Shown piece after piece: positions 1 through 64,000 of a stretch of 64,000 nucleotides of DNA (its first letter is position 1; each line of letters opens with the position of its first letter). The stretch lies in NCBI RefSeq assembly GCF_011046245.1, contig NZ_CP049241.1, positions 620,001 to 684,000 on the forward strand, read 5' to 3'. A model generated the notes under the pieces. The model saw nothing but the letters and a program-made list of their open reading frames with translations. It had not been told where the DNA came from and made no database searches. The stretch is from Allorhizobium pseudoryzae (GTDB lineage Bacteria; Pseudomonadota; Alphaproteobacteria; Rhizobiales; Rhizobiaceae). Both the position numbers and the translations under genes were made by a program.

Positions 1-593
1 CAGCCCGGCATGCCTTTGGTCGCCGCCATCAGCACGTCATAGGCCACCGCCTTGTGCTCCAACTCTTCCAGCGCATGCCAGACCCAGAGGCGCCGGTAGG
101 CGGGAGCCGCCTCGTCCAGCACATCGGGATGGCGAAGCGTCTGCGTCGAGAAGGTTGCCGTCAGGTGCTCGATGGCGCAGGTCGCCAGGACCCGGTGCAG
201 CGGGTTTTTGACCATGCCGAGCGAGGGCCCGACCGGCTTCTCCATCAGATCGACATCGTAACCGAGATCCTTCATGGCAAGATTGTATTCCTCATGCTCG
301 CGCGTGTGGAACGCCTCCTGCACGGCATAGCCGTTGATCTCCGCCGCCAGAGCCCTGTCCTCCAGATGCGGTGTGTAGTGCTTCAGCGACCGGATGAAAA
401 AGCGCTCGCCTTCCGGAAGGAAAATCGACAGGTTATCGATGAGAACCGTTTTCACCACATCATCCCCGAGCCAGTGACGCTTCCGATTGGCCCGGATGTT
501 GAAATGGAAATTGCGCGGAATAATCTCCCACTCGTCGGTGGTGCGCGCCTCCGCATGCAGGTTGCCTGGATCCCCGTGTGCTTCAGTCCCCAT
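1..593 (-). CDS. Metal-dependent hydrolase family protein (PF10118-like), 3' end cut by the window
   Basis: The reading frame starts with ATG at 593 (Met-Gly-Thr-Glu-Ala-His) and stays open to the window edge, so the C-terminus is missing. It has the helical, His/Glu-rich pattern of the family annotated as predicted metal-dependent hydrolases: EAFHTREHEEYN, AIEHLTATF and WHALEELEHKAVAYD supply the expected carboxylate and histidine ligands of a di-metal four-helix bundle. The substrate is unknown. It is followed on the same strand, upstream of its start, by a tRNA-Phe gene. The family assignment rests on motif memory; the coding call itself is firm. Confidence 0.8.
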   Translation of the reverse strand, partial: MGTEAHGDPGNLHAEARTTDEWEIIPRNFHFNIRANRKRHWLGDDVVKTVLIDNLSIFLPEGERFFIRSLKHYTPHLEDRALAAEINGYAVQEAFHTREHEEYNLAMKDLGYDVDLMEKPVGPSLGMVKNPLHRVLATCAIEHLTATFSTQTLRHPDVLDEAAPAYRRLWVWHALEELEHKAVAYDVLMAATKGMPG

Positions 594-698
594 GTCTCGT
601 CCCGATCTGCAGAAGATGTTTTCACCCACAGGGATGCTAAACAATCCCCTGATCGACCACAACACAAGAAAGGAAAAAGGAGCGCGAGGATAAGGTAA

Positions 699-774
699 TG
701 GTGCCCGGAGGCGGATTTGAACCACCGACACGCGGATTTTCAATCCGCTGCTCTACCAACTGAGCTATCCGGGC
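699..774 (-). tRNA. tRNA-Phe (anticodon GAA)
   Basis: On the minus strand this is a complete 76-nt cloverleaf starting GCCCGGATAGCTCAG. It has a D-loop TTGGTAGA, an anticodon loop TTGAAAA (anticodon GAA) on a GCGGA/TCCGC-type stem, a T-arm GGTTCAAATCC and an encoded CCA end at 699-701. The acceptor stem GCCCGGA/TCCGGGC pairs fully. About 220 bp of sequence between this gene and yacG contains no gene I can support. Confidence 0.97.
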
Positions 775-995
775 ATCTCGGCTTTTGTGAAGCCTTCCGG
801 CCTTCCTTTGGAAGTCCGCCGGGGGATGTCCCCGGGAGCGAGCGGGGTTATAACATCTTGTTCGGACATGGCAAGCGGCTTTAAGAACTTTTTTGACAGT
901 CCTGTGAAGAATGCCGTCAAACCTTTGATGAGAAAAGGAGAATGCCGCTCGCAGTCATGCCGCACGGCTTCTTTCAGGGCACGCGGCAAGGCCGC

Positions 996-1205
996 TCAGT
1001 CGTCGCCCGGCTCGGCTTTCGTCTCGTCATCGGCGACGGGGATGGCATAAGCGCCGTTCAGCCAGCGGGAGAGGTCCAGCGTGCGGCAGCGGTCCGAGCA
1101 GAAGGGGTAATGATCGCGTTGCGAGGGCTTGCCGCATTCCGGGCAGGGTCTCGTCTTGCGCAGGGGCGCCACCTTGGCGCCGGGGAACAAAGGATCGTTG
1201 GCCAT
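996..1205 (-). CDS. yacG: DNA gyrase inhibitor YacG (zinc-ribbon)
   Basis: This 69-residue protein carries the YacG zinc-ribbon: CPECGK near residue 21 and CSDRC near residue 36 form the four-cysteine site, followed by the typical [13 protein letters not shown] segment. YacG proteins bind GyrB and inhibit gyrase in vitro. It lies directly downstream of maf on the same strand with a gap of about 9 bp, so the two are probably cotranscribed. Length and motif order match the family. Confidence 0.93.
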
Positions 1206-1214
1206 GACGGTTTC

Positions 1215-1835
1215 TCAGCCTTCGGCCCAGTGGGCCGCGACGTCGAACCCTTCGCCGTTCAAAAGCAGGGCGGTCTCGTAAAGCGGCAGGCCGACGACAT
1301 TGCTGTAGGAGCCGACGAGCTTCTGCACGAAGCTTCCGGCAATGCCCTGGATGGCATAGGCGCCGGCCTTGCCGCGCCACTGGTCGGAGGCGAGATAGGC
1401 TTCGATCTCGCGCGTCGAGAGGCGCTTGAAGCGCACCTTGGTTTCCACCACCTTCTGGCGGAACTGGCCGCCAGGGGTGACGAGGCAGACGCCGGTATAG
1501 ACCCAGTGGCCGCGCCCGGAGAGGAGGTGCAGTGCAGCGGACGCCTCTTCCATATACTCGGTCTTGGAGAGGATGCGGCGGCCAACGGCCACCACCGTAT
1601 CGGCAGACAGGATATAGCTGTTGCGCCAGGCGAGATCCCCGCTGATGCCGGCATACGCGGCCTCCGCCTTTTCCGTCGACAGACGGCGGGCGAGAGAGCG
1701 CGGATGTTCGGATTTCTTCGGCGTCTCATCGATATCCATCGGCATCAGCCGCGCTGGCTTGATCCCCACCTGATTGAGGAGATCAAGGCGCCGCGGCGAA
1801 CCGGAGGCCAGGATGAGCTTTTGGTCCCGGGACAT
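1215..1835 (-). CDS. maf: Maf family nucleotide pyrophosphatase
   Basis: The protein has 206 residues and begins with the Maf signature [14 protein letters not shown] (residues 7-20). An internal [16 protein letters not shown] motif holds the catalytic Asp region of house-cleaning dTTP/UTP or m7GTP pyrophosphatases. Maf proteins hydrolyse non-canonical or excess nucleoside triphosphates to monophosphates. It sits between infA and yacG on the same strand, a typical alphaproteobacterial order. The substrate subclass cannot be decided from the sequence alone. Confidence 0.93.
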
Positions 1836-1897
1836 GGAGATACCCTATCAAGGCGTGCCCTTCGAAACGAGGCGTCGCCGCTTTCGGTCGAGCCCGC

Positions 1898-2116
1898 TTA
1901 CTTGAAGCGGTAGGTGATACGGCCCTTGGTCAGGTCGTAAGGGGTCATTTCCACGAGAACCTTGTCGCCCGCCAGAACGCGGATACGGTTCTTGCGCATG
2001 CGGCCGGCCGTGTGGGCAATGATTTCATGTTCGTTTTCGAGCTTGACGCGGAATGTTGCGTTCGGCAGCAATTCCGTCACGACACCCGGGAATTCAAGGA
2101 CTTCTTCTTTCGCCAT
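1898..2116 (-). CDS. infA: Translation initiation factor IF-1
   Basis: This 72-residue S1/OB-fold protein is standard IF-1 from end to end: [13 protein letters not shown] at the start, [25 protein letters not shown] in the middle and [12 protein letters not shown] at the end. IF-1 binds the A site of the 30S subunit during initiation. It is followed by maf and yacG on the same strand. The roughly 165 bp upstream separates it from the phosphatase gene and probably carries its promoter. Confidence 0.98.
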
Positions 2117-2281
2117 CTAGAGCTTGTCTTTCTGTGGTTGATTGGGGTCCAAGGCCAAGTTTGGCCCGAACCTTGCAAAAGTGCGCGGAAACTACACGTT
2201 TGCCGCCCATTTGTGAACCTCGCATTCCGCCGATTCTTCATGGGCACGAAGCACCCTTGTTTCCGCGCCGGAGCCGGGCTT

Positions 2282-2764
2282 TTACACGGTCTGTGGGGCC
2301 TGCAGGCCGGCCCGTCCGAACCGCTCCTCAATGCGCCGCCACAACTCGTCGCGCACGGTGCGGTAGGCGTCCAGAACCCGGTCACGCGTGCCCGTCTCCA
2401 CCGTCGGGTCGAAGGTCGGCCAGTAGATCACCTCGACGGAATTGGAGCGCGTCAGTTCCAGCGCCTGGTGGTGGGCCTCGGGCGAGAGCGTGACGATCAC
2501 GTCGAAATAGTCATCCTCGAGTTCGTCGAGCGTGCGCGGCTGGTGTTTCTTCGATCGCGACAGACCGATTTCCTGCAAAACGACATCGACGAAGGGATCG
2601 GGATCGCCGGCCCGCACGCCCGCCGACTGGATGTAGATATCGGGTGGCAGCAGCCGTTTTGCAATGACTTCGGCCATCGGCGAGCGGATCGCGTTCATGC
2701 CGCACATAAACAAGATGGCACCCGGCTTGGCGATCTTCACGTCGACAGCCGGCCCCTCGCCCAT
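2282..2764 (-). CDS. Low-molecular-weight protein-tyrosine phosphatase family protein
   Basis: The N-terminal P-loop reads FMCGMNAIRSPMAE, a C-x5-R-S motif typical of low-molecular-weight tyrosine phosphatases and the related ArsC fold; GMNAI replaces the usual GNIC. DDYFDVIVTLSPEAH follows. The start chosen is ATG at 2764, two bases after the stop of the upstream UPF0262 gene, giving 160 residues; a TTG five codons earlier would overlap that gene. The close spacing implies an operon with UPF0262 and hisD. The physiological substrate is unknown. Confidence 0.85.
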   Translation of the reverse strand: MGEGPAVDVKIAKPGAILFMCGMNAIRSPMAEVIAKRLLPPDIYIQSAGVRAGDPDPFVDVVLQEIGLSRSKKHQPRTLDELEDDYFDVIVTLSPEAHHQALELTRSNSVEVIYWPTFDPTVETGTRDRVLDAYRTVRDELWRRIEERFGRAGLQAPQTV

Positions 2765-2766
2765 GC

Positions 2767-3240
2767 TCAGCCCCGCCAATAGAGCACACAGACGAGGGTG
2801 AACAGACGGCGGGCCGTATCGAAGTCGAGCGTAATCTTACCCTTCAGCCTCTCCTGCAGGGTCTCCGAGCCGTCATTGTGGATGCCGCGGCGGCCCATGT
2901 CGATCGCCTCGATCTGCGACGGCGTCGAGGAGCGGATCGCCTCGTAATAGCTCTCGCAGATCATGAAGTAGTCCTTGATGATCCGCCGGAAGGGTGTCAG
3001 CGACAGGATATGCGTGGCAACCGTCTCGCCGGCCTCGGTAGTGATCGAAAAGACGAGCTTCTGTTCGACCAGCGAGATGTTGAGCTTGTAAGGTCCGCCC
3101 TCGTGGCCCACGGGTTCGAAGCGGTTCTCCTCGATCAGGTCGAAGATTGCCACCGCCCGTTCATGTTCGACATCCGGCGTCGAGCGGCCGATGCTGTCAT
3201 CCAGCACCACGTCGCACAGCCGGAAGTCGCCCTTGGCCAT
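2767..3240 (-). CDS. UPF0262 family protein
   Basis: This 157-residue protein has the composition and pattern of the alphaproteobacterial UPF0262 family ([27 protein letters not shown] at the N-terminus, [30 protein letters not shown] in the middle). No catalytic motif or membrane segment is visible and no function is established. It lies three bases after hisD and immediately before the phosphatase gene on the same strand. This hisD-UPF0262-phosphatase-infA order is conserved in Rhizobiaceae. Confidence 0.9.
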
Positions 3241-3243
3241 TGT

Positions 3244-4542
3244 TCATCGTCCTCGGTTCAGGCGGATGGAGACCGACCGCGCATGCGCATCGAGCCCCTC
3301 CGAATGGGCAAGCGTGATGGCCGCCGGCCCCAGCGCGTTCAACTGGTCGGCACCGAGCCTCAGGATGGAGGTGCGCTTGACGAAGTCCAGCACGGAGAGA
3401 CCGGACGAGAAGCGGGCGGAGCGCGCCGTCGGCAGCACATGGTTCGATCCGCCAACGTAATCGCCGATGACTTCCGGCGTATGGCGGCCAATGAAGATGG
3501 CGCCGGCATTGCGGATGCCGGGCAACAGCGCATCCGGGTCGGCAACGGCCAGTTCCAGGTGTTCGGCGGCAATGCGGTTCGCCAGCGGTAGCGAGGCGTC
3601 AAGGCTCTCCACCAGAATGATGGCCCCGAAATCCCGCCAGCTGTCGGCCGCGGTCTCGGATCGCGACAGCGTCTTCAGCTGGCGCTCGACAGCCGCCTCC
3701 ACCGCTTCGCCAAGCGCACGGTCGGTGGTGATCAGGATGGATTGTGCGCCCGCATCATGTTCGGCCTGCGCCAGAAGGTCGGCGGCCAGCCAGTCGGGAT
3801 CGTTTTCCGCGTCGGCAATCACCAGCACTTCCGAAGGACCGGCAATCATGTCGATGCCGACGGTGCCGAACACCTGGCGCTTGGCGGCGGCCACATAGGC
3901 ATTGCCGGGGCCGACAATCTTGTAGACCGGTGCGATGGTCTCGGTGCCATACGCCAGTGCCGCAACGGCCTGGGCACCGCCGATCCGGTAGATTTCGCTC
4001 ACGCCGGCAATCTTCGCCGCCACCAGCACCGCCGGATTGAGCGCACCGCCGGAGGCCGGGCAGACCATCACGACGCGTTCGACACCCGCAACGCGCGCCG
4101 GCACGGCATTCATCAGCACGGAGCTCGGATAGCTCGCCGTGCCGCCCGGCACGTAGAGGCCGACAGCCTCGATCGCCGTCCAGCGGGAACCGAGGCCGAC
4201 GCCGATTGCATCCTCGTAGATATCATCCTTCGGCATCTGGCGGGCGTGGTGGCGCTCGATCCGTTCGGCAGCAAGCTTGAGGGCATCGATGACGGCAGGC
4301 TCGACCTCGGCAAAGGCGGCCTCGATTTCGGCCTCGGTCACCCGCATGCCGACCTCGGACAGGTCCACGCGGTCGAACTTCTTCGAATAGTCGAGAAGCG
4401 CCGCATCGCCGCGGGCGCGCACATCCTCGATGATGGCACGCACCACCGTGTTGACGTCTTCGGATACTTCGCGCTTCGTCGTCAGGAAGGCGGCGAACCG
4501 CGCTTCGAAATCCGCCGATGTCTGCTCAAGCCAGATTGCCAC
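3244..4542 (-). CDS. hisD: Histidinol dehydrogenase
   Basis: HisD oxidises L-histidinol to histidine in two NAD-dependent steps, the end of histidine biosynthesis. The protein shows the family landmarks: GLYVPGGTASYPSSVLMNAVPARVAGV, KIVGPGNAYVAAAKRQVFG, IDMIAGPSEVLV and DLLAQAEHDAGAQSILIT, with the Zn/base residues in the Q-x2-H segment, and FVGGSNHVLPT near the C-terminus. I start at GTG 4542 (Val-Ala-Ile-Trp-Leu), which has a GAGGGG ribosome-binding stretch just upstream and gives the usual length of about 432. A TTG eight codons earlier is less likely. Confidence 0.96.
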   Translation of the reverse strand: MAIWLEQTSADFEARFAAFLTTKREVSEDVNTVVRAIIEDVRARGDAALLDYSKKFDRVDLSEVGMRVTEAEIEAAFAEVEPAVIDALKLAAERIERHHARQMPKDDIYEDAIGVGLGSRWTAIEAVGLYVPGGTASYPSSVLMNAVPARVAGVERVVMVCPASGGALNPAVLVAAKIAGVSEIYRIGGAQAVAALAYGTETIAPVYKIVGPGNAYVAAAKRQVFGTVGIDMIAGPSEVLVIADAENDPDWLAADLLAQAEHDAGAQSILITTDRALGEAVEAAVERQLKTLSRSETAADSWRDFGAIILVESLDASLPLANRIAAEHLELAVADPDALLPGIRNAGAIFIGRHTPEVIGDYVGGSNHVLPTARSARFSSGLSVLDFVKRTSILRLGADQLNALGPAAITLAHSEGLDAHARSVSIRLNRGR

Positions 4543-4610
4543 TAACCCCGTCCCCTCACATTTCAAGACACCACCCGCCGCCAGTCAGGCGATCCGGCAG
4601 CAACCGACCG

Positions 4611-5048
4611 TCAATCGTGTTGCGGCCGGTTGGTGGTTTCCCAGGCACCGCCGGTATCGGCCAGCTGTGCCTCGATACATTCCACATCCAGGCTGATCGC
4701 GGCCCCTCCCGCCAGCGTCAGCTCGATCCGGCCATCCGGCCCCTCGCCGTTCTGCTCGAAACGGATGGCGAGAAGCGAATAGACGGTATCCGCCTTGCGA
4801 TCGATACCGAGCGTGCGCACGGCAGACACCCGCTTGAAGGCAAGCGCCGCCCGCCGCCGTTTATAACCCTTGGCGCCGCGGCTTGCCGCTTCCCAGACGA
4901 AGCGATTGACCGCGAGCGAGAACTGCCCGCGCTTGGCGCTCCAGTCAATATCCTGCGGCTTGAAGACGCTGTCCTGCATGTGCGCGGAGATGATCTTCAG
5001 ATCCTCTGCATCCAGCGCCAGCAGCCTCAGTTCCGTCATCTGATCCAT
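4611..5048 (-). CDS. DUF2948 family protein
   Basis: The protein of about 145 residues begins MDQMTELRLLALDAEDLKI and contains SAHMQDSVFKPQDIDW and the basic AFKRVSAVRTLGIDRK segment typical of alphaproteobacterial DUF2948. No function is known for the family. The start at 5048 is preferred because AGGA lies about seven bases upstream; an ATG at 5060 and a GTG at 5063 are in the same frame. It sits between murA and hisD on the minus strand. Confidence 0.85.
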   Translation of the reverse strand: MDQMTELRLLALDAEDLKIISAHMQDSVFKPQDIDWSAKRGQFSLAVNRFVWEAASRGAKGYKRRRAALAFKRVSAVRTLGIDRKADTVYSLLAIRFEQNGEGPDGRIELTLAGGAAISLDVECIEAQLADTGGAWETTNRPQHD

Positions 5049-5140
5049 TTTTGTCCTCATCACCCACGCTTGGGCCGCGCGGCTTTGCTTGTCAGGTCAT
5101 GGAGATAGGATGGCCGGATGCACGGTGCAACAGCAGAGCC

Positions 5141-6433
5141 TCATTCACTGACGCGCTGGACGACCGCGCCGCAGCGGGTGAGCTTTTCTTCCAGCCGCTC
5201 GAAACCACGATCGAGATGGTAGACGCGGTTGACGATGGTTTCGCCCTCGGCGGCAAGGCCGGCAATCACCAGCGACACCGAGGCCCGCAGATCCGTTGCC
5301 ATGACCGGCGCACCCTTGAGGCGCGACACGCCCTCGACGCGCGCCATCTGGCCGGAGAGCGAGATGCGGGCGCCGAGACGCGCCAGTTCCTGCACATGCA
5401 TGAAGCGGTTTTCGAAAATCGTCTCGGTGATGTGCGAGACACCGGAGGAGCGCGTCATCAGCGCCATGAACTGCGCCTGCAGATCGGTCGGGAAGCCCGG
5501 GAAAGGTTCGGTCACCACATCCACCGGCTGGATGCCGTTGCCGTTGCGCACCACGCGCAGGCCGCTCGGCGTCTCAGTGATCTCGGCGCCCGCCTGGCGC
5601 AGCGTATCGAGCGCGTTTTCCAGCAGCGCACCATCGGTGCCCTCCAGCGTCACGTCGCCGCCGGTCATGGCAACCGCCATGGCATAGGTGCCGGTCTCGA
5701 TACGGTCCGGCAGCACGCGGTGGCGGGCACCGGAGAGCGAGGTGACACCCTCAATGGTAATCGTCTTGCTGCCGGCACCGGACACTTTTGCGCCCATGGC
5801 ATTGAGGCAGTTGGCGAGATCGACGACTTCCGGCTCGCGGGCGGCGTTCTCGATCACCGTCGTGCCGTTGGCGAGCGTTGCCGCCATCATCATCACATGG
5901 GTGGCGCCGACGGAGACCTTGGGGAAGCGGTAGTGATTGCCGATCAGGCCGCCTTTCGGCGCCGTGGCGTTGACATAACCGCCGTCGATCTCGATCTCGG
6001 CGCCGAGGGCTGCCAGACCTTCGAGGAACAGATCGACCGGGCGCGTGCCGATGGCGCAGCCGCCGGGCAGCGAGACGCGGGCGCGGCCCTCGCGCGCCAG
6101 AAGCGGCCCGATGACCCAGAAGCTTGCCCGCATCTTCGACACAAGCTCGTAAGGGGCTGTCGTATCGGCAATGGTGCGGCAGGTGAAATGGATGGTGCGC
6201 GAATAGCCATCTTCCTGGCGCTCGCGGCGACCGTTGACGGCAATATCGACGCCATGATTGCCGAGGATGCGCATCAGCCCCTCGACATCGGCGAGATGCG
6301 GCACGTTTTCGAGCGTCAGCGTGTCGCTCGTCAGAAGCGAGGCAATCATCAGCGGCAGGGCTGCATTCTTGGCGCCCGAAATCGGAATGATGCCGCGCAG
6401 TTCGTTACCGCCGGAAATCTTGATGCGATCCAT
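5141..6433 (-). CDS. murA: UDP-N-acetylglucosamine 1-carboxyvinyltransferase
   Basis: MurA transfers enolpyruvate from PEP to UDP-GlcNAc, the first committed step of peptidoglycan synthesis and the target of fosfomycin. The 430-residue protein starts [27 protein letters not shown]. The active-site loop is present as [18 protein letters not shown] with the catalytic Cys near residue 125. [11 protein letters not shown] and [12 protein letters not shown] match the second domain. The length is standard. It is the first gene of the minus-strand run toward hisD. Confidence 0.97.
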
Positions 6434-6553
6434 TCAACGACCACGGGCTTGTCTGCCCGCCTTTCCTTCTCATGCCCGAAAGATGGCGTCCTTAGACGAT
6501 ATCCCCTGCCACTGCAATTTGAATAGGCCCGCGCCGCAAGGCTTTTGCGGCCT

Positions 6554-6760
6554 TCATTCGCCTGTTTCGTCCACTTTTGCGGCAGGAAGGCCGGACGTCG
6601 CATCAGCCTCGCCGGCACGCCTTGCCCGCGACTGCTGCTTGCGGCGCATCAGGTTCTCGCGCAGCTTTTCGGCCGCGCGCGCTTTCCGCCGCTCCGCTTC
6701 CGCCTGCTGGCGCGCCTTGCGCTCCGCCTTTGCCTGCTTCGATTCGTCCAATTCGCTCAT
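6554..6760 (-). CDS. Small highly charged hypothetical protein
   Basis: This protein of about 68 residues begins MSELDESKQAKAERKARQQAEAE and is almost entirely Lys/Arg/Glu/Ala helix, then a short disordered tail. The ATG at 6760 has AGGG about five bases upstream and is preferred to an in-frame TTG at 6787. Short basic coiled proteins of this kind are common in Rhizobiaceae next to murA. I assign no function. The coding call rests on composition and the ribosome-binding site. Confidence 0.65.
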   Translation of the reverse strand: MSELDESKQAKAERKARQQAEAERRKARAAEKLRENLMRRKQQSRARRAGEADATSGLPAAKVDETGE

Positions 6761-6911
6761 GAACCCTGCATAACCGAATCCGCGCAAAACCCAAAGCGGC
6801 GGGACAATTCACCGGTTTTGGAAAAGAAGTTCAAATTGCGGCTTGCGCTCCCCGGTAAGCTATGGCAGAAGCCCGCTCACCGCAGCGCAGACAAATCTGC
6901 AAGCGCGACCT

Positions 6912-6986
<75 letters not shown>

Positions 6987-7018
6987 TCAAACTTCCTGTC
7001 AATACGAAGACGAACACT

Positions 7019-7023
7019 TCAGG
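7019..7023. repeat. Left target-site duplication TCAGG
   Basis: TCAGG directly abuts the left terminal repeat of the transposon, and the identical pentamer occurs immediately after the right terminal repeat at 30191-30195. A 5-bp duplication is the normal footprint of Tn7/Mu-type DDE transposition, and its flush position on both sides fixes the element boundaries. Confidence 0.88.
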
Positions 7024-7049
7024 TGGTGTCGCCCCAAAGGTTTGTCCCT
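7024..7049 (+). repeat. Left terminal inverted repeat of the Tn7-like transposon
   Basis: The end begins TGGTGTCGCCCC and continues AAAGGTTTGTCCCT. The reverse complement of the right end reads TGGTGCGGCCCC then TAAGGTTTGTCCCT, matching at 23 of 26 positions. It is flush against the TCAGG duplication. Confidence 0.9.
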
Positions 7050-7058
7050 ACGGCAGGC

Positions 7059-7163
7059 ATCTGTGGCCAAAAGTGCCTTTATCGCTGGCCCCAAACGAAA
7101 TCATGGCCAACTATCAGGTCGGCAGACACCTTACCTTCCAAACCTAAACGTTTGGGGGCACCA
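7059..7163. promoter_or_regulatory. Probable TnsB-binding repeats inside the left end
   Basis: The terminal core GCCCCAAAGG (7031-7040) recurs as GCCCCAAACG at 7088-7097 and, inverted, as the complement of GCCCCCAAACG at 7149-7159; the inverted copy is followed by GCACCA, a near mirror of the TGGTG terminus. A second block, CATCTGT (7059) then AAAGTGC (7070) and ATCGCTGGCCC (7081), has a counterpart inside the right end (CATCTGT, AAAGTGC, ATCGGTGGCCC on the complement). Repeated sites at both ends are what TnsB-type transposases need. Binding is inferred, not shown. Confidence 0.55.
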
Positions 7164-7690
7164 GTCTGGTTGCTGCAATTTCGCTATCGGCTTGATGTTT
7201 CGACCGACAAACTGGACCACTGGAAACCCATCCGACAGAAGATCGTAGAGCGCCTCAGGGTCACCCAGCGCTTCCGCTGCATCGATACCGGAGCGCCAGC
7301 AAAGAAGCCCGCCTCCAGATCGCGATCCGGAGTACGCAGATAGATCATGCATCGGACGAGCAGGTCATAGGCAGAACGATAGGTCTGGAAGCCCGCCGCC
7401 ATCACTTGGCTCTCTTGCCGGTCTCCGTTTTGAGCCAGACTTGAGAACCCTTTGCCTACGTCGTCAGTATGAAGGATTTCGAACCTGACGTAGTCGGTGT
7501 TACGTTTGAGGGTGCGGCCAAGTGGCCGCTCAAAAGCCACGGCATCGAAGTTCGGGTCGCTGTAAACCAGGATGGCTCTGAAAGAGCTTTTTTCATCACC
7601 TCCGTCGCCGTGATCTATCTGCGTGACATATGCACCTTCGAGATAAAGATCATCAGTGCCATCTAAGACGAAAGCTTCTCGTCGCCCAAA
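7131..7690 (-). pseudogene. Frameshifted remnant of an unknown protein gene
   Basis: Two minus-strand frames join into one plausible protein. The first reads FVLDGTDDLYLEGAYVTQID, later AILVYSDPNFDAVAFERPLG and LLVRCMIYLRTPDRDLEAGFFAG. At about 7285-7300 the coding quality moves to another frame, giving GIDAAEALGDPEALYDLL and QFVGRNIKPIAKLQQPDW to a stop at 7131. No start codon is visible before the conserved part, which runs upstream into the tRNA-like sequence. I do not recognise the family. A single-base indel and loss of the 5' end make it a likely dead gene, and its tail overlaps the transposon's left-end repeats. Confidence 0.5.
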
Positions 7691-7691
7691 A

Positions 7692-7800
7692 TGGATGTGG
7701 GGTGGCGGACTCGAACCGCCTCTACGGTCTCCCGGCTTGACGATCAGGGTTCAAGCACTTTCTTGCCGATGACGTGTCTCCTCCACCACCTGGCCCCACA
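7692..7800 (-). other. tRNA-like sequence, probably non-functional
   Basis: On the minus strand a perfect T-arm (GGCGG, loop TTCGAGT, CCGCC) is followed by CCCCACA-T-CCA. The first seven bases, TGTGGGG at the far end, pair with that acceptor half, and a GTG/CAC D-like arm follows. However, the span is 109 nt, no clean 5-bp/7-nt anticodon arm can be drawn, one base is unpaired between acceptor and T-stem, and the 5' half is also the end of an open reading frame. It may be a degenerate class II tRNA or a captured tRNA 3' end. Confidence 0.3.
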
Positions 7801-7972
7801 GAACCGCAAGAGTATTCACGACAGTGTTGAGCAATGACTTCATAAACGTCTCCATCTGAACATTGAGGTCGCAAAACCAATCAACGCAAAGCCAGATAAC
7901 GAAGAAACACGCCCCGACATCTCCAATGTTGAATCCCAAGGTCACTAACGCCGAACCAAGAATTTGGTGCAA
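7751..7972 (-). CDS. Possible small membrane protein
   Basis: This 73-codon frame starts with TTG at 7972 and encodes two hydrophobic stretches (ALVTLGFNIGDVGACFFVIWLC, then LLNTVVNTLAVLW) and a charged tail, VEETRHRQESA. It resembles a short membrane protein, but the start is weak and its last codons overlap the tRNA-like sequence. It stands alone between the remnant gene and the GHKL-nuclease gene, on the opposite strand to the latter. No function can be given. Confidence 0.3.
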   Translation of the reverse strand: MHQILGSALVTLGFNIGDVGACFFVIWLCVDWFCDLNVQMETFMKSLLNTVVNTLAVLWGQVVEETRHRQESA

Positions 7973-8074
7973 TCATCGCCCATGACCGACTTACAGGCAA
8001 GGGACGGCAATCGTCCAAGGTTGTGAAATTCCTTGCGGGGCCTGTTGGATAAACTCTAGAGTGCAAGAAACGGT

Positions 8075-10075
8075 ATGGGGGCCATTGTGGATGCATCGGC
8101 GATAAAAACGGACGAATTGATCAAGCCCGATATGCAGGCCGTGCTATCACGCACACACTTATCCCTGACCTTGCATGACTTCCTTCTTCCCGTTTTTGAG
8201 GCCGTGTCAAACGCGATGCACGGAATCGAGGCGAAATACGGAGATAAGCAGTCCAGTGAGCTGGGGAAGATTGCGATCAGGTTCGAGCATCCCAACGACC
8301 CGCTGAAACTAAAAATTACGATTACTGACAACGGGGTCGGCCTGAACGATGAGAACTACAAGTCCTTCAAAACACCTTTCTCCGGATATAAGCTGAAGGC
8401 TCATGGACGTGGTTTCGGTCGCTTCATAGCATTTAAGGTATTTGGCAGATCGGTATACCTCAGCCGATATGAGTTTTTTGCTGACCAGCTGACCCGTTCA
8501 TTTCAGTTCGATCTCCTTCGAGAAAAGGAATTCATATTTCTGGATGAAGCGCCAGCGTTCGACGAAACCGGCGTCTGCGTGGTCTATGATCAGCTGCTGA
8601 CACCGTGGCATGAACTCGTTCGAGAACTGCAGTCTAAAGATGTGGCCGACTCGATAGCCAGCCACTTTCTGCCCTATTTTCTCTACCGCTGGCTTCCGGA
8701 GATTACGATACAATTCGACGATCTGGAGCCTCAGGACATCAAAGCGCACTTCAGCGCAGTGTTCATCAAGTTCAAGTCGGGGGACTTTGCATTTGAAATC
8801 GATGGTGTTTCCGAGACCATCAAGTACGCCCTAACGAAAATACCGAAAACAAAGTCATTCAAGAATCATTGCCTCTTGTTCTCGGCGGCGGACCGGATAG
8901 TCGGTGCGCCACGCGACCTGTCCAACAAGCTTGGACAACCGCATTTCCTCGACGAGAAGAATGAAAGCTATATCATCATCGGTGTCGTGAGCAGCACTGC
9001 ATTTGAGTCCCGGTTGAATGACGCCCGCACCGGACTGAACCTGTCCGCTAAAGCCGTCGAGGGGATCGTCTCGAAGGTGAGTGACGTGATCCAGGCGTCG
9101 GAAACCGCTCAGATCGAAAAAATCAAAAGTGAGCAGTCTCACGATTTGGCGGACGCTCTGAAAGAAAATCCAATCCTCCGAATCGGATTAAAGGGTCGAA
9201 GCGTTACAGACTATGTTGCCTCGAAGCCGAACAACTGGTCAGCCGAGGAATTCGTATCAGACTTGGCAATCGAACGTTTCCGCGCGTCGAACGATCTCAG
9301 TAAACAGATAGCCAGCGTCATGGAGAACCCCGACAGCTATCGGGAAAACATCGAAAGTCTGGCAAGTACCCTTGATGCGAACAAGAAGGAAGCACTCGCC
9401 GAATACGTCCTTCACAGGAAAAGCGTAATCGAACTGGTCGAAGCCGCCCGCAAATTCCGGCCTGACGGCGGGCGAACGCCGGAAGATACCATCCACGAGC
9501 TTGTCTTCAGGCGGTTCACAGATAATGTCGAAGCCAGCTATTTTGAGCACAACCTATGGCTCATCGACGATGCGCTCGCCTTCCTGCCGTATATATCCAG
9601 CGACCGAACCATGCATGGCGGCAATAGGAAAACCGGCGACAAAGTCACCGATATCGCATTTTTCGACGATAGCATGGTTTTGGGCGACAACGACGGGACG
9701 ACCGTTACGATTGTTGAATTCAAGCGGCCAAGCCGGGATGATTATAGCTTCGGCAATGTCAAAAGTGATCCCGTGCTACAGGTTATAGAGACCTTGGAGA
9801 AGGCAACAGAACGAGGGTCCATCACCAAGACGGATGGGACGTTCTTCGCATTTCGTGGGGTGGTTCGTCGCTTCGCGTTTATTATCGCCGATCAGACACC
9901 ATCGCTGGTCAAAGTCTTGAAAAAGCATGACTTCAAGAACGATTGGAATCCCGAGATTTTCGTTCGGTATAGAGACAACGAAGAAATTTTCATCCAGGCA
10001 TTTGGATACGACACGCTCGTTGCGAACGCCAAAAAGCGCAATCAGGCTTTCTTTTCGGTGCTCTTGGGTGAGTGA
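8075..10075 (+). CDS. GHKL ATPase fused to a PD-(D/E)XK-like nuclease, candidate defence protein
   Basis: The 666-residue protein begins with an HSP90/MutL/kinase-type ATPase domain: N-box FEAVSNAMHGIE (42-52), the Asp/Gly motif ITDNGVGLND (83-92) and a glycine lid HGRGFGRF (110-117). After a long helical middle region, the C-terminal part has VTDIAFFDDS (about 523) followed by TIVEFKRPSRDDY (about 545), the D-x(n)-E-x-K spacing of restriction-endonuclease-fold nucleases. Single-gene ATPase-nuclease fusions of this sort occur in phage-defence islands. It stands alone, plus strand, within the transposon cargo. The nuclease assignment is by motif only. Confidence 0.75.
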   Translation: MGAIVDASAIKTDELIKPDMQAVLSRTHLSLTLHDFLLPVFEAVSNAMHGIEAKYGDKQSSELGKIAIRFEHPNDPLKLKITITDNGVGLNDENYKSFKTPFSGYKLKAHGRGFGRFIAFKVFGRSVYLSRYEFFADQLTRSFQFDLLREKEFIFLDEAPAFDETGVCVVYDQLLTPWHELVRELQSKDVADSIASHFLPYFLYRWLPEITIQFDDLEPQDIKAHFSAVFIKFKSGDFAFEIDGVSETIKYALTKIPKTKSFKNHCLLFSAADRIVGAPRDLSNKLGQPHFLDEKNESYIIIGVVSSTAFESRLNDARTGLNLSAKAVEGIVSKVSDVIQASETAQIEKIKSEQSHDLADALKENPILRIGLKGRSVTDYVASKPNNWSAEEFVSDLAIERFRASNDLSKQIASVMENPDSYRENIESLASTLDANKKEALAEYVLHRKSVIELVEAARKFRPDGGRTPEDTIHELVFRRFTDNVEASYFEHNLWLIDDALAFLPYISSDRTMHGGNRKTGDKVTDIAFFDDSMVLGDNDGTTVTIVEFKRPSRDDYSFGNVKSDPVLQVIETLEKATERGSITKTDGTFFAFRGVVRRFAFIIADQTPSLVKVLKKHDFKNDWNPEIFVRYRDNEEIFIQAFGYDTLVANAKKRNQAFFSVLLGE

Positions 10076-10159
10076 GGCCGAGTTCGTGCAACCAAATATT
10101 GCGCCAGGGGAAATTTCTCCCTAAAAAACTGTAGTTGATGATCGCTGGGTCAATCGAAG

Positions 10160-10594
10160 ATGTCCTACAATTTGCACAGCTGCATTTCGGATGAATTCAA
10201 CGGCTTCGACGAAGGCCAAGTCTTCAGGCTAGATAGTGGCCACGTTTTTCAGCAGAGTGTTCATCACTATCATTACCACTACGCATATCGGCCCCGTGTG
10301 AGAGTTTTCCAACAAGGGTCGAATCTCGTCATCCAGGTGGAAGGGGTGCCGGGGGCAGTTCCCGTCCGTGAGATAAGCTGCGTCGAAGAGGGCGCGATTG
10401 TTTCTGACTTCAAAGGATATGAAGGCCAGAGCATATTTCAGTTCGAAAATGGCCACGTTTGGGGGCAGGCGGAATACAAATACAGTTATCACTATGCCTA
10501 TCGTCCGAACGCCATCGTGATTGATGGTATCAATGGGCTCGAACTACATGTCGAAGGAATGGATGAGACTGTCCGTGTGCGACGATTACGTTGA
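10160..10594 (+). CDS. Uncharacterised protein of two tandem HYAYRP repeats
   Basis: This 144-residue protein consists of two copies of a unit of about 65 residues. Copy 1 has NGFDEGQVFRLDSGHVFQQ then HYHYHYAYRPRV; copy 2 has KGYEGQSIFQFENGHVWGQ then YSYHYAYRPNA. Each ends with an alternating hydrophobic segment and a VR-x-(I/L) tail. The unit looks like a small beta-sheet domain rich in Tyr and His. There is no signal peptide or catalytic motif I recognise. It follows the GHKL-nuclease gene by 84 bp on the same strand and could be its partner. Confidence 0.75.
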   Translation: MSYNLHSCISDEFNGFDEGQVFRLDSGHVFQQSVHHYHYHYAYRPRVRVFQQGSNLVIQVEGVPGAVPVREISCVEEGAIVSDFKGYEGQSIFQFENGHVWGQAEYKYSYHYAYRPNAIVIDGINGLELHVEGMDETVRVRRLR

Positions 10595-10630
10595 AAAGCC
10601 ACGCGATGGATGGCGTCGGTATTTGGGCGA

Positions 10631-10855
10631 CTATTCAGGTATCGGTCCCCCACGAGCCAAAAAATCCCTCGCTTCGTTTGTCATCTGCGATCTTGAAATC
10701 TTAATCACATACTCATCGCCACCATCGTTGACCCTAAGCGTCCCATTGGCTCGGAGACGCTCAAAGAAACGCCTTAGCTCTCCGTCTTTCGAGATGGCGA
10801 TGATGTCGGCTGACATCCCCTCTTGCTCTCGGGGATTTCTATCTTCTTCACTCAT
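10631..10855 (-). CDS. Small hypothetical protein, antitoxin-sized
   Basis: This 74-residue protein starts at ATG 10855 behind a clear AGGAGAG ribosome-binding site. The body reads MSADIIAISKDGELRRFFERL, then a short two-strand segment (LRVNDGGDEYVIKI), then SQMTNEARDFLARGG. It is divergent from the broken PIN-toxin gene starting at 10971, with 115 bp between them. Its size would suit an antitoxin, but a VapB is normally upstream of vapC on the same strand, so that role is speculative. Confidence 0.6.
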   Translation of the reverse strand: MSEEDRNPREQEGMSADIIAISKDGELRRFFERLRANGTLRVNDGGDEYVIKISRSQMTNEARDFLARGGPIPE

Positions 10856-10970
10856 AATTCTCTCCTATAAGAGGAGGCCCTAAACGTAATCCTCACGGAA
10901 TAACGTCCGTTAATCGCCTGTTAACCATTATTTCAGACGCTGCTCGCATTTGAATTGAGCGGGCATTTCC

Positions 10971-11496
10971 ATGACGACCGGATACTTACTGGATACATGT
11001 GTCTTGAGCGAAACCAGCAGGGTTAGGCCCAATCCGCAGGTACTTCGGTTCATAGAAAGTGCGTCGAACCTCACCATCCCAGCAGCTGCTATCGTCGAGT
11101 TTCAACAGGGGATCATGCAGCTTTGTTCTCGTGACCCCGTCAAAGCCGTCAGACTGACCAGTTGGTACCAAGGGCTCATCGCCACCGGCATGCCCATCCT
11201 GGAGACTGGAAAGGATGTTGCCGAGGTGTGGGGGGAATCTGGCTGCCGATCCCAAGCTTCGCAATCTCATGGTATCTCATCCGGGGGCGAAAAGAATTCG
11301 CTTCGGGCAGGACCTCCATATCGCGGCAGCGGCGATGGTGAGTCAATTGCCGATTGCAACCTTTAATGTCAAAGACTTCCTGCTGATCAATAGCTGCTAC
11401 CCCCTTCCTGGCATTTACAATCCCCAAGATGACACATGGCACGCTCGGTCGCTAATGTCTCCCCCTCTAGCAGAGCGCGCTAGCTCTTCTCCATAA
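10971..11496 (+). pseudogene. VapC-type PIN-domain toxin gene, frameshifted
   Basis: The first frame encodes the PIN N-terminus GYLLDTCVLSETSR with the catalytic Asp, and continues to DVAEVWGE. The gene then needs a shift at the six-G run near 11230. The other frame continues with LAADPKLRNLMVSHPGAKR, DLHIAAAAMVSQ and ATFNVKDFL, the conserved C-terminal half of VapC with its acidic residues. Read together they make a normal-length PIN RNase; read as written the protein is truncated. No same-strand antitoxin gene precedes it. The break could be decay, slippage at the homopolymer or a sequencing error. Confidence 0.7.
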
Positions 11497-11578
11497 GATA
11501 GCTCACTTTAGAACTTTCTCCACATGTACGTTAGCTGCGTCACCAGCACCGCTCGCGAGGTGTTTCGGTATCTCCTAC

Positions 11579-12371
11579 TTAGCGGCCAACACGCGACCTA
11601 AGCTTCCGCATGGGTAGCGACTCCACATATTGAACTTCCCGATCGGCGGTGTACGGCAGTTCGATCCCCCACGTCCGCATTCGTGTGACGGCTTCTTTCC
11701 CAGAAATGCCAAGCCTGATCGTAACGATGCGCAGGCTAAGGGCTCCAGCCGACCACCCTTCCAGAATCGTCCGCTCGTATTCTGGATGTTCCGGCTTGAA
11801 GTGGCTGTTGTCCCCGTTTCGGAAAAGATCGATGGCCTTCAGAATGCAACTAACGGCCTCCTCGTCGGACATGTAACCAGCTTGGAAACCTGTCACCGAG
11901 GGCCAAGATTCCTCGTGCCACCACCTGGGTGACCGTGTGTATCGTTCGTTGCCGCCAAGTTCGAACCGCCAGTAACTCCCGCGCGCACGAAAATAAAAGT
12001 GATGTCCGTCTAGCCGTCCCTCTGCCTGCACCGGCGTCCAGCCCGATAAGTGGTACAGTTCGAAATCCCTTAGCCATTCCAGCTCCCCCTCGGGTATCAG
12101 CTGAGAGATGCAACCGTTGAAGGTCGAAGGGAGCGTCTTCGGGATCGTCAAACTCCAGGCCAAAACCAGCGTTGGCCATGGCGCGGAAAAACTCCGACAT
12201 CTTGTGTGCCACCCTAGGCGGGGTCCAACTGTCGTCATTGCGAATGTAGCCCGCCTTGTCGGCGAGTTGCTCGACCTCTCGCCTGTCTTCTGCCGACATC
12301 TTTTTGAAGGTGATCGCGTAGGTGCAGGAGCCGTTGCTCCAAAGTGGCTTTAGAACCAGCTTGCTGGACAT
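11579..12371 (-). pseudogene. Hypothetical gene split by a frameshift
   Basis: The frame starting at ATG 12371 encodes MSSKLVLKPLWSNGSCTYAI, later AHKMSEFFRAMANAGFGLEF and ends its sensible part near DAPFDLQ. About 12100-12115 the coding signal moves to a second frame that continues LIPEGELEWLRDFELYHLSG, FYFRARGSYWRFELGG and ERTILEGWSAGALSLRIVT to a stop at 11579. Together they form one protein of about 260 residues. I recognise no domain. It is the last gene of the minus-strand cluster beginning at 15854, 40 bp after the phosphoesterase gene. Confidence 0.55.
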
Positions 12372-12411
12372 TTCGATTTACTCCGTTGGGTACAGACACA
12401 TCCGGTCGGGT

Positions 12412-13218
12412 TCAAAGCTCGATCACGAAACCATGGCGATACCCGTTTTTGCCACGTTCATGGCGATAGCCGAGTGGGTTACAGATCACCCGCGTGTTTC
12501 CCTCGACGTAGTCTTGAAATTCATGGACGTGGCCGTGAATCCAGATATCTGGCCGCCTCGTCTGGATGACATCAGTGAGATCGCTGGCGAAAGCAGCGTT
12601 GGTGGCATCACCCTGGTACTGTTTCAGCAACGACCGTGGAGACGGCGCATGATGCGTTAGGACCACGGTCTTGCCGGTCCAAGATTTTGCCATCTCACCA
12701 GAGATAAATGCCCTGCTCTCCATATGCCTGGCGATGATCTCGCGGCTTGTGATGAGCCGAGGCATTCCCTCACGGAAGCGAGGCGAGCCATAGATTTCGC
12801 GGAAATCGAGCATGCTTCTTCGGCAGAAGTACAAGGCGGCCTCGGCACGATCAGGAAGCGGCAACTCATCGTCGATTCCCCACGGAACCCGATAGTCAGT
12901 CCAGAGCGTCGCGCCGATGATCCTGACGTGATCGATTTCGAGCGTTTCGTTTTCCAGAAGATGGATGTTGCTTTCGTCGGTGGCCTTTCGCCCATCCGAC
13001 AGGGCACCGTCGATGGTGTTCCCATAATAGTCGTGGTTCCCAAGCACCACGACGACCGGAATCGTTGGAGCAATCCGCCGTTTCAGGAATTCGAGGCCGA
13101 ACGCGAGGAAACCAGATAGGTCGCCTGCGCAGACGCAGATATCGGCTTGAGGGATGTCAATTTCGGTAGTCATATCGGCGTGAGTGACGTGCATGTCACT
13201 GATGATCCATGCTTTCAT
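12412..13218 (-). CDS. Calcineurin-like metallophosphoesterase
   Basis: The chosen start is ATG 13218 (MKAWIISDMHV) with GAAGGT upstream, giving about 268 residues; longer in-frame starts exist but would overlap the preceding gene. All metallophosphoesterase motifs are present in order: SDMHVTHAD (D-x-H), CAGDLSG (G-D), VLGNHDYYG (G-N-H-D), VVLTHHAPSP and WIHGHVHEFQD (G-H-x-H). A two-metal phosphoesterase active on nucleotides, nucleic acid or phosphoprotein is expected. It lies 75 bp after the AAA+/M41 protease gene on the same strand, apparently in one operon. Confidence 0.88.
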   Translation of the reverse strand: MKAWIISDMHVTHADMTTEIDIPQADICVCAGDLSGFLAFGLEFLKRRIAPTIPVVVVLGNHDYYGNTIDGALSDGRKATDESNIHLLENETLEIDHVRIIGATLWTDYRVPWGIDDELPLPDRAEAALYFCRRSMLDFREIYGSPRFREGMPRLITSREIIARHMESRAFISGEMAKSWTGKTVVLTHHAPSPRSLLKQYQGDATNAAFASDLTDVIQTRRPDIWIHGHVHEFQDYVEGNTRVICNPLGYRHERGKNGYRHGFVIEL

Positions 13219-13292
13219 GGCTGTACCTTCAAGGATGTGGGGAAAGAGGCGCAGGATGCTGCGCATCGTTGGCCGTAAAAGAGTGCGAAGCT

Positions 13293-15197
13293 TCAGGCCA
13301 AGGTCGCTATGCATGGCAGTGCGTCGAGCTTAGCCGCCATCTTTGCGACCTGATCGGCCGAAACTCTCCCCTTCTCCTCCAGCTCGTCGGCAATAGCCTC
13401 CACGAGTTTCAGGTGACTGCGGACAATCTGCTTCGCCCGTTCAAATTCGACCCGCAGTACATCGTCCACCCAGATTGCGACGCTAGGGTCGCGAAGGCGA
13501 AGTGTCTCAAGGTCCCGGTCGCTCTTCGCCAGGCTATGACGAAGGCGACTACCCATGCCCATACCGCTCTGTAACATTGTGGCGATGCGCGTCGCTTGGG
13601 CCAGATCAGAGTTCGGGCCTGCACCAGCTCCGTCGCTCACCGCTCCAAGGAGCACTTCTTCAGCGGCAATCCCCGCCAGCAACACTGCAATTCGATCCCT
13701 GTAGGTTCTGACGGTGCGGTATGCGACGTTGGGTACCTCGAAGTATGCCCCACCACCCGGCACCGTCTCACTGTCATTGCGCGTGTGATCGATGATCATG
13801 GCACCGTAGAACTTGCCATGATCAAGCGCGACGACCGCGACGGTATGGCCCGCCTCATGAACCGCGAGCGCCCGCCGCAATTCGCCTGTGATCGCCACCA
13901 TTTCTGGCAGCGATTTCACGATGTCAGCCACTGCCACATCACGTTTGGCCCGTCGGGCAAGACGTTTGGCATCTCGGGCCACCTTGGCGAGATCAGCTCC
14001 GGAAAACCCGTTGGTGGCTGCCATCAACTTTGGATGGTGCTTTCTCGGCAGAGGCTGACCGAGCTGTTGCTGAAGGATGGCGATCCTGTCTGACGCAGTG
14101 GGGAGGGGAATAGCAATATGTCTGTTCAATCGCCCGGGCCGCAAAATGGCAGGGTCGATACGATCCAGAGCATTGGTTGCACCGATTACGACGACGCCTT
14201 GACGCCCATCGAGCCCGTCCAGGTGTTCGAGAAACCCGTTCACCACCTGTGTGCTGTAATCTCTGTTATCAGCCGAGAAGGAATTGCGGTCGCCGAAGCT
14301 GTCCAACTCATCACAAAATAGAATGCAGGGCGCTGTTTCCTTCGCCTTTTCGAAGTCACCTCTCATAGCCTTCAGGAGGTCACCAAGATGCCCCCTTGCC
14401 TGCCATCGCGCCAGAGACGTCGCGATGATTGGCACATTGCATTGTCGGGCAAGTGCGGCGGCAAATTGCGTCTTTCCGACGCCTGGCGGTCCTGATAAAA
14501 TAATCCCGGTATCGACTTCCGACCAATCGATCTTACCTCGCTGCCAGTCGATCAAGTCCTGGGCAAGCTCAAGTCCCCAATCCTTGGCTTGGCCATAGCC
14601 GAACATGTCCTGCAACGGCGGCAGGCTTTCACTCTTGGCACTCGACGGTTTGGCATCGAGGGCAGAAGCCTCGGCCAGACGCGCCAACGCGTTCCCGATT
14701 GGACGACCTCGCCGCAATGCCGCCCAAACATGCAGTAGCGGATAAGACATCGCCGCTTCCGCTTCAGAGGGACTGACGTCCATCTGATAGGCAATCCGGC
14801 ATCCGATCCGAAAGTCCATTGTCGAGATCGGGGGGATGTCGACTTCGACGTCAACTTTCAAGGAGACTTGAACAGGAAGTTCGGCACCCTGTTCCCTGAA
14901 AATGAGAAGGCGGCGCTTTCGGCTGAAGTCCCCATCCATCCTCTTGAGAATGGTCCTTGGCTTATCGGTAGCCGCAATCATCATGTAGGCGATATCATCG
15001 CGATCCGCAGAAAATCGAAGGACGAGATTTTCGGCGCTTGCGTCGTAGTCCTCGCCAGATCGGTCTGATGGAACATTCAACAGGACCACGCTGTCAGCAC
15101 CTCTGATAAAGTCAGGGGCCTTCCTGAGTGCCCGTTTAAGCGTGCAGTACAACGCTGCGTCCTGCGGTGTTTTCAGGGAATGGTTTGTTTTAGGCAC
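13293..15197 (-). CDS. Soluble FtsH-like AAA+/M41 metalloprotease
   Basis: The 634-residue protein has a cargo-specific N-terminal region (1-200) with no membrane segment. An AAA+ domain follows: Walker A SGPPGVGKTQFA (about 230), Walker B ILFCDELDSF (about 291) and second region of homology ATNALDRIDPAILRPGRL. A C-terminal M41 peptidase domain has the zinc motif HEAGH (about 445) and a downstream SDLAQATRIA ligand segment. Housekeeping FtsH is membrane anchored; loss of that anchor and a new N-terminus point to a specialised protease. It lies between a TnsA-like gene (60 bp upstream) and a phosphoesterase gene. Confidence 0.88.
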   Translation of the reverse strand: MPKTNHSLKTPQDAALYCTLKRALRKAPDFIRGADSVVLLNVPSDRSGEDYDASAENLVLRFSADRDDIAYMMIAATDKPRTILKRMDGDFSRKRRLLIFREQGAELPVQVSLKVDVEVDIPPISTMDFRIGCRIAYQMDVSPSEAEAAMSYPLLHVWAALRRGRPIGNALARLAEASALDAKPSSAKSESLPPLQDMFGYGQAKDWGLELAQDLIDWQRGKIDWSEVDTGIILSGPPGVGKTQFAAALARQCNVPIIATSLARWQARGHLGDLLKAMRGDFEKAKETAPCILFCDELDSFGDRNSFSADNRDYSTQVVNGFLEHLDGLDGRQGVVVIGATNALDRIDPAILRPGRLNRHIAIPLPTASDRIAILQQQLGQPLPRKHHPKLMAATNGFSGADLAKVARDAKRLARRAKRDVAVADIVKSLPEMVAITGELRRALAVHEAGHTVAVVALDHGKFYGAMIIDHTRNDSETVPGGGAYFEVPNVAYRTVRTYRDRIAVLLAGIAAEEVLLGAVSDGAGAGPNSDLAQATRIATMLQSGMGMGSRLRHSLAKSDRDLETLRLRDPSVAIWVDDVLRVEFERAKQIVRSHLKLVEAIADELEEKGRVSADQVAKMAAKLDALPCIATLA

Positions 15198-15257
15198 AGT
15201 TATCCTCCTCGCAGCCTGAGGCGCGAATTTTCGAACAGGGAATTTTGTGGTGATGGG

Positions 15258-15854
15258 TCAGCCGCGATAGCGGCGAACAACGGTCTCTGGCCCGATCAGC
15301 GCGGTGTCGAGATCGATCTCGATCAGACGCGCAACGACCATATTTGCCAAACCACGTATCGGCTTGGTTTCCTGGAATACGGTAAGGCTCTCAGCCAGGG
15401 TCAGGGATGATTGTTCATCCAGAGCGGACAGCAATCTCACCCTGTCCCCCAAGCTCACTTCACCGCCCGAGCATTGAAGCAGGTCCTTGCAATTCTTCAG
15501 ACGGATCGGATCGATGTCTCCACGCGACATCGTCCGGTATGTGAACCCTTCGCGGATGATTGCCTCGGCAACCCACTGGGGCGGGCGACGCTGCCCAACG
15601 GCATCGATCACCAGGACATCAGACTGACGTTCGGCGACGAAATCGGGAGAGTAGGTATCAAACCCCTGGCGCAGCTGTAGAGACCGGCAGTTCCAGCTGG
15701 AAATCTCGTCTTCGAATTCCAACAAGCACGCCACATCACGCGCCAATTGGTCCCTGGCGGCGAAACGGCCCACGCAACGGTTGAATTTGGGCTGGGAGAG
15801 AATGGTTTGCGACGTACGGGACGTCTTGCCAGAAGGCAACGACTGAATACTCAT
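15258..15854 (-). CDS. TnsA-like protein with a degenerate nuclease motif
   Basis: This 198-residue protein has the layout of the TnsA endonuclease N-terminal domain: an acidic helix ARDVACLLEFEDEISSW, then FDTYSPDFVAERQSDVLVID. In active TnsA the E...D...(E/Q)-x-K set would finish with a lysine; here the strand reads VLVIDAVG, so the lysine is missing. The rest is helical (REGFTYRTMSRGDIDPIRLK). It is separate from the bona fide tnsA at 24247 and is first in the operon with the AAA+/M41 protease, so it may act as a DNA-binding or scaffold protein. The fold call is tentative. Confidence 0.55.
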   Translation of the reverse strand: MSIQSLPSGKTSRTSQTILSQPKFNRCVGRFAARDQLARDVACLLEFEDEISSWNCRSLQLRQGFDTYSPDFVAERQSDVLVIDAVGQRRPPQWVAEAIIREGFTYRTMSRGDIDPIRLKNCKDLLQCSGGEVSLGDRVRLLSALDEQSSLTLAESLTVFQETKPIRGLANMVVARLIEIDLDTALIGPETVVRRYRG

Positions 15855-16029
15855 CTACACAACTCGAATATACACGCAATTGATGACGGCCCCTCGCGAG
15901 GCGGTGGATCAGCGGGATATTCGTATGATGTGTAGGGTCACGCTTTTCATGGCCAGAACAGATAGGGAACATCATGAAGCGTGTCAACGGTCTTTTTTGC
16001 GGAGGAGGCGATGCGGACCGTGAACCTTA

Positions 16030-16251
16030 TCAACCAACTGCGTTCGCCAAAGCATCCTTCAATTCAGTCGTGGTCAGACTTTTCACATGCTCTGGGCTGT
16101 AGTGGAGCACGGCACCATCGACTTTTAAGGCGGTCCCTATGTTCATGCTTTGCTGCAACTTTAGCTGCCCTAGCCTGGCACCAGTGGCCGGGTCCAATAG
16201 ACGGATGCCGACGATTGCGCTCTGGATTGCCTTGGAGATTGGATCGGTCAT
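16030..16251 (-). CDS. Small hypothetical protein
   Basis: This 73-residue frame begins MTDPISKAIQSAIVGIRLLD and ends SPEHVKSLTTTELKDALANA. Its composition and codon choice look coding, in contrast to the overlapping frames. There is no recognised domain; the pattern suggests a short beta segment followed by a helix. It lies 175 bp upstream of the TnsA-like gene on the same strand, and divergent from the HTH gene at 16467. No ribosome-binding site stands out. Confidence 0.5.
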   Translation of the reverse strand: MTDPISKAIQSAIVGIRLLDPATGARLGQLKLQQSMNIGTALKVDGAVLHYSPEHVKSLTTTELKDALANAVG

Positions 16252-16428
16252 TTTGTGTTTGTTCCGGCCTCATTGTTTCGGACCGCAGCGGCGAATTCTG
16301 CAAAGGACGGCCTTTTACTTCGGCAGTACGACTATCCCGTTCCATGTCTGTGGCGCTTACGGATTTTGATCCGAAAGTAGTCGTGTATCCCCTGCTTCAG
16401 CGTACACGGACATAAAAATCGCTTTTCG

Positions 16429-16442
16429 ATATTGTGCAATAT
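16429..16442. promoter_or_regulatory. Palindromic operator candidate upstream of the HTH-ietAS operon
   Basis: ATATTG-TG-CAATAT is a near-perfect 14-bp palindrome 25 bp before the HTH start codon. It is followed by related half-sites, ATGCAATTTATGCAATATG, leading into the start. The AT-rich repeated TGCAAT motif is what an autoregulating HTH protein would bind. Binding is inferred from position and symmetry. Confidence 0.5.
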
Positions 16443-16466
16443 TATATTATATGCAATTTATGCAAT

Positions 16467-16796
16467 ATGCGAGGACGCCCTAAACGACTGTTAAACCCGG
16501 ACCTATGCTTGGCGTTAGATCGGCGGCGAGTGAAGCTTGGCTTATCGCTATCAGGAACGGCAGCCCTGATGGGCGTTCATCCTTCCACATTGATCCGCGC
16601 CCTGCGTACCAACGCAATGTCGCCGGACATGACGAAGGCAGCGCAGCAATTCTTAAACGAATTTGCAGGCGACCCCACGGGGACGCCAAACGAATTGCAT
16701 GAAGTATTGCTTTTATTGCAGAAATTAAATAAGATAACCCCTAGACTTCAGGCGGCCCTTGAAATCGCCCTTGATGGGGTGCAGGTGGTAAAATAG
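16467..16796 (+). CDS. Small HTH DNA-binding protein, probable regulator of ietAS
   Basis: The start MRGRPKRLLNPDLCLALDRR at ATG 16467 is preferred over one eleven codons earlier because the upstream codons are part of the TGCAAT operator repeats. The 109-residue protein has a predicted helix-turn-helix, LSLSGTAALMGVHPSTLIRA (about residues 27-46), and a C-terminal helix. It is 10 bp upstream of the AAA+ ATPase gene, which suggests a three-gene operon in which it controls expression of the toxin-antitoxin-like pair. Confidence 0.72.
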   Translation: MRGRPKRLLNPDLCLALDRRRVKLGLSLSGTAALMGVHPSTLIRALRTNAMSPDMTKAAQQFLNEFAGDPTGTPNELHEVLLLLQKLNKITPRLQAALEIALDGVQVVK

Positions 16797-16806
16797 GAGA
16801 TTGACC

Positions 16807-17787
16807 ATGACTGCAACCAAGCACCTCATCGCTATGATACAAAGCCATGCCGCAGGCGATGATGATCGCTTTCTGGCAATAGTAGAAAATATAGCGGCCG
16901 ATGCAGACCGCTCTGGCCGGGTGAAGGTTGCGGGAGAAATTCGGGGACTTGTGGATCGAGTTCGACGTGATCGAGCGTCCCGTCCAGTGAAAGGGCCAAT
17001 TCCGATTGCCTCTCCGAGGGGTGAATTGGCAGGGCTGGTGCGCGCATCGTATCCAGAAACCAATTTAACTGATTTAGTGCTCAATCCAGACCTAAGCCGT
17101 CGTATCAGGGGTATCGTTCGGGAGCACAAAGATCGCCATCTACTTGAAGCGCGTGAACTCAGTCCGCGTCGAAAGTTTCTATTCTCCGGGCCTCCTGGCA
17201 CTGGAAAGGGAATGACTGCAGCTGCCATTGCTGGCGAATTGGGGCTCCCGCTGTTCACAATATTGCTGGATGGCGTCATCACGAAGTTCATGGGCGAGAC
17301 GGCATCGAAGCTTCGCCTCGTCTTTGAATCGATGACTAGCGCTCGCGGAGTGTACTTTTTTGATGAGGTGGACGCACTAGCATCCCGTCGCGACGCCGAT
17401 AATGACGTCGGGGAAGCCCGGCGGATGCTTAACTCCTTTCTACAGTTCCTGGAAGACGACAAATCCAGTAGCGTAATTGTGGCGGCGACCAATCACAGGA
17501 CGCTTCTCGATCCAGCAATTTTCAGGCGCTTTCATGCCGCCTTTTCTTACGCTAGACCGAATGCTGAGGAAGCTCAGAGAGTAATCCGCAATCACATGCT
17601 CCAATTTAATCTGAACAATATTGATTGGGAGGCCATCGCTTCCGGAATGAACGGGCTCAGCCAAGCTGATCTGGTAGCAGTTGCCGACGATGCTGCACGA
17701 GACTCCGTGCTTGATTACGACGGCGCAATGTCGACGGAAATCCTGATGCGAGCGATTGCTGATCGGAAAGCTTTGCACAACGAATGA
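16807..17787 (+). CDS. ietA: AAA+ ATPase, IetA-like
   Basis: This 326-residue protein begins at ATG 16807, eight bases after an AGGAG site; an in-frame TTG is six bases earlier. The AAA+ core has Walker A LFSGPPGTGKGMTA (about 128), Walker B GVYFFDEVDAL (about 181), sensor 1 VIVAATNHRTLLD and an FRRF arginine finger. An AAA+ ATPase directly upstream of a subtilisin-like protease is the IetA/IetS arrangement described on Agrobacterium Ti plasmids, where the ATPase acts as antitoxin and the protease as toxin. The same pair is also listed among phage-defence systems. The gene name is by architecture, not by measured identity. Confidence 0.8.
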   Translation: MTATKHLIAMIQSHAAGDDDRFLAIVENIAADADRSGRVKVAGEIRGLVDRVRRDRASRPVKGPIPIASPRGELAGLVRASYPETNLTDLVLNPDLSRRIRGIVREHKDRHLLEARELSPRRKFLFSGPPGTGKGMTAAAIAGELGLPLFTILLDGVITKFMGETASKLRLVFESMTSARGVYFFDEVDALASRRDADNDVGEARRMLNSFLQFLEDDKSSSVIVAATNHRTLLDPAIFRRFHAAFSYARPNAEEAQRVIRNHMLQFNLNNIDWEAIASGMNGLSQADLVAVADDAARDSVLDYDGAMSTEILMRAIADRKALHNE

Positions 17788-17841
17788 TTGAGAGTTGACA
17801 TAAAGAAACTACCGTCGCATCTATTTGTTTAATATACAGAT

Positions 17842-20361
17842 ATGATGGTTGATATGGCTCTCTTTCCTCATCTGCATGCGCGTAACATTGGTCTCGCTTC
17901 AAAAGAGTTTCGCGCAGTTGGTAGAGGCGGCACGAAAGAGCCATCTCCTGTAGAAGATAGGCGTCAGCACGCGCAAAAACTGCGTTCCGATTTAGAGGTG
18001 GTGGCCTCGCAGCTAGACGAAATTCGTAAAGAACAAGCCACTATTAAAGTGCCGCTCAAACAGCGGGGTATGGCGATTGCCATCGAAAGCCGGGAAGACG
18101 AATCGCTCTTTGTCAGCGCTACAGCGAGGTCCACCACCCAGGGCCTCAAGTTGCTGACACTTCAAGTTAATCCGGAAAAGTTGCAGCAGCGTAATCAACC
18201 TGCTCATGACTTGGCGAACTTCTTTGTTTCGCGCGACAGTATTAAGTCACTTCTAAAAGCACTTGGTAAGTACGAGCTATGGACTGACGAGGACGGCGAC
18301 TTTACCGATATTCTGGGAACTGACGAAACTGAAACCTCGCGGCGTCCGGCAAACTTTAAGTTGTTTGAAAGTGCCTCGCTCATCCGCGCTGCCAATCTGC
18401 GAGATTTTTGGACCGATGAAATCGATAAATTCCCCCGGAAAAAGAGCCAAACGACTTGGGAGGTTTGGACACGCCTTGAATACGAAGAAGTGTTCTCCAA
18501 AACCCTAAACGCACTGGAGATCAGTTGCGAGGGGCGTCCTACGCAGTTCATCGAGACAGCAGTTCGCAACATACGTGCCACACCAGACGAGATGCAAATT
18601 CTTATTCGCAAAAGTGGCGCGGTAGTTGAGTTACGGAGTGCTTCTTCATTCGTATCGGATTACATGAATTCACTACCCGACGCGCAAGGTGGAATAGTCA
18701 CGGAGCTAGCCAGACGGGTTGTGCCCGCGCCAGCTTCGGCTCCCCGGATAGCTATCCTTGATACGGGTGTTAATCCAGCCAACCCCCTCCTTAGGTCCTC
18801 GCTTCCCAGATCGAGATGCTACACAGTCAGCGATGACTGGGCTGTAACTGATCACGATGGGCATGGCACCAAAATGGCCGGGGTCGCGCTCTTCGGCGAC
18901 TTAGCAGATGCTGATTCTGGCAACTCCCCAATCCAGTTGTCCGCTTCATTGGAGTCTGTGGTCGTTACAGCGCCGGTCGGTGGTAACGATGTTCCCGCAT
19001 ACGATGCTATTCAAAAGGCTATTGAGCTTGTCGAAAGCGAAGAAGCCGCGCGGGTGTTCTGCTTAGCGCAAACCGCTGCTGGTGAACCTGAAGATGGACG
19101 GCCGACATCTACATCAGCGGTAGTAGACAAGTTAGCCTATGCCGACGGTAAGAATACGAGATTAATCTGCGTTGCTGTTGGCAACGTTGATCATTCTGAC
19201 AGTGAGCCATATCAGGTTGCCGAGTATATCGAGAGGAACCGTCGACACGGCATTCAGTCTCCGGCACAAGCTTTGAACGCTCTTTCAATTGGGGCATTCA
19301 CCAACAAAGCCAACGGCACGGTGCCTCTAGTGGCCCCGGCTGGCGACCTGTCGCCGACATCACGTACGTCACAGGAATGGATTGCACGCGCCGCAAGGAA
19401 ACCAGACATTGTAATGGAGGGCGGTAACTTCCAAATAGATCGCGGTGGAATTTTCTCCCGGCCTTCAGCTCGGAATCTAGTGCTGACGACTTCACGCGCG
19501 GCTTCTTCTAGTCCTTTGGCAATGACAGGGGAAACTAGTGCAGCTACTGCTGCTGCAGCCCATTTAGCCTCGCGTTTGATGGCGCGATATCCTTCGTTCA
19601 GAACGGAGACCATCAGGGGAATGATGGTCCATAGCGCTGAGTGGACACCCGCCATGGTCGCACAATTAACGGACTTGGGACGTTCTAACTCGGTCAGCGA
19701 CCCTTGGGCGACGTTGTTAAGCCGCTTCGGTTGGGGCACACCCAACGAGCAACGCTTGTTTAGTAGCACCGAAAGCGACATGACGTTGATCGTAGAAGAC
19801 AGTCTGCGACCATATGAGCTAAGCGACAGCGATCAGTTGCGCTTGAGAGAAATGAAATATTTCAAGTTGCCGTGGCCGACTGCCGAATTGAGAGCGCTCA
19901 ATCAAACCGAGGTCGAAATGCGGTGCACGCTCTCCTACTTCATCGAGCCTGATCCCAATGCGATTGCGCGTAATCGTTACGACCGCTACCCCTCTCATCG
20001 CCTCAAATTCGATCTCCGCAGGTTCGGAGAATCGGATGCAAAAGCTCAACTGCGTTACAATGCTCTTGCCGAGGATGATCTTAGCTCGGGCGCAACCGAT
20101 GATGGTTGGATCGCGGGGAAGCGCTTAAGTGGGAATGGAACGCTGCAACACGATATATGGAGAGGACCGGCGTACCGACTTGCGGAACGGGATGGAATTT
20201 CTGTGGCACCCGTCAAGGGCTGGTGGTCTGACATCCGTCAGAGCGAACGGTATCGGAGGAAGATACGCTTCTCCTTGATGGTCTCTATTCGTGTACCCCA
20301 AGGCACCGCCAATATTTACCAACCGGTGAGCGCAGCAATTCAGAACCTGGTGGCGGTCTAA
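17842..20361 (+). CDS. ietS: Subtilisin-like (S8) serine protease, IetS-like
   Basis: The 839-residue protein contains an S8 domain with the full triad: Asp in APRIAILDTGVNP (about 305), His in DHDGHGTKMAG (about 340) and Ser in MTGETSAATAAAA (about 563). The first 300 residues are helical and charged, without a signal peptide, so it acts in the cytoplasm. A large C-terminal region follows the protease. It lies 54 bp after the AAA+ gene. As IetS it would be the toxic or effector half of the pair, restrained by the ATPase. It converges on the CHAT gene with 30 bp between the stops. Confidence 0.82.
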   Translation: MMVDMALFPHLHARNIGLASKEFRAVGRGGTKEPSPVEDRRQHAQKLRSDLEVVASQLDEIRKEQATIKVPLKQRGMAIAIESREDESLFVSATARSTTQGLKLLTLQVNPEKLQQRNQPAHDLANFFVSRDSIKSLLKALGKYELWTDEDGDFTDILGTDETETSRRPANFKLFESASLIRAANLRDFWTDEIDKFPRKKSQTTWEVWTRLEYEEVFSKTLNALEISCEGRPTQFIETAVRNIRATPDEMQILIRKSGAVVELRSASSFVSDYMNSLPDAQGGIVTELARRVVPAPASAPRIAILDTGVNPANPLLRSSLPRSRCYTVSDDWAVTDHDGHGTKMAGVALFGDLADADSGNSPIQLSASLESVVVTAPVGGNDVPAYDAIQKAIELVESEEAARVFCLAQTAAGEPEDGRPTSTSAVVDKLAYADGKNTRLICVAVGNVDHSDSEPYQVAEYIERNRRHGIQSPAQALNALSIGAFTNKANGTVPLVAPAGDLSPTSRTSQEWIARAARKPDIVMEGGNFQIDRGGIFSRPSARNLVLTTSRAASSSPLAMTGETSAATAAAAHLASRLMARYPSFRTETIRGMMVHSAEWTPAMVAQLTDLGRSNSVSDPWATLLSRFGWGTPNEQRLFSSTESDMTLIVEDSLRPYELSDSDQLRLREMKYFKLPWPTAELRALNQTEVEMRCTLSYFIEPDPNAIARNRYDRYPSHRLKFDLRRFGESDAKAQLRYNALAEDDLSSGATDDGWIAGKRLSGNGTLQHDIWRGPAYRLAERDGISVAPVKGWWSDIRQSERYRRKIRFSLMVSIRVPQGTANIYQPVSAAIQNLVAV

Positions 20362-20391
20362 AAGACGAGGAGACAGAGTCGCACGGTATGT

Positions 20392-22260
20392 CTAGGCTCG
20401 CGCCATCACATCACCATAGAGTACGTAGGCGAATGAAGTTGTGGACGCGCCGCGAGATGCATCTCTCGACCTTCGCACCGACTCCGCGAGGGTTTCACGA
20501 CTGCGGAGGAAAAGGTCGAGTGAACCGATCACGAGCTTGCTTGCGTGTTCATCACGAACAGCCCAAAGCGGAGCCAAAACTCCTCCAAAACCGTTGTTGG
20601 TAAGCGCGCTTGCCCACCCGCTCGCCATTCCTAACTCTAAAGTGGAGGCACCGACTTCACAGGCATTTAGAACAAACAAACTGCGGTCCCTTCGACCCAG
20701 CTTAACCCCACTCTGGGCAACTTCATTAACGGTGAGGTGTTTCCCTCCGGACATCTCAATGCTCGACGGGCGGTCCGCGTTTCCGCATTTGCCATGACCA
20801 GCAAAGTGGACGACCTTGACCTTTGCCTCAGGTGGTGACTCCAAGAAATGCAAGATTGCGTCGTACGTGGGTTCATGCTCGACGGCTTCGAGGTTATCTC
20901 GCAACCAGCGCCCCTCCTCATGGGCCGCAGGTAAGTCTCGGTCCTGATAGGAAGGGACAAAACTGGCGACAATCCCGTCCGCAAATGATTGAGCTAGGCC
21001 TGTGTGAGAGGAACTGGGCCACCGAGCTACCGGGTGGCTGAAGAAAAGATGATCTTTCCCTTCACCATCTATTTTAGGACACATCATTTCCCATGGTACA
21101 TAAGGTTCATCAGAGTAAAATTGGATCGGGAAACAAGGCCCAATTTCAGCTACCAAGGAGAGGTAATGCTCCTGAAATGCCGATGGCGTCCGACCCCAAA
21201 TCTCTTCACCAATTGATTTCAATGTTCTTGCATGATTACCCGGCTCCAATGTTGGGCAAAGCTTGAGTAGGCTTTCGGCGTATGCCCGGGTAGACGGACC
21301 CAGAGTGAGCTGACCGTTCGACTGACGCCTGCCTGATCCCAGGCGGTTTGAGTAAGTTACCCATCGGTAGGTGCCGTCTAAGTCAGTGCCTTCGCGATTG
21401 ATAGATACGACGAAGTCTGATGCATCGAGCGAAGCCTTGATTTGTGCCGGTGCGGTGAAGTTGGGAGTTCGGCTCGCATCGTTGCCGCTCAATTGCACGT
21501 GTGGACGGCTTTCGATCCCTTCTGCCTTCTCTTTCTCAAGCTGAACGAGCGGAAATGTCCGCCTAGCAAAGCCACATCTTCTTCCTTTGTAGAAAAATTG
21601 CGCCGTCAGCTGAGCGAATCCAGACGCTTGCGCGCTTTGGTCCACTTGCGCATGAATCATCGCAGGCGACGATCTCTGTCCTCGGCGTAATTTCACCTTT
21701 GCCCTTGCCGTCTCCTCATCGAAAATAAGTTGCGCCGAGTCTACGACGACATCAACGTTCAGTGTCTGCCAATGTGCAGATACGTCGTCAATGACAGAAG
21801 AACCACCATCCGTGAATTCGTCCGCCTCTTCTTCTAAGTAAATGAGAACTACGACATCACTGCCCACATTGAGTTCGCCCTTCACAGAGATATGTGGGTA
21901 TCGCTCCAAAGATAGCCGCTCTTCTTCCACTACTGAAGCGGTTTCCTGATGCCAATTGTCGAAAGCGACGTCGGCAGCATCCCGACCAGCTGAGCGGAAG
22001 GGTGCCTTAATCTCGATATTTTCTTCGACGCGCTCTACGTGGGGATGCCGCCTCACCAGCGCGAGTAGGAACGACGCAGAGTTCACTGAGGCGACCTGCG
22101 CTTCCAACTTCGCCACGCCTTCAGAAAACTCAATCTGCAAGGAAAGCAACGAACCGAGGAATTCGCCCTCAAATACATCGATGATATAGTGCCAGCTGTC
22201 GTCCGGTAGGGATACGGATGGCGAGCGGTAGTTAGCATTCCGCAACGAAGGATCAGTCAT
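20392..22260 (-). CDS. CHAT-domain (caspase-like) protease
   Basis: The 622-residue protein ends with a CHAT peptidase domain: VVHFAGHGKCGN holds the catalytic His (about 487), and LFVLNACEVGASTLELG holds the catalytic Cys (about 534), followed by GVLAPLWAVRDEHA. The first 370 residues are mixed alpha/beta with no TPR or membrane segment I can see, and probably sense or hold a partner. Its ATG overlaps the stop of the preceding lipase gene by four bases (ATGA), so the two are translationally coupled. CHAT proteases in conflict systems cleave an effector; the neighbouring lipase is the obvious candidate. Confidence 0.85.
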   Translation of the reverse strand: MTDPSLRNANYRSPSVSLPDDSWHYIIDVFEGEFLGSLLSLQIEFSEGVAKLEAQVASVNSASFLLALVRRHPHVERVEENIEIKAPFRSAGRDAADVAFDNWHQETASVVEEERLSLERYPHISVKGELNVGSDVVVLIYLEEEADEFTDGGSSVIDDVSAHWQTLNVDVVVDSAQLIFDEETARAKVKLRRGQRSSPAMIHAQVDQSAQASGFAQLTAQFFYKGRRCGFARRTFPLVQLEKEKAEGIESRPHVQLSGNDASRTPNFTAPAQIKASLDASDFVVSINREGTDLDGTYRWVTYSNRLGSGRRQSNGQLTLGPSTRAYAESLLKLCPTLEPGNHARTLKSIGEEIWGRTPSAFQEHYLSLVAEIGPCFPIQFYSDEPYVPWEMMCPKIDGEGKDHLFFSHPVARWPSSSHTGLAQSFADGIVASFVPSYQDRDLPAAHEEGRWLRDNLEAVEHEPTYDAILHFLESPPEAKVKVVHFAGHGKCGNADRPSSIEMSGGKHLTVNEVAQSGVKLGRRDRSLFVLNACEVGASTLELGMASGWASALTNNGFGGVLAPLWAVRDEHASKLVIGSLDLFLRSRETLAESVRRSRDASRGASTTSFAYVLYGDVMARA

Positions 22261-23651
22261 CGACTTAACCGTCCTTCAACAGCGCCAACGACAACAAATA
22301 CGTCTCCCGCCGTATGCAATCCGTCTCCGCTCACGCTTACAGTATAGTGGCCAGATACCAGCGACACTGAGCAACTGTAAGTTCCGCCCCGAGGATACAT
22401 GAGCGCTTTTTTGCTCTCACCGAGATCACCTTCCCGGACAAAAGTCGCAGTCAGATTTTGCCGATACGCGTTTAAGGTTGCCGAGATCACAATCGGCCCA
22501 TCGGCGTCATAGACGTCGCCTACGTCGATGGAAATATTCCCTGGGTCATTGGACACGCGGAATTTCCCCAAATCGATTGTTGTTCCTTGTATGATGCCTT
22601 TCAAATGCGTCAACGCAGTCTCAGCATTCGGCAAAACCGCGTGGGTATTGGCAAAATAAACGCCAGCAGCTGAAGCGTTGTCATCGTGAATAGCTGAAAC
22701 CCGGGGGACGGTACCGTCACCACGCATGTCTCGACCTTCGTAGTCATGTAGCAATTCGACGCGCCCGTCAGATTGAAGGCGAGCGGACTGAAACGTCGGC
22801 TGATCAATACCCACTACAGGAACTATTCTAACCTGCTGTCTAGCGTAATCAGTGTCTCGGAGGTTTGCAGCATATGCATCCAAAATTTCATCATGAAACT
22901 TTCGCGCTTCGATAGCGCGCTGAAGGTCCATGTTGGGCAGTTGCACCTCATAGACCCTCTTAAGTGGTCCACCTCCGTCGTTAACGACGGGGTATATTGG
23001 TAGCAGTTGATACAGAGATTGAAATGACCGGAAGGCACGAGACCCGTCTGCAAGAGTAATGCCGCCCACCGACTTCTTGAGCCCATTGCATATCCCGTCG
23101 ACGGCGTTCAGAGAACCTCGATAGGGCGTGCCCAAACTAATGAGCATCCGAGTTTCTCTCCATCCCTCCAAGCACTCAATGAAGTAGCGCGATACCAGCC
23201 CACCCATAGAGTGAGCAATAAGCGTGATCTTGGCCTTTTCGTTTCCGCTTTTTTGTCGCCAATCGGAAAGTTTCTCTTGACAGAATCGAGCCAATTTCCT
23301 CGCGGAAACGCGGTTGTCCCGTCGCCAGTCATAGGGAAACTCAAAATAGTTCACGTTCTTTTCGAGAGCTAAATTGGCAAGGAGGCTATGGGAAACAATA
23401 GAGTATCCTCCAATTTTCCAAAGCCCTGGTACCACCTTGATATTGGAAATAAGGGCTGTTGCCTCTATCCCATCGCCAAGGTCATCGTCGCCGTTGTCAG
23501 AACCGGTGATTTCGAGAAGATCGAGAGAGTCATTTGCGACCATGTCCCAAAGCGACCTGGCGGAATTGCCCCAGATGACATCACCGTCCTTCATCAGGAC
23601 GGAGCCGGTAATTCCTGGAAGAAAGATAACAAGATCAGGATGTTTGGTCAT
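22257..23651 (-). CDS. LCAT-like alpha/beta-hydrolase (predicted lipase)
   Basis: The 464-residue protein begins PDLVIFLPGITGSVL, the oxyanion-side strand of lecithin:cholesterol acyltransferase-like lipases. It continues with NYFEFPYDWRRDNR and the nucleophile elbow TLIAHSMGGLVSRYF (Ser about 146), and a later GDGTVPRVSA region holding the acid, with His in FANTHAVL. The last 90 residues (GPIVISATLNAYRQN, then SVSLVSGHYTVSVSGDG) form an Ig-like beta domain. No signal peptide is seen, so the lipase is cytoplasmic and would need activation or delivery to reach membrane. It is the first gene of the pair with the CHAT protease. Confidence 0.85.
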   Translation of the reverse strand: MTKHPDLVIFLPGITGSVLMKDGDVIWGNSARSLWDMVANDSLDLLEITGSDNGDDDLGDGIEATALISNIKVVPGLWKIGGYSIVSHSLLANLALEKNVNYFEFPYDWRRDNRVSARKLARFCQEKLSDWRQKSGNEKAKITLIAHSMGGLVSRYFIECLEGWRETRMLISLGTPYRGSLNAVDGICNGLKKSVGGITLADGSRAFRSFQSLYQLLPIYPVVNDGGGPLKRVYEVQLPNMDLQRAIEARKFHDEILDAYAANLRDTDYARQQVRIVPVVGIDQPTFQSARLQSDGRVELLHDYEGRDMRGDGTVPRVSAIHDDNASAAGVYFANTHAVLPNAETALTHLKGIIQGTTIDLGKFRVSNDPGNISIDVGDVYDADGPIVISATLNAYRQNLTATFVREGDLGESKKALMYPRGGTYSCSVSLVSGHYTVSVSGDGLHTAGDVFVVVGAVEGRLSR

Positions 23652-24082
23652 ATCAAGCCAGAGACGATTCTATGAGATTTGTTTGATTGTCGATCATGTC
23701 TGAAACAACCTCTCGGTGTCAAATGGTGATCAAAAGCAGAACAGCAAAACTCCCGATTGGGCTCGTGATGACACGCGCGATCCGCCATCAGCCCGGGCCT
23801 CGTGACTCGCGTAGTTGGAGCAGAACAAGCTGCGATTCGCTATCAGCTACCGCAGGTGATGCGGCCGCAAAGTCCTATTAACTATATTTCCAACCCGCAT
23901 GTTTCCGCGCTAGACTCTCGGTACCGCCGCTGACTATGTTCCGCCCCAGTTTCAAACACGGAGCCCCACGATGATACGCATCGTCAATCTAGGAAAGACC
24001 TTCCTCAGCTCCATCTGAAGTAGGGACACTGTGTCCTCTACCTCCGGATGGGCTGCCACCCATGTGCGCCCAGGAGGTATCT
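23652..24082 (+). other. Intergenic region between lipase and tns operons
   Basis: About 430 bp divergent region. It should carry the promoters of the lipase-CHAT pair (minus) and the tns operon (plus). I see no clear gene, tRNA or long repeat in it. A short in-frame codon run after 24062 belongs to the leader ORF. No transposon-end motif is present here, so the tns operon is not at an end on this side. Confidence 0.5.
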
Positions 24083-24253
24083 ATGCGCCCATCGAAAAAT
24101 GTGCTGCACCACGTGTTGGTGCGTCGTGCCATTCTGACCGAATTGCGCTCCGGAAACGGAGAAGGCGTTCATTCTCGTTTCCAGGTTTTCCAGGATGGCG
24201 GGATTGATGCCGATAAGAACGCAATGGTCGGGATGCGTACGTCCAAATGGTAA
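24083..24253 (+). CDS. Small protein upstream of and overlapping tnsA
   Basis: A 56-residue protein starts at ATG 24083 behind a perfect AGGAGG with six-base spacing. It begins MRPSKNVLHHVLVRRAILTE and ends MVGMRTSKW. Its stop lies seven bases inside the tnsA coding region, so tnsA is probably coupled to it. It has no recognised domain; the N-terminal half is basic. It may be a leader, a regulator or a transposition accessory protein. The ribosome-binding site is the strongest evidence that it is real. Confidence 0.6.
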   Translation: MRPSKNVLHHVLVRRAILTELRSGNGEGVHSRFQVFQDGGIDADKNAMVGMRTSKW

Positions 24254-24933
24254 GCGCGACCAGCTTTTGCCCCACCCCCCACGATGAACCAGAACTTTGG
24301 GTGCCGCCACGTCTTCACGGTGGCGCACGCAACGTTCCTGTGAAGCACATGCTGAAAACCAACGGCGCATCGGTGTTCGACAACCGCCAAGTACAGCATG
24401 AAAGCGAGCTTGAGCAGCAGGTATCTGCTGTCATCCAGGCCCGCCACGGCATCGTGGAAGTCCGTTCCCAGTTCCCGAAGGTGACGTATGTCGATCCGGA
24501 GGGAAAACTGCGGGAACACATCTTCGATTACTGGGCCCGGTTCAAAAGCGGTTTCCGTTTGGCCATTGCAGTCAAATACGAGCGCGAAAAAGCCGAACTC
24601 CACCCGGTCTTTGCTGGTGTTCAGACAATACATCGTGCGCTGTTCGATGACATGAGGATCATGACTGAGCGGCACGCGACCAAGGACGATTTTCGCAATG
24701 CAAAGACCATCCTCTGGTCTCGCGAATTTCATGATGAGGATCATGTACGCACGCTGTTGAGCGACCTGCATGGGCAGAGCGGTAGCCAGATACAGTTCTT
24801 CCAGCTGTATGCTCCGCATGTCGAACGGACGGATCGCACCATCGCGATCTGGCGGCTGATCGATCTGCAGGTCCTCAAACCTGTTCAACGCGGCCGGGTC
24901 AATGAACTGACCTGGTTCACCATCAACCTCTAG
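24247..24933 (+). CDS. tnsA: TnsA-like transposon endonuclease
   Basis: This 228-residue protein matches the TnsA endonuclease domain: VQHESELEQQVSAVIQAR carries the catalytic Glu, REHIFDYWARFKSG the Asp, and RLAIAVKYEREKAEL the strand ending in Lys. TnsA cuts the 5' ends of the element and together with TnsB gives cut-and-paste excision. No strong ribosome-binding site precedes ATG 24247, consistent with coupling to the small upstream ORF; a start at a later Met is possible. It is followed by tnsB. Confidence 0.85.
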   Translation: MVSATSFCPTPHDEPELWVPPRLHGGARNVPVKHMLKTNGASVFDNRQVQHESELEQQVSAVIQARHGIVEVRSQFPKVTYVDPEGKLREHIFDYWARFKSGFRLAIAVKYEREKAELHPVFAGVQTIHRALFDDMRIMTERHATKDDFRNAKTILWSREFHDEDHVRTLLSDLHGQSGSQIQFFQLYAPHVERTDRTIAIWRLIDLQVLKPVQRGRVNELTWFTINL

Positions 24934-24987
24934 CCAACCCAAATCCTGCCCTCACTCAGACACGTCGTGCCTGAGCACGGCGAAGCT

Positions 24988-27198
24988 ATGTCCAAAGGAA
25001 AGAAGATGACCGAATACACTCCGATCACCGAAATGGGCCCACTAGACCGTTTCACCTACCGTGGCACCAACTGGGTCCCTGTTGACTACGACAGCAAGGA
25101 ATACCGTTTCCAACGGGAGACGGACCACCGTTTCGAGACGCGTATTTCCCACGCTGAAATCCGCCAGGCGCTGAAAAACGAGACGGCATCGGTCCACTAC
25201 AATTTCCACACCAAGACGGAGACGAAACTGCGCCATATCGTCGGCGACAAGCGCGTCGACGACTTCAAACCGCGTAACGTAGCCATCGCTCGTTTCCACG
25301 AAGCGTTGATCCTTCGCTATGAGCAGCATTGCGCGGAAACTGGTCGCAAGCTCCCCCGTAGCGAGAAACTTGCGGGTTTGCTCAAGAAATGGAGCCTCGA
25401 AATCCAGATCGAGGCCCAGGAACTGACAGAACAGGAGGGCACCAAGCGCAAGACGCGCTGCGATGCCAGCACGAGCTTTTTCAACACGCCATCGGTCCGC
25501 AGCTTTAACCGTCATTTTCGCGAGTACATGAGCTGCGGTCGTGATGTTCGCGCTCTCATTTACCGTCGCAATGGACCCGGGTTCCGCAATCAGAAGGTCG
25601 AATGCGCCGAGAGCTATGCGATCTGGCTGGAGGAAGCACGCAACTATGCCAGCCGTCGTAAGCCGTCGAAGGCGAAGCTGCTGCGTGATGTCCACGCCCG
25701 CATCGCGGAGGAGAACAAAAAACGCGTGGGGAATGCACCGCTCATTGCTCCCGGGCGCAAGCGTTTCGAAGCTCTGATTGATGCCATGGACGAATTCGAG
25801 GTCGTTGCGGGCCGTGAAGGGCTTCCATTCGCTCGTGCCCAGTTTAAGCCGAAGATGGATTCCTACGATACCGAACGTCCTGGCGAACGCGTCGAGATGG
25901 ACGATTGGAATGCCGATGCCATGACGGCCATGCAGACGTGCGGTTTCTTTCAATTGCTTCCCAAGGCAATCCAGGAATACCTGATCGACAACCCGCAACG
26001 CATTTGGTTCTGCGGTGCTGTGGACACGGCCACCAACTATGTGCTGGCACTCAAAGGAGGACGCAATCCGTCCTCGGCCCTTGTCGTCGATACCCTTGAA
26101 ATGGTGATGACCGACAAGACGGATATTGCCAAGCTGGTGGGTGCGAAGACCCCGTGGTTCGGCGTTCGTCCTGAGGTAGTCTACACTGACAACGGTTCGC
26201 CCTACATCGCCGACGCGACGCGTGATGCATTCCTCATGTGCAAGATTGCGTTGACGCGTCCACCCGCCGGTCAAGCGTGGAAGCGCCCCTTTATCGAGAG
26301 CCTGTTCAAAACGCTCGCGCGCGACATCATGATGTTCTTCGACGGACGCACCTTCTCGAACGTGGTGGAGAAGAACGACTATGACGCTGAAAAAAACGCG
26401 GCCCTGGCTGTCGACGAATTCATCAATCTGGTGATCCGCGCAATCTGCGACATCCACCACAACCGCCCGTCTGCACGCCTCAACAATCTGACGCCGCACG
26501 AAGCCTGGGTTCAGAAAACCAAAACCTATCGTGTACGTGCGATGCCCGGTCGCCACGAGAAGCGCCATATCTTCGGTGTGACGAAGAAACGCGTCATCGA
26601 CAGCGCTGGTGTGACGGTTCACGGAATTCCTTACAACTCTGATATTTTGCAAACCTTCCGCCGCAAGGATGGTTCTAAGGAATACCCGGTGCGCATCCAC
26701 CGCAACGATCTCTGGGCCGTGTCAGTCTTTACTGGGGAAGGTTGGCTGACGGTCGAAAATCGCATCGGTATGCCGACGAACATCTCTCTGGCAGAATGGT
26801 ACCTTGCCAAGCAGGACCTCAATCGCCGCAACGGGGTGAAGTCCGAAGCCAACCTGCCGATCATGTACGAGGCGATCAACGTCATGCGTCGTGCTGGTAC
26901 CAGCGCCGCAATGCGCGCGGGAATCTCCCTTCATACACTGCGCCCGGAAGAGATTTCGCACGCTACCGACCAGTTGTTCGAAGGCCGCCCGTTCACTGAG
27001 GAGGACAAGGTCGACGAGGTGGAACTGCACGAAGACGACATCGCCTACGACCCGCTTCACGACGGCTACGTCGGTCCCCAAGGCGGTGAGTTTGCCGGTC
27101 CTCCGACCATCGAGGAGATGCTTGAAGGCATTGCGGAAGCTGCCGCCTATTCCGACAACAACGATGATGAACCTTCGCATTTTGGAGAGATCGAATGA
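24988..27198 (+). CDS. tnsB: TnsB/Mu-type DDE transposase
   Basis: This protein of about 736 residues has the retroviral integrase-fold core: first Asp in GERVEMDDWNAD (about 305), a conserved VDTATNYVLAL strand, second Asp in VVYTDNGSPYIA (about 400) and Glu in KRPFIESLFKTLARD (about 435). N-terminal helical DNA-binding regions and a C-terminal Mu-type beta-barrel segment (KRVIDSAGVTVHGIPYNS) flank it. TnsB binds the end repeats and joins 3' ends to target. I start at ATG 24988; ATG 25006 is also possible. Its stop overlaps the tnsC start (ATGA). Confidence 0.92.
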   Translation: MSKGKKMTEYTPITEMGPLDRFTYRGTNWVPVDYDSKEYRFQRETDHRFETRISHAEIRQALKNETASVHYNFHTKTETKLRHIVGDKRVDDFKPRNVAIARFHEALILRYEQHCAETGRKLPRSEKLAGLLKKWSLEIQIEAQELTEQEGTKRKTRCDASTSFFNTPSVRSFNRHFREYMSCGRDVRALIYRRNGPGFRNQKVECAESYAIWLEEARNYASRRKPSKAKLLRDVHARIAEENKKRVGNAPLIAPGRKRFEALIDAMDEFEVVAGREGLPFARAQFKPKMDSYDTERPGERVEMDDWNADAMTAMQTCGFFQLLPKAIQEYLIDNPQRIWFCGAVDTATNYVLALKGGRNPSSALVVDTLEMVMTDKTDIAKLVGAKTPWFGVRPEVVYTDNGSPYIADATRDAFLMCKIALTRPPAGQAWKRPFIESLFKTLARDIMMFFDGRTFSNVVEKNDYDAEKNAALAVDEFINLVIRAICDIHHNRPSARLNNLTPHEAWVQKTKTYRVRAMPGRHEKRHIFGVTKKRVIDSAGVTVHGIPYNSDILQTFRRKDGSKEYPVRIHRNDLWAVSVFTGEGWLTVENRIGMPTNISLAEWYLAKQDLNRRNGVKSEANLPIMYEAINVMRRAGTSAAMRAGISLHTLRPEEISHATDQLFEGRPFTEEDKVDEVELHEDDIAYDPLHDGYVGPQGGEFAGPPTIEEMLEGIAEAAAYSDNNDDEPSHFGEIE

Positions 27199-28196
27199 CC
27201 GACGCCAGCATCGCCATGAAAGTCCCCACCATGACCCCGTCGGACCGTAAGCTCCATCTCCATAAGCTGTACCTGCGCTACGCAAAATTTCATGAGGTCG
27301 GCGAGCACCTTGATGCGCTTATTGCCAACGCGAAAGCCTGCCGTGAGGGCGGTGGCTTCAAGGAACGCGCCCTCTTCGTGATCGGTGAATCTAATACGGG
27401 GAAGTCGCGCATGCTGGAGGAGCTTTTCCGCGAAAAGGCGAGCTTCCAACCGTACCGGGATGAGGAGGGCGAGTGGGTGCGCCCCTTGATCAGTATTGAA
27501 GCGCCGTCGCCGTGCAGTTCCAGGGAACTCGCACTGAAAATCCTGAAGGAGCTTGGTGCTGTCGTTCGCAAAAAACGAATTAGCAATCCGGAGCTGTATG
27601 ATTTTCTGAAAGATCAGTTGCGTGATCAGAAGGTGGAGTACCTGCATATCGACGAAATGCAGGACACGGTTCTCCACAACACGGAGTTCGCCATCAAATC
27701 CGTCCAGAGCGACGTGAAGAGCCTTCTCCAGATTAAGGACTGGCCCCTGCATGCCATTTTCTCTGGCGTCGATGAGTTGGCAAACTTCATCGAGGGAGGC
27801 GATGGCCAGATCGACAACCGCTCAAACACCGTTCGTCTTGAACTGTTGAAAGACCCAAGGGACCTGAGGGCGGCTGAACAGATTCTGTCCAATATCGTCG
27901 TTAAGCACGCAGGCCTTGAACCCGGCTGGGCTGAAAAGGACGAGCTTCCGGCACGCCTCATACTGGCAGGGCAAGGACGCTTCGGCACGATCTGTGACGA
28001 CGTCAAAAAAGCCTGCTTTGCCGCGATTGACGCTAATCGCCGCAAGGTCACTCTGTCTGATTTTGAAGGTGTGTACCAAATCCGCAAGGCACCGTTGCCC
28101 CAGGACAACCCTTTCCGTGGAACCAAGTGGAGGGACATCCTTCCACAGAATGCGCTCGCTGACAGGCGCAAACCAGTATCCAAACGAAAGAAGTGA
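27195..28196 (+). CDS. tnsC: TnsC-type AAA+ transposition regulator
   Basis: This 333-residue ATPase has Walker A FVIGESNTGKSRMLEEL (about 58-74) and Walker B VEYLHIDEMQDTV (about 148), with a later NIVVKHAGLE region. TnsC/TniB proteins form ATP-dependent filaments on DNA, link the TniQ-marked target to TnsA/TnsB and give target immunity. The gene overlaps tnsB by four bases and tniQ by one base, so the operon is tightly coupled. The Walker A text is GESNTGKS, the variant common in TniB-like ATPases. Confidence 0.9.
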   Translation: MTDASIAMKVPTMTPSDRKLHLHKLYLRYAKFHEVGEHLDALIANAKACREGGGFKERALFVIGESNTGKSRMLEELFREKASFQPYRDEEGEWVRPLISIEAPSPCSSRELALKILKELGAVVRKKRISNPELYDFLKDQLRDQKVEYLHIDEMQDTVLHNTEFAIKSVQSDVKSLLQIKDWPLHAIFSGVDELANFIEGGDGQIDNRSNTVRLELLKDPRDLRAAEQILSNIVVKHAGLEPGWAEKDELPARLILAGQGRFGTICDDVKKACFAAIDANRRKVTLSDFEGVYQIRKAPLPQDNPFRGTKWRDILPQNALADRRKPVSKRKK

Positions 28197-30013
28197 TGAT
28201 GTTCGGTTCAAAGCTTGCCCGCCAGGTCGCTCTCCATGATGACGAGTGCCAAGTAATGTTCGCTTCCAGGTTGGCGAAGGCCAACGGCTACCGTGACCTG
28301 GAAGAGTTTTGCTGGATGACCAGCCTGTCGCTGTCCGGCCTGCAGGCCATGAATGATGAGACCGCAGGCTTGTTGTCGGCTTGGTCTGGCGTCCCGGCAG
28401 CACGCCTCAGCAAGTTCGCATTGACCGGTAACAACGTGACGAGTTTCGGGGCGACATCCGTCCGGCGGTCACAGTTGGAAATGGCATCGCTCCGAGTTTG
28501 CCGCCATTGTCTCTGCCATGACATGCTTGCAGGGCACGGTCGCGCGGTAACACGTCCTTATGTTCGTGCTGTGTGGCGGTGGATGGCGATTGGCACATGT
28601 CCGATCCACGGGGGCGAACTTGAAGTGATCTCCGCAGACGATATCACCGCATGGATCGCACGGCGCGGTGACGCACTGGGTTTGAACCTTCCTGAAATTC
28701 GCGAGCCGGACCTGGCTGATGTCTACTTCTCTAACCGCGTGAACGGCGCAGGAAAGGCATCCGAGTTTCTGGACGAACTCCCGGCCTATGTGGCGGCAGA
28801 GTTCTGCACCGTCATCGGGCATTTTAAAAACCTTCCTGAGGACGGGCGTGCGCGAAACCGCATTCCGGATGGATTCATGAATGGCTCCAGCCGCCGGGAG
28901 GGCTTCCTGATTGCCAAGCAGGGCAAAGAAGCGGTCCTGTCTTTTCTCTCCCACCACGTTCATGCGGCTATCGAAACTGCCACCGAGTTCATGGATATCT
29001 ATGGCGTAGCACGTCGTTGGCTGCGGAAGTTCGTGGATGACCCTGACTATCGACCGGTCGTTGAGCTGTTTCAGCGCCACGCCGAGCAGCACATTCCCAT
29101 GGAGGCAGGCGATGTCTTCCTCACCGAAGTCAAGGAACGTCAAGTCCACACCGTTCGCTCTGCGGCCGTCGAGTACCAGCTTACAGCTGACCGGGTGACG
29201 AACGTAATCGAGAAATACGGCTTCACTACCGGCACCCCGGATGGTGGTGTTAAGGCCGCACGCGTGTTTCCTCGTGCAGCTCTGCATGAACAGCTGGTTC
29301 TGGAGACGCAGCTCCTCACGACACCTGAGGCAGCCAGCCTACTGGGCTGCACATGGCAATTCCTCGACATCCTGCTGCAGCAGGGACACCTGCCGTATCA
29401 TGCGAACTCGAAGGACTATGCAAGGGTATTCCGACGCATCTCTCGTGAAAGCGTGGCGCGCCTCATGGCACGGCTCAAGGCGCAACGAAACTGTATGTCA
29501 AACGAGGGACTTGTCTCGATCCACATCGCAACCACAATCTGCCATTGCAAGGTGTCCGAGATTGTTGCTCTCATTTTCGGCGGAAAGCTGACGAAGGTGT
29601 CGTGGTCAGGCGATGAGCTGCTCCTTAAGAACTTGCTCGTCGATCCCCAGGAGGTTCTTCCGCATGTGGCTCTTGATGAAGCGGATAACTATCTCGATGT
29701 TGCTGCCTTGGAGAAAGCACTGCGCACCACGACAGCCACAATCGATGAACTCCTCAAGCGTGAGTTCCTCCCAGTGCAGATGCGGCGTCACCCCCGGACT
29801 CGGGTCAACCAGCGTTTTGTCCATCCGGTTGCCGTCGAGCAATTTCTGGAGAAGCACATTTCATTGAGCACGATGGCCCGCGAGAATGGCAAACAGATTG
29901 CCGGTTTGAAACAGACGTTGGACAAGGAAGGGATCAAACCGATCTTTGAACCGACCGGCAAGATTGCCAGATTTTATCGAAGGTCTGAAGTTCAACGGCT
30001 TGGACTGGCGTGA
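28196..30013 (+). CDS. tniQ: TniQ/TnsD-like target-selection protein
   Basis: This 605-residue protein starts at ATG 28196, overlapping the tnsC stop (TGATG). The TniQ-type zinc-binding segment is VCRHCLCHDM (about 100) followed by GTCPIHGGEL (about 138). Long C-terminal helical regions with repeated HTH-like blocks (LTADRVTNVIEKYGF, LTTPEAASLLGCTWQFLDIL) follow, as in TnsD proteins that bind a specific attachment site. It is the only TniQ homologue in the element. Its stop is 177 bp from the right end, with a terminator between. By location the target may be next to tRNA-Thr. Confidence 0.85.
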   Translation: MMFGSKLARQVALHDDECQVMFASRLAKANGYRDLEEFCWMTSLSLSGLQAMNDETAGLLSAWSGVPAARLSKFALTGNNVTSFGATSVRRSQLEMASLRVCRHCLCHDMLAGHGRAVTRPYVRAVWRWMAIGTCPIHGGELEVISADDITAWIARRGDALGLNLPEIREPDLADVYFSNRVNGAGKASEFLDELPAYVAAEFCTVIGHFKNLPEDGRARNRIPDGFMNGSSRREGFLIAKQGKEAVLSFLSHHVHAAIETATEFMDIYGVARRWLRKFVDDPDYRPVVELFQRHAEQHIPMEAGDVFLTEVKERQVHTVRSAAVEYQLTADRVTNVIEKYGFTTGTPDGGVKAARVFPRAALHEQLVLETQLLTTPEAASLLGCTWQFLDILLQQGHLPYHANSKDYARVFRRISRESVARLMARLKAQRNCMSNEGLVSIHIATTICHCKVSEIVALIFGGKLTKVSWSGDELLLKNLLVDPQEVLPHVALDEADNYLDVAALEKALRTTTATIDELLKREFLPVQMRRHPRTRVNQRFVHPVAVEQFLEKHISLSTMARENGKQIAGLKQTLDKEGIKPIFEPTGKIARFYRRSEVQRLGLA

Positions 30014-30037
30014 CGACGCTTTCCATAATGAACGTTA

Positions 30038-30060
30038 AGCCCGCGAAAGCGGGTTTTTCT
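30038..30060 (+). terminator. Rho-independent terminator after tniQ
   Basis: CCCGC-GAAA-GCGGG (30040-30053) forms a stable tetraloop hairpin followed by TTTTTCTTT. It lies 25 bp after the tniQ stop and ends the tns operon inside the right end of the transposon. Confidence 0.88.
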
Positions 30061-30164
30061 TTGCCTATGAGGCAATCCGGGCCACCGATGATCGCACTTT
30101 CTGCAACGGACAGATGAACGATTTTCTTTCGGAACCCCAGGAAACCAAGGCTTTCATATTCATG

Positions 30165-30190
30165 AGGGACAAACCTTAGGGGCCGCACCA
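30165..30190 (-). repeat. Right terminal inverted repeat of the Tn7-like transposon
   Basis: Read on the minus strand this is TGGTGCGGCCCC then TAAGGTTTGTCCCT, matching the left end at 23 of 26 positions. It abuts TCAGG at 30191. Further in, on the same strand, CATCTGT, AAAGTGC and ATCGGTGGCCC repeat the inner left-end sites with wider spacing. Confidence 0.9.
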
Positions 30191-30195
30191 TCAGG
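30191..30195. repeat. Right target-site duplication TCAGG
   Basis: This pentamer is identical to 7019-7023 and flush with the right end. Joining 7023 to 30196 restores the presumed empty site. Confidence 0.88.
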
Positions 30196-30623
30196 CTGGT
30201 CCGCGAGGACGGCGGTGGCGTGACCGGCTTTGCCGGTGGTCCGCTCACGAAGCACGGCAACGTGCCGGCCTCGCATGGCGGCATGCATGACGGGCCGGCT
30301 TCCAGCCTACCGACGTGGCGAGGCTCCGAAAAACCGGTGGAACCTGTCGCGCGCTGCACCCCGCCCCATCAGAAAGCACGGGGCTCTCCATAAGGATTAT
30401 TTAATAAACATCCGTTAGGATTAAGAGATCGTCAGCCATCTTTGCTGCGACATCGGTTCCGGCATTGCCGCAGATCCGCTGAGCAAGGATGATGGATGTC
30501 GAGGCGCCGCCAGGCACGGCAGAGCCATGGGGGGCTGGATCCAGTCCCGCACAAGGCTGTCGCCATCACAGTCGGGTACGGCGCCAGGCAAGGTCCGCAA
30601 CCCCGCAACGGGAGGAAATTGGA
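30196..30623 (+). other. Intergenic region downstream of the transposon, before cheW
   Basis: About 430 bp of chromosomal flank with no gene I can support. It contains small hairpins, ACCGGC-TTT-GCCGGT (30223-30237) and GCACG-GCAA-CGTGC (30252-30265), and GGAGG at 30611-30615, the cheW ribosome-binding site. A plus-strand frame stays open from the junction to a stop near 30392 but has no start and an uninformative composition. Confidence 0.5.
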
Positions 30624-31097
30624 ATGAATGCGGTGCAGATGAGTGGTGACGAACTTCTGGAGATTATCGCGTTTCGCCTGCACTCCCAGGAATTCTGTGT
30701 CCGGACGACGTCGATCCGGGAAATTCGCGGCTGGGCACCGGTCACCCCGCTGCCGCACGCTCCTTACGATGTGATCGGTGTGATGAACCTGCGCGGCACG
30801 GTGATCCCGATCGTTGATCTTGCCGTGAAGCTCGGCATGCACAACACGGAAGTCAACGAGCGGTCCGCCATCGTGGTTGCCGATATCAACGGCATGACCG
30901 TCGGTCTGCTGGTCGATCGCGTGTCCGATATCATGACCATTCCGGCAAGCCGCCTGCAGCCGGTTCCGGCCGCGGCCGGTTCCAGCACGGCCTTCTCCGA
31001 TGGCCTGATTGCGCATGACAGCGGCATGATCTGCTTCCTGAACCTGGAGCGCATGTTCGGCACTGGCGGCGCGGACGACTGGGGCATGGTCGCCTGA
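30624..31097 (+). CDS. cheW: Chemotaxis coupling protein CheW
   Basis: This 157-residue protein begins MNAVQMSGDELLEIIAFRLH at ATG 30624, with GGAGG upstream. It shows the CheW SH3-like fold landmarks: FCVRTTSIREIRGWAPVTPLPHAP, DVIGVMNLRGTVIPIVDLA and VGLLVDRVSDIMTI. CheW links chemoreceptors to CheA in sensory arrays. It is isolated here rather than inside a che operon, as in several rhizobia that have a detached cheW. A terminator follows. Confidence 0.95.
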   Translation: MNAVQMSGDELLEIIAFRLHSQEFCVRTTSIREIRGWAPVTPLPHAPYDVIGVMNLRGTVIPIVDLAVKLGMHNTEVNERSAIVVADINGMTVGLLVDRVSDIMTIPASRLQPVPAAAGSSTAFSDGLIAHDSGMICFLNLERMFGTGGADDWGMVA

Positions 31098-31121
31098 TCC
31101 CTTCGCCATCGGCTTGATTTG

Positions 31122-31158
31122 AAAGGGCGCGGCTGCTCGGCAGCCGGCGCCCTTTTCG
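31122..31158 (+). terminator. Rho-independent terminator after cheW
   Basis: AAAGGGCGC and GCGCCCTTT pair around an inner GGCTGCTCGGCAGCC hairpin and end in TTTTCGTTTG. It lies 25 bp after the cheW stop and faces the convergent galE gene. Confidence 0.8.
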
Positions 31159-31173
31159 TTTGCTCTCTTGCCG

Positions 31174-32205
31174 TCAGAAATTGGCGGCAAGCCTGCGGTG
31201 GATCGCTCTCAGATCACCATACTGGCGCAGCGACAGCGAGCGTTCCCAGGCCAGCGCCGTCGAGACGATGTGATCGAGGTTGTCGTGCTTCGGCGCCCAG
31301 CCGAGAAGCCGGCGGGCCAGCGTCGAATCGGCAATGACCGCCGCCGCATCGCCTGGGCGGCGCGGGCCGTAATGGATGTCGAACTCGCCGCCCTCGATGC
31401 GCTTTACCGACTGAAGCACCTGCAGCACCGAATAACCCCGGCCATAGCCGCAATTGGCAATCAGCGGTTCGCCGCCACGGCGCAGGTAGGACAGCGCCAT
31501 CAGATGCGCCTCCACCAGATCGCTCACATGGATATAGTCGCGGATGCCGGTACCGTCCGCCGTCGGATAATCGGTGCCGAACACATCGACCGACGGCCGT
31601 TTGCCCAGCGCCGCTTCGCAGGCGATCTTGATCAGATGCGTAGCGCCTTCGGTGGAAAGCCCGGTGCGTCCCTTCGGATCAGCGCCGGCGACGTTGAAGT
31701 AGCGGAGCGCGACGAAACGGAACTTGTGGGCGCGAGCCGCATCGCGCAGCATCATTTCCGACATCAGCTTGGAGCGACCATAGGGGTTCTTCGGCACCGT
31801 CGGCGCGTTTTCGCGCACCGGCGCATCGTTCGGCTGATCCCCATAGACGGCGGCCGTCGAGGAGAAGACGAAATGCTCAATTCCCGCCTTGATCGCCGCA
31901 TCCGCCAGAAGGCCGGTCTTGGCCGTGTTGTTGTCGTAATATTCCAGCGGATTGGCAACCGACTGGGGAACGACGATCGACCCGGCAAAGTGCAGGATGG
32001 CGTCGATGCGGTTTTCGGAGAAGATCGTCTCCAGCAGGGCGAGATCGCCGACATCGCCCTGATAGAAGCGTGCGGCATCCGGCACCGCCCAGCGGAAGCC
32101 GGTGGACAGCCGGTCGAGCACGACGACGTCTTCGCCCGCATCCAGCAATGCCCACACCATATGACTGCCGATATAGCCCGCGCCTCCGGTCACCAGAACT
32201 GCCAT
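31174..32205 (-). CDS. galE: UDP-glucose 4-epimerase
   Basis: This short-chain dehydrogenase-type epimerase interconverts UDP-glucose and UDP-galactose for exopolysaccharide and LPS synthesis; in rhizobia it is often called exoB. The NAD motif VTGGAGYIGSHMV opens the protein, and Ser/Tyr/Lys follow in FSSTAAVYG and NPYGRSKLMSE. LRYFNVAGADP and RDYIHVSDLVEAH are GalE signatures. I start at MAVLVTGG (32205), giving about 343 residues, rather than at an upstream in-frame start at 32247. Confidence 0.93.
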   Translation of the reverse strand: MAVLVTGGAGYIGSHMVWALLDAGEDVVVLDRLSTGFRWAVPDAARFYQGDVGDLALLETIFSENRIDAILHFAGSIVVPQSVANPLEYYDNNTAKTGLLADAAIKAGIEHFVFSSTAAVYGDQPNDAPVRENAPTVPKNPYGRSKLMSEMMLRDAARAHKFRFVALRYFNVAGADPKGRTGLSTEGATHLIKIACEAALGKRPSVDVFGTDYPTADGTGIRDYIHVSDLVEAHLMALSYLRRGGEPLIANCGYGRGYSVLQVLQSVKRIEGGEFDIHYGPRRPGDAAAVIADSTLARRLLGWAPKHDNLDHIVSTALAWERSLSLRQYGDLRAIHRRLAANF

Positions 32206-32366
32206 CTCGATGCTCCCTGCCATTTTTGCTTGGCAGGATCGAAACACGCAGCCCCTTCACCAGTGATTACCGCGGGCCTTTTAGCTAAACTATTGTTGTT
32301 CCTTAGGAAAACAAAGCTTTTCGGATTTCCGTCAAATTGTATCGACTTTGACGCAGACCCGCACAC

Positions 32367-33533
32367 TCAGAGCTTCAGAATGTAGTCGCACAGCCGATCG
32401 GCCGCTTCCTTCACCTGAACCGGATCGCGCAGGAAGCAGGCCCGAAGGAAGGCACCGCCGCCCGGACCGAAGGCACTTCCCGGCGCCAGACCGACCAGCG
32501 TCTTGTCGACGATATCGAAGGCCGCCTTGCGCGGGTCATCGATGCCGTCGATCTTCAGGAAGGCATAGATCGCGCCGTCCGGCTTCAGCGTCTGCACCCG
32601 GTTGGTGGCGATCAGCGCATCGCACAGAACGTCGCGCGAGGTGCGGGCCCGTTCGATGTTGGAGCGCAGGAAGTCGTCGCCCTGGTCAAGCGCGGCAATC
32701 GCACCGCGCTGCATGAAGGGCGTGAGGCCCGAGCTCGAATACTGGATGAGGTTTTCCAGCACCTGGCCGATTTCCGGCGGCGCCAAGAGCCAGCCGACAC
32801 GCCAGCCGGTCATCGACCAGTTCTTGGAGAACGAGTTGGCATAGATGATCCGCTCGCCCTCGTCCTGGATGTCGAGGAAGGACGGCGCGCGCTGCCCGTT
32901 GAAATAATAGAGCGCGTAGATCTCGTCGGCGATGATCCAGATCCCGTGCTTGCGGGCAAGCGCCAGGATCGCCTTCAGGTCGTCCTGCGTGGCCGTCCAG
33001 CCGGTCGGGTTCGACGGCGTGTTGATGAACAGGGCCTTGGTCTTCGGCGTGATGGCGCTTTCGATCTTGGCGACATCGAGCGACCAGCCGCCCCCGACGA
33101 AATCGACCGGCACCGGCACAGCCTTTGCACCGGCAATGCCGATCGCGGCGACGATGTTCGGCCAGCTCGGCGTCAGATAGATGATCTCGTCGCCCGGCGC
33201 CGTCAGCGCCTGGACGGACAGCGTGATCGCGTGCATGCCGGAGCTGGTGGCGAAGAAATGCTCGCGCGGCAGGCTGACGCCGAAATGACGCTGGTAGTAG
33301 CGCGACAGCGCATCGCGCAGTTCCGGCAGGCCGCGCTGCCAGGTGTAGAAGGTCTCGCCGGCATCCAGCGAATCCTTGGTGGCCTGGTTGATGAAGGCGG
33401 GGCTTGGGAGATCCCCCTCGCCGGCCCACAGCGGAATGAGGCCGGGGCGGCCGCGCGCGTAGTTGACGAGTTCGACAATACCACTCTGGGGGGCGGCGAG
33501 TGCGCGGGGGCTCAGACTTTCCATCAGGGTCAT
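32367..33533 (-). CDS. PLP-dependent aminotransferase, class I/II
   Basis: This fold-type I aminotransferase of about 388 residues has LWAGEGDLPSPAF near the N-terminus, INTPSNPTGW, WIIADEIYALYYF with the cofactor-ring Asp, and NSFSKNWSMTGWRVGW with the PLP lysine; FLRACFLRD has the carboxylate-binding Arg. The substrate is uncertain; aspartate- or kynurenine-type branches are possible. The start at MTLMESLSP (33533) is preferred. It follows mscL on the same strand, separated by a palindrome. Confidence 0.88.
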   Translation of the reverse strand: MTLMESLSPRALAAPQSGIVELVNYARGRPGLIPLWAGEGDLPSPAFINQATKDSLDAGETFYTWQRGLPELRDALSRYYQRHFGVSLPREHFFATSSGMHAITLSVQALTAPGDEIIYLTPSWPNIVAAIGIAGAKAVPVPVDFVGGGWSLDVAKIESAITPKTKALFINTPSNPTGWTATQDDLKAILALARKHGIWIIADEIYALYYFNGQRAPSFLDIQDEGERIIYANSFSKNWSMTGWRVGWLLAPPEIGQVLENLIQYSSSGLTPFMQRGAIAALDQGDDFLRSNIERARTSRDVLCDALIATNRVQTLKPDGAIYAFLKIDGIDDPRKAAFDIVDKTLVGLAPGSAFGPGGGAFLRACFLRDPVQVKEAADRLCDYILKL

Positions 33534-33570
33534 GCAAGGGTTCTCCATCTGGAGCTCTCATAACGCAAGC

Positions 33571-33601
33571 GCTCACCGAAATCTCATGAGATTCGGTGAG
33601 C
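33571..33601. promoter_or_regulatory. 31-bp palindrome between mscL and the aminotransferase gene
   Basis: GCTCACCGAA pairs with TTCGGTGAGC (10 bp), and the centre TCTCATGAGA is itself palindromic, with one unpaired A. It lies 38 bp upstream of the aminotransferase start and 36 bp after the mscL stop. There is no T-run on either side, so an operator is as likely as a terminator. Confidence 0.5.
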
Positions 33602-33636
33602 GACGGATCGGATTTGGTGATGGATGGGGAAGCGCG

Positions 33637-34065
33637 TCAGCGGCTCTTCAAGAGGTCGCGAATTTCCGTCAGCAGCTGCACATCGGCCGGCGGTGGTGCC
33701 GGGGCTGCTTCCGCCGGCTTCTTTTCTTCGGCAAGGCGAATGCGGTTCACCAGCTTCACCATCAGGAAGATGATCCAGGCGAGGATCATGAAATTGATGA
33801 TGACGGTGATGAAGCTACCATAGGCGAACACCGCGCCCTGCTCCTTCGCCGCCGCTAGCGTGGTGGCCGTGACCTTGTCATTCAGCGCAATGAAATAGTT
33901 CGAGAAGTCGATGCCGCCGATGATCACACCCACGACCGGCATGACGATGTCGTTGACCAGCGAATTGACGATGCCGGTAAACGCCCCGCCGATGATGATA
34001 CCGACCGCAAGATCGATCACATTGCCCTTTGCTATGAACGACCGAAACTCACCGACCATCGACAT
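33637..34065 (-). CDS. mscL: Large-conductance mechanosensitive channel MscL
   Basis: This 142-residue inner-membrane protein is typical Msc[38 protein letters not shown] forms TM1, [25 protein letters not shown] forms TM2, and a short charged C-terminal helix follows ([14 protein letters not shown]). It forms a homopentameric pore that opens under membrane tension during hypo-osmotic shock. The gene is divergent from the histidine kinase gene at 34277. Confidence 0.97.
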
Positions 34066-34276
34066 GGGATACCTTCCTTCATGATGAACAAGACATAGAT
34101 GAAGCTAATATAGACAGATTGCTTGACTTGGAAAGGCACGCTTTTCCTGTCCGCCGTCCGGCATAGGGCCTGCCATTGGACTTATTGCCGAGACCGCGTT
34201 GATTTCCATCAAAACCGAATTCGCTTATGATATCAGGTGATGACGATGGCTGGCGCTGATCAGATGCGGAGGGGCG

Positions 34277-37200
34277 ATGCTGCCTGGCTGGATCATATTG
34301 CTTTCGGCGTGCGCCTACATTCTCCTTCTGTTTGCGGTCGCAAGCTACGGAGACCGCAGGAGCAAGCGCTTCGGCGTGCCGAAAGCCGGACGACCGGTCG
34401 TCTACGCCCTGTCGCTGGCCGTCTATTGCACCTCGTGGACCTATTTCGGCGGGGTCGGGCTCGCCTCGCAACACGGGCTGGAATTTCTCGGCATCTATAT
34501 CGGCCCGGTGCTGGCGTTTACGATCGGCATGCCGCTTCTGAGGCGCATCATCGAGCTCGCCAAGGCTGAGAAGCTCACCTCGCCGGCCGATTTCATCGCG
34601 GCCCGTTACGGCAAGAATTCGGCGGTCGCGCTGCTGGTCGCGATCATCTCGCTCGTCGGAGCCATTCCCTATATCGCGCTGCAGCTGAAGGCCGTCTCCG
34701 ATTCCGTCGCCGCCATGGTCGATCCGACCGCCTACGGGATTGGCAGCGGCAACCTCTATTTCCTGGACCTGGCGCTGATCGTGACGCTGATGATGGCCTG
34801 TTTCGCCGTCATCTTCGGCACGCGGCATACGGATGCGACCGAGCATCAGGACGGCCTGATCCTCGCCGTCGCAATGGAATCCGTGGTCAAGCTGCTCGCG
34901 CTTCTGACCGTCGGCCTTGCCGTGGTGTTCCTGATCTTCGATGGCCCGGTCGATCTGTGGACCAAGGCTTCGGACAACCTTCTCGTGGCATCCGCCATGA
35001 ACTACGAGACGCCGATCGCCCGCTGGCTGCTGCTGATCCTGCTCTCAGGCTTCGCCATCATCATGCTGCCGCGGCAGTTCCATGTGACGGTGGTGGAGAA
35101 CCGGACCCAGAGCGAGCAGCGCAAGGCGACCTGGCTCTTCCCGCTCTATCTCGTCGCCATCAACCTCTTCGTCCTGCCGATTGCGGTTGCCGGCCTGATC
35201 CTGTTCGGCGGCAGCGGCAATGCGGACCTCTACGTGCTGCAACTGCCGCTCGGCAACGCGCTGCCGGTGATTTCGCTGATCACCTTCATCGGCGGATTTT
35301 CCGCGGCGACCGCCATGGTCATCGTCGAGTCCGTGGCGCTGTCGATCATGGTGTCGAACGACATCTTCATGCCGATCTTCCTGCGCCGGAAACTCGCGAC
35401 CTCCGGCGGCCACCGGGCGGATTTCGCGCGCCACCTGCTGCGCATCCGCCGGGCGGCGATCGTCATCGTGCTGATGCTGGGGTATGGCTATTATCGTGCC
35501 GCCGACAGCGAAACGGGACTGGCCTCCATCGGTCTTCTGTCCTTTGCCGCCGTGGCACAGATTGCCCCGCCGCTTCTGGGGGGCCTGTTCTGGCGGCGCG
35601 CGAATGCCCGTGGCGCGATCGCCGGCATGGCGCTCGGCTTCATCGCCTGGGCCTATCTCCTGTTCCTGCCAAGCCTCGGGGGCACGAACAATTCGCAGCT
35701 GGCCGCCACCATTCTCGACTTTCTCATTCCCGGCACCGGCATCTTCTCGGGCGATCATGCTGATCCGCTCGTCAATGCGGTCCTTCTCAGCCTCATCATC
35801 AACAGCCTCGCCTTCGTGATCGGCTCGCTGTCGCGCAATCCGCGGCCGGTGGAGCGCATCCAGGCGGGCATCTTCGTCAAGCGGCACCTGCGCTCGCAAT
35901 TTGCCACCCGCGGCTGGAAGACCCGCGTCAGCGTCGGCGACATGAAGACGGCAATTGCCCGCTACCTCGGCGAGGAGCGGATGCGCCGCTCCTTTGCCAA
36001 TTACGAACGCAATGCCGGCCGCAAGCTGTCCGACGAGGAAGCCGCCGACATGGCGCTGATCCATTTCTCCGAACAGCTGCTCGGCAGTGCCATCGGCTCC
36101 TCCTCCGCGCGCCTCGTCCTGTCGCTGATCCTGCAGAAGGCCGAGGATGCCAGCTCCGATACCGCCTGGCTGCTCGACCAGGCAAGCGAAGCCCTGCAAT
36201 ACAATCAGGACATGCTGCAGACGGCGCTTTCCCAGATGGACCAGGGGGTAGCGGTGTTCGACAGCTCCGATCGGCTGGCCATCTGGAACCGCCGCTTCCG
36301 CAATCTCCTCGACCTGCCGGAGCAGGTTGGCCAGGTCGGTTATCCGTTGAGCGACATCGTTGGCATCCTGACCGATCGCGGCGATCTGGCCGAAGAGGAC
36401 GGCGAGGCGATGATCGCGCGGATCAAGACGCTCGACGCCCCGTTCTCTCTGGCACTGCGGGGCGGAGAGCGGATCATCGAAGTGCGCTCCAACACCATGC
36501 CGGACGAGGGTATCGTCGCCACCTTCACCGACATGACAGACCGCGTCGCGGCGGCACGCGCCCTGGAGCAGGCCAATGAAACGCTCGAGCAGCGCGTCGA
36601 GGAACGCACCGGCGAACTGATGCGGGTCAACCGTCAACTTGCCGAAGCGCGGGCGGCGGCAGACGAGGCCAATCTCGGCAAGACGCGGTTTTTCGCCGCC
36701 GCCGGCCACGACATTCTGCAGCCGTTGAATGCCGCGCGCCTCTACTCGTCGTCGCTGGTCGAGCGGCTCGGCGATTCGGACAATCGGCAGCTGGTGCGCA
36801 ACATCGATTCGGCGCTGGAATCGGTCGAAAGCATCCTGGGCGCCGTGCTCGACATCTCGCGGCTCGACACCGGCGCCATGAAGCCGCGCGTTACCTCCGT
36901 TCCCCTCGGCGACCTGCTGCAGCGGATCGAGACCGATTTTGCGCCGATCGCCCGGGAGAAGAACCTCAAATTCAAGGTCATGCCCACGACGCTTTCGGTG
37001 AAGACCGATCAGAACCTGTTGCGCCGCCTGGTGCAGAACCTCGTCTCCAACGCGATCAAATACACAATCAGCGGCAAGGTGCTGGTGGGTGCACGGCGGC
37101 GTGGTGGCGAGGTGGTGATCGACGTGGTGGATTCCGGCATCGGCATTCCATCGTCGAAGTTCAAGACGGTGTTCAAGGAGTTTGCGCGGCTGGACGAAGG

Positions 37201-37780
37201 CGCCCGCACCGCCTCCGGTCTCGGGCTGGGCCTTTCCATCGTCGATCGCATCTCGCGGGTGCTTTCCCATCCGGTCGAGCTTGCCTCCACGCCCGGCCGC
37301 GGCACGATCTTCCGGGTGCGCATGCCGCGGGATGCCGGCGCAGCCGGGACCAAGCCCGCAGAGCCGCTTGCCAAGGCGGTTCCGCAGCCTCTCTCCGGGC
37401 TTCGGGTGCTCTGCATCGACAACGAACCGCAGATCCTCGACGGCATGGCGCTGCTGCTGTCCGGCTGGGGCTGTTCCGTCGAACGGGCGGCTTCCGTCGC
37501 GGCGATTGATTCGCTGGCGGCTGGCAGCAAGCCCGCTCCCGATATTGTGATTGCCGATTATCATCTGGACGATGGCAATGGAATCGATGCCATACTGAGG
37601 CTGCGCGCCGCTCTCGGCGGCAGCATCCCCGGCCTGCTGATCACCGCCGACAGGAGCGCCGAAGTGCGTGCAGAGGCGGAAAAATATGGCCTTGGCGTGC
37701 AGCACAAGCCCGTGAAACCCGCCGCTTTGCGGGCTTACATCACGCAGACCGCCAATCTGAGACGGGCCGCGGCGGAATAA
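34277..37780 (+). CDS. Hybrid histidine kinase with Na+/solute symporter-like sensor domain
   Basis: The 1167-residue membrane protein begins with about 12 hydrophobic segments of the sodium/solute symporter family (residues 1-500), including WTYFGGVGLASQHGLEFLG. A PAS-like segment follows (AVFDSSDRLAIWNRRFRNLL), then a coiled linker, a HisKA box RFFAAAGHDILQPLNAAR (His about 811), an ATPase domain (NLVSNAIKYTI, DSGIGIP, GLGLGLSIV) and a C-terminal receiver with phospho-acceptor Asp in IVIADYHLDDG (about 1093). Such CbrA/NahK-like kinases couple a transporter-like sensor to gene control. No cognate regulator lies adjacent. Confidence 0.93.
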   Translation: MLPGWIILLSACAYILLLFAVASYGDRRSKRFGVPKAGRPVVYALSLAVYCTSWTYFGGVGLASQHGLEFLGIYIGPVLAFTIGMPLLRRIIELAKAEKLTSPADFIAARYGKNSAVALLVAIISLVGAIPYIALQLKAVSDSVAAMVDPTAYGIGSGNLYFLDLALIVTLMMACFAVIFGTRHTDATEHQDGLILAVAMESVVKLLALLTVGLAVVFLIFDGPVDLWTKASDNLLVASAMNYETPIARWLLLILLSGFAIIMLPRQFHVTVVENRTQSEQRKATWLFPLYLVAINLFVLPIAVAGLILFGGSGNADLYVLQLPLGNALPVISLITFIGGFSAATAMVIVESVALSIMVSNDIFMPIFLRRKLATSGGHRADFARHLLRIRRAAIVIVLMLGYGYYRAADSETGLASIGLLSFAAVAQIAPPLLGGLFWRRANARGAIAGMALGFIAWAYLLFLPSLGGTNNSQLAATILDFLIPGTGIFSGDHADPLVNAVLLSLIINSLAFVIGSLSRNPRPVERIQAGIFVKRHLRSQFATRGWKTRVSVGDMKTAIARYLGEERMRRSFANYERNAGRKLSDEEAADMALIHFSEQLLGSAIGSSSARLVLSLILQKAEDASSDTAWLLDQASEALQYNQDMLQTALSQMDQGVAVFDSSDRLAIWNRRFRNLLDLPEQVGQVGYPLSDIVGILTDRGDLAEEDGEAMIARIKTLDAPFSLALRGGERIIEVRSNTMPDEGIVATFTDMTDRVAAARALEQANETLEQRVEERTGELMRVNRQLAEARAAADEANLGKTRFFAAAGHDILQPLNAARLYSSSLVERLGDSDNRQLVRNIDSALESVESILGAVLDISRLDTGAMKPRVTSVPLGDLLQRIETDFAPIAREKNLKFKVMPTTLSVKTDQNLLRRLVQNLVSNAIKYTISGKVLVGARRRGGEVVIDVVDSGIGIPSSKFKTVFKEFARLDEGARTASGLGLGLSIVDRISRVLSHPVELASTPGRGTIFRVRMPRDAGAAGTKPAEPLAKAVPQPLSGLRVLCIDNEPQILDGMALLLSGWGCSVERAASVAAIDSLAAGSKPAPDIVIADYHLDDGNGIDAILRLRAALGGSIPGLLITADRSAEVRAEAEKYGLGVQHKPVKPAALRAYITQTANLRRAAAE

Positions 37781-37963
37781 CGCTTTTCCCCGTTCATCCG
37801 TCGTTCACGACAAGTTTCTGACAATGTCCGCGCTTTAACAGAGCCTGCGCTGCGGGAACCGCCCCGCTTAAGCCGCGTTGATGGCCAAGGAAAATCCTGC
37901 CCTGCGAGGCGAACGAACGGACCGGCATGATGCCCATCGGTCCGAACGATGGAGACGTGACCG

Positions 37964-39172
37964 ATGAAACGCTATGATCTGATTGATGGGATGCGGGGCT
38001 ATTTCCTCGTCTTCATGCTCATCAACCACCTGATCTTTGCAGGCGGTTATTGGCTGGTCCAGGTGAACCACAACCAGCTGGCTTTCGTGGAAGATGCGCA
38101 AGGTTTCGTGTTCCTGTCCGGTCTTCTGATCGGCATGGTCTATGTGCGCAAGATGGCGAAGGGCGGCTATGAGGCCGGCCGCAATGCCATCTATTCGCGC
38201 GCCTTCGAGCTCTATCGCTATGCGATGGGCATCGTGCTTTGCGTGCTCGCGGCGCAGATGGTGCTGCCGGGCGCCTATTACGTCTGGTACAACTGGCTGG
38301 GCTACACGACCTTCGACGACCCGCTGCGCCTTGCCGCGATCGCGAGCTTCGTCTTCCAGCCGACCTTCATGGATATCCTGCCGCAATACATCATCTACAT
38401 GCTGTTTGCGCCGATGCTGGTGAAGCTCGTCATCGACGGCAAGTGGGCGCATGTGATGGCCGGTTCGCTGATCCTCTGGATGGCCGGCCAGCTTGGCCTG
38501 CAGAAGCTGGTGACGGAGCCGATCAACCAGTTCTTCATGCGGCCCGACGACCAGGGCATTCGCGTCTCCTTCAACCTGCTCGGCTGGCAGATCGTCTTCT
38601 ATTCGGGCCTCGTGCTGGGTGCGATGACCTCGCTCAACCGCATCGAATGGGGCCGGATCTTTTCGCCGCAGAACACCTTCATCCCGACGATCAGCGCGCT
38701 GATCTGCGCCTTCTTCCTGCCGCTGCGCATCATGACCGCGCACGGCCTGATGCCGGCCGACCTGATCGGCAAGTTCGCAACCATGGAAATCCGCGCCGAT
38801 TTCGGCCCGGTCTACCTGATCAACTTCGTCGCCGCCGCAACGCTCATCACCTGGATGATCATTGCCGGCCCGAAGCACAAGGCGCTGTGGGTTCAGCGGA
38901 TCGCCAATGCCATCATCTGGGTTCTGTCCCTGAAGTTCCTCCAGCTGCTGGGTCGTCATTCGCTGTATGTCTATGTCTGGCACGTCGGCATCGTCTACGG
39001 CGTCTATTATCTCGACGGCCGCACGCCGGAACTGTCGGAACTCGCCAAGACGGCCATCGCCGTCTCCTGCATCGCCCTTCTTGCGATCCCGGCCCTGTGG
39101 CGCGAGCGGGACAAGTGGCTGACGGGTGGCACCGCCACACCGGTCAAGGTTGCGGCCTCCGGCAAACGGTGA
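37964..39172 (+). CDS. OpgC-family membrane acyltransferase-like protein
   Basis: This 402-residue protein, with about ten membrane segments, begins MKRYDLIDGMRGYFLVFMLINHLIF, the N-terminal signature of the OpgC/acyltransferase-3-like family. OpgC proteins transfer succinyl groups onto periplasmic glucans. GRHSLYVYVWHVGIVYG near the C-terminus is the second conserved region. In rhizobia these proteins modify cyclic or osmoregulated glucans. The family call is firm; the actual substrate is inferred. Confidence 0.85.
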   Translation: MKRYDLIDGMRGYFLVFMLINHLIFAGGYWLVQVNHNQLAFVEDAQGFVFLSGLLIGMVYVRKMAKGGYEAGRNAIYSRAFELYRYAMGIVLCVLAAQMVLPGAYYVWYNWLGYTTFDDPLRLAAIASFVFQPTFMDILPQYIIYMLFAPMLVKLVIDGKWAHVMAGSLILWMAGQLGLQKLVTEPINQFFMRPDDQGIRVSFNLLGWQIVFYSGLVLGAMTSLNRIEWGRIFSPQNTFIPTISALICAFFLPLRIMTAHGLMPADLIGKFATMEIRADFGPVYLINFVAAATLITWMIIAGPKHKALWVQRIANAIIWVLSLKFLQLLGRHSLYVYVWHVGIVYGVYYLDGRTPELSELAKTAIAVSCIALLAIPALWRERDKWLTGGTATPVKVAASGKR

Positions 39173-39248
39173 CCCTCGCCGATCCGCAACCATCCCTCAT
39201 CTTTGGAACGGCGCCTGCGGGCGCCGTTCGCGTGAGGAGCGCTCCCCT

Positions 39249-40388
39249 TCAGGTGGCGAGCACGCTTTCGCTCAGCATTGAAAACCGGACGACAAGCCCG
39301 TCCGGCGCATAATCGAGCTGGCTCGGCCCGCCCCCAAAGCTCGAGGCCATGCGCGTTACCAGTTCCGTCCCGAACCCCTGGCGACTTGGCGGTTCAACCG
39401 GCGGGCCGCCGCTCTCCTTCCAGACGAGTTCGATAATCTCGTCGTTTGCGTCTTCCCCGCTCGATGCCGCAGCATCAAGCCTGCGCCAGGACACCTGGAT
39501 GCGGCCCCCCTCCACCGACAGCGCGCCATATTTCAACGCATTGGTGCCAAGCTCATGGCAGATCAGGCTGAGCGAAATGATCGTCGATCCGTTGAGGTTG
39601 AGCTTCGGGCCATCGAAGGCAAGACGCTCCCCTTCGGCAAGCCCCAGCGGCTCGAGCGCGGCCAGGATCGCCTCCCGCATATCCGCCTTTCCCCCGTGCA
39701 GGGAGCCTCTCAGCAGATTGATCGAGTGACCCATGGCCTGGATCCGCTGGCGAAGCTGGCTGCCCAGCTGCTGCGGGGTTGCCGCATGACGCTGGGAGAG
39801 CGAAATCAGGCCGCTGGTGGTGGCCAGCAGGTTCTTCATCCGATGGTCCACCTCCTCGGACACCAGCTGCTGCAGCTGCAGGTTCTGCGCCAGCTCGTCG
39901 CGCACCTTCACCTGCGTGGAATAGGCCGCCAATAGCAGCTGCAGCAGGCCGAGATCGATGCCGATGACCAGGAAGAAGAAGGCAAGTGCGGTGATGGACT
40001 GCGGCGAGAGGTCGAAACTCCAGGCGGGCGCCAGGAACCAGTACCAGGCCACCGAAGCCGAAATCATCGAATTCATCAGCGCGGGCCGGATGCCGAAACA
40101 GAAGCCGGTCAGGATCACGGCCGGGAAGAAGGTGAGGTAGGGAAAGCCGGGGGGCAGATAATCATCGATGGCGAACCGCAGGGCAATCGCCACGGCCTCG
40201 ATGACCAGCGAGAGCACATAGGCGGTGATCTGCTCGCTGCGTGTCGGCATTTCATTGGTCGAACGGAACGCCGGCAGGCGCGCCAGCCACTGCACGAGAC
40301 GGTTATCCCGCTCCACACGGTGCGCAGCCCTCAAACGACGTTCCCCCGGTCGGCTCATGGAGCGCGCCGTCTCGCGGTGGTTCCGCAT
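39249..40388 (-). CDS. Membrane sensor histidine kinase, HWE/HisKA_2 type with DUF4118-like region
   Basis: This 379-residue protein has four hydrophobic segments at about 50-160 (YVLSLVIEAVAIALRFAIDD, FFPAVILTGFCFGIRPALMN, ITALAFFFLVIGIDLGLLQL), matching DUF4118. A kinase core follows: EEVDHRMKNLLATTSGLISLSQR is the phospho-acceptor box, SLICHELGTNALKYGAL the N-box, and WKESGGPPVEPPSRQGFGTEL the downstream block of HWE-family kinases. The target regulator is not nearby. It converges with the OpgC-like gene. Confidence 0.88.
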   Translation of the reverse strand: MRNHRETARSMSRPGERRLRAAHRVERDNRLVQWLARLPAFRSTNEMPTRSEQITAYVLSLVIEAVAIALRFAIDDYLPPGFPYLTFFPAVILTGFCFGIRPALMNSMISASVAWYWFLAPAWSFDLSPQSITALAFFFLVIGIDLGLLQLLLAAYSTQVKVRDELAQNLQLQQLVSEEVDHRMKNLLATTSGLISLSQRHAATPQQLGSQLRQRIQAMGHSINLLRGSLHGGKADMREAILAALEPLGLAEGERLAFDGPKLNLNGSTIISLSLICHELGTNALKYGALSVEGGRIQVSWRRLDAAASSGEDANDEIIELVWKESGGPPVEPPSRQGFGTELVTRMASSFGGGPSQLDYAPDGLVVRFSMLSESVLAT

Positions 40389-40658
40389 TGCAGACCTTTC
40401 CTTCCGCAGCTACAAACCATCTGCTTATCCGAAAATTGCAACCTTTGCAGCTTCTTATCCGCTGGACACGCCCTCTCTCCGTAACGAACAGGAGGCGCCG
40501 TGACCGGCGCGCCACCATGGGCTGGATGATCGACGACGCAGAGGAACGCGCCTTGGTCTCGTTGCCTGTTTTTGACAAGGCAGGCGTGCCGAAAACCGGA
40601 TTCCCCTTTTTGACCGGACGCTCTAGGGTCGCGGCAGTCCACTCTTGGAGACTGTCTC

Positions 40659-41027
40659 ATGTTGCGCGGTATCGCGGCCCTCCTGATGTTCCAGCTGATC
40701 GGCGAGAGCATCGTCTTTCTGACCAAGTTTCCTGTTCCGGGACCGGTGGTCGGGCTCGTTCTTCTGTTTGCCGTCCTGCAACTCGGCCGCCGCCTGGGGC
40801 GGGCGCCGTTCCCGCAGGTGGAAGGGGCTGCCAACACGCTGCTCTCCAATCTCGGCCTGTTCTTCGTCCCGGCCGGTGTCGGCGTGGTCTCGCTCTGGGG
40901 CGTCCTGCAAAGCGAGGCGGCACCGATCACCATCGTGCTCGTCGTCTCGGCCGCCGTCACGCTTGGCATCACGGTGTGGACCTTCATCGCCGCGCGGCGG
41001 TACTTCGACAAGAAATGGGGAGCGTGA
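40659..41027 (+). CDS. lrgA: CidA/LrgA family membrane protein
   Basis: This 122-residue holin-like protein has four membrane segments, with the family motif KFPVPGPVVGLVLLF and FFVPAGVGVVSLW. It pairs with the LrgB-type protein encoded next, with overlapping stop and start (TGATG). LrgA/LrgB homologues affect murein hydrolase activity or act as metabolite (pyruvate, glycolate) transporters. GGAG precedes the ATG. A longer frame running through this region in another phase is not coding. Confidence 0.88.
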   Translation: MLRGIAALLMFQLIGESIVFLTKFPVPGPVVGLVLLFAVLQLGRRLGRAPFPQVEGAANTLLSNLGLFFVPAGVGVVSLWGVLQSEAAPITIVLVVSAAVTLGITVWTFIAARRYFDKKWGA

Positions 41028-41749
41028 TGCGCAGTCCGGTCGATCTCTGGGTCTATCTCTCCACCTCGCCGCTGACCTGGCTGACGCTGACGGTCTGCAC
41101 CTGGATCGGTGCGGTGGAACTGTCGGTTCGCCTCAAGCGCAACCCGCTCGTCAATCCGGTGATGACCTCGATCATCGTGCTGTCGGTGGTGATGACCGTC
41201 TTCCATATTCCGTACGAAAAATTCTTCGCCGGTGCGCAATTCGTACACTTCCTGCTGGGGCCGGCGACGGTGGCGATCGCCATTCCGCTCTACCAGCAGT
41301 GGGACGAGGTGAAAAAGGTTCTGGCGCCGATCGGGTTGGCGCTCGTGGTCGGTTCGGTGGTGGCGGTCCTGTCGGTGATCGCGCTCGGCTGGCTGGTTGG
41401 CCTGCCCCGCGACGTGCTGATCTCCTTCCTGCCGAAATCGGCGACCGCGGGCGTTGCCATGGCCATCTCCTCCTCGCTCGGCGGCAACCCGTCGCTGACC
41501 GCGGTGCTGGTGATCCTGACCGGGATCATCGGGGCGCTGATTGTGACGCCGATGATGAACCGGATGGGCATTCGCGATTATGCCGCGCGCGGCTTTGCCG
41601 TGGGGCTCACCTCGCACGGCATCGGCACGGCACGTGCCTATGATGTCGATCCGACCGCCGGCCTGTTTGCCGGCATCGCCATGGCGCTGAATGCGATTGC
41701 CACCTCGATCATCGTGCCGCTCGCCGCACGGCTGCTCCTCGGTTCGTAA
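41027..41749 (+). CDS. lrgB: CidB/LrgB family membrane protein
   Basis: This protein of about 240 residues starts at ATG 41027, one base inside the lrgA stop. LrgB landmarks are present: FLLGPATVAIAIPLYQQW, LPKSATAGVAMAISSSLGG, and GLTSHGIGTARAYD near the C-terminus. It is an integral membrane partner of LrgA. Longer in-frame starts exist upstream, including GTG 41024, but overlap lrgA more heavily. Confidence 0.9.
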   Translation: MRSPVDLWVYLSTSPLTWLTLTVCTWIGAVELSVRLKRNPLVNPVMTSIIVLSVVMTVFHIPYEKFFAGAQFVHFLLGPATVAIAIPLYQQWDEVKKVLAPIGLALVVGSVVAVLSVIALGWLVGLPRDVLISFLPKSATAGVAMAISSSLGGNPSLTAVLVILTGIIGALIVTPMMNRMGIRDYAARGFAVGLTSHGIGTARAYDVDPTAGLFAGIAMALNAIATSIIVPLAARLLLGS

Positions 41750-41753
41750 GCGT

Positions 41754-42137
41754 TCACGCACGGGGTTTGCGGTTGCCGAGGAGCGGGCGCACCTCGGCAT
41801 CGAAGAGATGGTTGCACTGTTCCAGCATCTCCAGCATCGCTGCCTGATTGCGGCCGCGCGGACCCACGCAGGGCGGATAAGGGATTTTGTATTTCCCCGT
41901 CTCTCGCTGCGCCTTCGTCAGAAAACCGCGGCATCGCCGCGCGCGGCGGCAGACAGACACATCGCAGGTCTTCCAGTAACCGAGGACAGTGGCCGGAACC
42001 TGCATGATGATCTGGACGTGCCGGTCCTTCTCGTCCTGCGGCAGGCGGTCGAACTGACCCTGGCTCAGCCCGTTGATGTAGGGTACGTTTTCGTAGACCC
42101 AGAGATCGGCGTCACGCTCTACCTTGCTCGATGCCAT
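41754..42137 (-). CDS. Conserved hypothetical protein with Cys-rich segment
   Basis: This 127-residue protein starts at ATG 42137 (MASSKVERDADLWVYENV) with GGAGG seven to eleven bases upstream. It contains ATVLGYWKTCDVSVCRRARRCRGFL, a four-Cys/Arg-rich stretch, and a CVGPRGRNQAAMLEMLEQ segment. Proteins of this form occur in rhizobia without assigned function; a metal site is possible. The frame is open far upstream, but the upstream part has no coding character. It converges with lrgB, with a gap of only four bases. Confidence 0.75.
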   Translation of the reverse strand: MASSKVERDADLWVYENVPYINGLSQGQFDRLPQDEKDRHVQIIMQVPATVLGYWKTCDVSVCRRARRCRGFLTKAQRETGKYKIPYPPCVGPRGRNQAAMLEMLEQCNHLFDAEVRPLLGNRKPRA

Positions 42138-42708
42138 GTCATTGCCTCCGTCCCGGTTCGACCCTTTTCCGCATGCCGAAATTCCGCCAACGGCCACGCC
42201 GCCGCGGGTGCAAGGAGAAGCCACGCAAGGGCAGATGCCCGTGAGTGGAAACAGAAATGGCTCCGCCCTTGCGTGGCCTTCGGTGTCCTTTCGAGGCATC
42301 CCTGCCCCTACAGATGAACGCCTCGTCCCGCTGCACACCGGTTTCCCGATGCTTGCACGGCTTACCCGAACCGGACATGGCTGCCCGGGGAGGACTTGAT
42401 AGGCCAGGCATTCGCGCCCCCACGGCTTCCACCTCCTCATGCGCCCGCCGCACGTTACGACGACCCATGAGGCACCGGCCCCGCCTGCCCGCGACCGTCT
42501 CGCGAAACACTCCGGCAGCGGAGGCAAGACGATTATGGGCACGGGTTTTGCGAGCGGGGATGAGAAAGGCGCTAAGGGGCTGAAATTGTGAGGGGGAGGT
42601 GGGGATTTATCCCCGCACCACCAGACGCAATCAAAGCACACTTTTCGCAAAAAATTCTATTGAAAGATGTATTCAGTCCCTTAGACTGTCGAGGTTGGGG
42701 AATAAAAG
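42138..42708. other. Intergenic region with a 12-bp inverted repeat
   Basis: This stretch of about 570 bp has no gene I can support. CCACGCAAGGGC (42221-42232) and GCCCTTGCGTGG (42265-42276) form a perfect inverted repeat with a 32-nt loop. A second palindrome around 42600, GGGGA-TTTA-TCCCC, lies about 90 bp before tcmP. Composition becomes AT-richer just before tcmP, marking the accessory insert. Confidence 0.5.
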
Positions 42709-43620
42709 ATGAGCGACAAGCATTTCTTTGGCAGTTCCGAGACCGAACGTAAGCTTAACTGCTTACGAGCCTATCTATCCGCATATTCCACAGCACTGAA
42801 GGGGCAGAATTTTTGCCGCGTGTACATCGATGCTTTTGCAGGCACGGGAAGCAGGACAGAGACCAAGGCGATGCTCCCGTTTTTTGATCAGGATATGCAG
42901 GACGTACAGGAGGTGACCACGCCGGGATCAGCTCGTATCGCATTGGAAACGGATCCTCCTTTTCATTCTGTCGTCCTGATCGAGCAAGATCCAAAGAAGG
43001 TTGCCGCCTTGAAAAGTGTAGTTGATGAGTATCCCGGAAACCGGGCGCATGTCAGAGAAGGCGACGCAAACGAGATCGTCAAACGGATCTGCTCACGGTA
43101 CGATTGGCACCGCGAGAAAATGCGCGGCGTCATATTCCTTGATCCTTACGGTATGGAAGTGGCCTGGGAGACCGTCGAAGCGATCGCAAATACGCAGGCT
43201 CTGGACTGCTGGTATTTCTTCCCTCTATCTGGGTTATACCGCAACGCGCCCTTAGATCCGTTGAAGTTGGACCAGGTCAAGATAACATCTATAACTCGTG
43301 TCTTCGGAACGGATAGCTGGCGCCGCGATTGGTATGAAGAAAGAGGTCCCTCTGACGATCTATTTGGAAATCTGGCTGCCGGCGAGACAAGGGCTGCATC
43401 CGTAGACCGCATTGAGCAATGGGTTCACGACCGCCTGAAGACTGTCTTCAAGGGCACCGTTCTGAAACCCCTCAGACTTAGACACTCAAAGAGCAACGCG
43501 CCAATGGCTTCACTGTTTTTTGCGGTTGGCAACCCGAAGCCTGCCGCGGTGAAGGTTGCAAGTAAGATTGCGACTCATATACTCAATGTTGGCATTTCGT
43601 CCCAGGTGCGTTCCCGATAG
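42709..43620 (+). CDS. tcmP: Three-Cys-motif partner protein TcmP
   Basis: This 303-residue protein begins MSDKHFFGSSETERKLNCLRAYL. It has the Rossmann-like motif VYIDAFAGTGSR, then VVLIEQDPKKVAALK and GVIFLDPYGMEVAW, as in TcmP proteins, which resemble nucleotide- or SAM-dependent methyltransferases. TcmP genes occur beside a protein with a three-Cys motif, and exactly that gene is convergent here, overlapping by 46 bp at the 3' ends. The pair is mobile among bacteria; its function is not established. Confidence 0.88.
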   Translation: MSDKHFFGSSETERKLNCLRAYLSAYSTALKGQNFCRVYIDAFAGTGSRTETKAMLPFFDQDMQDVQEVTTPGSARIALETDPPFHSVVLIEQDPKKVAALKSVVDEYPGNRAHVREGDANEIVKRICSRYDWHREKMRGVIFLDPYGMEVAWETVEAIANTQALDCWYFFPLSGLYRNAPLDPLKLDQVKITSITRVFGTDSWRRDWYEERGPSDDLFGNLAAGETRAASVDRIEQWVHDRLKTVFKGTVLKPLRLRHSKSNAPMASLFFAVGNPKPAAVKVASKIATHILNVGISSQVRSR

Positions 43621-44324
43621 ATTCGACCAGCGGCTTTCTTGTTTTTCCCTCCCCATTGCTTGAAGAAGAAGGCAGCGCCCGCCTCGTCGCACATTTGGAA
43701 AATCTCATCGACCCAAAGGGGATTGAGAGAACGTGCATTCGGTCCGGACTCACCGCCGACAATCGCCCAATGGATGTTTGTCAAATGTCCGCGGGACACC
43801 GACCCGATCAACGGCTCGAATGAAACAAAGCGGACCGCAGCACGAACATTTCTCAAATCATCGAGCCGACCGATAACGCGATCATCTTCAACGCTGGTGC
43901 CGAGCCAAACATTGGGCAAAACCGGAAAATCGCGACCAAGAATGTCTGCCATGCGGTCGGGGCGCTTTGTCAAGATTTGAAACGTGTGGCGTGGGACGCG
44001 CGCCATAGAGGCCCATACCTTCTCAACAAACGAAGCCGGCACGTTCGGATGAAAGAGATCTGACATCGAATTCACGAAAACATTGCGCGGCTTAGACCAA
44101 GTTTCCGGGATCTTCAGCGCTGCTTCATCTAGGCGAATCTCACCGGTCCACTTGGGACGACCACCTGTTTTGCGCGTCAAACCACGATATTTTTCAAGTC
44201 CCATAGCTTCCAGCCGAGCTGCCATACGCATTGCGTAGCAGTTCGTACAGCCGGCACTCATGACGGAGCAGCCCGCAACCGGATTCCACGTAGCATCCGT
44301 CCATTCTATCGAGGTCTCTGCCAT
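43575..44324 (-). CDS. Phage Gp37/Gp68-like (DUF5131) three-Cys-motif protein
   Basis: This 249-residue protein begins MAETSIEWTDATWNPVAGCS. Its Cys-x6-Cys-x2-Cys motif (GCSVMSAGCTNCYAMRMA) resembles a radical-SAM-type cluster site. NVFVNSMSDLFHPNVP, FQILTKRPDRM and WAIVGGESGPNAR are DUF5131 hallmarks. The 3' end overlaps tcmP tail to tail, which supports inheritance of the two genes as one module. Homologues are frequent in phages and genomic islands. Activity is unknown. Confidence 0.9.
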   Translation of the reverse strand: MAETSIEWTDATWNPVAGCSVMSAGCTNCYAMRMAARLEAMGLEKYRGLTRKTGGRPKWTGEIRLDEAALKIPETWSKPRNVFVNSMSDLFHPNVPASFVEKVWASMARVPRHTFQILTKRPDRMADILGRDFPVLPNVWLGTSVEDDRVIGRLDDLRNVRAAVRFVSFEPLIGSVSRGHLTNIHWAIVGGESGPNARSLNPLWVDEIFQMCDEAGAAFFFKQWGGKNKKAAGRIYRERTWDEMPTLSI

Positions 44325-44367
44325 GCACGTCGTCTCCGGCCATAATCCAGGAGTAACTCACGTCTCT

Positions 44368-44500
44368 TTAAGGAGAAGTTGAGGCGTAGGGAACCCATTC
44401 ATCCACTTTGCCATAAGGATCAAGACGCGTGTAGGAGGCACCGACCTTAGCGTCGATGTCGAGGGCTCGGCTACCCGGCACCTGAGAATGTCCGTCAACA
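44368..44500 (-). pseudogene. Possible 3' remnant of an unknown gene
   Basis: On the minus strand an open frame without a start reads SFVDGHSQVPGSRALDIDA then SYTRLDPYGKVDEWVPYAS to a TAA at 44368. It reads like real protein but lacks a beginning and lies between the DUF5131 gene and the terminator at 44509. It could be the end of a gene displaced by the insertion of the tcmP module. I do not recognise the family. Confidence 0.25.
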
Positions 44501-44508
44501 AACGACAA

Positions 44509-44533
44509 GAGCCGCCGGGGCGGCCGGCGGCTC
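44509..44533 (-). terminator. Terminator of the periplasmic protein gene
   Basis: GAGCCGCCGG (44509-44518) and CCGGCGGCTC (44524-44533) form a 10-bp stem. On the minus strand it is followed by TTGTCGTTTG. It lies 27 bp after the stop at 44561. Confidence 0.65.
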
Positions 44534-44560
44534 TCTCGTGCCATGCAATCGCGGTGACGA

Positions 44561-45061
44561 TTACTTGGCCGGCTTCAGCGAGTTGATGATCTCGCCGAGC
44601 GTCTGGGCATGCTTTTCCTGCTCGCCCTTGGTGCCCCAATAGGTGATGAGCAGCAGCTTGTTCGGCTTCGGCGAGACGAGCGACAGGCCGATGCTGACCG
44701 GGCCGTCTTTGTCCTTGCCGGACCAGTCGAAGTTCGCCATCTTCATGCCGTTGATCGTGTCTTCCGACTGCTTCTGGGTGGCCGGATCGACCGAGACGCC
44801 GTTCTTTTCCAGGAAGGCGATCACTTCGTCGATGGCCTTGTCGGTGCCTTCGCCATCGGCGACATCGATCGAGATATAGATCGCACCGTCATCCGAGGTG
44901 GCCTGGATACCGGTATCGGTTTCTTCCGGACCCCAGCTTTCCGGAAATGCGATGCTTGCCACCGGTGCGTCGCTCGGGAAAGCGAGCGTCTTCATGGCGG
45001 CAAAGGAGGCGGCAGGAAACAGCATGGCGGCCAGAGCAGCCGCGGCAATAAACTTCTTCAC
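44561..45061 (-). CDS. Secreted periplasmic protein of unknown function
   Basis: The chosen GTG start at 45061 gives the signal peptide VKKFIAAAALAAMLFPAASFA and a mature protein of about 145 residues; GAAGGA lies eight bases upstream. The body is a mixed alpha/beta domain (IAFPESWGPEETDTGIQATS, AIYISIDVADGEG, KKDGPVSIGL-like strands) ending in a helix, AQTLGEIINSLKPAK. No enzyme motif is seen. It resembles small histidine-kinase-associated or lipid-binding periplasmic domains, but no role is assigned. Confidence 0.72.
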   Translation of the reverse strand: MKKFIAAAALAAMLFPAASFAAMKTLAFPSDAPVASIAFPESWGPEETDTGIQATSDDGAIYISIDVADGEGTDKAIDEVIAFLEKNGVSVDPATQKQSEDTINGMKMANFDWSGKDKDGPVSIGLSLVSPKPNKLLLITYWGTKGEQEKHAQTLGEIINSLKPAK

Positions 45062-45296
45062 GGGTGTGATCCTTCGTGGAATGAAATGGCAGGACATCCG
45101 TCGCTTCCCCCGAAGCGCCTGATGCTGCTCTCATTTCTACACATTTCTTGCTGTCGCCAAGATGAACGAAAGTGGAAACCGCGGTTTGCAATAAAAAATT
45201 TTCTGAAGCGCCTATTTGTGATTCCTTGTTACATCGCGTATCTGCAATTTAACTTATGAATCCGCGACAGACCACACCGGAGCGCGTTCCGGACCA

Positions 45297-45325
45297 GCAA
45301 AACAGGCCCCCGAAGGAGCCTGTTT
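45297..45325 (-). terminator. Rho-independent terminator after the beta-oxidation operon
   Basis: On the minus strand AACAGGCTCC-TTCG-GGGGCCTGTT folds into a stem with a TTCG-type loop and ends TTTGCT. It lies about 30 bp after the FadJ stop at 45355. Confidence 0.8.
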
Positions 45326-45354
45326 CATACGTTGTTTGAGGACGGATCGAAAGC

Positions 45355-47571
45355 TTAGGCTGCCTTCTGTTCCGCACCGTAGGGGTTGAAGCGCGTGTAG
45401 AAGGTGTCGCCCTTGGCAGCCATGTCGAGGAGCAGCGGCGTCGGCTTGAAGTGATCGCCATACTGGGCAGCAAGCGTTTCGCAGAGCGCCACGAAGGTTT
45501 TGACCCCCATGCCATCGATATAGGACAGCGTGCCGCCGGTATAGGGTGCGAAACCGAAGCCAAGGATGGAGCCGACATCGGCCTCACGCGGATCGGTGAC
45601 GATGCCCTCTTCCATGGTGCGGGCGGCTTCAAGCGCGATGGTGACGAGAAGGCGCTGCTTCAGCACGGTCACATCCACGTCGGAAGCCGGCTTCTGGGGG
45701 TAGAGGTCCTTGAGGCCCGGCCACAGCGACTTCTTGGCGGGCTTGGCCGGATAATCGTAGAAGCCGCGCGTGTTCTTGCGGCCGCGACGATCGAGATCGT
45801 TCACCAGTTTATCGACCAGCGCCATGTGCTCCGGCTTGACCGAGGCTTCACCCAGATCGGCAATCGAGGCCTTCATGATCTTCTGGGAGAGATCGACGGC
45901 CACTTCGTCGTTCAAGGACAGCGGGCCGACCGGCATGCCGGCCATCTTGGCGGCATTTTCGATCATGGTGGCCGGCACGCCTTCAATCAGCATGTCATAG
46001 GCTTCGTTGATGTAGCGGAAGACGCAGCGGTTGACATAGAAGCCGCGCGTATCGTTGACGACGATGGGCGTCTTCTTGATCTGGGCGACGTAATCGAGCG
46101 CCACGGCAAGCGCCTCGTCACCGGTTTCCTCGCCGAGGATGACTTCGGTCAGCATCATCTTTTCGACCGGCGAGAAGAAATGCACGCCGATGAACTGCTG
46201 CGGACGCTTGGAATTCTTCGCAAGGCCTGTGATCGGCAGGGTCGAGGTGTTGGAGGCGAAGATCGCGCCTTCCGGCAGCACGGCCTCGACCTTTTCGATG
46301 ACGTCCTTCTTGACCTGGCGGTCTTCGAAGACGGCTTCGACGACAAGCGCGACATCGGACAGCGTCGAATAATCGGCGGTCGGCGTGATGAGGGAGAGCA
46401 GCTTTTCGCCGTCTTCCTTGGTCATCCGGCCCTTACCAACCTGATCGGCTACCAGCTTTTCCGAATGCGCCTTGCCCTTGGCCGCGGCTTCCTCGTCGCG
46501 GTCGATCAGCGAGACGGCGATGCCGGCGGCGGCGGTGACATAGGCGATCGAGGCGCCCATGAAGCCGGCACCGACAACGCCAATCTTCGTCAGTTTCTGC
46601 TTCTCCACGCCGACCGGGCGGCGGGCACCCTTGCCGAGTTCCTGCATGGAGATGAACAGCGAGCGGATCATCGAGAAGGCTTCGGTGGTGCGAAGCACCT
46701 GCGTGAAATAGCGCTGCTCGACCTTGAGCGCCGTATCAAACGGCAGCTGCAGGCCCTCATAGACGCATTTCAGGATGGCGAGCGCGCCCGGATAATTGCC
46801 GGCGGTTTCGCGGCGCAGGATGGCTGGTGCTGCCGGCCAGAGTTGGGCAGCAGCCGGCGTCCAGATGCCGCCGCCGGGCACCTTGAAGCCCTTTTCATCC
46901 CAGGGAGCGACAGGCTTCAGCCCGTCCTTGATCATCTGCTTGGCGGCAGTCACGAGCTGATCGGGCTCGACCACCTGATGCACGAGGTTCATCGCCTTGG
47001 CGCGCTGCGGCGTCAACGTCTGGCCAGTCGTCATCATCTGCAGGGCATCCTGCGTGTTGGCAAGCCGCGAGACACGCTGCGTGCCGCCGGCGCCGGGGAA
47101 GATGCCGACTTTCACTTCCGGCAGCGCGAGCTTGACGGACTTGGCGTTGGAGGCGACGCGGCCATGGCAGGCGAGCGACAGTTCCAGCGCGCCGCCCATG
47201 CACACGCCATTGATGGCGGCCACCCACGGCTTGCCGTTGGTTTCGATCTTGCGCCACAGCCAGGTCATGCGGCCGGCTTCGGTAAACAGCGTCTGCATCG
47301 CCGTGTCCGGGTTCTTCGCCTGTTCCTGCTGCAGCAGATCAAACATGCCGCGGATCATGGTGAGATCGGCGCCGCCGGAAAAGGCCGATTTGCCGGAGGT
47401 GAAGACGACGCCCTTGACGGCCTCGTCCTTGACGGTCGCATCGACGATGGCATCGATTTCCTGCATCACCTCGACGGTGAAGACGTTCATCGACTTGTCC
47501 GGCATGTCCCAAGTGACAAGGGCGATGCCGTCTGCATCGGTCTCGACAGTGAAATTCTTGTAGGTGCTCAT
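45355..47571 (-). CDS. fadJ: Enoyl-CoA hydratase / 3-hydroxyacyl-CoA dehydrogenase (FadJ/FadB-like)
   Basis: This 738-residue bifunctional beta-oxidation enzyme starts with a crotonase domain (GVVFTSGKSAFSGGADLTMI, AAINGVCMGGALELSLACHG) for hydration of enoyl-CoA. It continues with the NAD domain IGVVGAGFMGASIAY (about 328) and HADH C-terminal parts (IGVHFFSPVEKMML, DTRGFYVNRCV). It is the last gene of the operon acyl-CoA dehydrogenase, thiolase, FadJ on the minus strand. Length and domain order match rhizobial homologues. Confidence 0.93.
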   Translation of the reverse strand: MSTYKNFTVETDADGIALVTWDMPDKSMNVFTVEVMQEIDAIVDATVKDEAVKGVVFTSGKSAFSGGADLTMIRGMFDLLQQEQAKNPDTAMQTLFTEAGRMTWLWRKIETNGKPWVAAINGVCMGGALELSLACHGRVASNAKSVKLALPEVKVGIFPGAGGTQRVSRLANTQDALQMMTTGQTLTPQRAKAMNLVHQVVEPDQLVTAAKQMIKDGLKPVAPWDEKGFKVPGGGIWTPAAAQLWPAAPAILRRETAGNYPGALAILKCVYEGLQLPFDTALKVEQRYFTQVLRTTEAFSMIRSLFISMQELGKGARRPVGVEKQKLTKIGVVGAGFMGASIAYVTAAAGIAVSLIDRDEEAAAKGKAHSEKLVADQVGKGRMTKEDGEKLLSLITPTADYSTLSDVALVVEAVFEDRQVKKDVIEKVEAVLPEGAIFASNTSTLPITGLAKNSKRPQQFIGVHFFSPVEKMMLTEVILGEETGDEALAVALDYVAQIKKTPIVVNDTRGFYVNRCVFRYINEAYDMLIEGVPATMIENAAKMAGMPVGPLSLNDEVAVDLSQKIMKASIADLGEASVKPEHMALVDKLVNDLDRRGRKNTRGFYDYPAKPAKKSLWPGLKDLYPQKPASDVDVTVLKQRLLVTIALEAARTMEEGIVTDPREADVGSILGFGFAPYTGGTLSYIDGMGVKTFVALCETLAAQYGDHFKPTPLLLDMAAKGDTFYTRFNPYGAEQKAA

Positions 47572-47612
47572 GATGGGATTCCTCTTCCCTGAAAATCGCT
47601 TTGGCGTCGTTC

Positions 47613-47743
47613 GCCCCTCATCCGCCTGCCGGCACCTTCTCCCCGCAGGCGGGGAGAAGAGGTATGCCGCGACGCTTCTGGTCCCCCTCGCCCCGTTTAC
47701 GGGGAGAGGGTGCGCCGAGCGAAGCGGAGGCGGGGTGAGGGGC
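47613..47743. repeat. Rhizobial-type palindromic intergenic repeat
   Basis: CCCCTCATCCG at the left and GGCGGGGTGAGGGG at the right are inverted, with inner hairpins CTCCCCGCAGGCGGGGAG and CTCGCCCCGTTTACGGGG. A sequence of the same type lies at 60528-60650. Such GC-rich extragenic palindromes are common in Rhizobiaceae and may stabilise or terminate transcripts between fadJ and the thiolase gene. Confidence 0.75.
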
Positions 47744-47759
47744 TGTCATCGGAGAGCCA

Positions 47760-48968
47760 TCAAACCCGTTCGATGACCGTGGCCGTGCCCATGCCGGCGC
47801 CGATGCAGAGGGTGACCAGCGCGGTATTGAGATCGCGGCGTTCCAGCTCGTCCAGCACCGTGCCGAGGATCATCGCGCCGGTGGCGCCCAGCGGATGGCC
47901 CATGGCGATCGCGCCGCCATTGACGTTCATCTTGTCGTGAGAGATGTCGAAGGCCTGCATATAGCGCAGCACGACGGCGGCGAAGGCTTCGTTGAGTTCG
48001 AAAAGGTCGATGTCCTTCAGCGACATGCCGGTCTTCTTCAGGAGCTTTTCCGTCACATCCACCGGGCCGGTCAGCATCAGGGCCGGATCGGAGCCGATAT
48101 TGGTGAAGGCGCGGATGCGGGCGCGGGGCTTCAGGCCCATGGTCTCGCCACCGGCCTTCGAGCCGACGAGGACGGCGGCGGCGCCGTCGACGATGCCCGA
48201 CGAGTTGCCGGCGTGGTGGACATAGGTGATGCGCTCGACTTCCGGGTGCGCCTGCAGGCCGACGGCTTCGAAACCGCCCATCTCGCCCGGCATCTGGAAG
48301 GACGGGTTGAGGGACGCGAGCGACTGCATGTTCGTCTCGGGCCGCATGTGTTCGTCGCGGTCGAGGATCGTCAGCCCGTTCTGGTCCTTCACCGGGATGA
48401 CGGATTTGGAGAAGTAGCCGTTCGCCCAGGCATGCGCCGCACGCTTCTGGCTTTCCACGGCATAGGCATCCACGTCATCGCGGGAGAAGCCGTATTTCGT
48501 GGCAATGAGATCGGCCGAGACACCCTGCGGCATGAAATAGCCGGGGAAGTTGACGGAGGGGTCCATGTACCAGGAGCCGCCGGACATGCCCATGCCGACG
48601 CGCGACATGCTTTCGACACCACCGGCAATAACGATCTCGTCGGAGCCTGCCATGACCTTGCCCGCCGCGAAGTTGACGGCATCGAGACCCGAGGCGCAGA
48701 AGCGCGAGATCTGCATGCCGGGTGCCTTCACCGAATAACCGGCCTCGAAGGCGGCGGCCTTGGGAATCACGGCGCCGGCATCCATCACCGGATCGACGCA
48801 GCCCATGATGATGTCATCGACGGTTCCTGTATCGAGGCCGTTGCGGTCGCGGATGGCTTCGAGCGTTTTTGCGGCCAGACGGACGGAGGGAACCTCGTGC
48901 AGGGATCCGTCCTTCTTGCCACGCCCGCGCGGCGTGCGCACGTGGTCGTAGATATAGACTTCGGTCAT
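47760..48968 (-). CDS. fadA: Acetyl-CoA C-acyltransferase (thiolase)
   Basis: This 402-residue thiolase starts [21 protein letters not shown] at ATG 48968, behind AGGGAGAG. The acyl-accepting Cys is in [16 protein letters not shown] (about 92), His in [18 protein letters not shown], and the second Cys in [13 protein letters not shown] at the C-terminus. It cleaves 3-ketoacyl-CoA in the last step of beta-oxidation. It lies between the toxin-antitoxin pair and fadJ. The frame extends upstream without coding character. Confidence 0.92.
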
Positions 48969-49014
48969 TGTCTCTCTCCCTTGGGCACCCGGGGCGCCCT
49001 CTTTGTCTCGTTCG

Positions 49015-49344
49015 CTACTCGAAGAATGTGCTGATGCGCGCCAGAACTTCGTCGAGAATGAAATCAGGTACCTTCTCCACAAAGCGCGCGCCGCGCGCCT
49101 TGAGATCGAGGGACCGTAGCTGGTTGCACAGGATGACACCGGAGCTTCGTGTGCCAGCACCCGACAACGAAACGGCAAAACCCTGAAAACGGGCAAACTG
49201 CCCGCCAGTCGTGACCGGCACGATGATGGGCGTGCCGAGATCGTTGAAGGCCTTCTGCGTTACGATCAGTACGTAACGCGATCCGGCCTGTTCACGGCCC
49301 TTGATCGGTTCGAGATCGACATGCCAGATCTCGCCCCGCTCCAT
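49015..49344 (-). CDS. mazF: MazF/PemK-type mRNA endonuclease toxin
   Basis: This 109-residue protein begins MERGEIWHVDLEPIKGREQAG, the canonical MazF/PemK N-terminus. It has RYVLIVTQKAFNDLGTPIIVPVTTGG and GVILCNQLRSLDLKARGARFVEKVP, the conserved strands with the catalytic Arg and Thr. MazF toxins cut mRNA at short sequences. It starts one base after the antitoxin stop region (TGATG overlap), giving a coupled operon. It lies inside the beta-oxidation operon, on the same strand. Confidence 0.93.
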   Translation of the reverse strand: MERGEIWHVDLEPIKGREQAGSRYVLIVTQKAFNDLGTPIIVPVTTGGQFARFQGFAVSLSGAGTRSSGVILCNQLRSLDLKARGARFVEKVPDFILDEVLARISTFFE

Positions 49345-49601
49345 CAGATGATCTCCCGGCCAACGGGCGGATCATTGAACCATTCAAGCTCCTCGTCGGA
49401 CAGAGGCGCATCAGGATCACACTGTGCCAAAAGCTCCTCAAGCGTGTATTTCGGCCGCGCACGCGGCACGGCAATCAGCCGCCCCGCTTCCGCAGACACA
49501 TCAACCTTGGTATTTGCCGAAAGGCCCAGTTCTTCGAGAACGGCCTTGGGGATGGTCATCATCACGGACCCTCCGACATTGCGCAATGTTGACGTTGCCA
49601 T
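49344..49601 (-). CDS. mazE: MazE/AbrB-type antitoxin
   Basis: This 85-residue protein begins MATSTLRNVGGSVMMTIPKAVLEELGL, a swapped-hairpin AbrB/SpoVT DNA-binding fold. It continues SANTKVDVSAEAGRLIAVPR and has an acidic C-terminal tail (PDAPLSDEELEWF) that would neutralise MazF. The ATG at 49601 is preferred to one two codons earlier. A perfect 11-bp inverted repeat just upstream is the likely autoregulatory operator. Confidence 0.92.
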   Translation of the reverse strand: MATSTLRNVGGSVMMTIPKAVLEELGLSANTKVDVSAEAGRLIAVPRARPKYTLEELLAQCDPDAPLSDEELEWFNDPPVGREII

Positions 49602-49613
49602 TTCCACCTCCGA

Positions 49614-49639
49614 AAAAGTTATACATACGTATAACTTTT
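49614..49639. promoter_or_regulatory. Operator palindrome of the mazEF operon
   Basis: AAAAGTTATAC and GTATAACTTTT (49614-49624 and 49629-49639) are exact reverse complements separated by ATAC. The palindrome lies 13 bp before the antitoxin start codon and is much AT-richer than its surroundings. This is the usual place for MazE or MazE-MazF binding and autorepression. Confidence 0.8.
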
Positions 49640-49656
49640 ATCGATCCTTGCCGCAA

Positions 49657-51450
49657 TCAAAACGCCTCGGCGGCCAGTTCCATCAGCGTGTCGCTGCCAG
49701 CTTCGATGCGCACCTTGCGCAGTGCGGTTTCCGGCATGATCTTGTCCATGTAGAAGCGGGCCGTGACAAGCTTGGTGTTCAGGAAATCGGCGCGTTCATC
49801 ACCGGCGGCGATCAGGTCCTGCGCGGATTTTGCCATCTTGGCCCACATGTAGCCGAGCATCACGAGGCCGAAGAGGTGCATGTAGTCGGTCGAGCCGGCG
49901 CCGGCATTGTCGGGCTTGGCCATGGCATTCTGCATGAACCACATGGTGGAGGCCTGCAGGTCGTTCAAGCCCTTCTTCAACGACTTCGTGTAGGGCGCCA
50001 TCTGTTCGTTCGAGCGGTTCTCCTCGCAGAAGTCACCGATTTCCTTGAAAGCGGCCATAACGGCGCGGCCGCCGTTCAGCGCCAGCTTGCGACCGACGAG
50101 ATCGAGCGCCTGGATGCCGTTCGCGCCTTCGTAGATCATCGCGATGCGGGCATCGCGCACATACTGGCTCATGCCCCATTCTTCGATGTAGCCGTGACCG
50201 CCATAGACCTGCTGTGCCATCACCGCATGGTCAAAACCCTTGTCGGTTAGCACACCCTTCAGGATCGGCGTGGCGAGACCGAGAAGATCGTCCGCCGACT
50301 GGCGCTCAGTTGCATCGGACGAACGATGGGCGATGTCGGATTTCAGCGCCGTCCACAGCATGAAGGCGCGGCCGGCTTCGTTGAAGGCCTTGATGGTCAT
50401 CAGCGTGCGGCGGATGTCCGGATGCACGATGATCGGGTCGGCGGCCTTTTCCGGTGCCTTGGGACCAGAGAGCGAGCGGCCCTGGATACGGTCCTTGGCA
50501 TAGGCGACGGCGTTCTGATAGGCGATTTCGGAGATGGCGAGACCCTGGAGACCGACGCCGAGACGCGCCTCGTTCATCATGACGAACATGGCGTTCAGGC
50601 CCTTGTTCTCCGCGCCGATCAGGTAACCGGTCGCTTCGTCATAATTCATCACGCAGGTGGCATTGCCGTGAATGCCCATCTTGTGCTCGATCGCACCGCA
50701 GACAACCGCGTTGCGCTCGCCGACCGAGCCATCCGCGTTGACCATGAACTTCGGCACGATGAAGAGCGAAATGCCCTTGGTGCCGGCGGGTGCGCCTTCG
50801 ATGCGGGCAAGCACCAGATGGACGATATTGTCCGTCATGTCGTGTTCGCCGGCCGAGATGAAGATCTTCTGGCCGGAGATCTTGTAGCTGCCGTCCCCGT
50901 TCGGCACGGCCTTGGTGCGCAGAAGACCAAGATCGGTGCCGCAATGCGGCTCGGTGAGGTTCATGGTGCCGGACCAGGTGCCTTCGACCATCTTCGGAAG
51001 ATAGGTCTTCTTCTGCTCGTCGCTGCCGTGGACGAGGATGGCGGCAATCGCGCCTTGCGTCAGGCCGGGATACATCATCAGCGACATGTTGGCGGCAGAG
51101 GTATATTCGCCGACGGCGGCATGCAGCGTGTAGGGAAGCCCCTGCCCGCCGAACTCCTCCGGAACCGCAAGGCCGATCCAGCCGCCCTCGCAATAGGCGT
51201 CATAGGCCTCCTTGAACCCTTTCGGGGTCTTGACGGAGCCATCCTCGGCGCGGACGCAGCCTTCCTGGTCGCCTGAATAGTTGACGGGAAACAGCACTTC
51301 CTCGGACAGGCGCGCCGCTTCGGAGGCGATCGCCTCGATCATCTCCGGCGTCGCATCGGCAAAGCCGGGAAGATTGTTGTAACGTTCGATGCCGAGCACG
51401 TCCTTCAAGATGAACAGGGTATCGGTGACCGGGGCCTTGTAGACAGGCAT
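49657..51450 (-). CDS. Acyl-CoA dehydrogenase
   Basis: This 597-residue protein has an extended C-terminal domain and begins MPVYKAPVTDTLFILKDVLG. FAD and substrate landmarks are present: WSGTMNLTEPHCGTDLG, YKISGQKIFISAGEHDM, RIQGRSLSGPKAPEKAADPI and MIYEGANGIQALDLVGRKL with the catalytic Glu. It performs the first oxidation of fatty acyl-CoA. It is the first gene of the fad operon, with the mazEF pair between it and the thiolase. Confidence 0.92.
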   Translation of the reverse strand: MPVYKAPVTDTLFILKDVLGIERYNNLPGFADATPEMIEAIASEAARLSEEVLFPVNYSGDQEGCVRAEDGSVKTPKGFKEAYDAYCEGGWIGLAVPEEFGGQGLPYTLHAAVGEYTSAANMSLMMYPGLTQGAIAAILVHGSDEQKKTYLPKMVEGTWSGTMNLTEPHCGTDLGLLRTKAVPNGDGSYKISGQKIFISAGEHDMTDNIVHLVLARIEGAPAGTKGISLFIVPKFMVNADGSVGERNAVVCGAIEHKMGIHGNATCVMNYDEATGYLIGAENKGLNAMFVMMNEARLGVGLQGLAISEIAYQNAVAYAKDRIQGRSLSGPKAPEKAADPIIVHPDIRRTLMTIKAFNEAGRAFMLWTALKSDIAHRSSDATERQSADDLLGLATPILKGVLTDKGFDHAVMAQQVYGGHGYIEEWGMSQYVRDARIAMIYEGANGIQALDLVGRKLALNGGRAVMAAFKEIGDFCEENRSNEQMAPYTKSLKKGLNDLQASTMWFMQNAMAKPDNAGAGSTDYMHLFGLVMLGYMWAKMAKSAQDLIAAGDERADFLNTKLVTARFYMDKIMPETALRKVRIEAGSDTLMELAAEAF

Positions 51451-51844
51451 TCGCGAACTCCTCCAAATCAGCGGCCGGATGGACCGGCATCCATAGTCCT
51501 ACAAAATATTGACGTGCGCGTAAACGTCAATCCGTCAAAACGGCGCATCCGGTAGAATCTTTGCGAGCGCCCATTTCTCTCAAAACTTGCTCTCCCGGCG
51601 CTCCCGCACGCGAAACCTGACGCTACGTTAACACTGTATTAACTACGTTTCGCGAAAGGTGAATACCGAGCCGTGGTGCGTCGCGCTTCGGCACAAGGGG
51701 AGTTGAAGGAAAAACTTTCTCGACGGCCAGCCGAAACCGTCCGGCCTGCTTTCGGGCCGAGGAAGATCTCCGACAGTCATCCCGAAACCGACATGCCTTT
51801 TGGACCATCCTCCGGGATCGTGCAGCCGAAGCGAGCTAAAGACG
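51451..51844. other. Intergenic region between the fad operon and podJ
   Basis: About 390 bp between divergent genes. It should hold the promoters of the acyl-CoA dehydrogenase gene and of podJ. A minus-strand frame overlaps here but has no coding support. I see no tRNA or repeat in it. The last codons before podJ (from a TTG at 51800) are in frame but unlikely to be translated. Confidence 0.5.
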
Positions 51845-54800
51845 ATGAATGGATCACGCCTCAATTCCAGCCCTCGCGGTGAAGGTTCTTCGCTTGATGC
51901 GCTCAACCGCACGATCGAGGGACTGGAAGCCCGGATCGAGGGTCTGCTGAAAGCCTCGGGCCGCGAAAGGCAGACGGTTGCGGATCGCGTGTCATCGGCG
52001 AGCCACCGGGTCGAGGCACAGGCACCGGCGCCATCGCCGAGGCGTGGTAGTCCCGACCTTGATGCCCTCAACGAAATCCGGCAGCGGCAGCGCATGCTGG
52101 AGAGCGCGCGCGACCGCAGCAGCCGACTGCCGCCGGCCGAACCGGCCATGCCGGAGCGGCGTGTCCAGCAGTCTCCCGTTGCGGCAGCACAGGCCATTGA
52201 GCCGAGACGAATGGCCGCAGAGCCCGTTGCCAGCCGGGACGCCTATGCCGAGCCGCCGAGACGCGCGCCACGTCCAAGCGAACCCAATGTCATGCCCGAT
52301 GTGCGGGACGTCGCCCAGGCGCTGCAGGATCTGCGCCGCGAACTGAAACAGGACATTTCCAGCAGCATCACCCAGGAAATGGACAGGCTGCGGAGCGAGC
52401 TTGCCTCCTTCGGCGAACTGTCGAGACACCACGACCTGACCCATGACCTGCGCGAGGAACTGGTCCGCCTTTCTGAGGGCGTCGACACGCTCAGCCGCCG
52501 CGCACCGTCCGGGGCCTCCGAAGTTCGCGCCGAACTGGACGATCTGCGCCGCCTGATCGACGGGCTTGCGACCGCCGATACCGTGCACCGCATGGAGGAG
52601 CGCTGGAACACTCTCGAAGACCGTTTCCAGGACCTCGACACTGCCGGCATCCAGAAGGAGCTGATCGCGCTCGCCTATCGGATCGATGGCGTGAAGGCCG
52701 AACTGGGCACGGTCGTCGACAGCCCTGCCATCCGGGCGCTCGAAGACAAGATCCTTTCCCTTGCCGGCCTGGTGGAGGAGCTGAATGCGCGGCCCGCGCA
52801 GCAGGATGACCATCTGGCCGACCAGTTTTCCCATCTCGACCAGCGCCTGGACGAAATTTCGCGCGCGGTTGCCATCGGCGCGCGCCCGCGCGGCATCGAT
52901 ACGGAAGAGCAGGCGGCTCTTCACCGGCTGGAAGACCGCCTTGCCACCCTGACCGATCACATTGCAAGCCTTGCCCACATGCAGGATGCCCAGCGGATCG
53001 AAGAGAGGCTGGACGAACTGGCCGCGCATATGGGCCACGTGCCCTCCGCGGAGCTGACCGGCTACATTGCCGATCTTTCCCGCAAGATCGATGCACTGGC
53101 GCATCAGCAGACGAGCGACGACCTGGCCGAACGGCTGGACGAGCTGAACCGGCGGATCGATGACCTGGGACGGCACTCGGCCGTCGCGGGCACTGCGGAT
53201 GACCCGGGTTTCGAGCGCCTTGAGGTGCGGCTGGACGAGATTGCCGCTCGCCTGGACGAAGCCTCGCTTGGGCCGCACGGCGACAACCAGGCGATCCTCA
53301 ACCTCGAGCGGCAGATCGCCCACCTGTCCGGCCTCTTGAGCGAGCCGCGTCCGGAGATGGCGGTCGGCCTGCCGGGTGGCCTCGACCAGCGGATCGCCTC
53401 GATCGAAAGCTACATGGCGACGAGTGACGAATACATCCTCGAAGCCGCCCGCCATGCTGCGGAAGCCGTGATCGAAAACTATGCACGTTCGCCGCGAGAT
53501 GCGCAGGCTTCTGGCCCGGATGCCGCACATCTGGTGGGGCTTGCGGAAGACCTGCGGCATCTCGAGGAGCTGGCACGCTCCTCCGAAGAACGCACCCATA
53601 CCGCCTTCGACAGCGTCCACCGCACACTGGTGAAGATCGCCGAGCGGCTGGACAAGATGGAAGACCACATGACCGTTCGTGGCAGCGGCTCGCTGCTGAA
53701 CGGTTCTGCCGGTGCGCCGAAAGTACAGGACACGGCCGGCGATATCCGTCCCCCCATGGCCGCCCCGGTGGCGGCGGCCGCGCCGGCCGCCGAACGCCGC
53801 GCGGTCTCCCAGGCGACGGACGACATTCTTGCCACGTCGACCGCCAACATTGACCTGCTGGCACCAGAGTTTGCCGATCCGGCCGAGACCGGCAGTGGAA
53901 AGCCCGGTCTTCTGGCCGGGTTGAAGAACCGTCTGCGCAGCAAGACCGAGACGGAGACGCAAAAGCCCTCCCGTGCTCTCGTGGACCCGGCCCCCACCCT
54001 CGACCCGGTGGAGTCCCTTCCGGGCGGACATGAAAACGATCTTCTGGAGCCCGGTTCCGGCATGCCGGATGTGCGCAAGATCCTGGAACGGGTGCGCGCG
54101 ACGCAGGCGGCCAATCCCGCAGATCACACGGCAGACGGCGAACGGGTCGATTATATTGCCGCTGCCCGGCGTGCGGCCAAGGCGGCCGCCCAGGAAACCG
54201 ATCCGCTGCACGCGCCGGCGAAGGCCCCCTCTCCCGCCGGGAAGAGAAGCAAGGCACCGCCGCCGGCATCCGGCCTCAAGGGCAAGCTTGGCCGCCATCG
54301 TCGGCCCATCCTCATGGCCGTGGGCGCCATCCTTCTCGCCCTGATGGCGATGCCGCTCGTCAGCACGCTCACCCGCGGTGACAAGCCGGTTGCCGCAACC
54401 GTTTCCACATCGTCTCAGGCCTCCCCTGCCGTGGAGGCGCCCGTCGCCCAGATAAGCCCGGCTGTATCGCAGGCTGCATCTCCCAAGGCATCGGAGGCCG
54501 CGCCGCAAACCGCCGAAAGCGAACCTCAGGCGGCAGAACCGGTCCCGCAGGAACAGGCGAGTGCCACCGCAGCCCCGCAGGAGGAGCTGAGCGTTGCTCC
54601 TACGCCCGGCGAGAGCGCCGAACAGGCTGCGCCCGCAGCGGCGGCAACGGATGTCATCACGGTTCCCGCGACGATTACGCCCAAGTCTCTGGCCGATGCG
54701 GCCGCCAAGGGCGATCCGCAGGCGCTCTTCGAGATCGGCGCCCGGTTCACCGAAGGCCGTGGCGTGACCGCCGATCCGAAGGAAGCGGCCCGCTGGTACC

Positions 54801-55522
54801 AACTGTCTGCCGAACGGGGTTTTGCACCGGCCCAGTATCGCCTCGGCAGCCTGTACGAAAAAGGCACCGGCATCGACCGCGACCTGACCAAGGCGATGGC
54901 GCTGTATGAAGAGGCCGCCCGGGCCGGCAATGCCAGCTCGATGCACAACCTCGCGGTTCTTTATGCCTCGGGTGCCGCCGGTGCCGCCAACTACAAGGCC
55001 GCCGTGGAATGGTTCACAAAGGCTGCCGACCACGGCATTACTGATAGCCAGTTCAACCTCGCCATTCTGCATGCGCGCGGCAACGGCACGCCGCAGAACC
55101 TCGAGGAATCCTACAAGTGGTTCGCGATTGCCGCCAAGGCGGGCGACAAGGATGCCGCCCAGAAGCGCGACGAGGTGGCGAACGCCCTGAAGCCCGACCA
55201 GCTGCAGAGCGCCAAGGCCAAGGCCGACATGTGGAAGCCGCTGCCGCTCGATGAGCGCGCCAACAATGTGAACCTGCCGGACGAGTGGGTGAGCAAGGGC
55301 CAGACCACCGCCAGCATCGACATGGAGAAGGCGATCCGCAACATCCAGGCCATCCTCAACAAGCGCGGCTATGACGCCGGACAGCCGGATGGCATGATGG
55401 GCCAGAAGACCATCACCGCGATCAAGGCCTTCCAGAAGAAGAACGGCTTGCCACAGGACGGCAACATCACCGAGCCGCTGGTGCGCAAGCTGCTTGAGGA
55501 GAACCAGGCGAAAGGCGCCTGA
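51845..55522 (+). CDS. podJ: Cell-polarity factor PodJ-like protein (coiled coil, TM, Sel1 repeats, peptidoglycan-binding)
   Basis: This 1225-residue protein starts at ATG 51845 (MNGSRLNSSPRGEGSSLDAL). The first 650 residues are long coiled coil (repeated LDDLRRLIDGL, LDELNRRIDDLG patterns), followed by a proline/alanine-rich linker. A single TM HRRPILMAVGAILLALMAMP lies near 820, and Sel1-type repeats follow (FEIGARFTEGRGV, YRLGSLYEKGTGI, FNLAILHARGNGT). A C-terminal peptidoglycan-binding domain ends it (NIQAILNKRGYDAGQPDG). PodJ organises a pole; in Agrobacterium it acts in the switch from growth pole to old pole. The architecture matches Caulobacter and Agrobacterium PodJ. Confidence 0.9.
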   Translation: MNGSRLNSSPRGEGSSLDALNRTIEGLEARIEGLLKASGRERQTVADRVSSASHRVEAQAPAPSPRRGSPDLDALNEIRQRQRMLESARDRSSRLPPAEPAMPERRVQQSPVAAAQAIEPRRMAAEPVASRDAYAEPPRRAPRPSEPNVMPDVRDVAQALQDLRRELKQDISSSITQEMDRLRSELASFGELSRHHDLTHDLREELVRLSEGVDTLSRRAPSGASEVRAELDDLRRLIDGLATADTVHRMEERWNTLEDRFQDLDTAGIQKELIALAYRIDGVKAELGTVVDSPAIRALEDKILSLAGLVEELNARPAQQDDHLADQFSHLDQRLDEISRAVAIGARPRGIDTEEQAALHRLEDRLATLTDHIASLAHMQDAQRIEERLDELAAHMGHVPSAELTGYIADLSRKIDALAHQQTSDDLAERLDELNRRIDDLGRHSAVAGTADDPGFERLEVRLDEIAARLDEASLGPHGDNQAILNLERQIAHLSGLLSEPRPEMAVGLPGGLDQRIASIESYMATSDEYILEAARHAAEAVIENYARSPRDAQASGPDAAHLVGLAEDLRHLEELARSSEERTHTAFDSVHRTLVKIAERLDKMEDHMTVRGSGSLLNGSAGAPKVQDTAGDIRPPMAAPVAAAAPAAERRAVSQATDDILATSTANIDLLAPEFADPAETGSGKPGLLAGLKNRLRSKTETETQKPSRALVDPAPTLDPVESLPGGHENDLLEPGSGMPDVRKILERVRATQAANPADHTADGERVDYIAAARRAAKAAAQETDPLHAPAKAPSPAGKRSKAPPPASGLKGKLGRHRRPILMAVGAILLALMAMPLVSTLTRGDKPVAATVSTSSQASPAVEAPVAQISPAVSQAASPKASEAAPQTAESEPQAAEPVPQEQASATAAPQEELSVAPTPGESAEQAAPAAAATDVITVPATITPKSLADAAAKGDPQALFEIGARFTEGRGVTADPKEAARWYQLSAERGFAPAQYRLGSLYEKGTGIDRDLTKAMALYEEAARAGNASSMHNLAVLYASGAAGAANYKAAVEWFTKAADHGITDSQFNLAILHARGNGTPQNLEESYKWFAIAAKAGDKDAAQKRDEVANALKPDQLQSAKAKADMWKPLPLDERANNVNLPDEWVSKGQTTASIDMEKAIRNIQAILNKRGYDAGQPDGMMGQKTITAIKAFQKKNGLPQDGNITEPLVRKLLEENQAKGA

Positions 55523-55725
55523 CCATCTTGACGCGGCGGCGAAAAAAGCCGCCGCAGCACCGTTTCCGAATTGACTAAGATCCCCTTGCATCGCATGACG
55601 TTAAGTCTCGGCGAAGGCCAACCCAGGTCATCGGCCGCGGACTGATTTCATGTGCCGCAACGGGCGGCCTGCTCGTGCCGCAGTCTCCCGAACCGGCGAA
55701 GCTTGTTGCTCATCGTGAGGCGCCC

Positions 55726-56652
55726 GTGACTGTCTATCTGCCGATTGCTGAGCTTTCGGTGAACATCTTCATCATCCTCGGCATGGGTGCAGCGGTCGGA
55801 TTTCTGTCCGGCATGTTCGGCGTGGGCGGCGGCTTTCTGATCACGCCGCTTCTGATCTTCTACAACATCCCGCCCGTGGTGGCCGTGGCGACCGGCGCGA
55901 ACCAGGTGGTGGCCTCGTCCATCTCCGGCGCGATCAGCCATTTCCGCCGCGGAACGCTCGACATGAAGCTCGGCAGCGTGCTGCTGGTGGGCGGTCTTGC
56001 GGGGGCGACCGTCGGTGTGTGGATCTTCTCCTGGCTGCGCCGCGTCGGCCAGCTGGACCTGATGATTTCGCTGCTCTACGTCGCCTTTCTCGGCACGATC
56101 GGCAGCCTGATGCTGGCGGAAAGCATCCGCGCCATGCGCCGGGCGGCCAAGAACCAGCCGCTGCCGCTGAAGCGGCCCGGTCAGCACAACTGGGTGCACC
56201 GGCTGCCGCTGAAGATGCGGTTCAAGAAATCGAAGATCTATCTGTCTGCCATTCCGGTGGTGGCGCTCGGTTTCGGCATCGGCATCCTCACCTCCGTCAT
56301 GGGCGTCGGCGGCGGCTTCATCATGGTGCCGGCGATGATCTATCTCTTGCGCATCCCGACCAATGTCGTCGTCGGCACCTCGCTGTTCCAGATCATCTTC
56401 GTCACCGCCTACACGACCATGGTGCAGGCGGCGACCAACTATTCGGTCGATATCGTGCTGGCGACGATCCTGATGGTGGCCGGCGTGATCGGCGCACAAT
56501 ACGGCGTGCGCGTCGGCCAGAAGCTGCGCGGCGAACAGCTGCGCGCCCTTCTCGGCCTTCTGGTGCTGGCGGTCGGCCTGCGCCTAGCGATCGACCTGGT
56601 TCTCACGCCTGCCGACCTCTATTCGCTCTCCATCGGAGGGTTTGGCCCCTGA
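55726..56652 (+). CDS. TauE/SafE family sulfite exporter-type permease
   Basis: This 308-residue, eight-TM protein starts at GTG 55726 (VTVYLPIAELSVNIFI) with GAGG upstream; an in-frame GTG at 55675 is a longer alternative. The two family repeats appear as GFLSGMFGVGGGFLITPLLIF and GFGIGILTSVMGVGGGFIMVP. The family exports sulfite or sulfoacetate-type anions, with protein-specific substrates. It overlaps the TIGR02186 gene by one base, so the two act as a unit. Confidence 0.9.
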   Translation: MTVYLPIAELSVNIFIILGMGAAVGFLSGMFGVGGGFLITPLLIFYNIPPVVAVATGANQVVASSISGAISHFRRGTLDMKLGSVLLVGGLAGATVGVWIFSWLRRVGQLDLMISLLYVAFLGTIGSLMLAESIRAMRRAAKNQPLPLKRPGQHNWVHRLPLKMRFKKSKIYLSAIPVVALGFGIGILTSVMGVGGGFIMVPAMIYLLRIPTNVVVGTSLFQIIFVTAYTTMVQAATNYSVDIVLATILMVAGVIGAQYGVRVGQKLRGEQLRALLGLLVLAVGLRLAIDLVLTPADLYSLSIGGFGP

Positions 56653-57458
56653 TGATGACGTGGCTGCGCTCCCTCGGTCTTCTCGTCTGCCTTGCCTCCG
56701 GTGCCTCGCCGGCCGCCGCCCAGTTGCTGAGCGGCGATGTGCCGACCGTGCGGGAAGGGCTGGAAATCGGCACCTCGACCAGCGAAATCGCCATCACGTC
56801 GGATTTCCGCGGCGCCGACCTGACGATCTTCGGGGCGCTCACCAATGCCGACGAGCTGTTTCTCGCGATCGGCCAGTATGACGTGGTGGTGACGCTGGAG
56901 GGGCCGCGCAACGAAACGACGGTGCGGCGCAAGGACCGGGTGTTCGGCATCTGGATGAACACCCAATCGGTGACGTTCGAACAGGTGCCGGAATCCTATT
57001 CGGTCGCCAGTACCCGGCCGATCGAGGACATCCAGGGCACCCCCTCGCTGAACCGCATGGGGATCGGCATCGACCATCTGGCGCTGGCGCCGATCGGCTA
57101 TGTGGGCAATGCGCTGGCGGTGGCGGATTTCCGCGAAGCCTACCGGCGGCTGAAGCTCTCCAACGGCCTTTACCAGCGCGATTCCGCCGGCGTGCGCTTC
57201 GTCAGCCCCAGCCTGTTTCGCGCGACGGTGAAGCTGCCGGCCAATGTGCCGGACGGGGTGCACATGGTGCATGCCTATCTGTTCAAGAGCGGCGAACTGA
57301 TCCTGCAGAAGGATCTGCCGCTGCGGGTCGTCAAGACCGGCCTTGAGCAGGCGATCACCGATGCGGCGCATGAAAAGCCGATCGCCTACGGCCTGTTCTG
57401 CGTGCTGATTGCCGTCCTGACCGGCTGGGGTGCCAGCATCGTCTTCCGCAAGGAGTAA
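56652..57458 (+). CDS. TIGR02186 family membrane-associated protein
   Basis: This protein of about 268 residues starts with a signal sequence (MMTWLRSLGLLVCLASGASPAAAQ) and ends in one C-terminal TM (IAYGLFCVLIAVLTGWGASIVF). It contains GLEIGTSTSEIAITSDFRGADLTIFG and LDLPLRVVKTGLEQAI-like strands of a beta-sandwich. Members of this family sit beside TauE/SafE permeases, as here, and may help substrate delivery in the periplasm. Its function has not been shown. Confidence 0.82.
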   Translation: MMTWLRSLGLLVCLASGASPAAAQLLSGDVPTVREGLEIGTSTSEIAITSDFRGADLTIFGALTNADELFLAIGQYDVVVTLEGPRNETTVRRKDRVFGIWMNTQSVTFEQVPESYSVASTRPIEDIQGTPSLNRMGIGIDHLALAPIGYVGNALAVADFREAYRRLKLSNGLYQRDSAGVRFVSPSLFRATVKLPANVPDGVHMVHAYLFKSGELILQKDLPLRVVKTGLEQAITDAAHEKPIAYGLFCVLIAVLTGWGASIVFRKE

Positions 57459-57502
57459 GATCCGCGAACGGAGCCGCCCGAAGGCGGCCCCGCATGCGGT
57501 GC

Positions 57503-58291
57503 TTACATCGCGGGCAGGACGGCGATGTCGCGGATCTCGCCCTTGGCGCCCGTCACCTCGGCCACCTTCATGGCCTTGCCGCTTTCGATATCGACGCTGT
57601 GCAGCACATTGTCGGCCACCAGCCAGGCGGTGTTCTTGCCATCGGCGGTGGTCTGGATATCGAAGGCGTAGGTCTTCGCCATCTTTTCTCCACCCAGCTT
57701 GCCGATCGCCTTCAGCGTGCCATCGTTCGGCTTGGTCTGCTGGATCAGGCCGCCGATGGTGGCATCGATGTTGTACATCGCGGTCTTTTCCGGCTTGCCG
57801 AAGGAATTGAGATAGGCGGCCGCCACGATATTGGGCTTCTCGCCCTTGTGCATGTCGCCCTCTTCAAAGGCGAGGCTGCCATCCACCGTCACGGCACCGG
57901 TATCCGGGTGAACGCGGTGGTTGGTGGTGCCGGTCATGTAGCGCAGACGATCGGCGGCGGGGTTGAAGTCCACCACGACCGGTGCGTCGGTGATCATCAG
58001 CGGCTTGTCCATCTTGGCGACTTCCGTCGCCTTGCCGGTTTCCGGGTCGATGGTGACGATGACATTGTCGGCGGTCACGCCGACCAGCATGTTGTTTGAA
58101 GGCCGCAGGTCGATGCCGACGAGGCGGGTGACGCCTTCGACTTCCATGGTCTCGGTGACGGCGGGTTTGTCCGTATCGAACATCACCAGCGTGCGGTCTC
58201 CGACGAGGCCAACGACCGGTGCGGCGGAGGCCGTTGCGACGGAAGCGGCCAAGGCGGTGGACGCGATGAGGGCGGATGCGATCAGTCTCAT
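57503..58291 (-). CDS. Secreted DUF4394 domain protein
   Basis: This 262-residue protein starts with a clear signal peptide, MRLIASALIASTALAASVATASA. The body is a beta-propeller-like repeat of 'value / divided by total' blocks typical of DUF4394 (PVVGLVGDRTLVMFDTDKP, GVTADNVIVTIDPETG, VDFNPAADRLRYMTG). The domain is extracytoplasmic and its function unknown. It is divergent from an ECF sigma factor gene starting 193 bp away, which probably controls it. Confidence 0.85.
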   Translation of the reverse strand: MRLIASALIASTALAASVATASAAPVVGLVGDRTLVMFDTDKPAVTETMEVEGVTRLVGIDLRPSNNMLVGVTADNVIVTIDPETGKATEVAKMDKPLMITDAPVVVDFNPAADRLRYMTGTTNHRVHPDTGAVTVDGSLAFEEGDMHKGEKPNIVAAAYLNSFGKPEKTAMYNIDATIGGLIQQTKPNDGTLKAIGKLGGEKMAKTYAFDIQTTADGKNTAWLVADNVLHSVDIESGKAMKVAEVTGAKGEIRDIAVLPAM

Positions 58292-58484
58292 GTCATATCT
58301 CCCGTTTTCTGGTTCAAGGATGGCAATCGGCAGGGGTGCCGATGCCGCTCCTGATCAGAAGACACGCGCCGGAGCCGTTCTGGATGCAGCGGCGCAAAAT
58401 ATTTTTTGTCCTCGGGTCGGCCGGTGCATCCAAACAGGTCGCTCGCGCATAGTAGGATCAGGAACCGCCATCCGGAGGACAGGC

Positions 58485-59045
58485 TTGGCCGCGACGGACA
58501 GAACGACAGAAGAGCTTGCAGCCGATATCTTTGCCGCAGCGAACGGCGACCGGCAGGCGCTCAAACGGATATTTGACGCGGAAGCCGGGCGGCTGATCGC
58601 GATCGCGGAGCGCATCGTGCGCCGGCGCGACCTGGCAGAGGACGTGGTGCAGGACGCCTTCGTCGCCATCTGGCAGAAGGCGCACCAGTACAGTCCGGAT
58701 CGCGGGTCGGCACGCGGCTGGATCCATGCCATCGTGCGCAACCGCGCGCTGAACCTGCTGCGCGACGGTAGGCGCGAAGACCTGATGGATGGCGATGCGC
58801 TGGAGACGCTGCAGGAGGCGGACCAAACCGAGACGATCATGCAGGCCTTCACCACGCTCGACAGCCACCAGAGGCTGAAAACCTGCCTCGACGCGCTGGA
58901 GGAAACCCGGCGCCGGGGCATTCTCATGGCCTATGTCGGCGGCTATAGCCACGGCGAGATCGCCGCCCGCCTTCGCCTGCCGCTCGGCACCGCCAAAAGC
59001 TGGATCCGCCGCGGGCTCGCTTCGCTTCGGGAGTGCATGGCATGA
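58485..59045 (+). CDS. ECF-type RNA polymerase sigma factor
   Basis: This 186-residue protein starts at TTG 58485 with GGAGG seven bases upstream (LAATDRTTEELAADIFAA); the frame is open further upstream without coding character. Region 2 reads RRRDLAEDVVQDAFVAIWQKAHQY and region 4 GGYSHGEIAARLRLPLGTAKSWIRRGL. It overlaps the anti-sigma gene by four bases (ATGA). Such pairs respond to envelope or oxidative stress; the divergent DUF4394 gene is a candidate target. Confidence 0.9.
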   Translation: MAATDRTTEELAADIFAAANGDRQALKRIFDAEAGRLIAIAERIVRRRDLAEDVVQDAFVAIWQKAHQYSPDRGSARGWIHAIVRNRALNLLRDGRREDLMDGDALETLQEADQTETIMQAFTTLDSHQRLKTCLDALEETRRRGILMAYVGGYSHGEIAARLRLPLGTAKSWIRRGLASLRECMA

Positions 59046-59740
59046 TCTTTGACGATCTCGAAGCCATCGCAGACGACTACGTTCTGGGCCTTCTAGACCC
59101 GGCGGAGCAGGCCGCGGTGGAGGCGGAAGCCAATCGCAACGCGGCGCTGCGCCAGGCGATCGGCCGGGCTCAGGACCGTTTCCTGCCGCTCGACATGACG
59201 GCCCGGCCCGTTCCGGTGCCGGCGAACCTCTGGCCGCTGATCGAAGCCCGGCTGTCTGCCGCCAAGGTGGACCCGGCCGATGCGCCGCAGGCTGCCGCCA
59301 ATGACAACCGCCTCAGCTTCTGGCGGCGGTCAACCTTCACCGGTCTCGCCGCAAGCCTGCTGCTGGCCGTGGGGCTTGGCTGGAGCCTGACGCGAACCGT
59401 CGAACCGCTCGTCGTCGCTGTTCTGGTGAACGGGGCGGGCGAGGTGCAGGCGGTGGTCGAGGACTTTGGTTCGGAACGCGCGGTGGTGCGGCTGCTGACC
59501 GATGTCAGTCTTCCGGCCGACCGCAGCCTGCAGGTCTGGACGCTGCCGAGCCGGGAGATGGGACCGGTCTCGCTCGGCCTCGTCGATGGGGCAAGCTCCA
59601 CCCGCCTTGATCCGCCGAGCCTGCCGCGCCCCAGGGACGCGCAGCTTTACGAGATCACGCTGGAACCGGCCGGCGGCTCGCCGACGGGGCGTCCGACGGG
59701 ACCGATCCTGGCGAAGGGTTTTGCGAAGCTGCCGCGATAA
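59042..59740 (+). CDS. Membrane anti-sigma factor (RskA-like)
   Basis: This 232-residue protein starts at ATG 59042 inside the sigma stop. The N-terminal cytoplasmic part (DDLEAIADDYVLGLLDPAEQAAVEAEA) is a typical sigma-binding four-helix region. A TM segment (FTGLAASLLLAVGLGWSL) lies near 105, and the extracytoplasmic domain is a beta-sandwich (QVWTLPSREMGPVSLGLVDG, LEPAGGSPTGRPTGP). It holds the ECF sigma factor at the membrane until a signal arrives. Confidence 0.88.
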   Translation: MIFDDLEAIADDYVLGLLDPAEQAAVEAEANRNAALRQAIGRAQDRFLPLDMTARPVPVPANLWPLIEARLSAAKVDPADAPQAAANDNRLSFWRRSTFTGLAASLLLAVGLGWSLTRTVEPLVVAVLVNGAGEVQAVVEDFGSERAVVRLLTDVSLPADRSLQVWTLPSREMGPVSLGLVDGASSTRLDPPSLPRPRDAQLYEITLEPAGGSPTGRPTGPILAKGFAKLPR

Positions 59741-59745
59741 GGTTT

Positions 59746-60474
59746 TCAGCCGATCAGGCTGTTGAACCGGACCGAATAGATGCGGTCGCGGCCGAGCAGA
59801 TGGGCGATCAATGCGGCGCGATCAAAAAGGCCGTGCATGGCCTTGTGCTTGAGATCGAGACCGCCGGTCAGCACACCGAAAGCCGGCATCACGAGGCGGG
59901 AACCATCGCTGGCGAAACAGGCGCGGCGGACATATTTGCCGCGTCGGCACACGGTGGCCGAGGGATGCAGGTGGCCCGCCACCTCGCCCTTGCCAAGCCG
60001 CAGGCTCGGTTCGTGGCGGAAGACGAGGCCGGCGAGCACGAGTTCATCCGCCGACTGGCCGGGCAGATCGAAAATGCCGTCCGGATCATGATTGCCGTTG
60101 ATCCAGATCCAATCGCGCCCGCGCGCCAGGCCGGCAATCACGCTGCGAAAGGCCTCCGGCATCAGTTCCGACCCGCACCGGTCGTGAAAATTGTCGCCAA
60201 GCGAGATCACGGTCTTCGGATCGTAGCGGCTGATGACCGCCGACAGGAGGTTGAGGGTCGCCAGCGTATCATAGGGCGGCAGCATCATGCCGCGGCGGGC
60301 AAAGGCCGCGCCCTTTTCCAGGTGCAGATCCGAGACGACCAGACACTGGTGATCCGGCAGGTAGAGCGCGCCCAGCGGATCGCACAGCGCCGCCACGCCG
60401 TTGACGAGAATGTCTGCGCCGGCGAACGGGCTTGAGAAGTCTGTGGCGGCGAGCGCCAGTCTGTGATTCATCAT
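59746..60474 (-). CDS. pdeM: Ligase-associated DNA damage response endonuclease PdeM
   Basis: This 242-residue calcineurin-like phosphoesterase has CLVVSDLHLEKGA, SLGDNFHD, WIWINGNHDPDG and VAGHLHPSA motifs in order. PdeM occurs in the ligase-associated DNA repair cluster with the Lhr-like helicase, found next on the same strand. It probably processes DNA ends. The two genes are separated by a palindromic repeat region of about 180 bp. Confidence 0.93.
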   Translation of the reverse strand: MMNHRLALAATDFSSPFAGADILVNGVAALCDPLGALYLPDHQCLVVSDLHLEKGAAFARRGMMLPPYDTLATLNLLSAVISRYDPKTVISLGDNFHDRCGSELMPEAFRSVIAGLARGRDWIWINGNHDPDGIFDLPGQSADELVLAGLVFRHEPSLRLGKGEVAGHLHPSATVCRRGKYVRRACFASDGSRLVMPAFGVLTGGLDLKHKAMHGLFDRAALIAHLLGRDRIYSVRFNSLIG

Positions 60475-60527
60475 TGCCGTCTTTTACCGTCTCGGTCTGC
60501 ATGCCATGCGGCTCAACGCACGTTCCG

Positions 60528-60650
60528 CCCCTCACCCTAACCCTCTCCCCGTTCTGACGGGGAGAGGGAACGTGCCCCAGCCTCCTGCGTCCCGGTTGGG
60601 CAGAGCCATCCCCTCTCCCCGCTTGCGGGGAGAGGGCTAGGGTGAGGGGC
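60528..60650. repeat. Rhizobial-type palindromic intergenic repeat, second copy
   Basis: GCCCCTCACCCTAACCCTCT at the left and CTAGGGTGAGGGGC at the right are inverted; inner hairpins are CTCCCCGTTCTGACGGGGAG and CTCTCCCCGCTTGCGGGGAG. The same layout is seen at 47613-47743. It lies between the helicase and pdeM genes. Confidence 0.8.
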
Positions 60651-60657
60651 AAACTGC

Positions 60658-63216
60658 TTACCCCATCGCCTCGGAGATGAGGTCGTCCGCCGCCTCTTCC
60701 AGCACGAATTCCTGGGCTTCGCCGGCCACCGGTTCGCGGCCGATTTCCAGCATGACCGGCACCGCGAGCGGCGAGACCCGATCGAGCGCCCGGTGTACCA
60801 CGTGGCCCTTGATTCGCCTCAGCATACCGCCGAGGCGGCCAATGTCCAAAAGGCCGGATGCGGCATCGCGCCGCGTGGCTTCCAAGAGGATGTGATCCGG
60901 CTCGTGGCTGCGCAGCACGTCATAGATGAGATCGGTCGAGACCGTGACCTGACGGCCCGTCTTTTCCTTGCCGGGATGGCGGCGTTCGATGAGGCCGGAG
61001 ATCACCGCGCATTGGCGGAAGGTGCGCTTCAGCATGAAACTTTCGGCAAGCCAGGCCTCCAGATCATCGCCCAGCATGTCCTCGTCGAACAGGTCGCCCA
61101 GCGAGAGATGGCCGCGGTCGATCATCTCCCCCATATCGTTCAGCGACCAGATGGCGAGCGCATAGTCATTGGCGACGAAGCCGAGCGGACGGGCGCCTGC
61201 CCGCTCCAGCCGGCGGGTGAGCAGCATGCCGAGCGTCTGATGCGCGAGGCGTCCTTCGAAGCAATAGGCGACCATGAAGAAGCGGTTGCCGCGCGGAAAG
61301 GTCTCGATCAGCAGTTCGTCACGCTTCGGCAGCATCGATTTTTCGTTCTGGATCGCCAGCCAGTCGCGCACCTGATCGGGCAGCACGTGCCAGCGCGAGG
61401 GATCGGCCAGCATCGCGCGCACCTGGTCCGCCAGATAGGTGGAGAGCGGAAATTTCCCCCCCGCATAGGCAGGGATTTTCGGATCGAGCGAGACGGCATT
61501 GGTGACCAGGCATTCGTTTTCGCGGATGCCTTCGAAGCGCAGCACCTTGCCGGAGAACAGGAAGGTGTCGCCCTGCACCAGTTGTTCAAGAAAATATTCC
61601 TCGACCTTGCCGAGCGACATCCCGCCGCGCCCGACAGAGCCCAACTGGTTGCGCTTCACCAGCCGGACATTGAGTTCGGTCGCCTCGACAATGGTGCCGA
61701 GATTCATGCGGTATTGCTGGGCCACCTGCGGATTGGAGACCCGCCAGCGGCCTTCCTTCGTCTTGCGGATCTTGGCGTAACGCTCGTAGGTGCGCAGGGC
61801 ATAACCGCCGGTCGCGACGAAATCGACGATGCGTTCGAACATCTCCCAGGAGAGATCGGCATAGGGCGAGGCGCTGGTCACCTCGTCGTAGAGTTCGAGC
61901 GCATCGAAGGGCTCGGCGCAGGCCATGCCGAGCACGTGCTGGGCCAGCACATCGAGCGCACCCTCGCCGACCGGAGGCGTATCCTGGGCGCCGATGTAAT
62001 TGGCGTCGAGGGCCGCCTGGCACTCCATCACCTCGAACCGGTTGGCCGGCACCAGGATTGCCTTGGACGGTTCGTCCATGCGGTGGTTGGAGCGGCCGAT
62101 ACGCTGGGCAAGCCGCGAGGCCCCTTTCGGCGCGCCGACATGCACCACGAGATCGACATCGCCCCAGTCGAGCCCCATGTCGAGGGTGGAGGTGGCGACG
62201 ACGGCGCGCAGCTTGTTGGCGCTCATCGCCGCCTCCACCTTGCGCCGCTGGCCGGCATCGAGCGAGCCGTGGTGGAGCGCGATCGGCAGGCTGTCGTCGT
62301 TGATCGTCCAAAGTTCCTGGAAGAGCAGTTCGGCCTGGAAGCGCGTGTTGACGAAGATCAGCGTGGTCTTGTGGTTGCGGATTTCCTCGTAGACCGCGGG
62401 GATGGCATAGGCTGCGACATGGCCGGCCCAGGGCAGCCGCTGCTCCGTCGTCATGATCGAAATGTTCGGCGCAGCGCCGCCCGTGACATGCACGAGGCCC
62501 GCGGGGGGTGCGGGGTGTTCACCCTGCGGCACTTCTCTGACTATGCCGCTTTGCGGCACCAGCCAGCGCTGCAGATCCATGGGATCGGAGACGGTGGCGG
62601 ACAGGCCGATGGTGCGCAGACCAGGCGCGTGTTTGCGCAACCGCGCGAGGCCCAGAGACAGGAGATGGCCACGCTTGGACGTAACGAGCGAATGCAGCTC
62701 GTCCAGCACCACATATTTCAGGTCCTTGAAGAAGCGTTCCGCGTCCGTGTTGGCGAGCAGCAGCGCCACCTGTTCCGGCGTCGTCAGCAGGATGTCCGGC
62801 GGGTTCAGCTTCTGGCGCTGGCGCTTGGCCTGCGGCGTGTCGCCGGTGCGGTTCTCGATCGAAACCGGCAGACCCATTTCCGCCACCGGTTTCATGAGGT
62901 TGCGCTCGATATCGACGGCAAGCGCCTTGAGCGGCGAGATGTAGAGCGTGTGGACCCCGACAAAGGCGGAACCGGGCGGAAGCTTGCCGCGTCGCGTTAG
63001 GTCGGTCAGCGAGGGCAGGAAACCGGCGAGCGTCTTGCCGGCGCCGGTCGGTGCAATCAGCAGCATGTTTTCGCCGGCGGTGGCCCGGGCGAGCAGCTCC
63101 ATCTGGTGCGCACGCGGCGCCCAGCCCTTTTCCGCGAACCATTTTTGAAAGGAGCGCGGCAGGAGATCGAGGCTTAAGGTCGGGTGATCAGCGAGGCTTG
63201 TGTCCACGTCTGCCAA
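60658..63216 (-). CDS. Ligase-associated DEAD/DEAH-box DNA helicase (Lhr-like)
   Basis: This 852-residue superfamily 2 helicase has Walker A MLLIAPTGAGKTLAGFLP (about 57), DEAD-like LDELHSL, SAT in TIGLSATVSD, and C-terminal motifs STLDMGLDWGDVDLVVHVG and RIGRSNHRMDEPSKA. The Lhr-type winged and DUF4910-like C-terminus follows. It belongs to the ligase-associated DNA repair cluster with pdeM. Length is typical. Confidence 0.93.
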   Translation of the reverse strand: MADVDTSLADHPTLSLDLLPRSFQKWFAEKGWAPRAHQMELLARATAGENMLLIAPTGAGKTLAGFLPSLTDLTRRGKLPPGSAFVGVHTLYISPLKALAVDIERNLMKPVAEMGLPVSIENRTGDTPQAKRQRQKLNPPDILLTTPEQVALLLANTDAERFFKDLKYVVLDELHSLVTSKRGHLLSLGLARLRKHAPGLRTIGLSATVSDPMDLQRWLVPQSGIVREVPQGEHPAPPAGLVHVTGGAAPNISIMTTEQRLPWAGHVAAYAIPAVYEEIRNHKTTLIFVNTRFQAELLFQELWTINDDSLPIALHHGSLDAGQRRKVEAAMSANKLRAVVATSTLDMGLDWGDVDLVVHVGAPKGASRLAQRIGRSNHRMDEPSKAILVPANRFEVMECQAALDANYIGAQDTPPVGEGALDVLAQHVLGMACAEPFDALELYDEVTSASPYADLSWEMFERIVDFVATGGYALRTYERYAKIRKTKEGRWRVSNPQVAQQYRMNLGTIVEATELNVRLVKRNQLGSVGRGGMSLGKVEEYFLEQLVQGDTFLFSGKVLRFEGIRENECLVTNAVSLDPKIPAYAGGKFPLSTYLADQVRAMLADPSRWHVLPDQVRDWLAIQNEKSMLPKRDELLIETFPRGNRFFMVAYCFEGRLAHQTLGMLLTRRLERAGARPLGFVANDYALAIWSLNDMGEMIDRGHLSLGDLFDEDMLGDDLEAWLAESFMLKRTFRQCAVISGLIERRHPGKEKTGRQVTVSTDLIYDVLRSHEPDHILLEATRRDAASGLLDIGRLGGMLRRIKGHVVHRALDRVSPLAVPVMLEIGREPVAGEAQEFVLEEAADDLISEAMG

Positions 63217-63246
63217 GGTAATGGCTCAGACGCGAATGAGAAGAGG

Positions 63247-63891
63247 CTATCGCACGATATACCGATCCGTGCGGTGGTTGATGGCGAGCGTGAGGTTCAA
63301 CGTCACCGCCGCGAGGATCGAGCAGGCGATCACGAAGGGGGTGGCGACGAAGAAGGAGACCGTCAGCACCACGCCATCAAGCGCCAGCTGCACCAGGCCG
63401 GCGCGCCAGCCGAACTTGTCCTGCAGGTAGAGCGCCAGGATGCCGAAGCCGCCGAGGCTGGCGCGGTGGCGGAAGAGTGCCAGCATGCCGGTGCCGATCA
63501 AGAGCCCGCCGAACAGGGCCGCCACCAGCGGGTTGATGTCGCCGATCGAGATCAGGCCCGGCAGGACTTCGGTAAAGAAGGAGGTGAGCGCCACGGCGGC
63601 GAAGGTCTTCAGCGTGAAAGCGAGGCCGAGACGCTTGTAGGCCAGCCAGTAGAAAGGCAGGTTCAACAGGAAGAAGACGGTACCGAAACTGAGGCCGGTC
63701 GAATAGCGCAGCAGGAAACCGAGGCCGGCGGTGCCGCCGATCAAAAGATGGGCGGAGGCAAGCAGCGTGACGCCGAGCGCCGCCAGCATGGAGCCGGCCA
63801 CCACGCCCTGGATATCCTCCAGGATCGAATGGCGCTCCGAACTCGAGGCCCAGAAGCCGACCGGCGTCTTTTGCTGCGTTGCGTTCGCCAT
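63247..63891 (-). CDS. YitT family membrane protein
   Basis: This protein of about 214 residues starts at MANATQQKTPVGFWASS (63891); a longer in-frame start lies inside the upstream gene. It has six hydrophobic segments (VVAGSMLAALGVTLLASAHL, FGTVFFLLNLPFYWLAYK, PLVAALFGGLLIGTGMLALF) and ends AINHRTDRYIVR. YitT proteins are poorly characterised transport-like membrane proteins. Its start overlaps the stop of a near-identical upstream gene (TGATG), showing a tandem duplication. Confidence 0.85.
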   Translation of the reverse strand: MANATQQKTPVGFWASSSERHSILEDIQGVVAGSMLAALGVTLLASAHLLIGGTAGLGFLLRYSTGLSFGTVFFLLNLPFYWLAYKRLGLAFTLKTFAAVALTSFFTEVLPGLISIGDINPLVAALFGGLLIGTGMLALFRHRASLGGFGILALYLQDKFGWRAGLVQLALDGVVLTVSFFVATPFVIACSILAAVTLNLTLAINHRTDRYIVR

Positions 63892-64000
63892 CAGCGCACC
63901 ACGATGTAACGGTCCGAGCGGTGGTTGATCGCCAGGAACAGGTTGAGGATCACGGCGCCGAGGATTGACCAGATGACGATCTGCCAATCCAGCACCAGGA
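63891..64000 (-). CDS. YitT family membrane protein, C-terminal fragment cut by window
   Basis: The frame enters from the right window edge and ends with ILGAVILNLFLAINHRSDRYIVVR and TGA overlapping the next gene's ATG. The tail is almost the same as that of the YitT-type gene downstream (LTLAINHRTDRYIVR), so the two are paralogues in tandem. The N-terminus lies outside the window. Confidence 0.75.
   Translation of the reverse strand, partial: LVLDWQIVIWSILGAVILNLFLAINHRSDRYIVVR

Follow-up and report, generated by a model that had tools for sequence, protein, structure and literature searches.

The window analysed here, a 64,000-nt stretch of Allorhizobium pseudoryzae contig NZ_CP049241.1, contains a cleanly bounded Tn7-like element of 23,167 bp (positions 7024-30190), whose left end lies 37 bp past a tRNA-Thr(GGT) gene. 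Within its ends are four transposition genes and ~16 kb of cargo, including the IetAS defence pair. The features are as follows, numbered by position in the window:

6912-6986, plus strand: tRNA-Thr(GGT) gene, the attachment site, intact (ARAGORN; Rfam RF00005, 72.3 bits)
7019-7023: left copy of the target-site duplication TCAGG, flush with the element
7024-7049, plus strand: left terminal inverted repeat, TGGTG...GTCCCT
8075-10075, plus strand: HATPase_c (GHKL-type) protein, 666 aa (PF02518, E 6e-6)
10160-10594, plus strand: 144-aa protein without a family, also in the A. cavarae copy (95%)
11579-12238, minus strand: 219-aa protein adjoining the recurrent protease module, whole or partial in 5 of 16 other sequences
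12412-13314, minus strand: metallophosphoesterase, often in the recurrent module (PF00149, E 8e-13)
13293-15197, minus strand: FtsH-like AAA+/M41 protease of the recurrent module (PF00004, E 3e-31; PF01434, E 3e-14)
15258-15854, minus strand: 198-aa protein of the recurrent module, no Pfam or PHROGs match
16434-16796, plus strand: small protein of 120 aa upstream of IetA, also in the R. acidisoli copy (69%)
16801-17787, plus strand: IetA ATPase of IetAS (PADLOC, E 7e-67; NCBIfam NF042959, E 5.5e-56, below cut-off)
17842-20361, plus strand: IetS subtilase of IetAS (PADLOC, E 3e-39; PF00082, E 1e-42; NCBIfam IteS below cut-off)
20392-22260, minus strand: CHAT-domain protease-like protein (PF12770, E 2e-12)
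22257-23651, minus strand: LCAT/lipase-like protein, paired with the CHAT gene (PF02450, E 4e-15)
24247-24933, plus strand: tnsA-like endonuclease (PF08722, E 7e-4, below the curated cut-off)
24967-27198, plus strand: tnsB DDE transposase (V-K TnsB, E 5e-11; PseTnsAB, 2e-14; Tn6677 TnsB, 7e-14)
27195-28196, plus strand: tnsC/TniB AAA+ ATPase (PF05621, E 2e-16)
28193-30013, plus strand: tniQ/tnsD target selector, with a TniQ core and a predicted ~five tandem winged-helix units
30165-30190, minus strand: right terminal inverted repeat, where the homology of two other copies stops exactly
30191-30195: right copy of the target-site duplication TCAGG, flush with the element

The left end, starting at position 7024, reads TGGTGTCGCCCCAAAGGTTTGTCCCT, and 23 of 26 bases are identical between the left and right terminal inverted repeats. 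In a scan for end pairs with an identical flush 5-mer, with right ends taken from the 900 bp that follow tniQ and left ends from upstream, the 7024/30190 pair scored 21/24 and the runner-up within the window 16/24. When up to three mismatches are allowed, the inverted-repeat pattern occurs at only two sites in the 5.4-Mb genome, which are the two ends of the element, and the reversed pattern used as a control has no match there. Each inverted repeat holds one clear instance of the core GGTTTGTCCC. Repeat searches of the ends found no repeat array of subterminal TnsB sites, and blocks at the right end are conserved across ~100 bp. A preliminary description of this DNA had given the same coordinates, inverted repeats and flush TCAGG copies, all of which are confirmed, and its assignment to the Tn7-like transposons with TnsABC-TniQ is supported by the family searches, the ends and the duplications. 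The tRNA-Thr(GGT) gene at the left end was absent from that description.

Scanning one genome per species, an approach sensitive to close relatives only, we found near-identical elements in Rhizobium cremeum W16 (TniQ 94% identical) and Agrobacterium cavarae RZME10 (TniQ 92%). A plasmid scan added a third copy (TniQ 87% identical) on pRapFH23a, a conjugative plasmid of R. acidisoli FH23 that also carries nod genes. S. fredii and an Agrobacterium sp. have TniQs with 86% and 84% identity, respectively. The genome with the window element has one TniQ match at E 0.001. The A. cavarae element measures 33,328 bp and the R. acidisoli element 22,918 bp; that of R. cremeum is split across two contigs, joined solely through the shared duplication. 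Homology of the R. cremeum and A. cavarae copies to the window element stops exactly at 30190. Pairwise identity between copies (six pairs per end) is 26-32 of 33 bases within the ends and drops to only 7-14 of 33 beyond them. All four close copies, the window's included, have their own flush 5-mer duplication (GCCGC in R. cremeum, TCAAT in A. cavarae and GCATG in R. acidisoli), and the differing duplications therefore point to independent insertions. With the same two ends in three further close copies, and a distinct 5-bp duplication flanking each, we regard the boundaries as certain. A different boundary common to the copies, which the preliminary description had named as evidence against its account, was looked for, and three copies keep the same ends.

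The R. cremeum and A. cavarae copies likewise lie at tRNA-Thr(GGT), at distances of 37 and 39 bp and in the same orientation. Syntenic empty sites are present in three relatives (G006, G017 and G021), in which homology to the CheW region, the right flank of the window element, starts ~215 bp past tRNA-Thr. In another relative (G019), ~5.8 kb of other DNA separates tRNA-Thr from the CheW region. An exact, base-for-base empty site was not found among the relatives examined, so the empty-site comparison that had been proposed for this element holds at the level of synteny and not at that of single bases.

All four tns genes are open in the window, and tnsA and tnsB are separate ORFs rather than a fusion. 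An unrelated lipoprotein family scores like PF08722 against the window tnsA. The E, D and K positions of TnsA, which we take to be the catalytic residues, are retained by 14, 15 and 14 of the 15 sequences aligned, respectively, and the window protein has all three. TnsB has a Pfam score below the curated cut-off, and its three acidic positions are kept in 14 of 14 aligned sequences. The 606-aa TniQ is modelled with a TniQ/TnsD core followed by about five winged helices in tandem, and its homology suggests that it may act as the DNA reader of the tRNA gene.

The divergence of TnsA and TnsB, together with an A. cavarae TnsB that matches in two pieces in different frames, raises the possibility that the element is a fossil, once tRNA-targeted and now inactive. 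We consider this improbable: the window tns genes combine open frames with preserved catalytic positions, both ends and their duplications are unbroken, and the element has close copies in other species as well as on a conjugative plasmid.

Inverted repeats and duplications were also used to bound distant relatives with a TniQ ~25-31% identical, drawn from genomes of the same genus, family and order as well as from plasmids. The elements searched for ends numbered 37 (25 including those of the window and R. acidisoli, the R. cremeum and A. cavarae copies, and further groups of 3, 4 and 3), with the G022, G021 and G816 sets left out of this search; 14 were bounded at both ends, one at the left only (G015) and 22 not bounded, several of these last on contigs that end nearby. 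Ten of the 14 both-end-bounded elements, counting the window's, lie 36-43 bp downstream of a tRNA gene in a single orientation, their targets being tRNA-Thr(GGT) or tRNA-Arg(CCT), (TCT) or (CCG). Besides the three close copies at tRNA-Thr(GGT), they are:

G704: 38 bp past tRNA-Thr(GGT)
G001: 43 bp past tRNA-Arg(CCT)
G024: 37 bp past tRNA-Arg(CCT)
G030: 36 bp past tRNA-Arg(TCT), duplication 4/5
Sinorhizobium meliloti AK76 pSymB: 41 bp past tRNA-Arg(CCG), a 52-kb element
G034: 36 bp past tRNA-Arg(CCG), 66 kb
G772: 41 bp past tRNA-Arg(CCT), 99 kb

Bounded relatives of known size range from 13.8 to 99 kb, except for one of 8 kb. Boundaries, duplications, site, spacing and orientation are shown by these data, as is the use of several tRNA genes in the family. 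The G015 element, which was located by reading downstream of a tRNA and is excluded from the counts as biased, has its left end 41 bp past tRNA-Leu(CAA) and a tniQ that is cut short; its right end was not found. In G772, the target tRNA-Arg(CCT) carries a ~230 bp intron in the anticodon loop, and its 5′ half is far from the insertion. Recognition of this target as DNA would have to rely on the 3′ half (~40 bp) plus the spacer, and the 3′ half of the target tRNA gene seems to be enough for targeting.

These boundaries differ in firmness. Decoy pairs peaked at 18/24 with a 5/5 duplication and at 20/24 with a 4/5 duplication. Eight elements exceed 18/24 with a 5/5 duplication: R. acidisoli (22), the window (21), G704, S. 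meliloti, G034, G527 and G820 (20 each) and G772 (19). The R. cremeum and A. cavarae boundaries are fixed by homology, and 7 of the 10 best-supported boundaries are at a tRNA. Not above the decoys on score are G001 (16/24), G024 (17/24), R. leguminosarum (16/24) and G030 (19/24 with 4/5). End sequence and position also contributed to the acceptance of G001, G024 and G030, so the tRNA location of these three cannot count as fully independent evidence; the R. leguminosarum Ta1k boundary, which draws on end sequence as well, is tentative.

Sites downstream of tRNA genes are a common safe spot, and the ~5.8 kb of other DNA in G019 occupies a spot spanning ~215 bp in three other relatives. The tRNA position could accordingly be passive, with tRNA 3′ regions serving as hot spots that are tolerated for any element and involve no active recognition. 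Tolerance, however, predicts neither the 36-43 bp spacing and one orientation seen in 10 of 10 both-end-bounded tRNA cases nor the repeated occurrence of independent insertions at a small set of tRNA genes, and we give this explanation very little weight. That a guide RNA picks the site (as a CAST or through a delocalised spacer), with TniQ as a mere adaptor, is hardly credible: although attachment sites at tRNA genes are known from some CASTs too (accessible text of PMC11406308), we found no cas family in the 16 element ORFs (Pfam; ten proteins also PADLOC and NCBIfam), no direct-repeat family at close spacing in the element and no match longer than 10 nt between the target and the interior of the element, and a long TniQ with a wHTH array is the type linked to protein-guided TnsD (accessible text of PMC10293859). 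The statement in the preliminary description that Cas genes are lacking thus holds for the 16 ORFs scanned with Pfam.

We favor the reading, at a probability of about 0.86, that this is a complete cut-and-paste Tn7-like transposon homing just downstream of tRNA-Thr(GGT) via TniQ. The single, TnsD-type TniQ would use its C-terminal winged-helix array to bind the 3′ half of the tRNA gene and would recruit the TnsC ATPase. TnsC would in turn position TnsA-TnsB and the paired ends 37 bp past the tRNA, a distance of 36-43 bp across the family. Insertion there would yield the 5-bp duplication, leaving the tRNA intact and the left end towards it. The element is probably active, and the winged-helix units are the putative DNA-reading part of TniQ.

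Four of the 14 both-end-bounded elements have no tRNA at the end (R. acidisoli, R. leguminosarum, G527 and G820). G527 and G820 lie 49 and 20 bp past the stop codon of nrdJ, the gene for a vitamin B12-dependent ribonucleotide reductase. In the TniQ tree both belong to the other main branch; G820 has a long branch there, and its placement is unsure. The R. leguminosarum pRL1 element, of 81 kb, is on a conjugative plasmid; in Ta1k, a tRNA-Met is found ~4 kb inside the left end, in the opposite orientation and not at the end. The R. acidisoli plasmid insertion site showed no similarity to the tRNA, with scores at shuffle level. Compared with the window TniQ, the five C-terminal winged-helix units of the R. 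acidisoli protein are 79-94% identical and its core 85%. Because these units are about as similar as the core, we infer that specificity is unchanged and that the plasmid insertion used a second route. A second, looser insertion route thus probably exists, mainly on the strength of this one close copy. The element has no second selector gene between tnsC and the right end, and the available excerpts of PMC8649781 describe some plasmid Tn7-like copies without identifiable tnsE. The earlier proposal that target choice must come from the one TniQ protein fits the tRNA insertions and probably does not extend to the R. acidisoli plasmid site, which lacks tRNA similarity.

A more far-reaching reading, which we offer tentatively and at worse than even odds, is that TniQ acts as a switchable tRNA-gene reader. 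Its core would dock TnsC and its ~five winged-helix units would read the 3′ half, the array having been repeatedly retargeted (to Thr-GGT, Arg-CCT, Arg-TCT, Arg-CCG, probably Leu-CAA, and nrdJ in the other main branch), with a selector-independent second route leading into conjugative plasmids. Two limits apply to the favoured reading: whole-array identity was not raised in the pairs with the same tRNA and distant TniQs (window/G704 and G001/G772), and the sister-pair comparison of TniQs comprised one pair each.

Among the cargo, IetS and the CHAT-lipase genes are common only to the window and the R. acidisoli copy in the 17 sequences compared, and the R. acidisoli element has a KwaB-like gene annotated inside it. 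The HATPase_c protein has no match in the 16 other sequences tested. Since IetAS is a known defence system, the earlier label of a mobile defence island stands to that extent, most of the other "conflict" genes, among them the CHAT-lipase pair and the HATPase_c gene, being putative in that role. The FtsH-like protease, in which Walker A and HEAGH are present, recurs with the 198-aa protein in 10 of 12 bounded elements tested, the exceptions being G527 (partial protease match) and G030 (none). The split R. cremeum copy was not tested whole, and G820, outside this test, has both module genes in a separate analysis. Across 57 genomes of the genus, 15 of the 26 matches to the 198-aa protein fall within 60 kb of a TnsB match on the same contig (~0.5 expected), 7 have TnsB on another contig or distant and 4 are in genomes without a TnsB match; 14 of 20 TnsB matches have the 198-aa protein nearby. 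The G395 and G704 proteases are 93% and 86% identical to that of the window, compared with 34-35% for TnsB. The protease module therefore does not co-diverge with TnsB, and is either favoured travelling cargo or a helper swapped freely between elements.

With mapped ends, narrow spacing, several tRNA targets and an intron-split natural control, this family makes the question of how TnsD/TniQ proteins read DNA and are retargeted directly testable without CRISPR. Relatives at other tRNA genes could show how a safe site is chosen by a DNA-reading protein rather than by CRISPR, and protein-guided safe-site insertion of large DNA is of practical interest for rhizobia. The cargo also illustrates the movement of defence genes among chromosomes and symbiotic plasmids.

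Like Tn7 (TnsABCDE, inserting at glmS), the window element combines TnsA, TnsB and TnsC with a TnsD-type selector, a 5-bp duplication and a safe site past a conserved gene. It differs in targeting a tRNA gene and in having no second selector between tnsC and the right end, and its ends start with TGG, whereas those of Tn7 start with TGT. The TniQ core is 12% identical to E. coli Tn7 TnsD in a structural alignment (8glw). With Tn5053/Tn402 (TniABQR) the element shares a TniB-type ATPase and TniQ; unlike them, it has tnsA, a tRNA target and no resolvase among the 16 ORFs scanned. The target of Tn5053 is the plasmid res site (accessible text of PMC11406308).

Tn7-like elements seem to insert downstream of tRNAs (available excerpts of PMC8649781). 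Homing to tRNA genes through TnsD is known from cyanobacterial elements and, in the accessible portions of PMC10293859 and PMC11406308, is established for Tn7-like elements with fused TnsA-TnsB, a fusion that the latter source reports for the I-B2/I-D subfamily. As described in the accessible portion of PMC10293859, CyCAST (CAST I-D) inserts 30-33 nt past tRNA-Leu under protein guidance. So far as these portions allow comparison, the window element resembles CyCAST and I-B2 in its apparently protein-guided insertion past a tRNA and in a TnsD-type selector with a C-terminal HTH array. It differs from CAST I-B2/I-D in that no CRISPR-Cas was seen, tnsA and tnsB are unfused and there is one TniQ only, and its Rhizobiales family differs from CyCAST as described there in a spacing of 36-43 bp and in its sites at tRNA-Thr(GGT), several tRNA-Arg genes and possibly tRNA-Leu(CAA). 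Literature searches, with most subscription journals and preprints outside their scope, returned no paper combining Tn7-like elements with tRNA-Thr or with nrdJ, or Tn7-like cargo with FtsH. The window element is a probable tRNA-homing Tn7-like element of a kind already known, in another lineage (Rhizobiales), at other tRNA genes and with separate TnsA and TnsB.

The cargo of the Tn7-like element contains a protein set that recurs across the family:

Window 12412-15854, minus strand: 198-aa protein and FtsH-like AAA/M41 protease (plus metallophosphoesterase)

This module is present in 10 of the 12 bounded elements tested, those with both ends mapped by terminal inverted repeat (TIR) and 5-bp duplication. 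Genus-wide, TnsB lies nearby in 15 of its 26 occurrences, and the module and TnsB show no co-divergence. The 198-aa protein and FtsH-like protease together are a travelling module without a name, whose role is possibly in defence or, also possibly, as a transposition helper.

The right flank of the window element (30196-30300) resembles the 3′ remnant of a gene, presumably inositol-monophosphatase-like, whose longer version follows tRNA-Thr in a relative's genome, G019:

L019 (locus of G019), within 14062-15306, minus strand: longer version of the right-flank gene

The two match at 73% across 76 bp and, at the protein level, at 60% across 20 amino acids; the short window piece has no Pfam match. 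The insertion site had probably already been rearranged before the window element came in.

Inside the left end, window 7130-7165 holds an inverted stretch similar to the TIR core, which is also found in the R. cremeum copy and is absent from the other two close copies. The A. cavarae tnsB, at about position 29670 of the element, matches as two pieces in different frames, possibly because of a frameshift or a mistake in the assembly.

One relative, G772, has a split tRNA gene:

L156, about 1306-1616, minus strand: tRNA-Arg(CCT) of G772, with an insert of about 230 bp in the anticodon loop

We take this insert to be group I-like. The split gene was missed by ARAGORN and had no Rfam match at the gathering cut-off.

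Related elements also lie on two different Rhizobium conjugative plasmids (CP090109.1, about 605-686 kb; NZ_CP092352.1, about 510 kb). Both end near the same gene pair, a ROK regulator and a Gfo/Idh/MocA oxidoreductase, which suggests a plasmid-borne attachment site.

Two further insertions are found downstream of nrdJ, 49 bp past its stop codon in genome G527 (L161 3953) and 20 bp past it in G820 (L198 4658). The G527 and G820 elements have TIRs matching at 20/24 positions, duplications matching at 5/5, and TniQs from another branch. In Tn7, the protein-gene attachment site is glmS; for these two elements, nrdJ is comparable.
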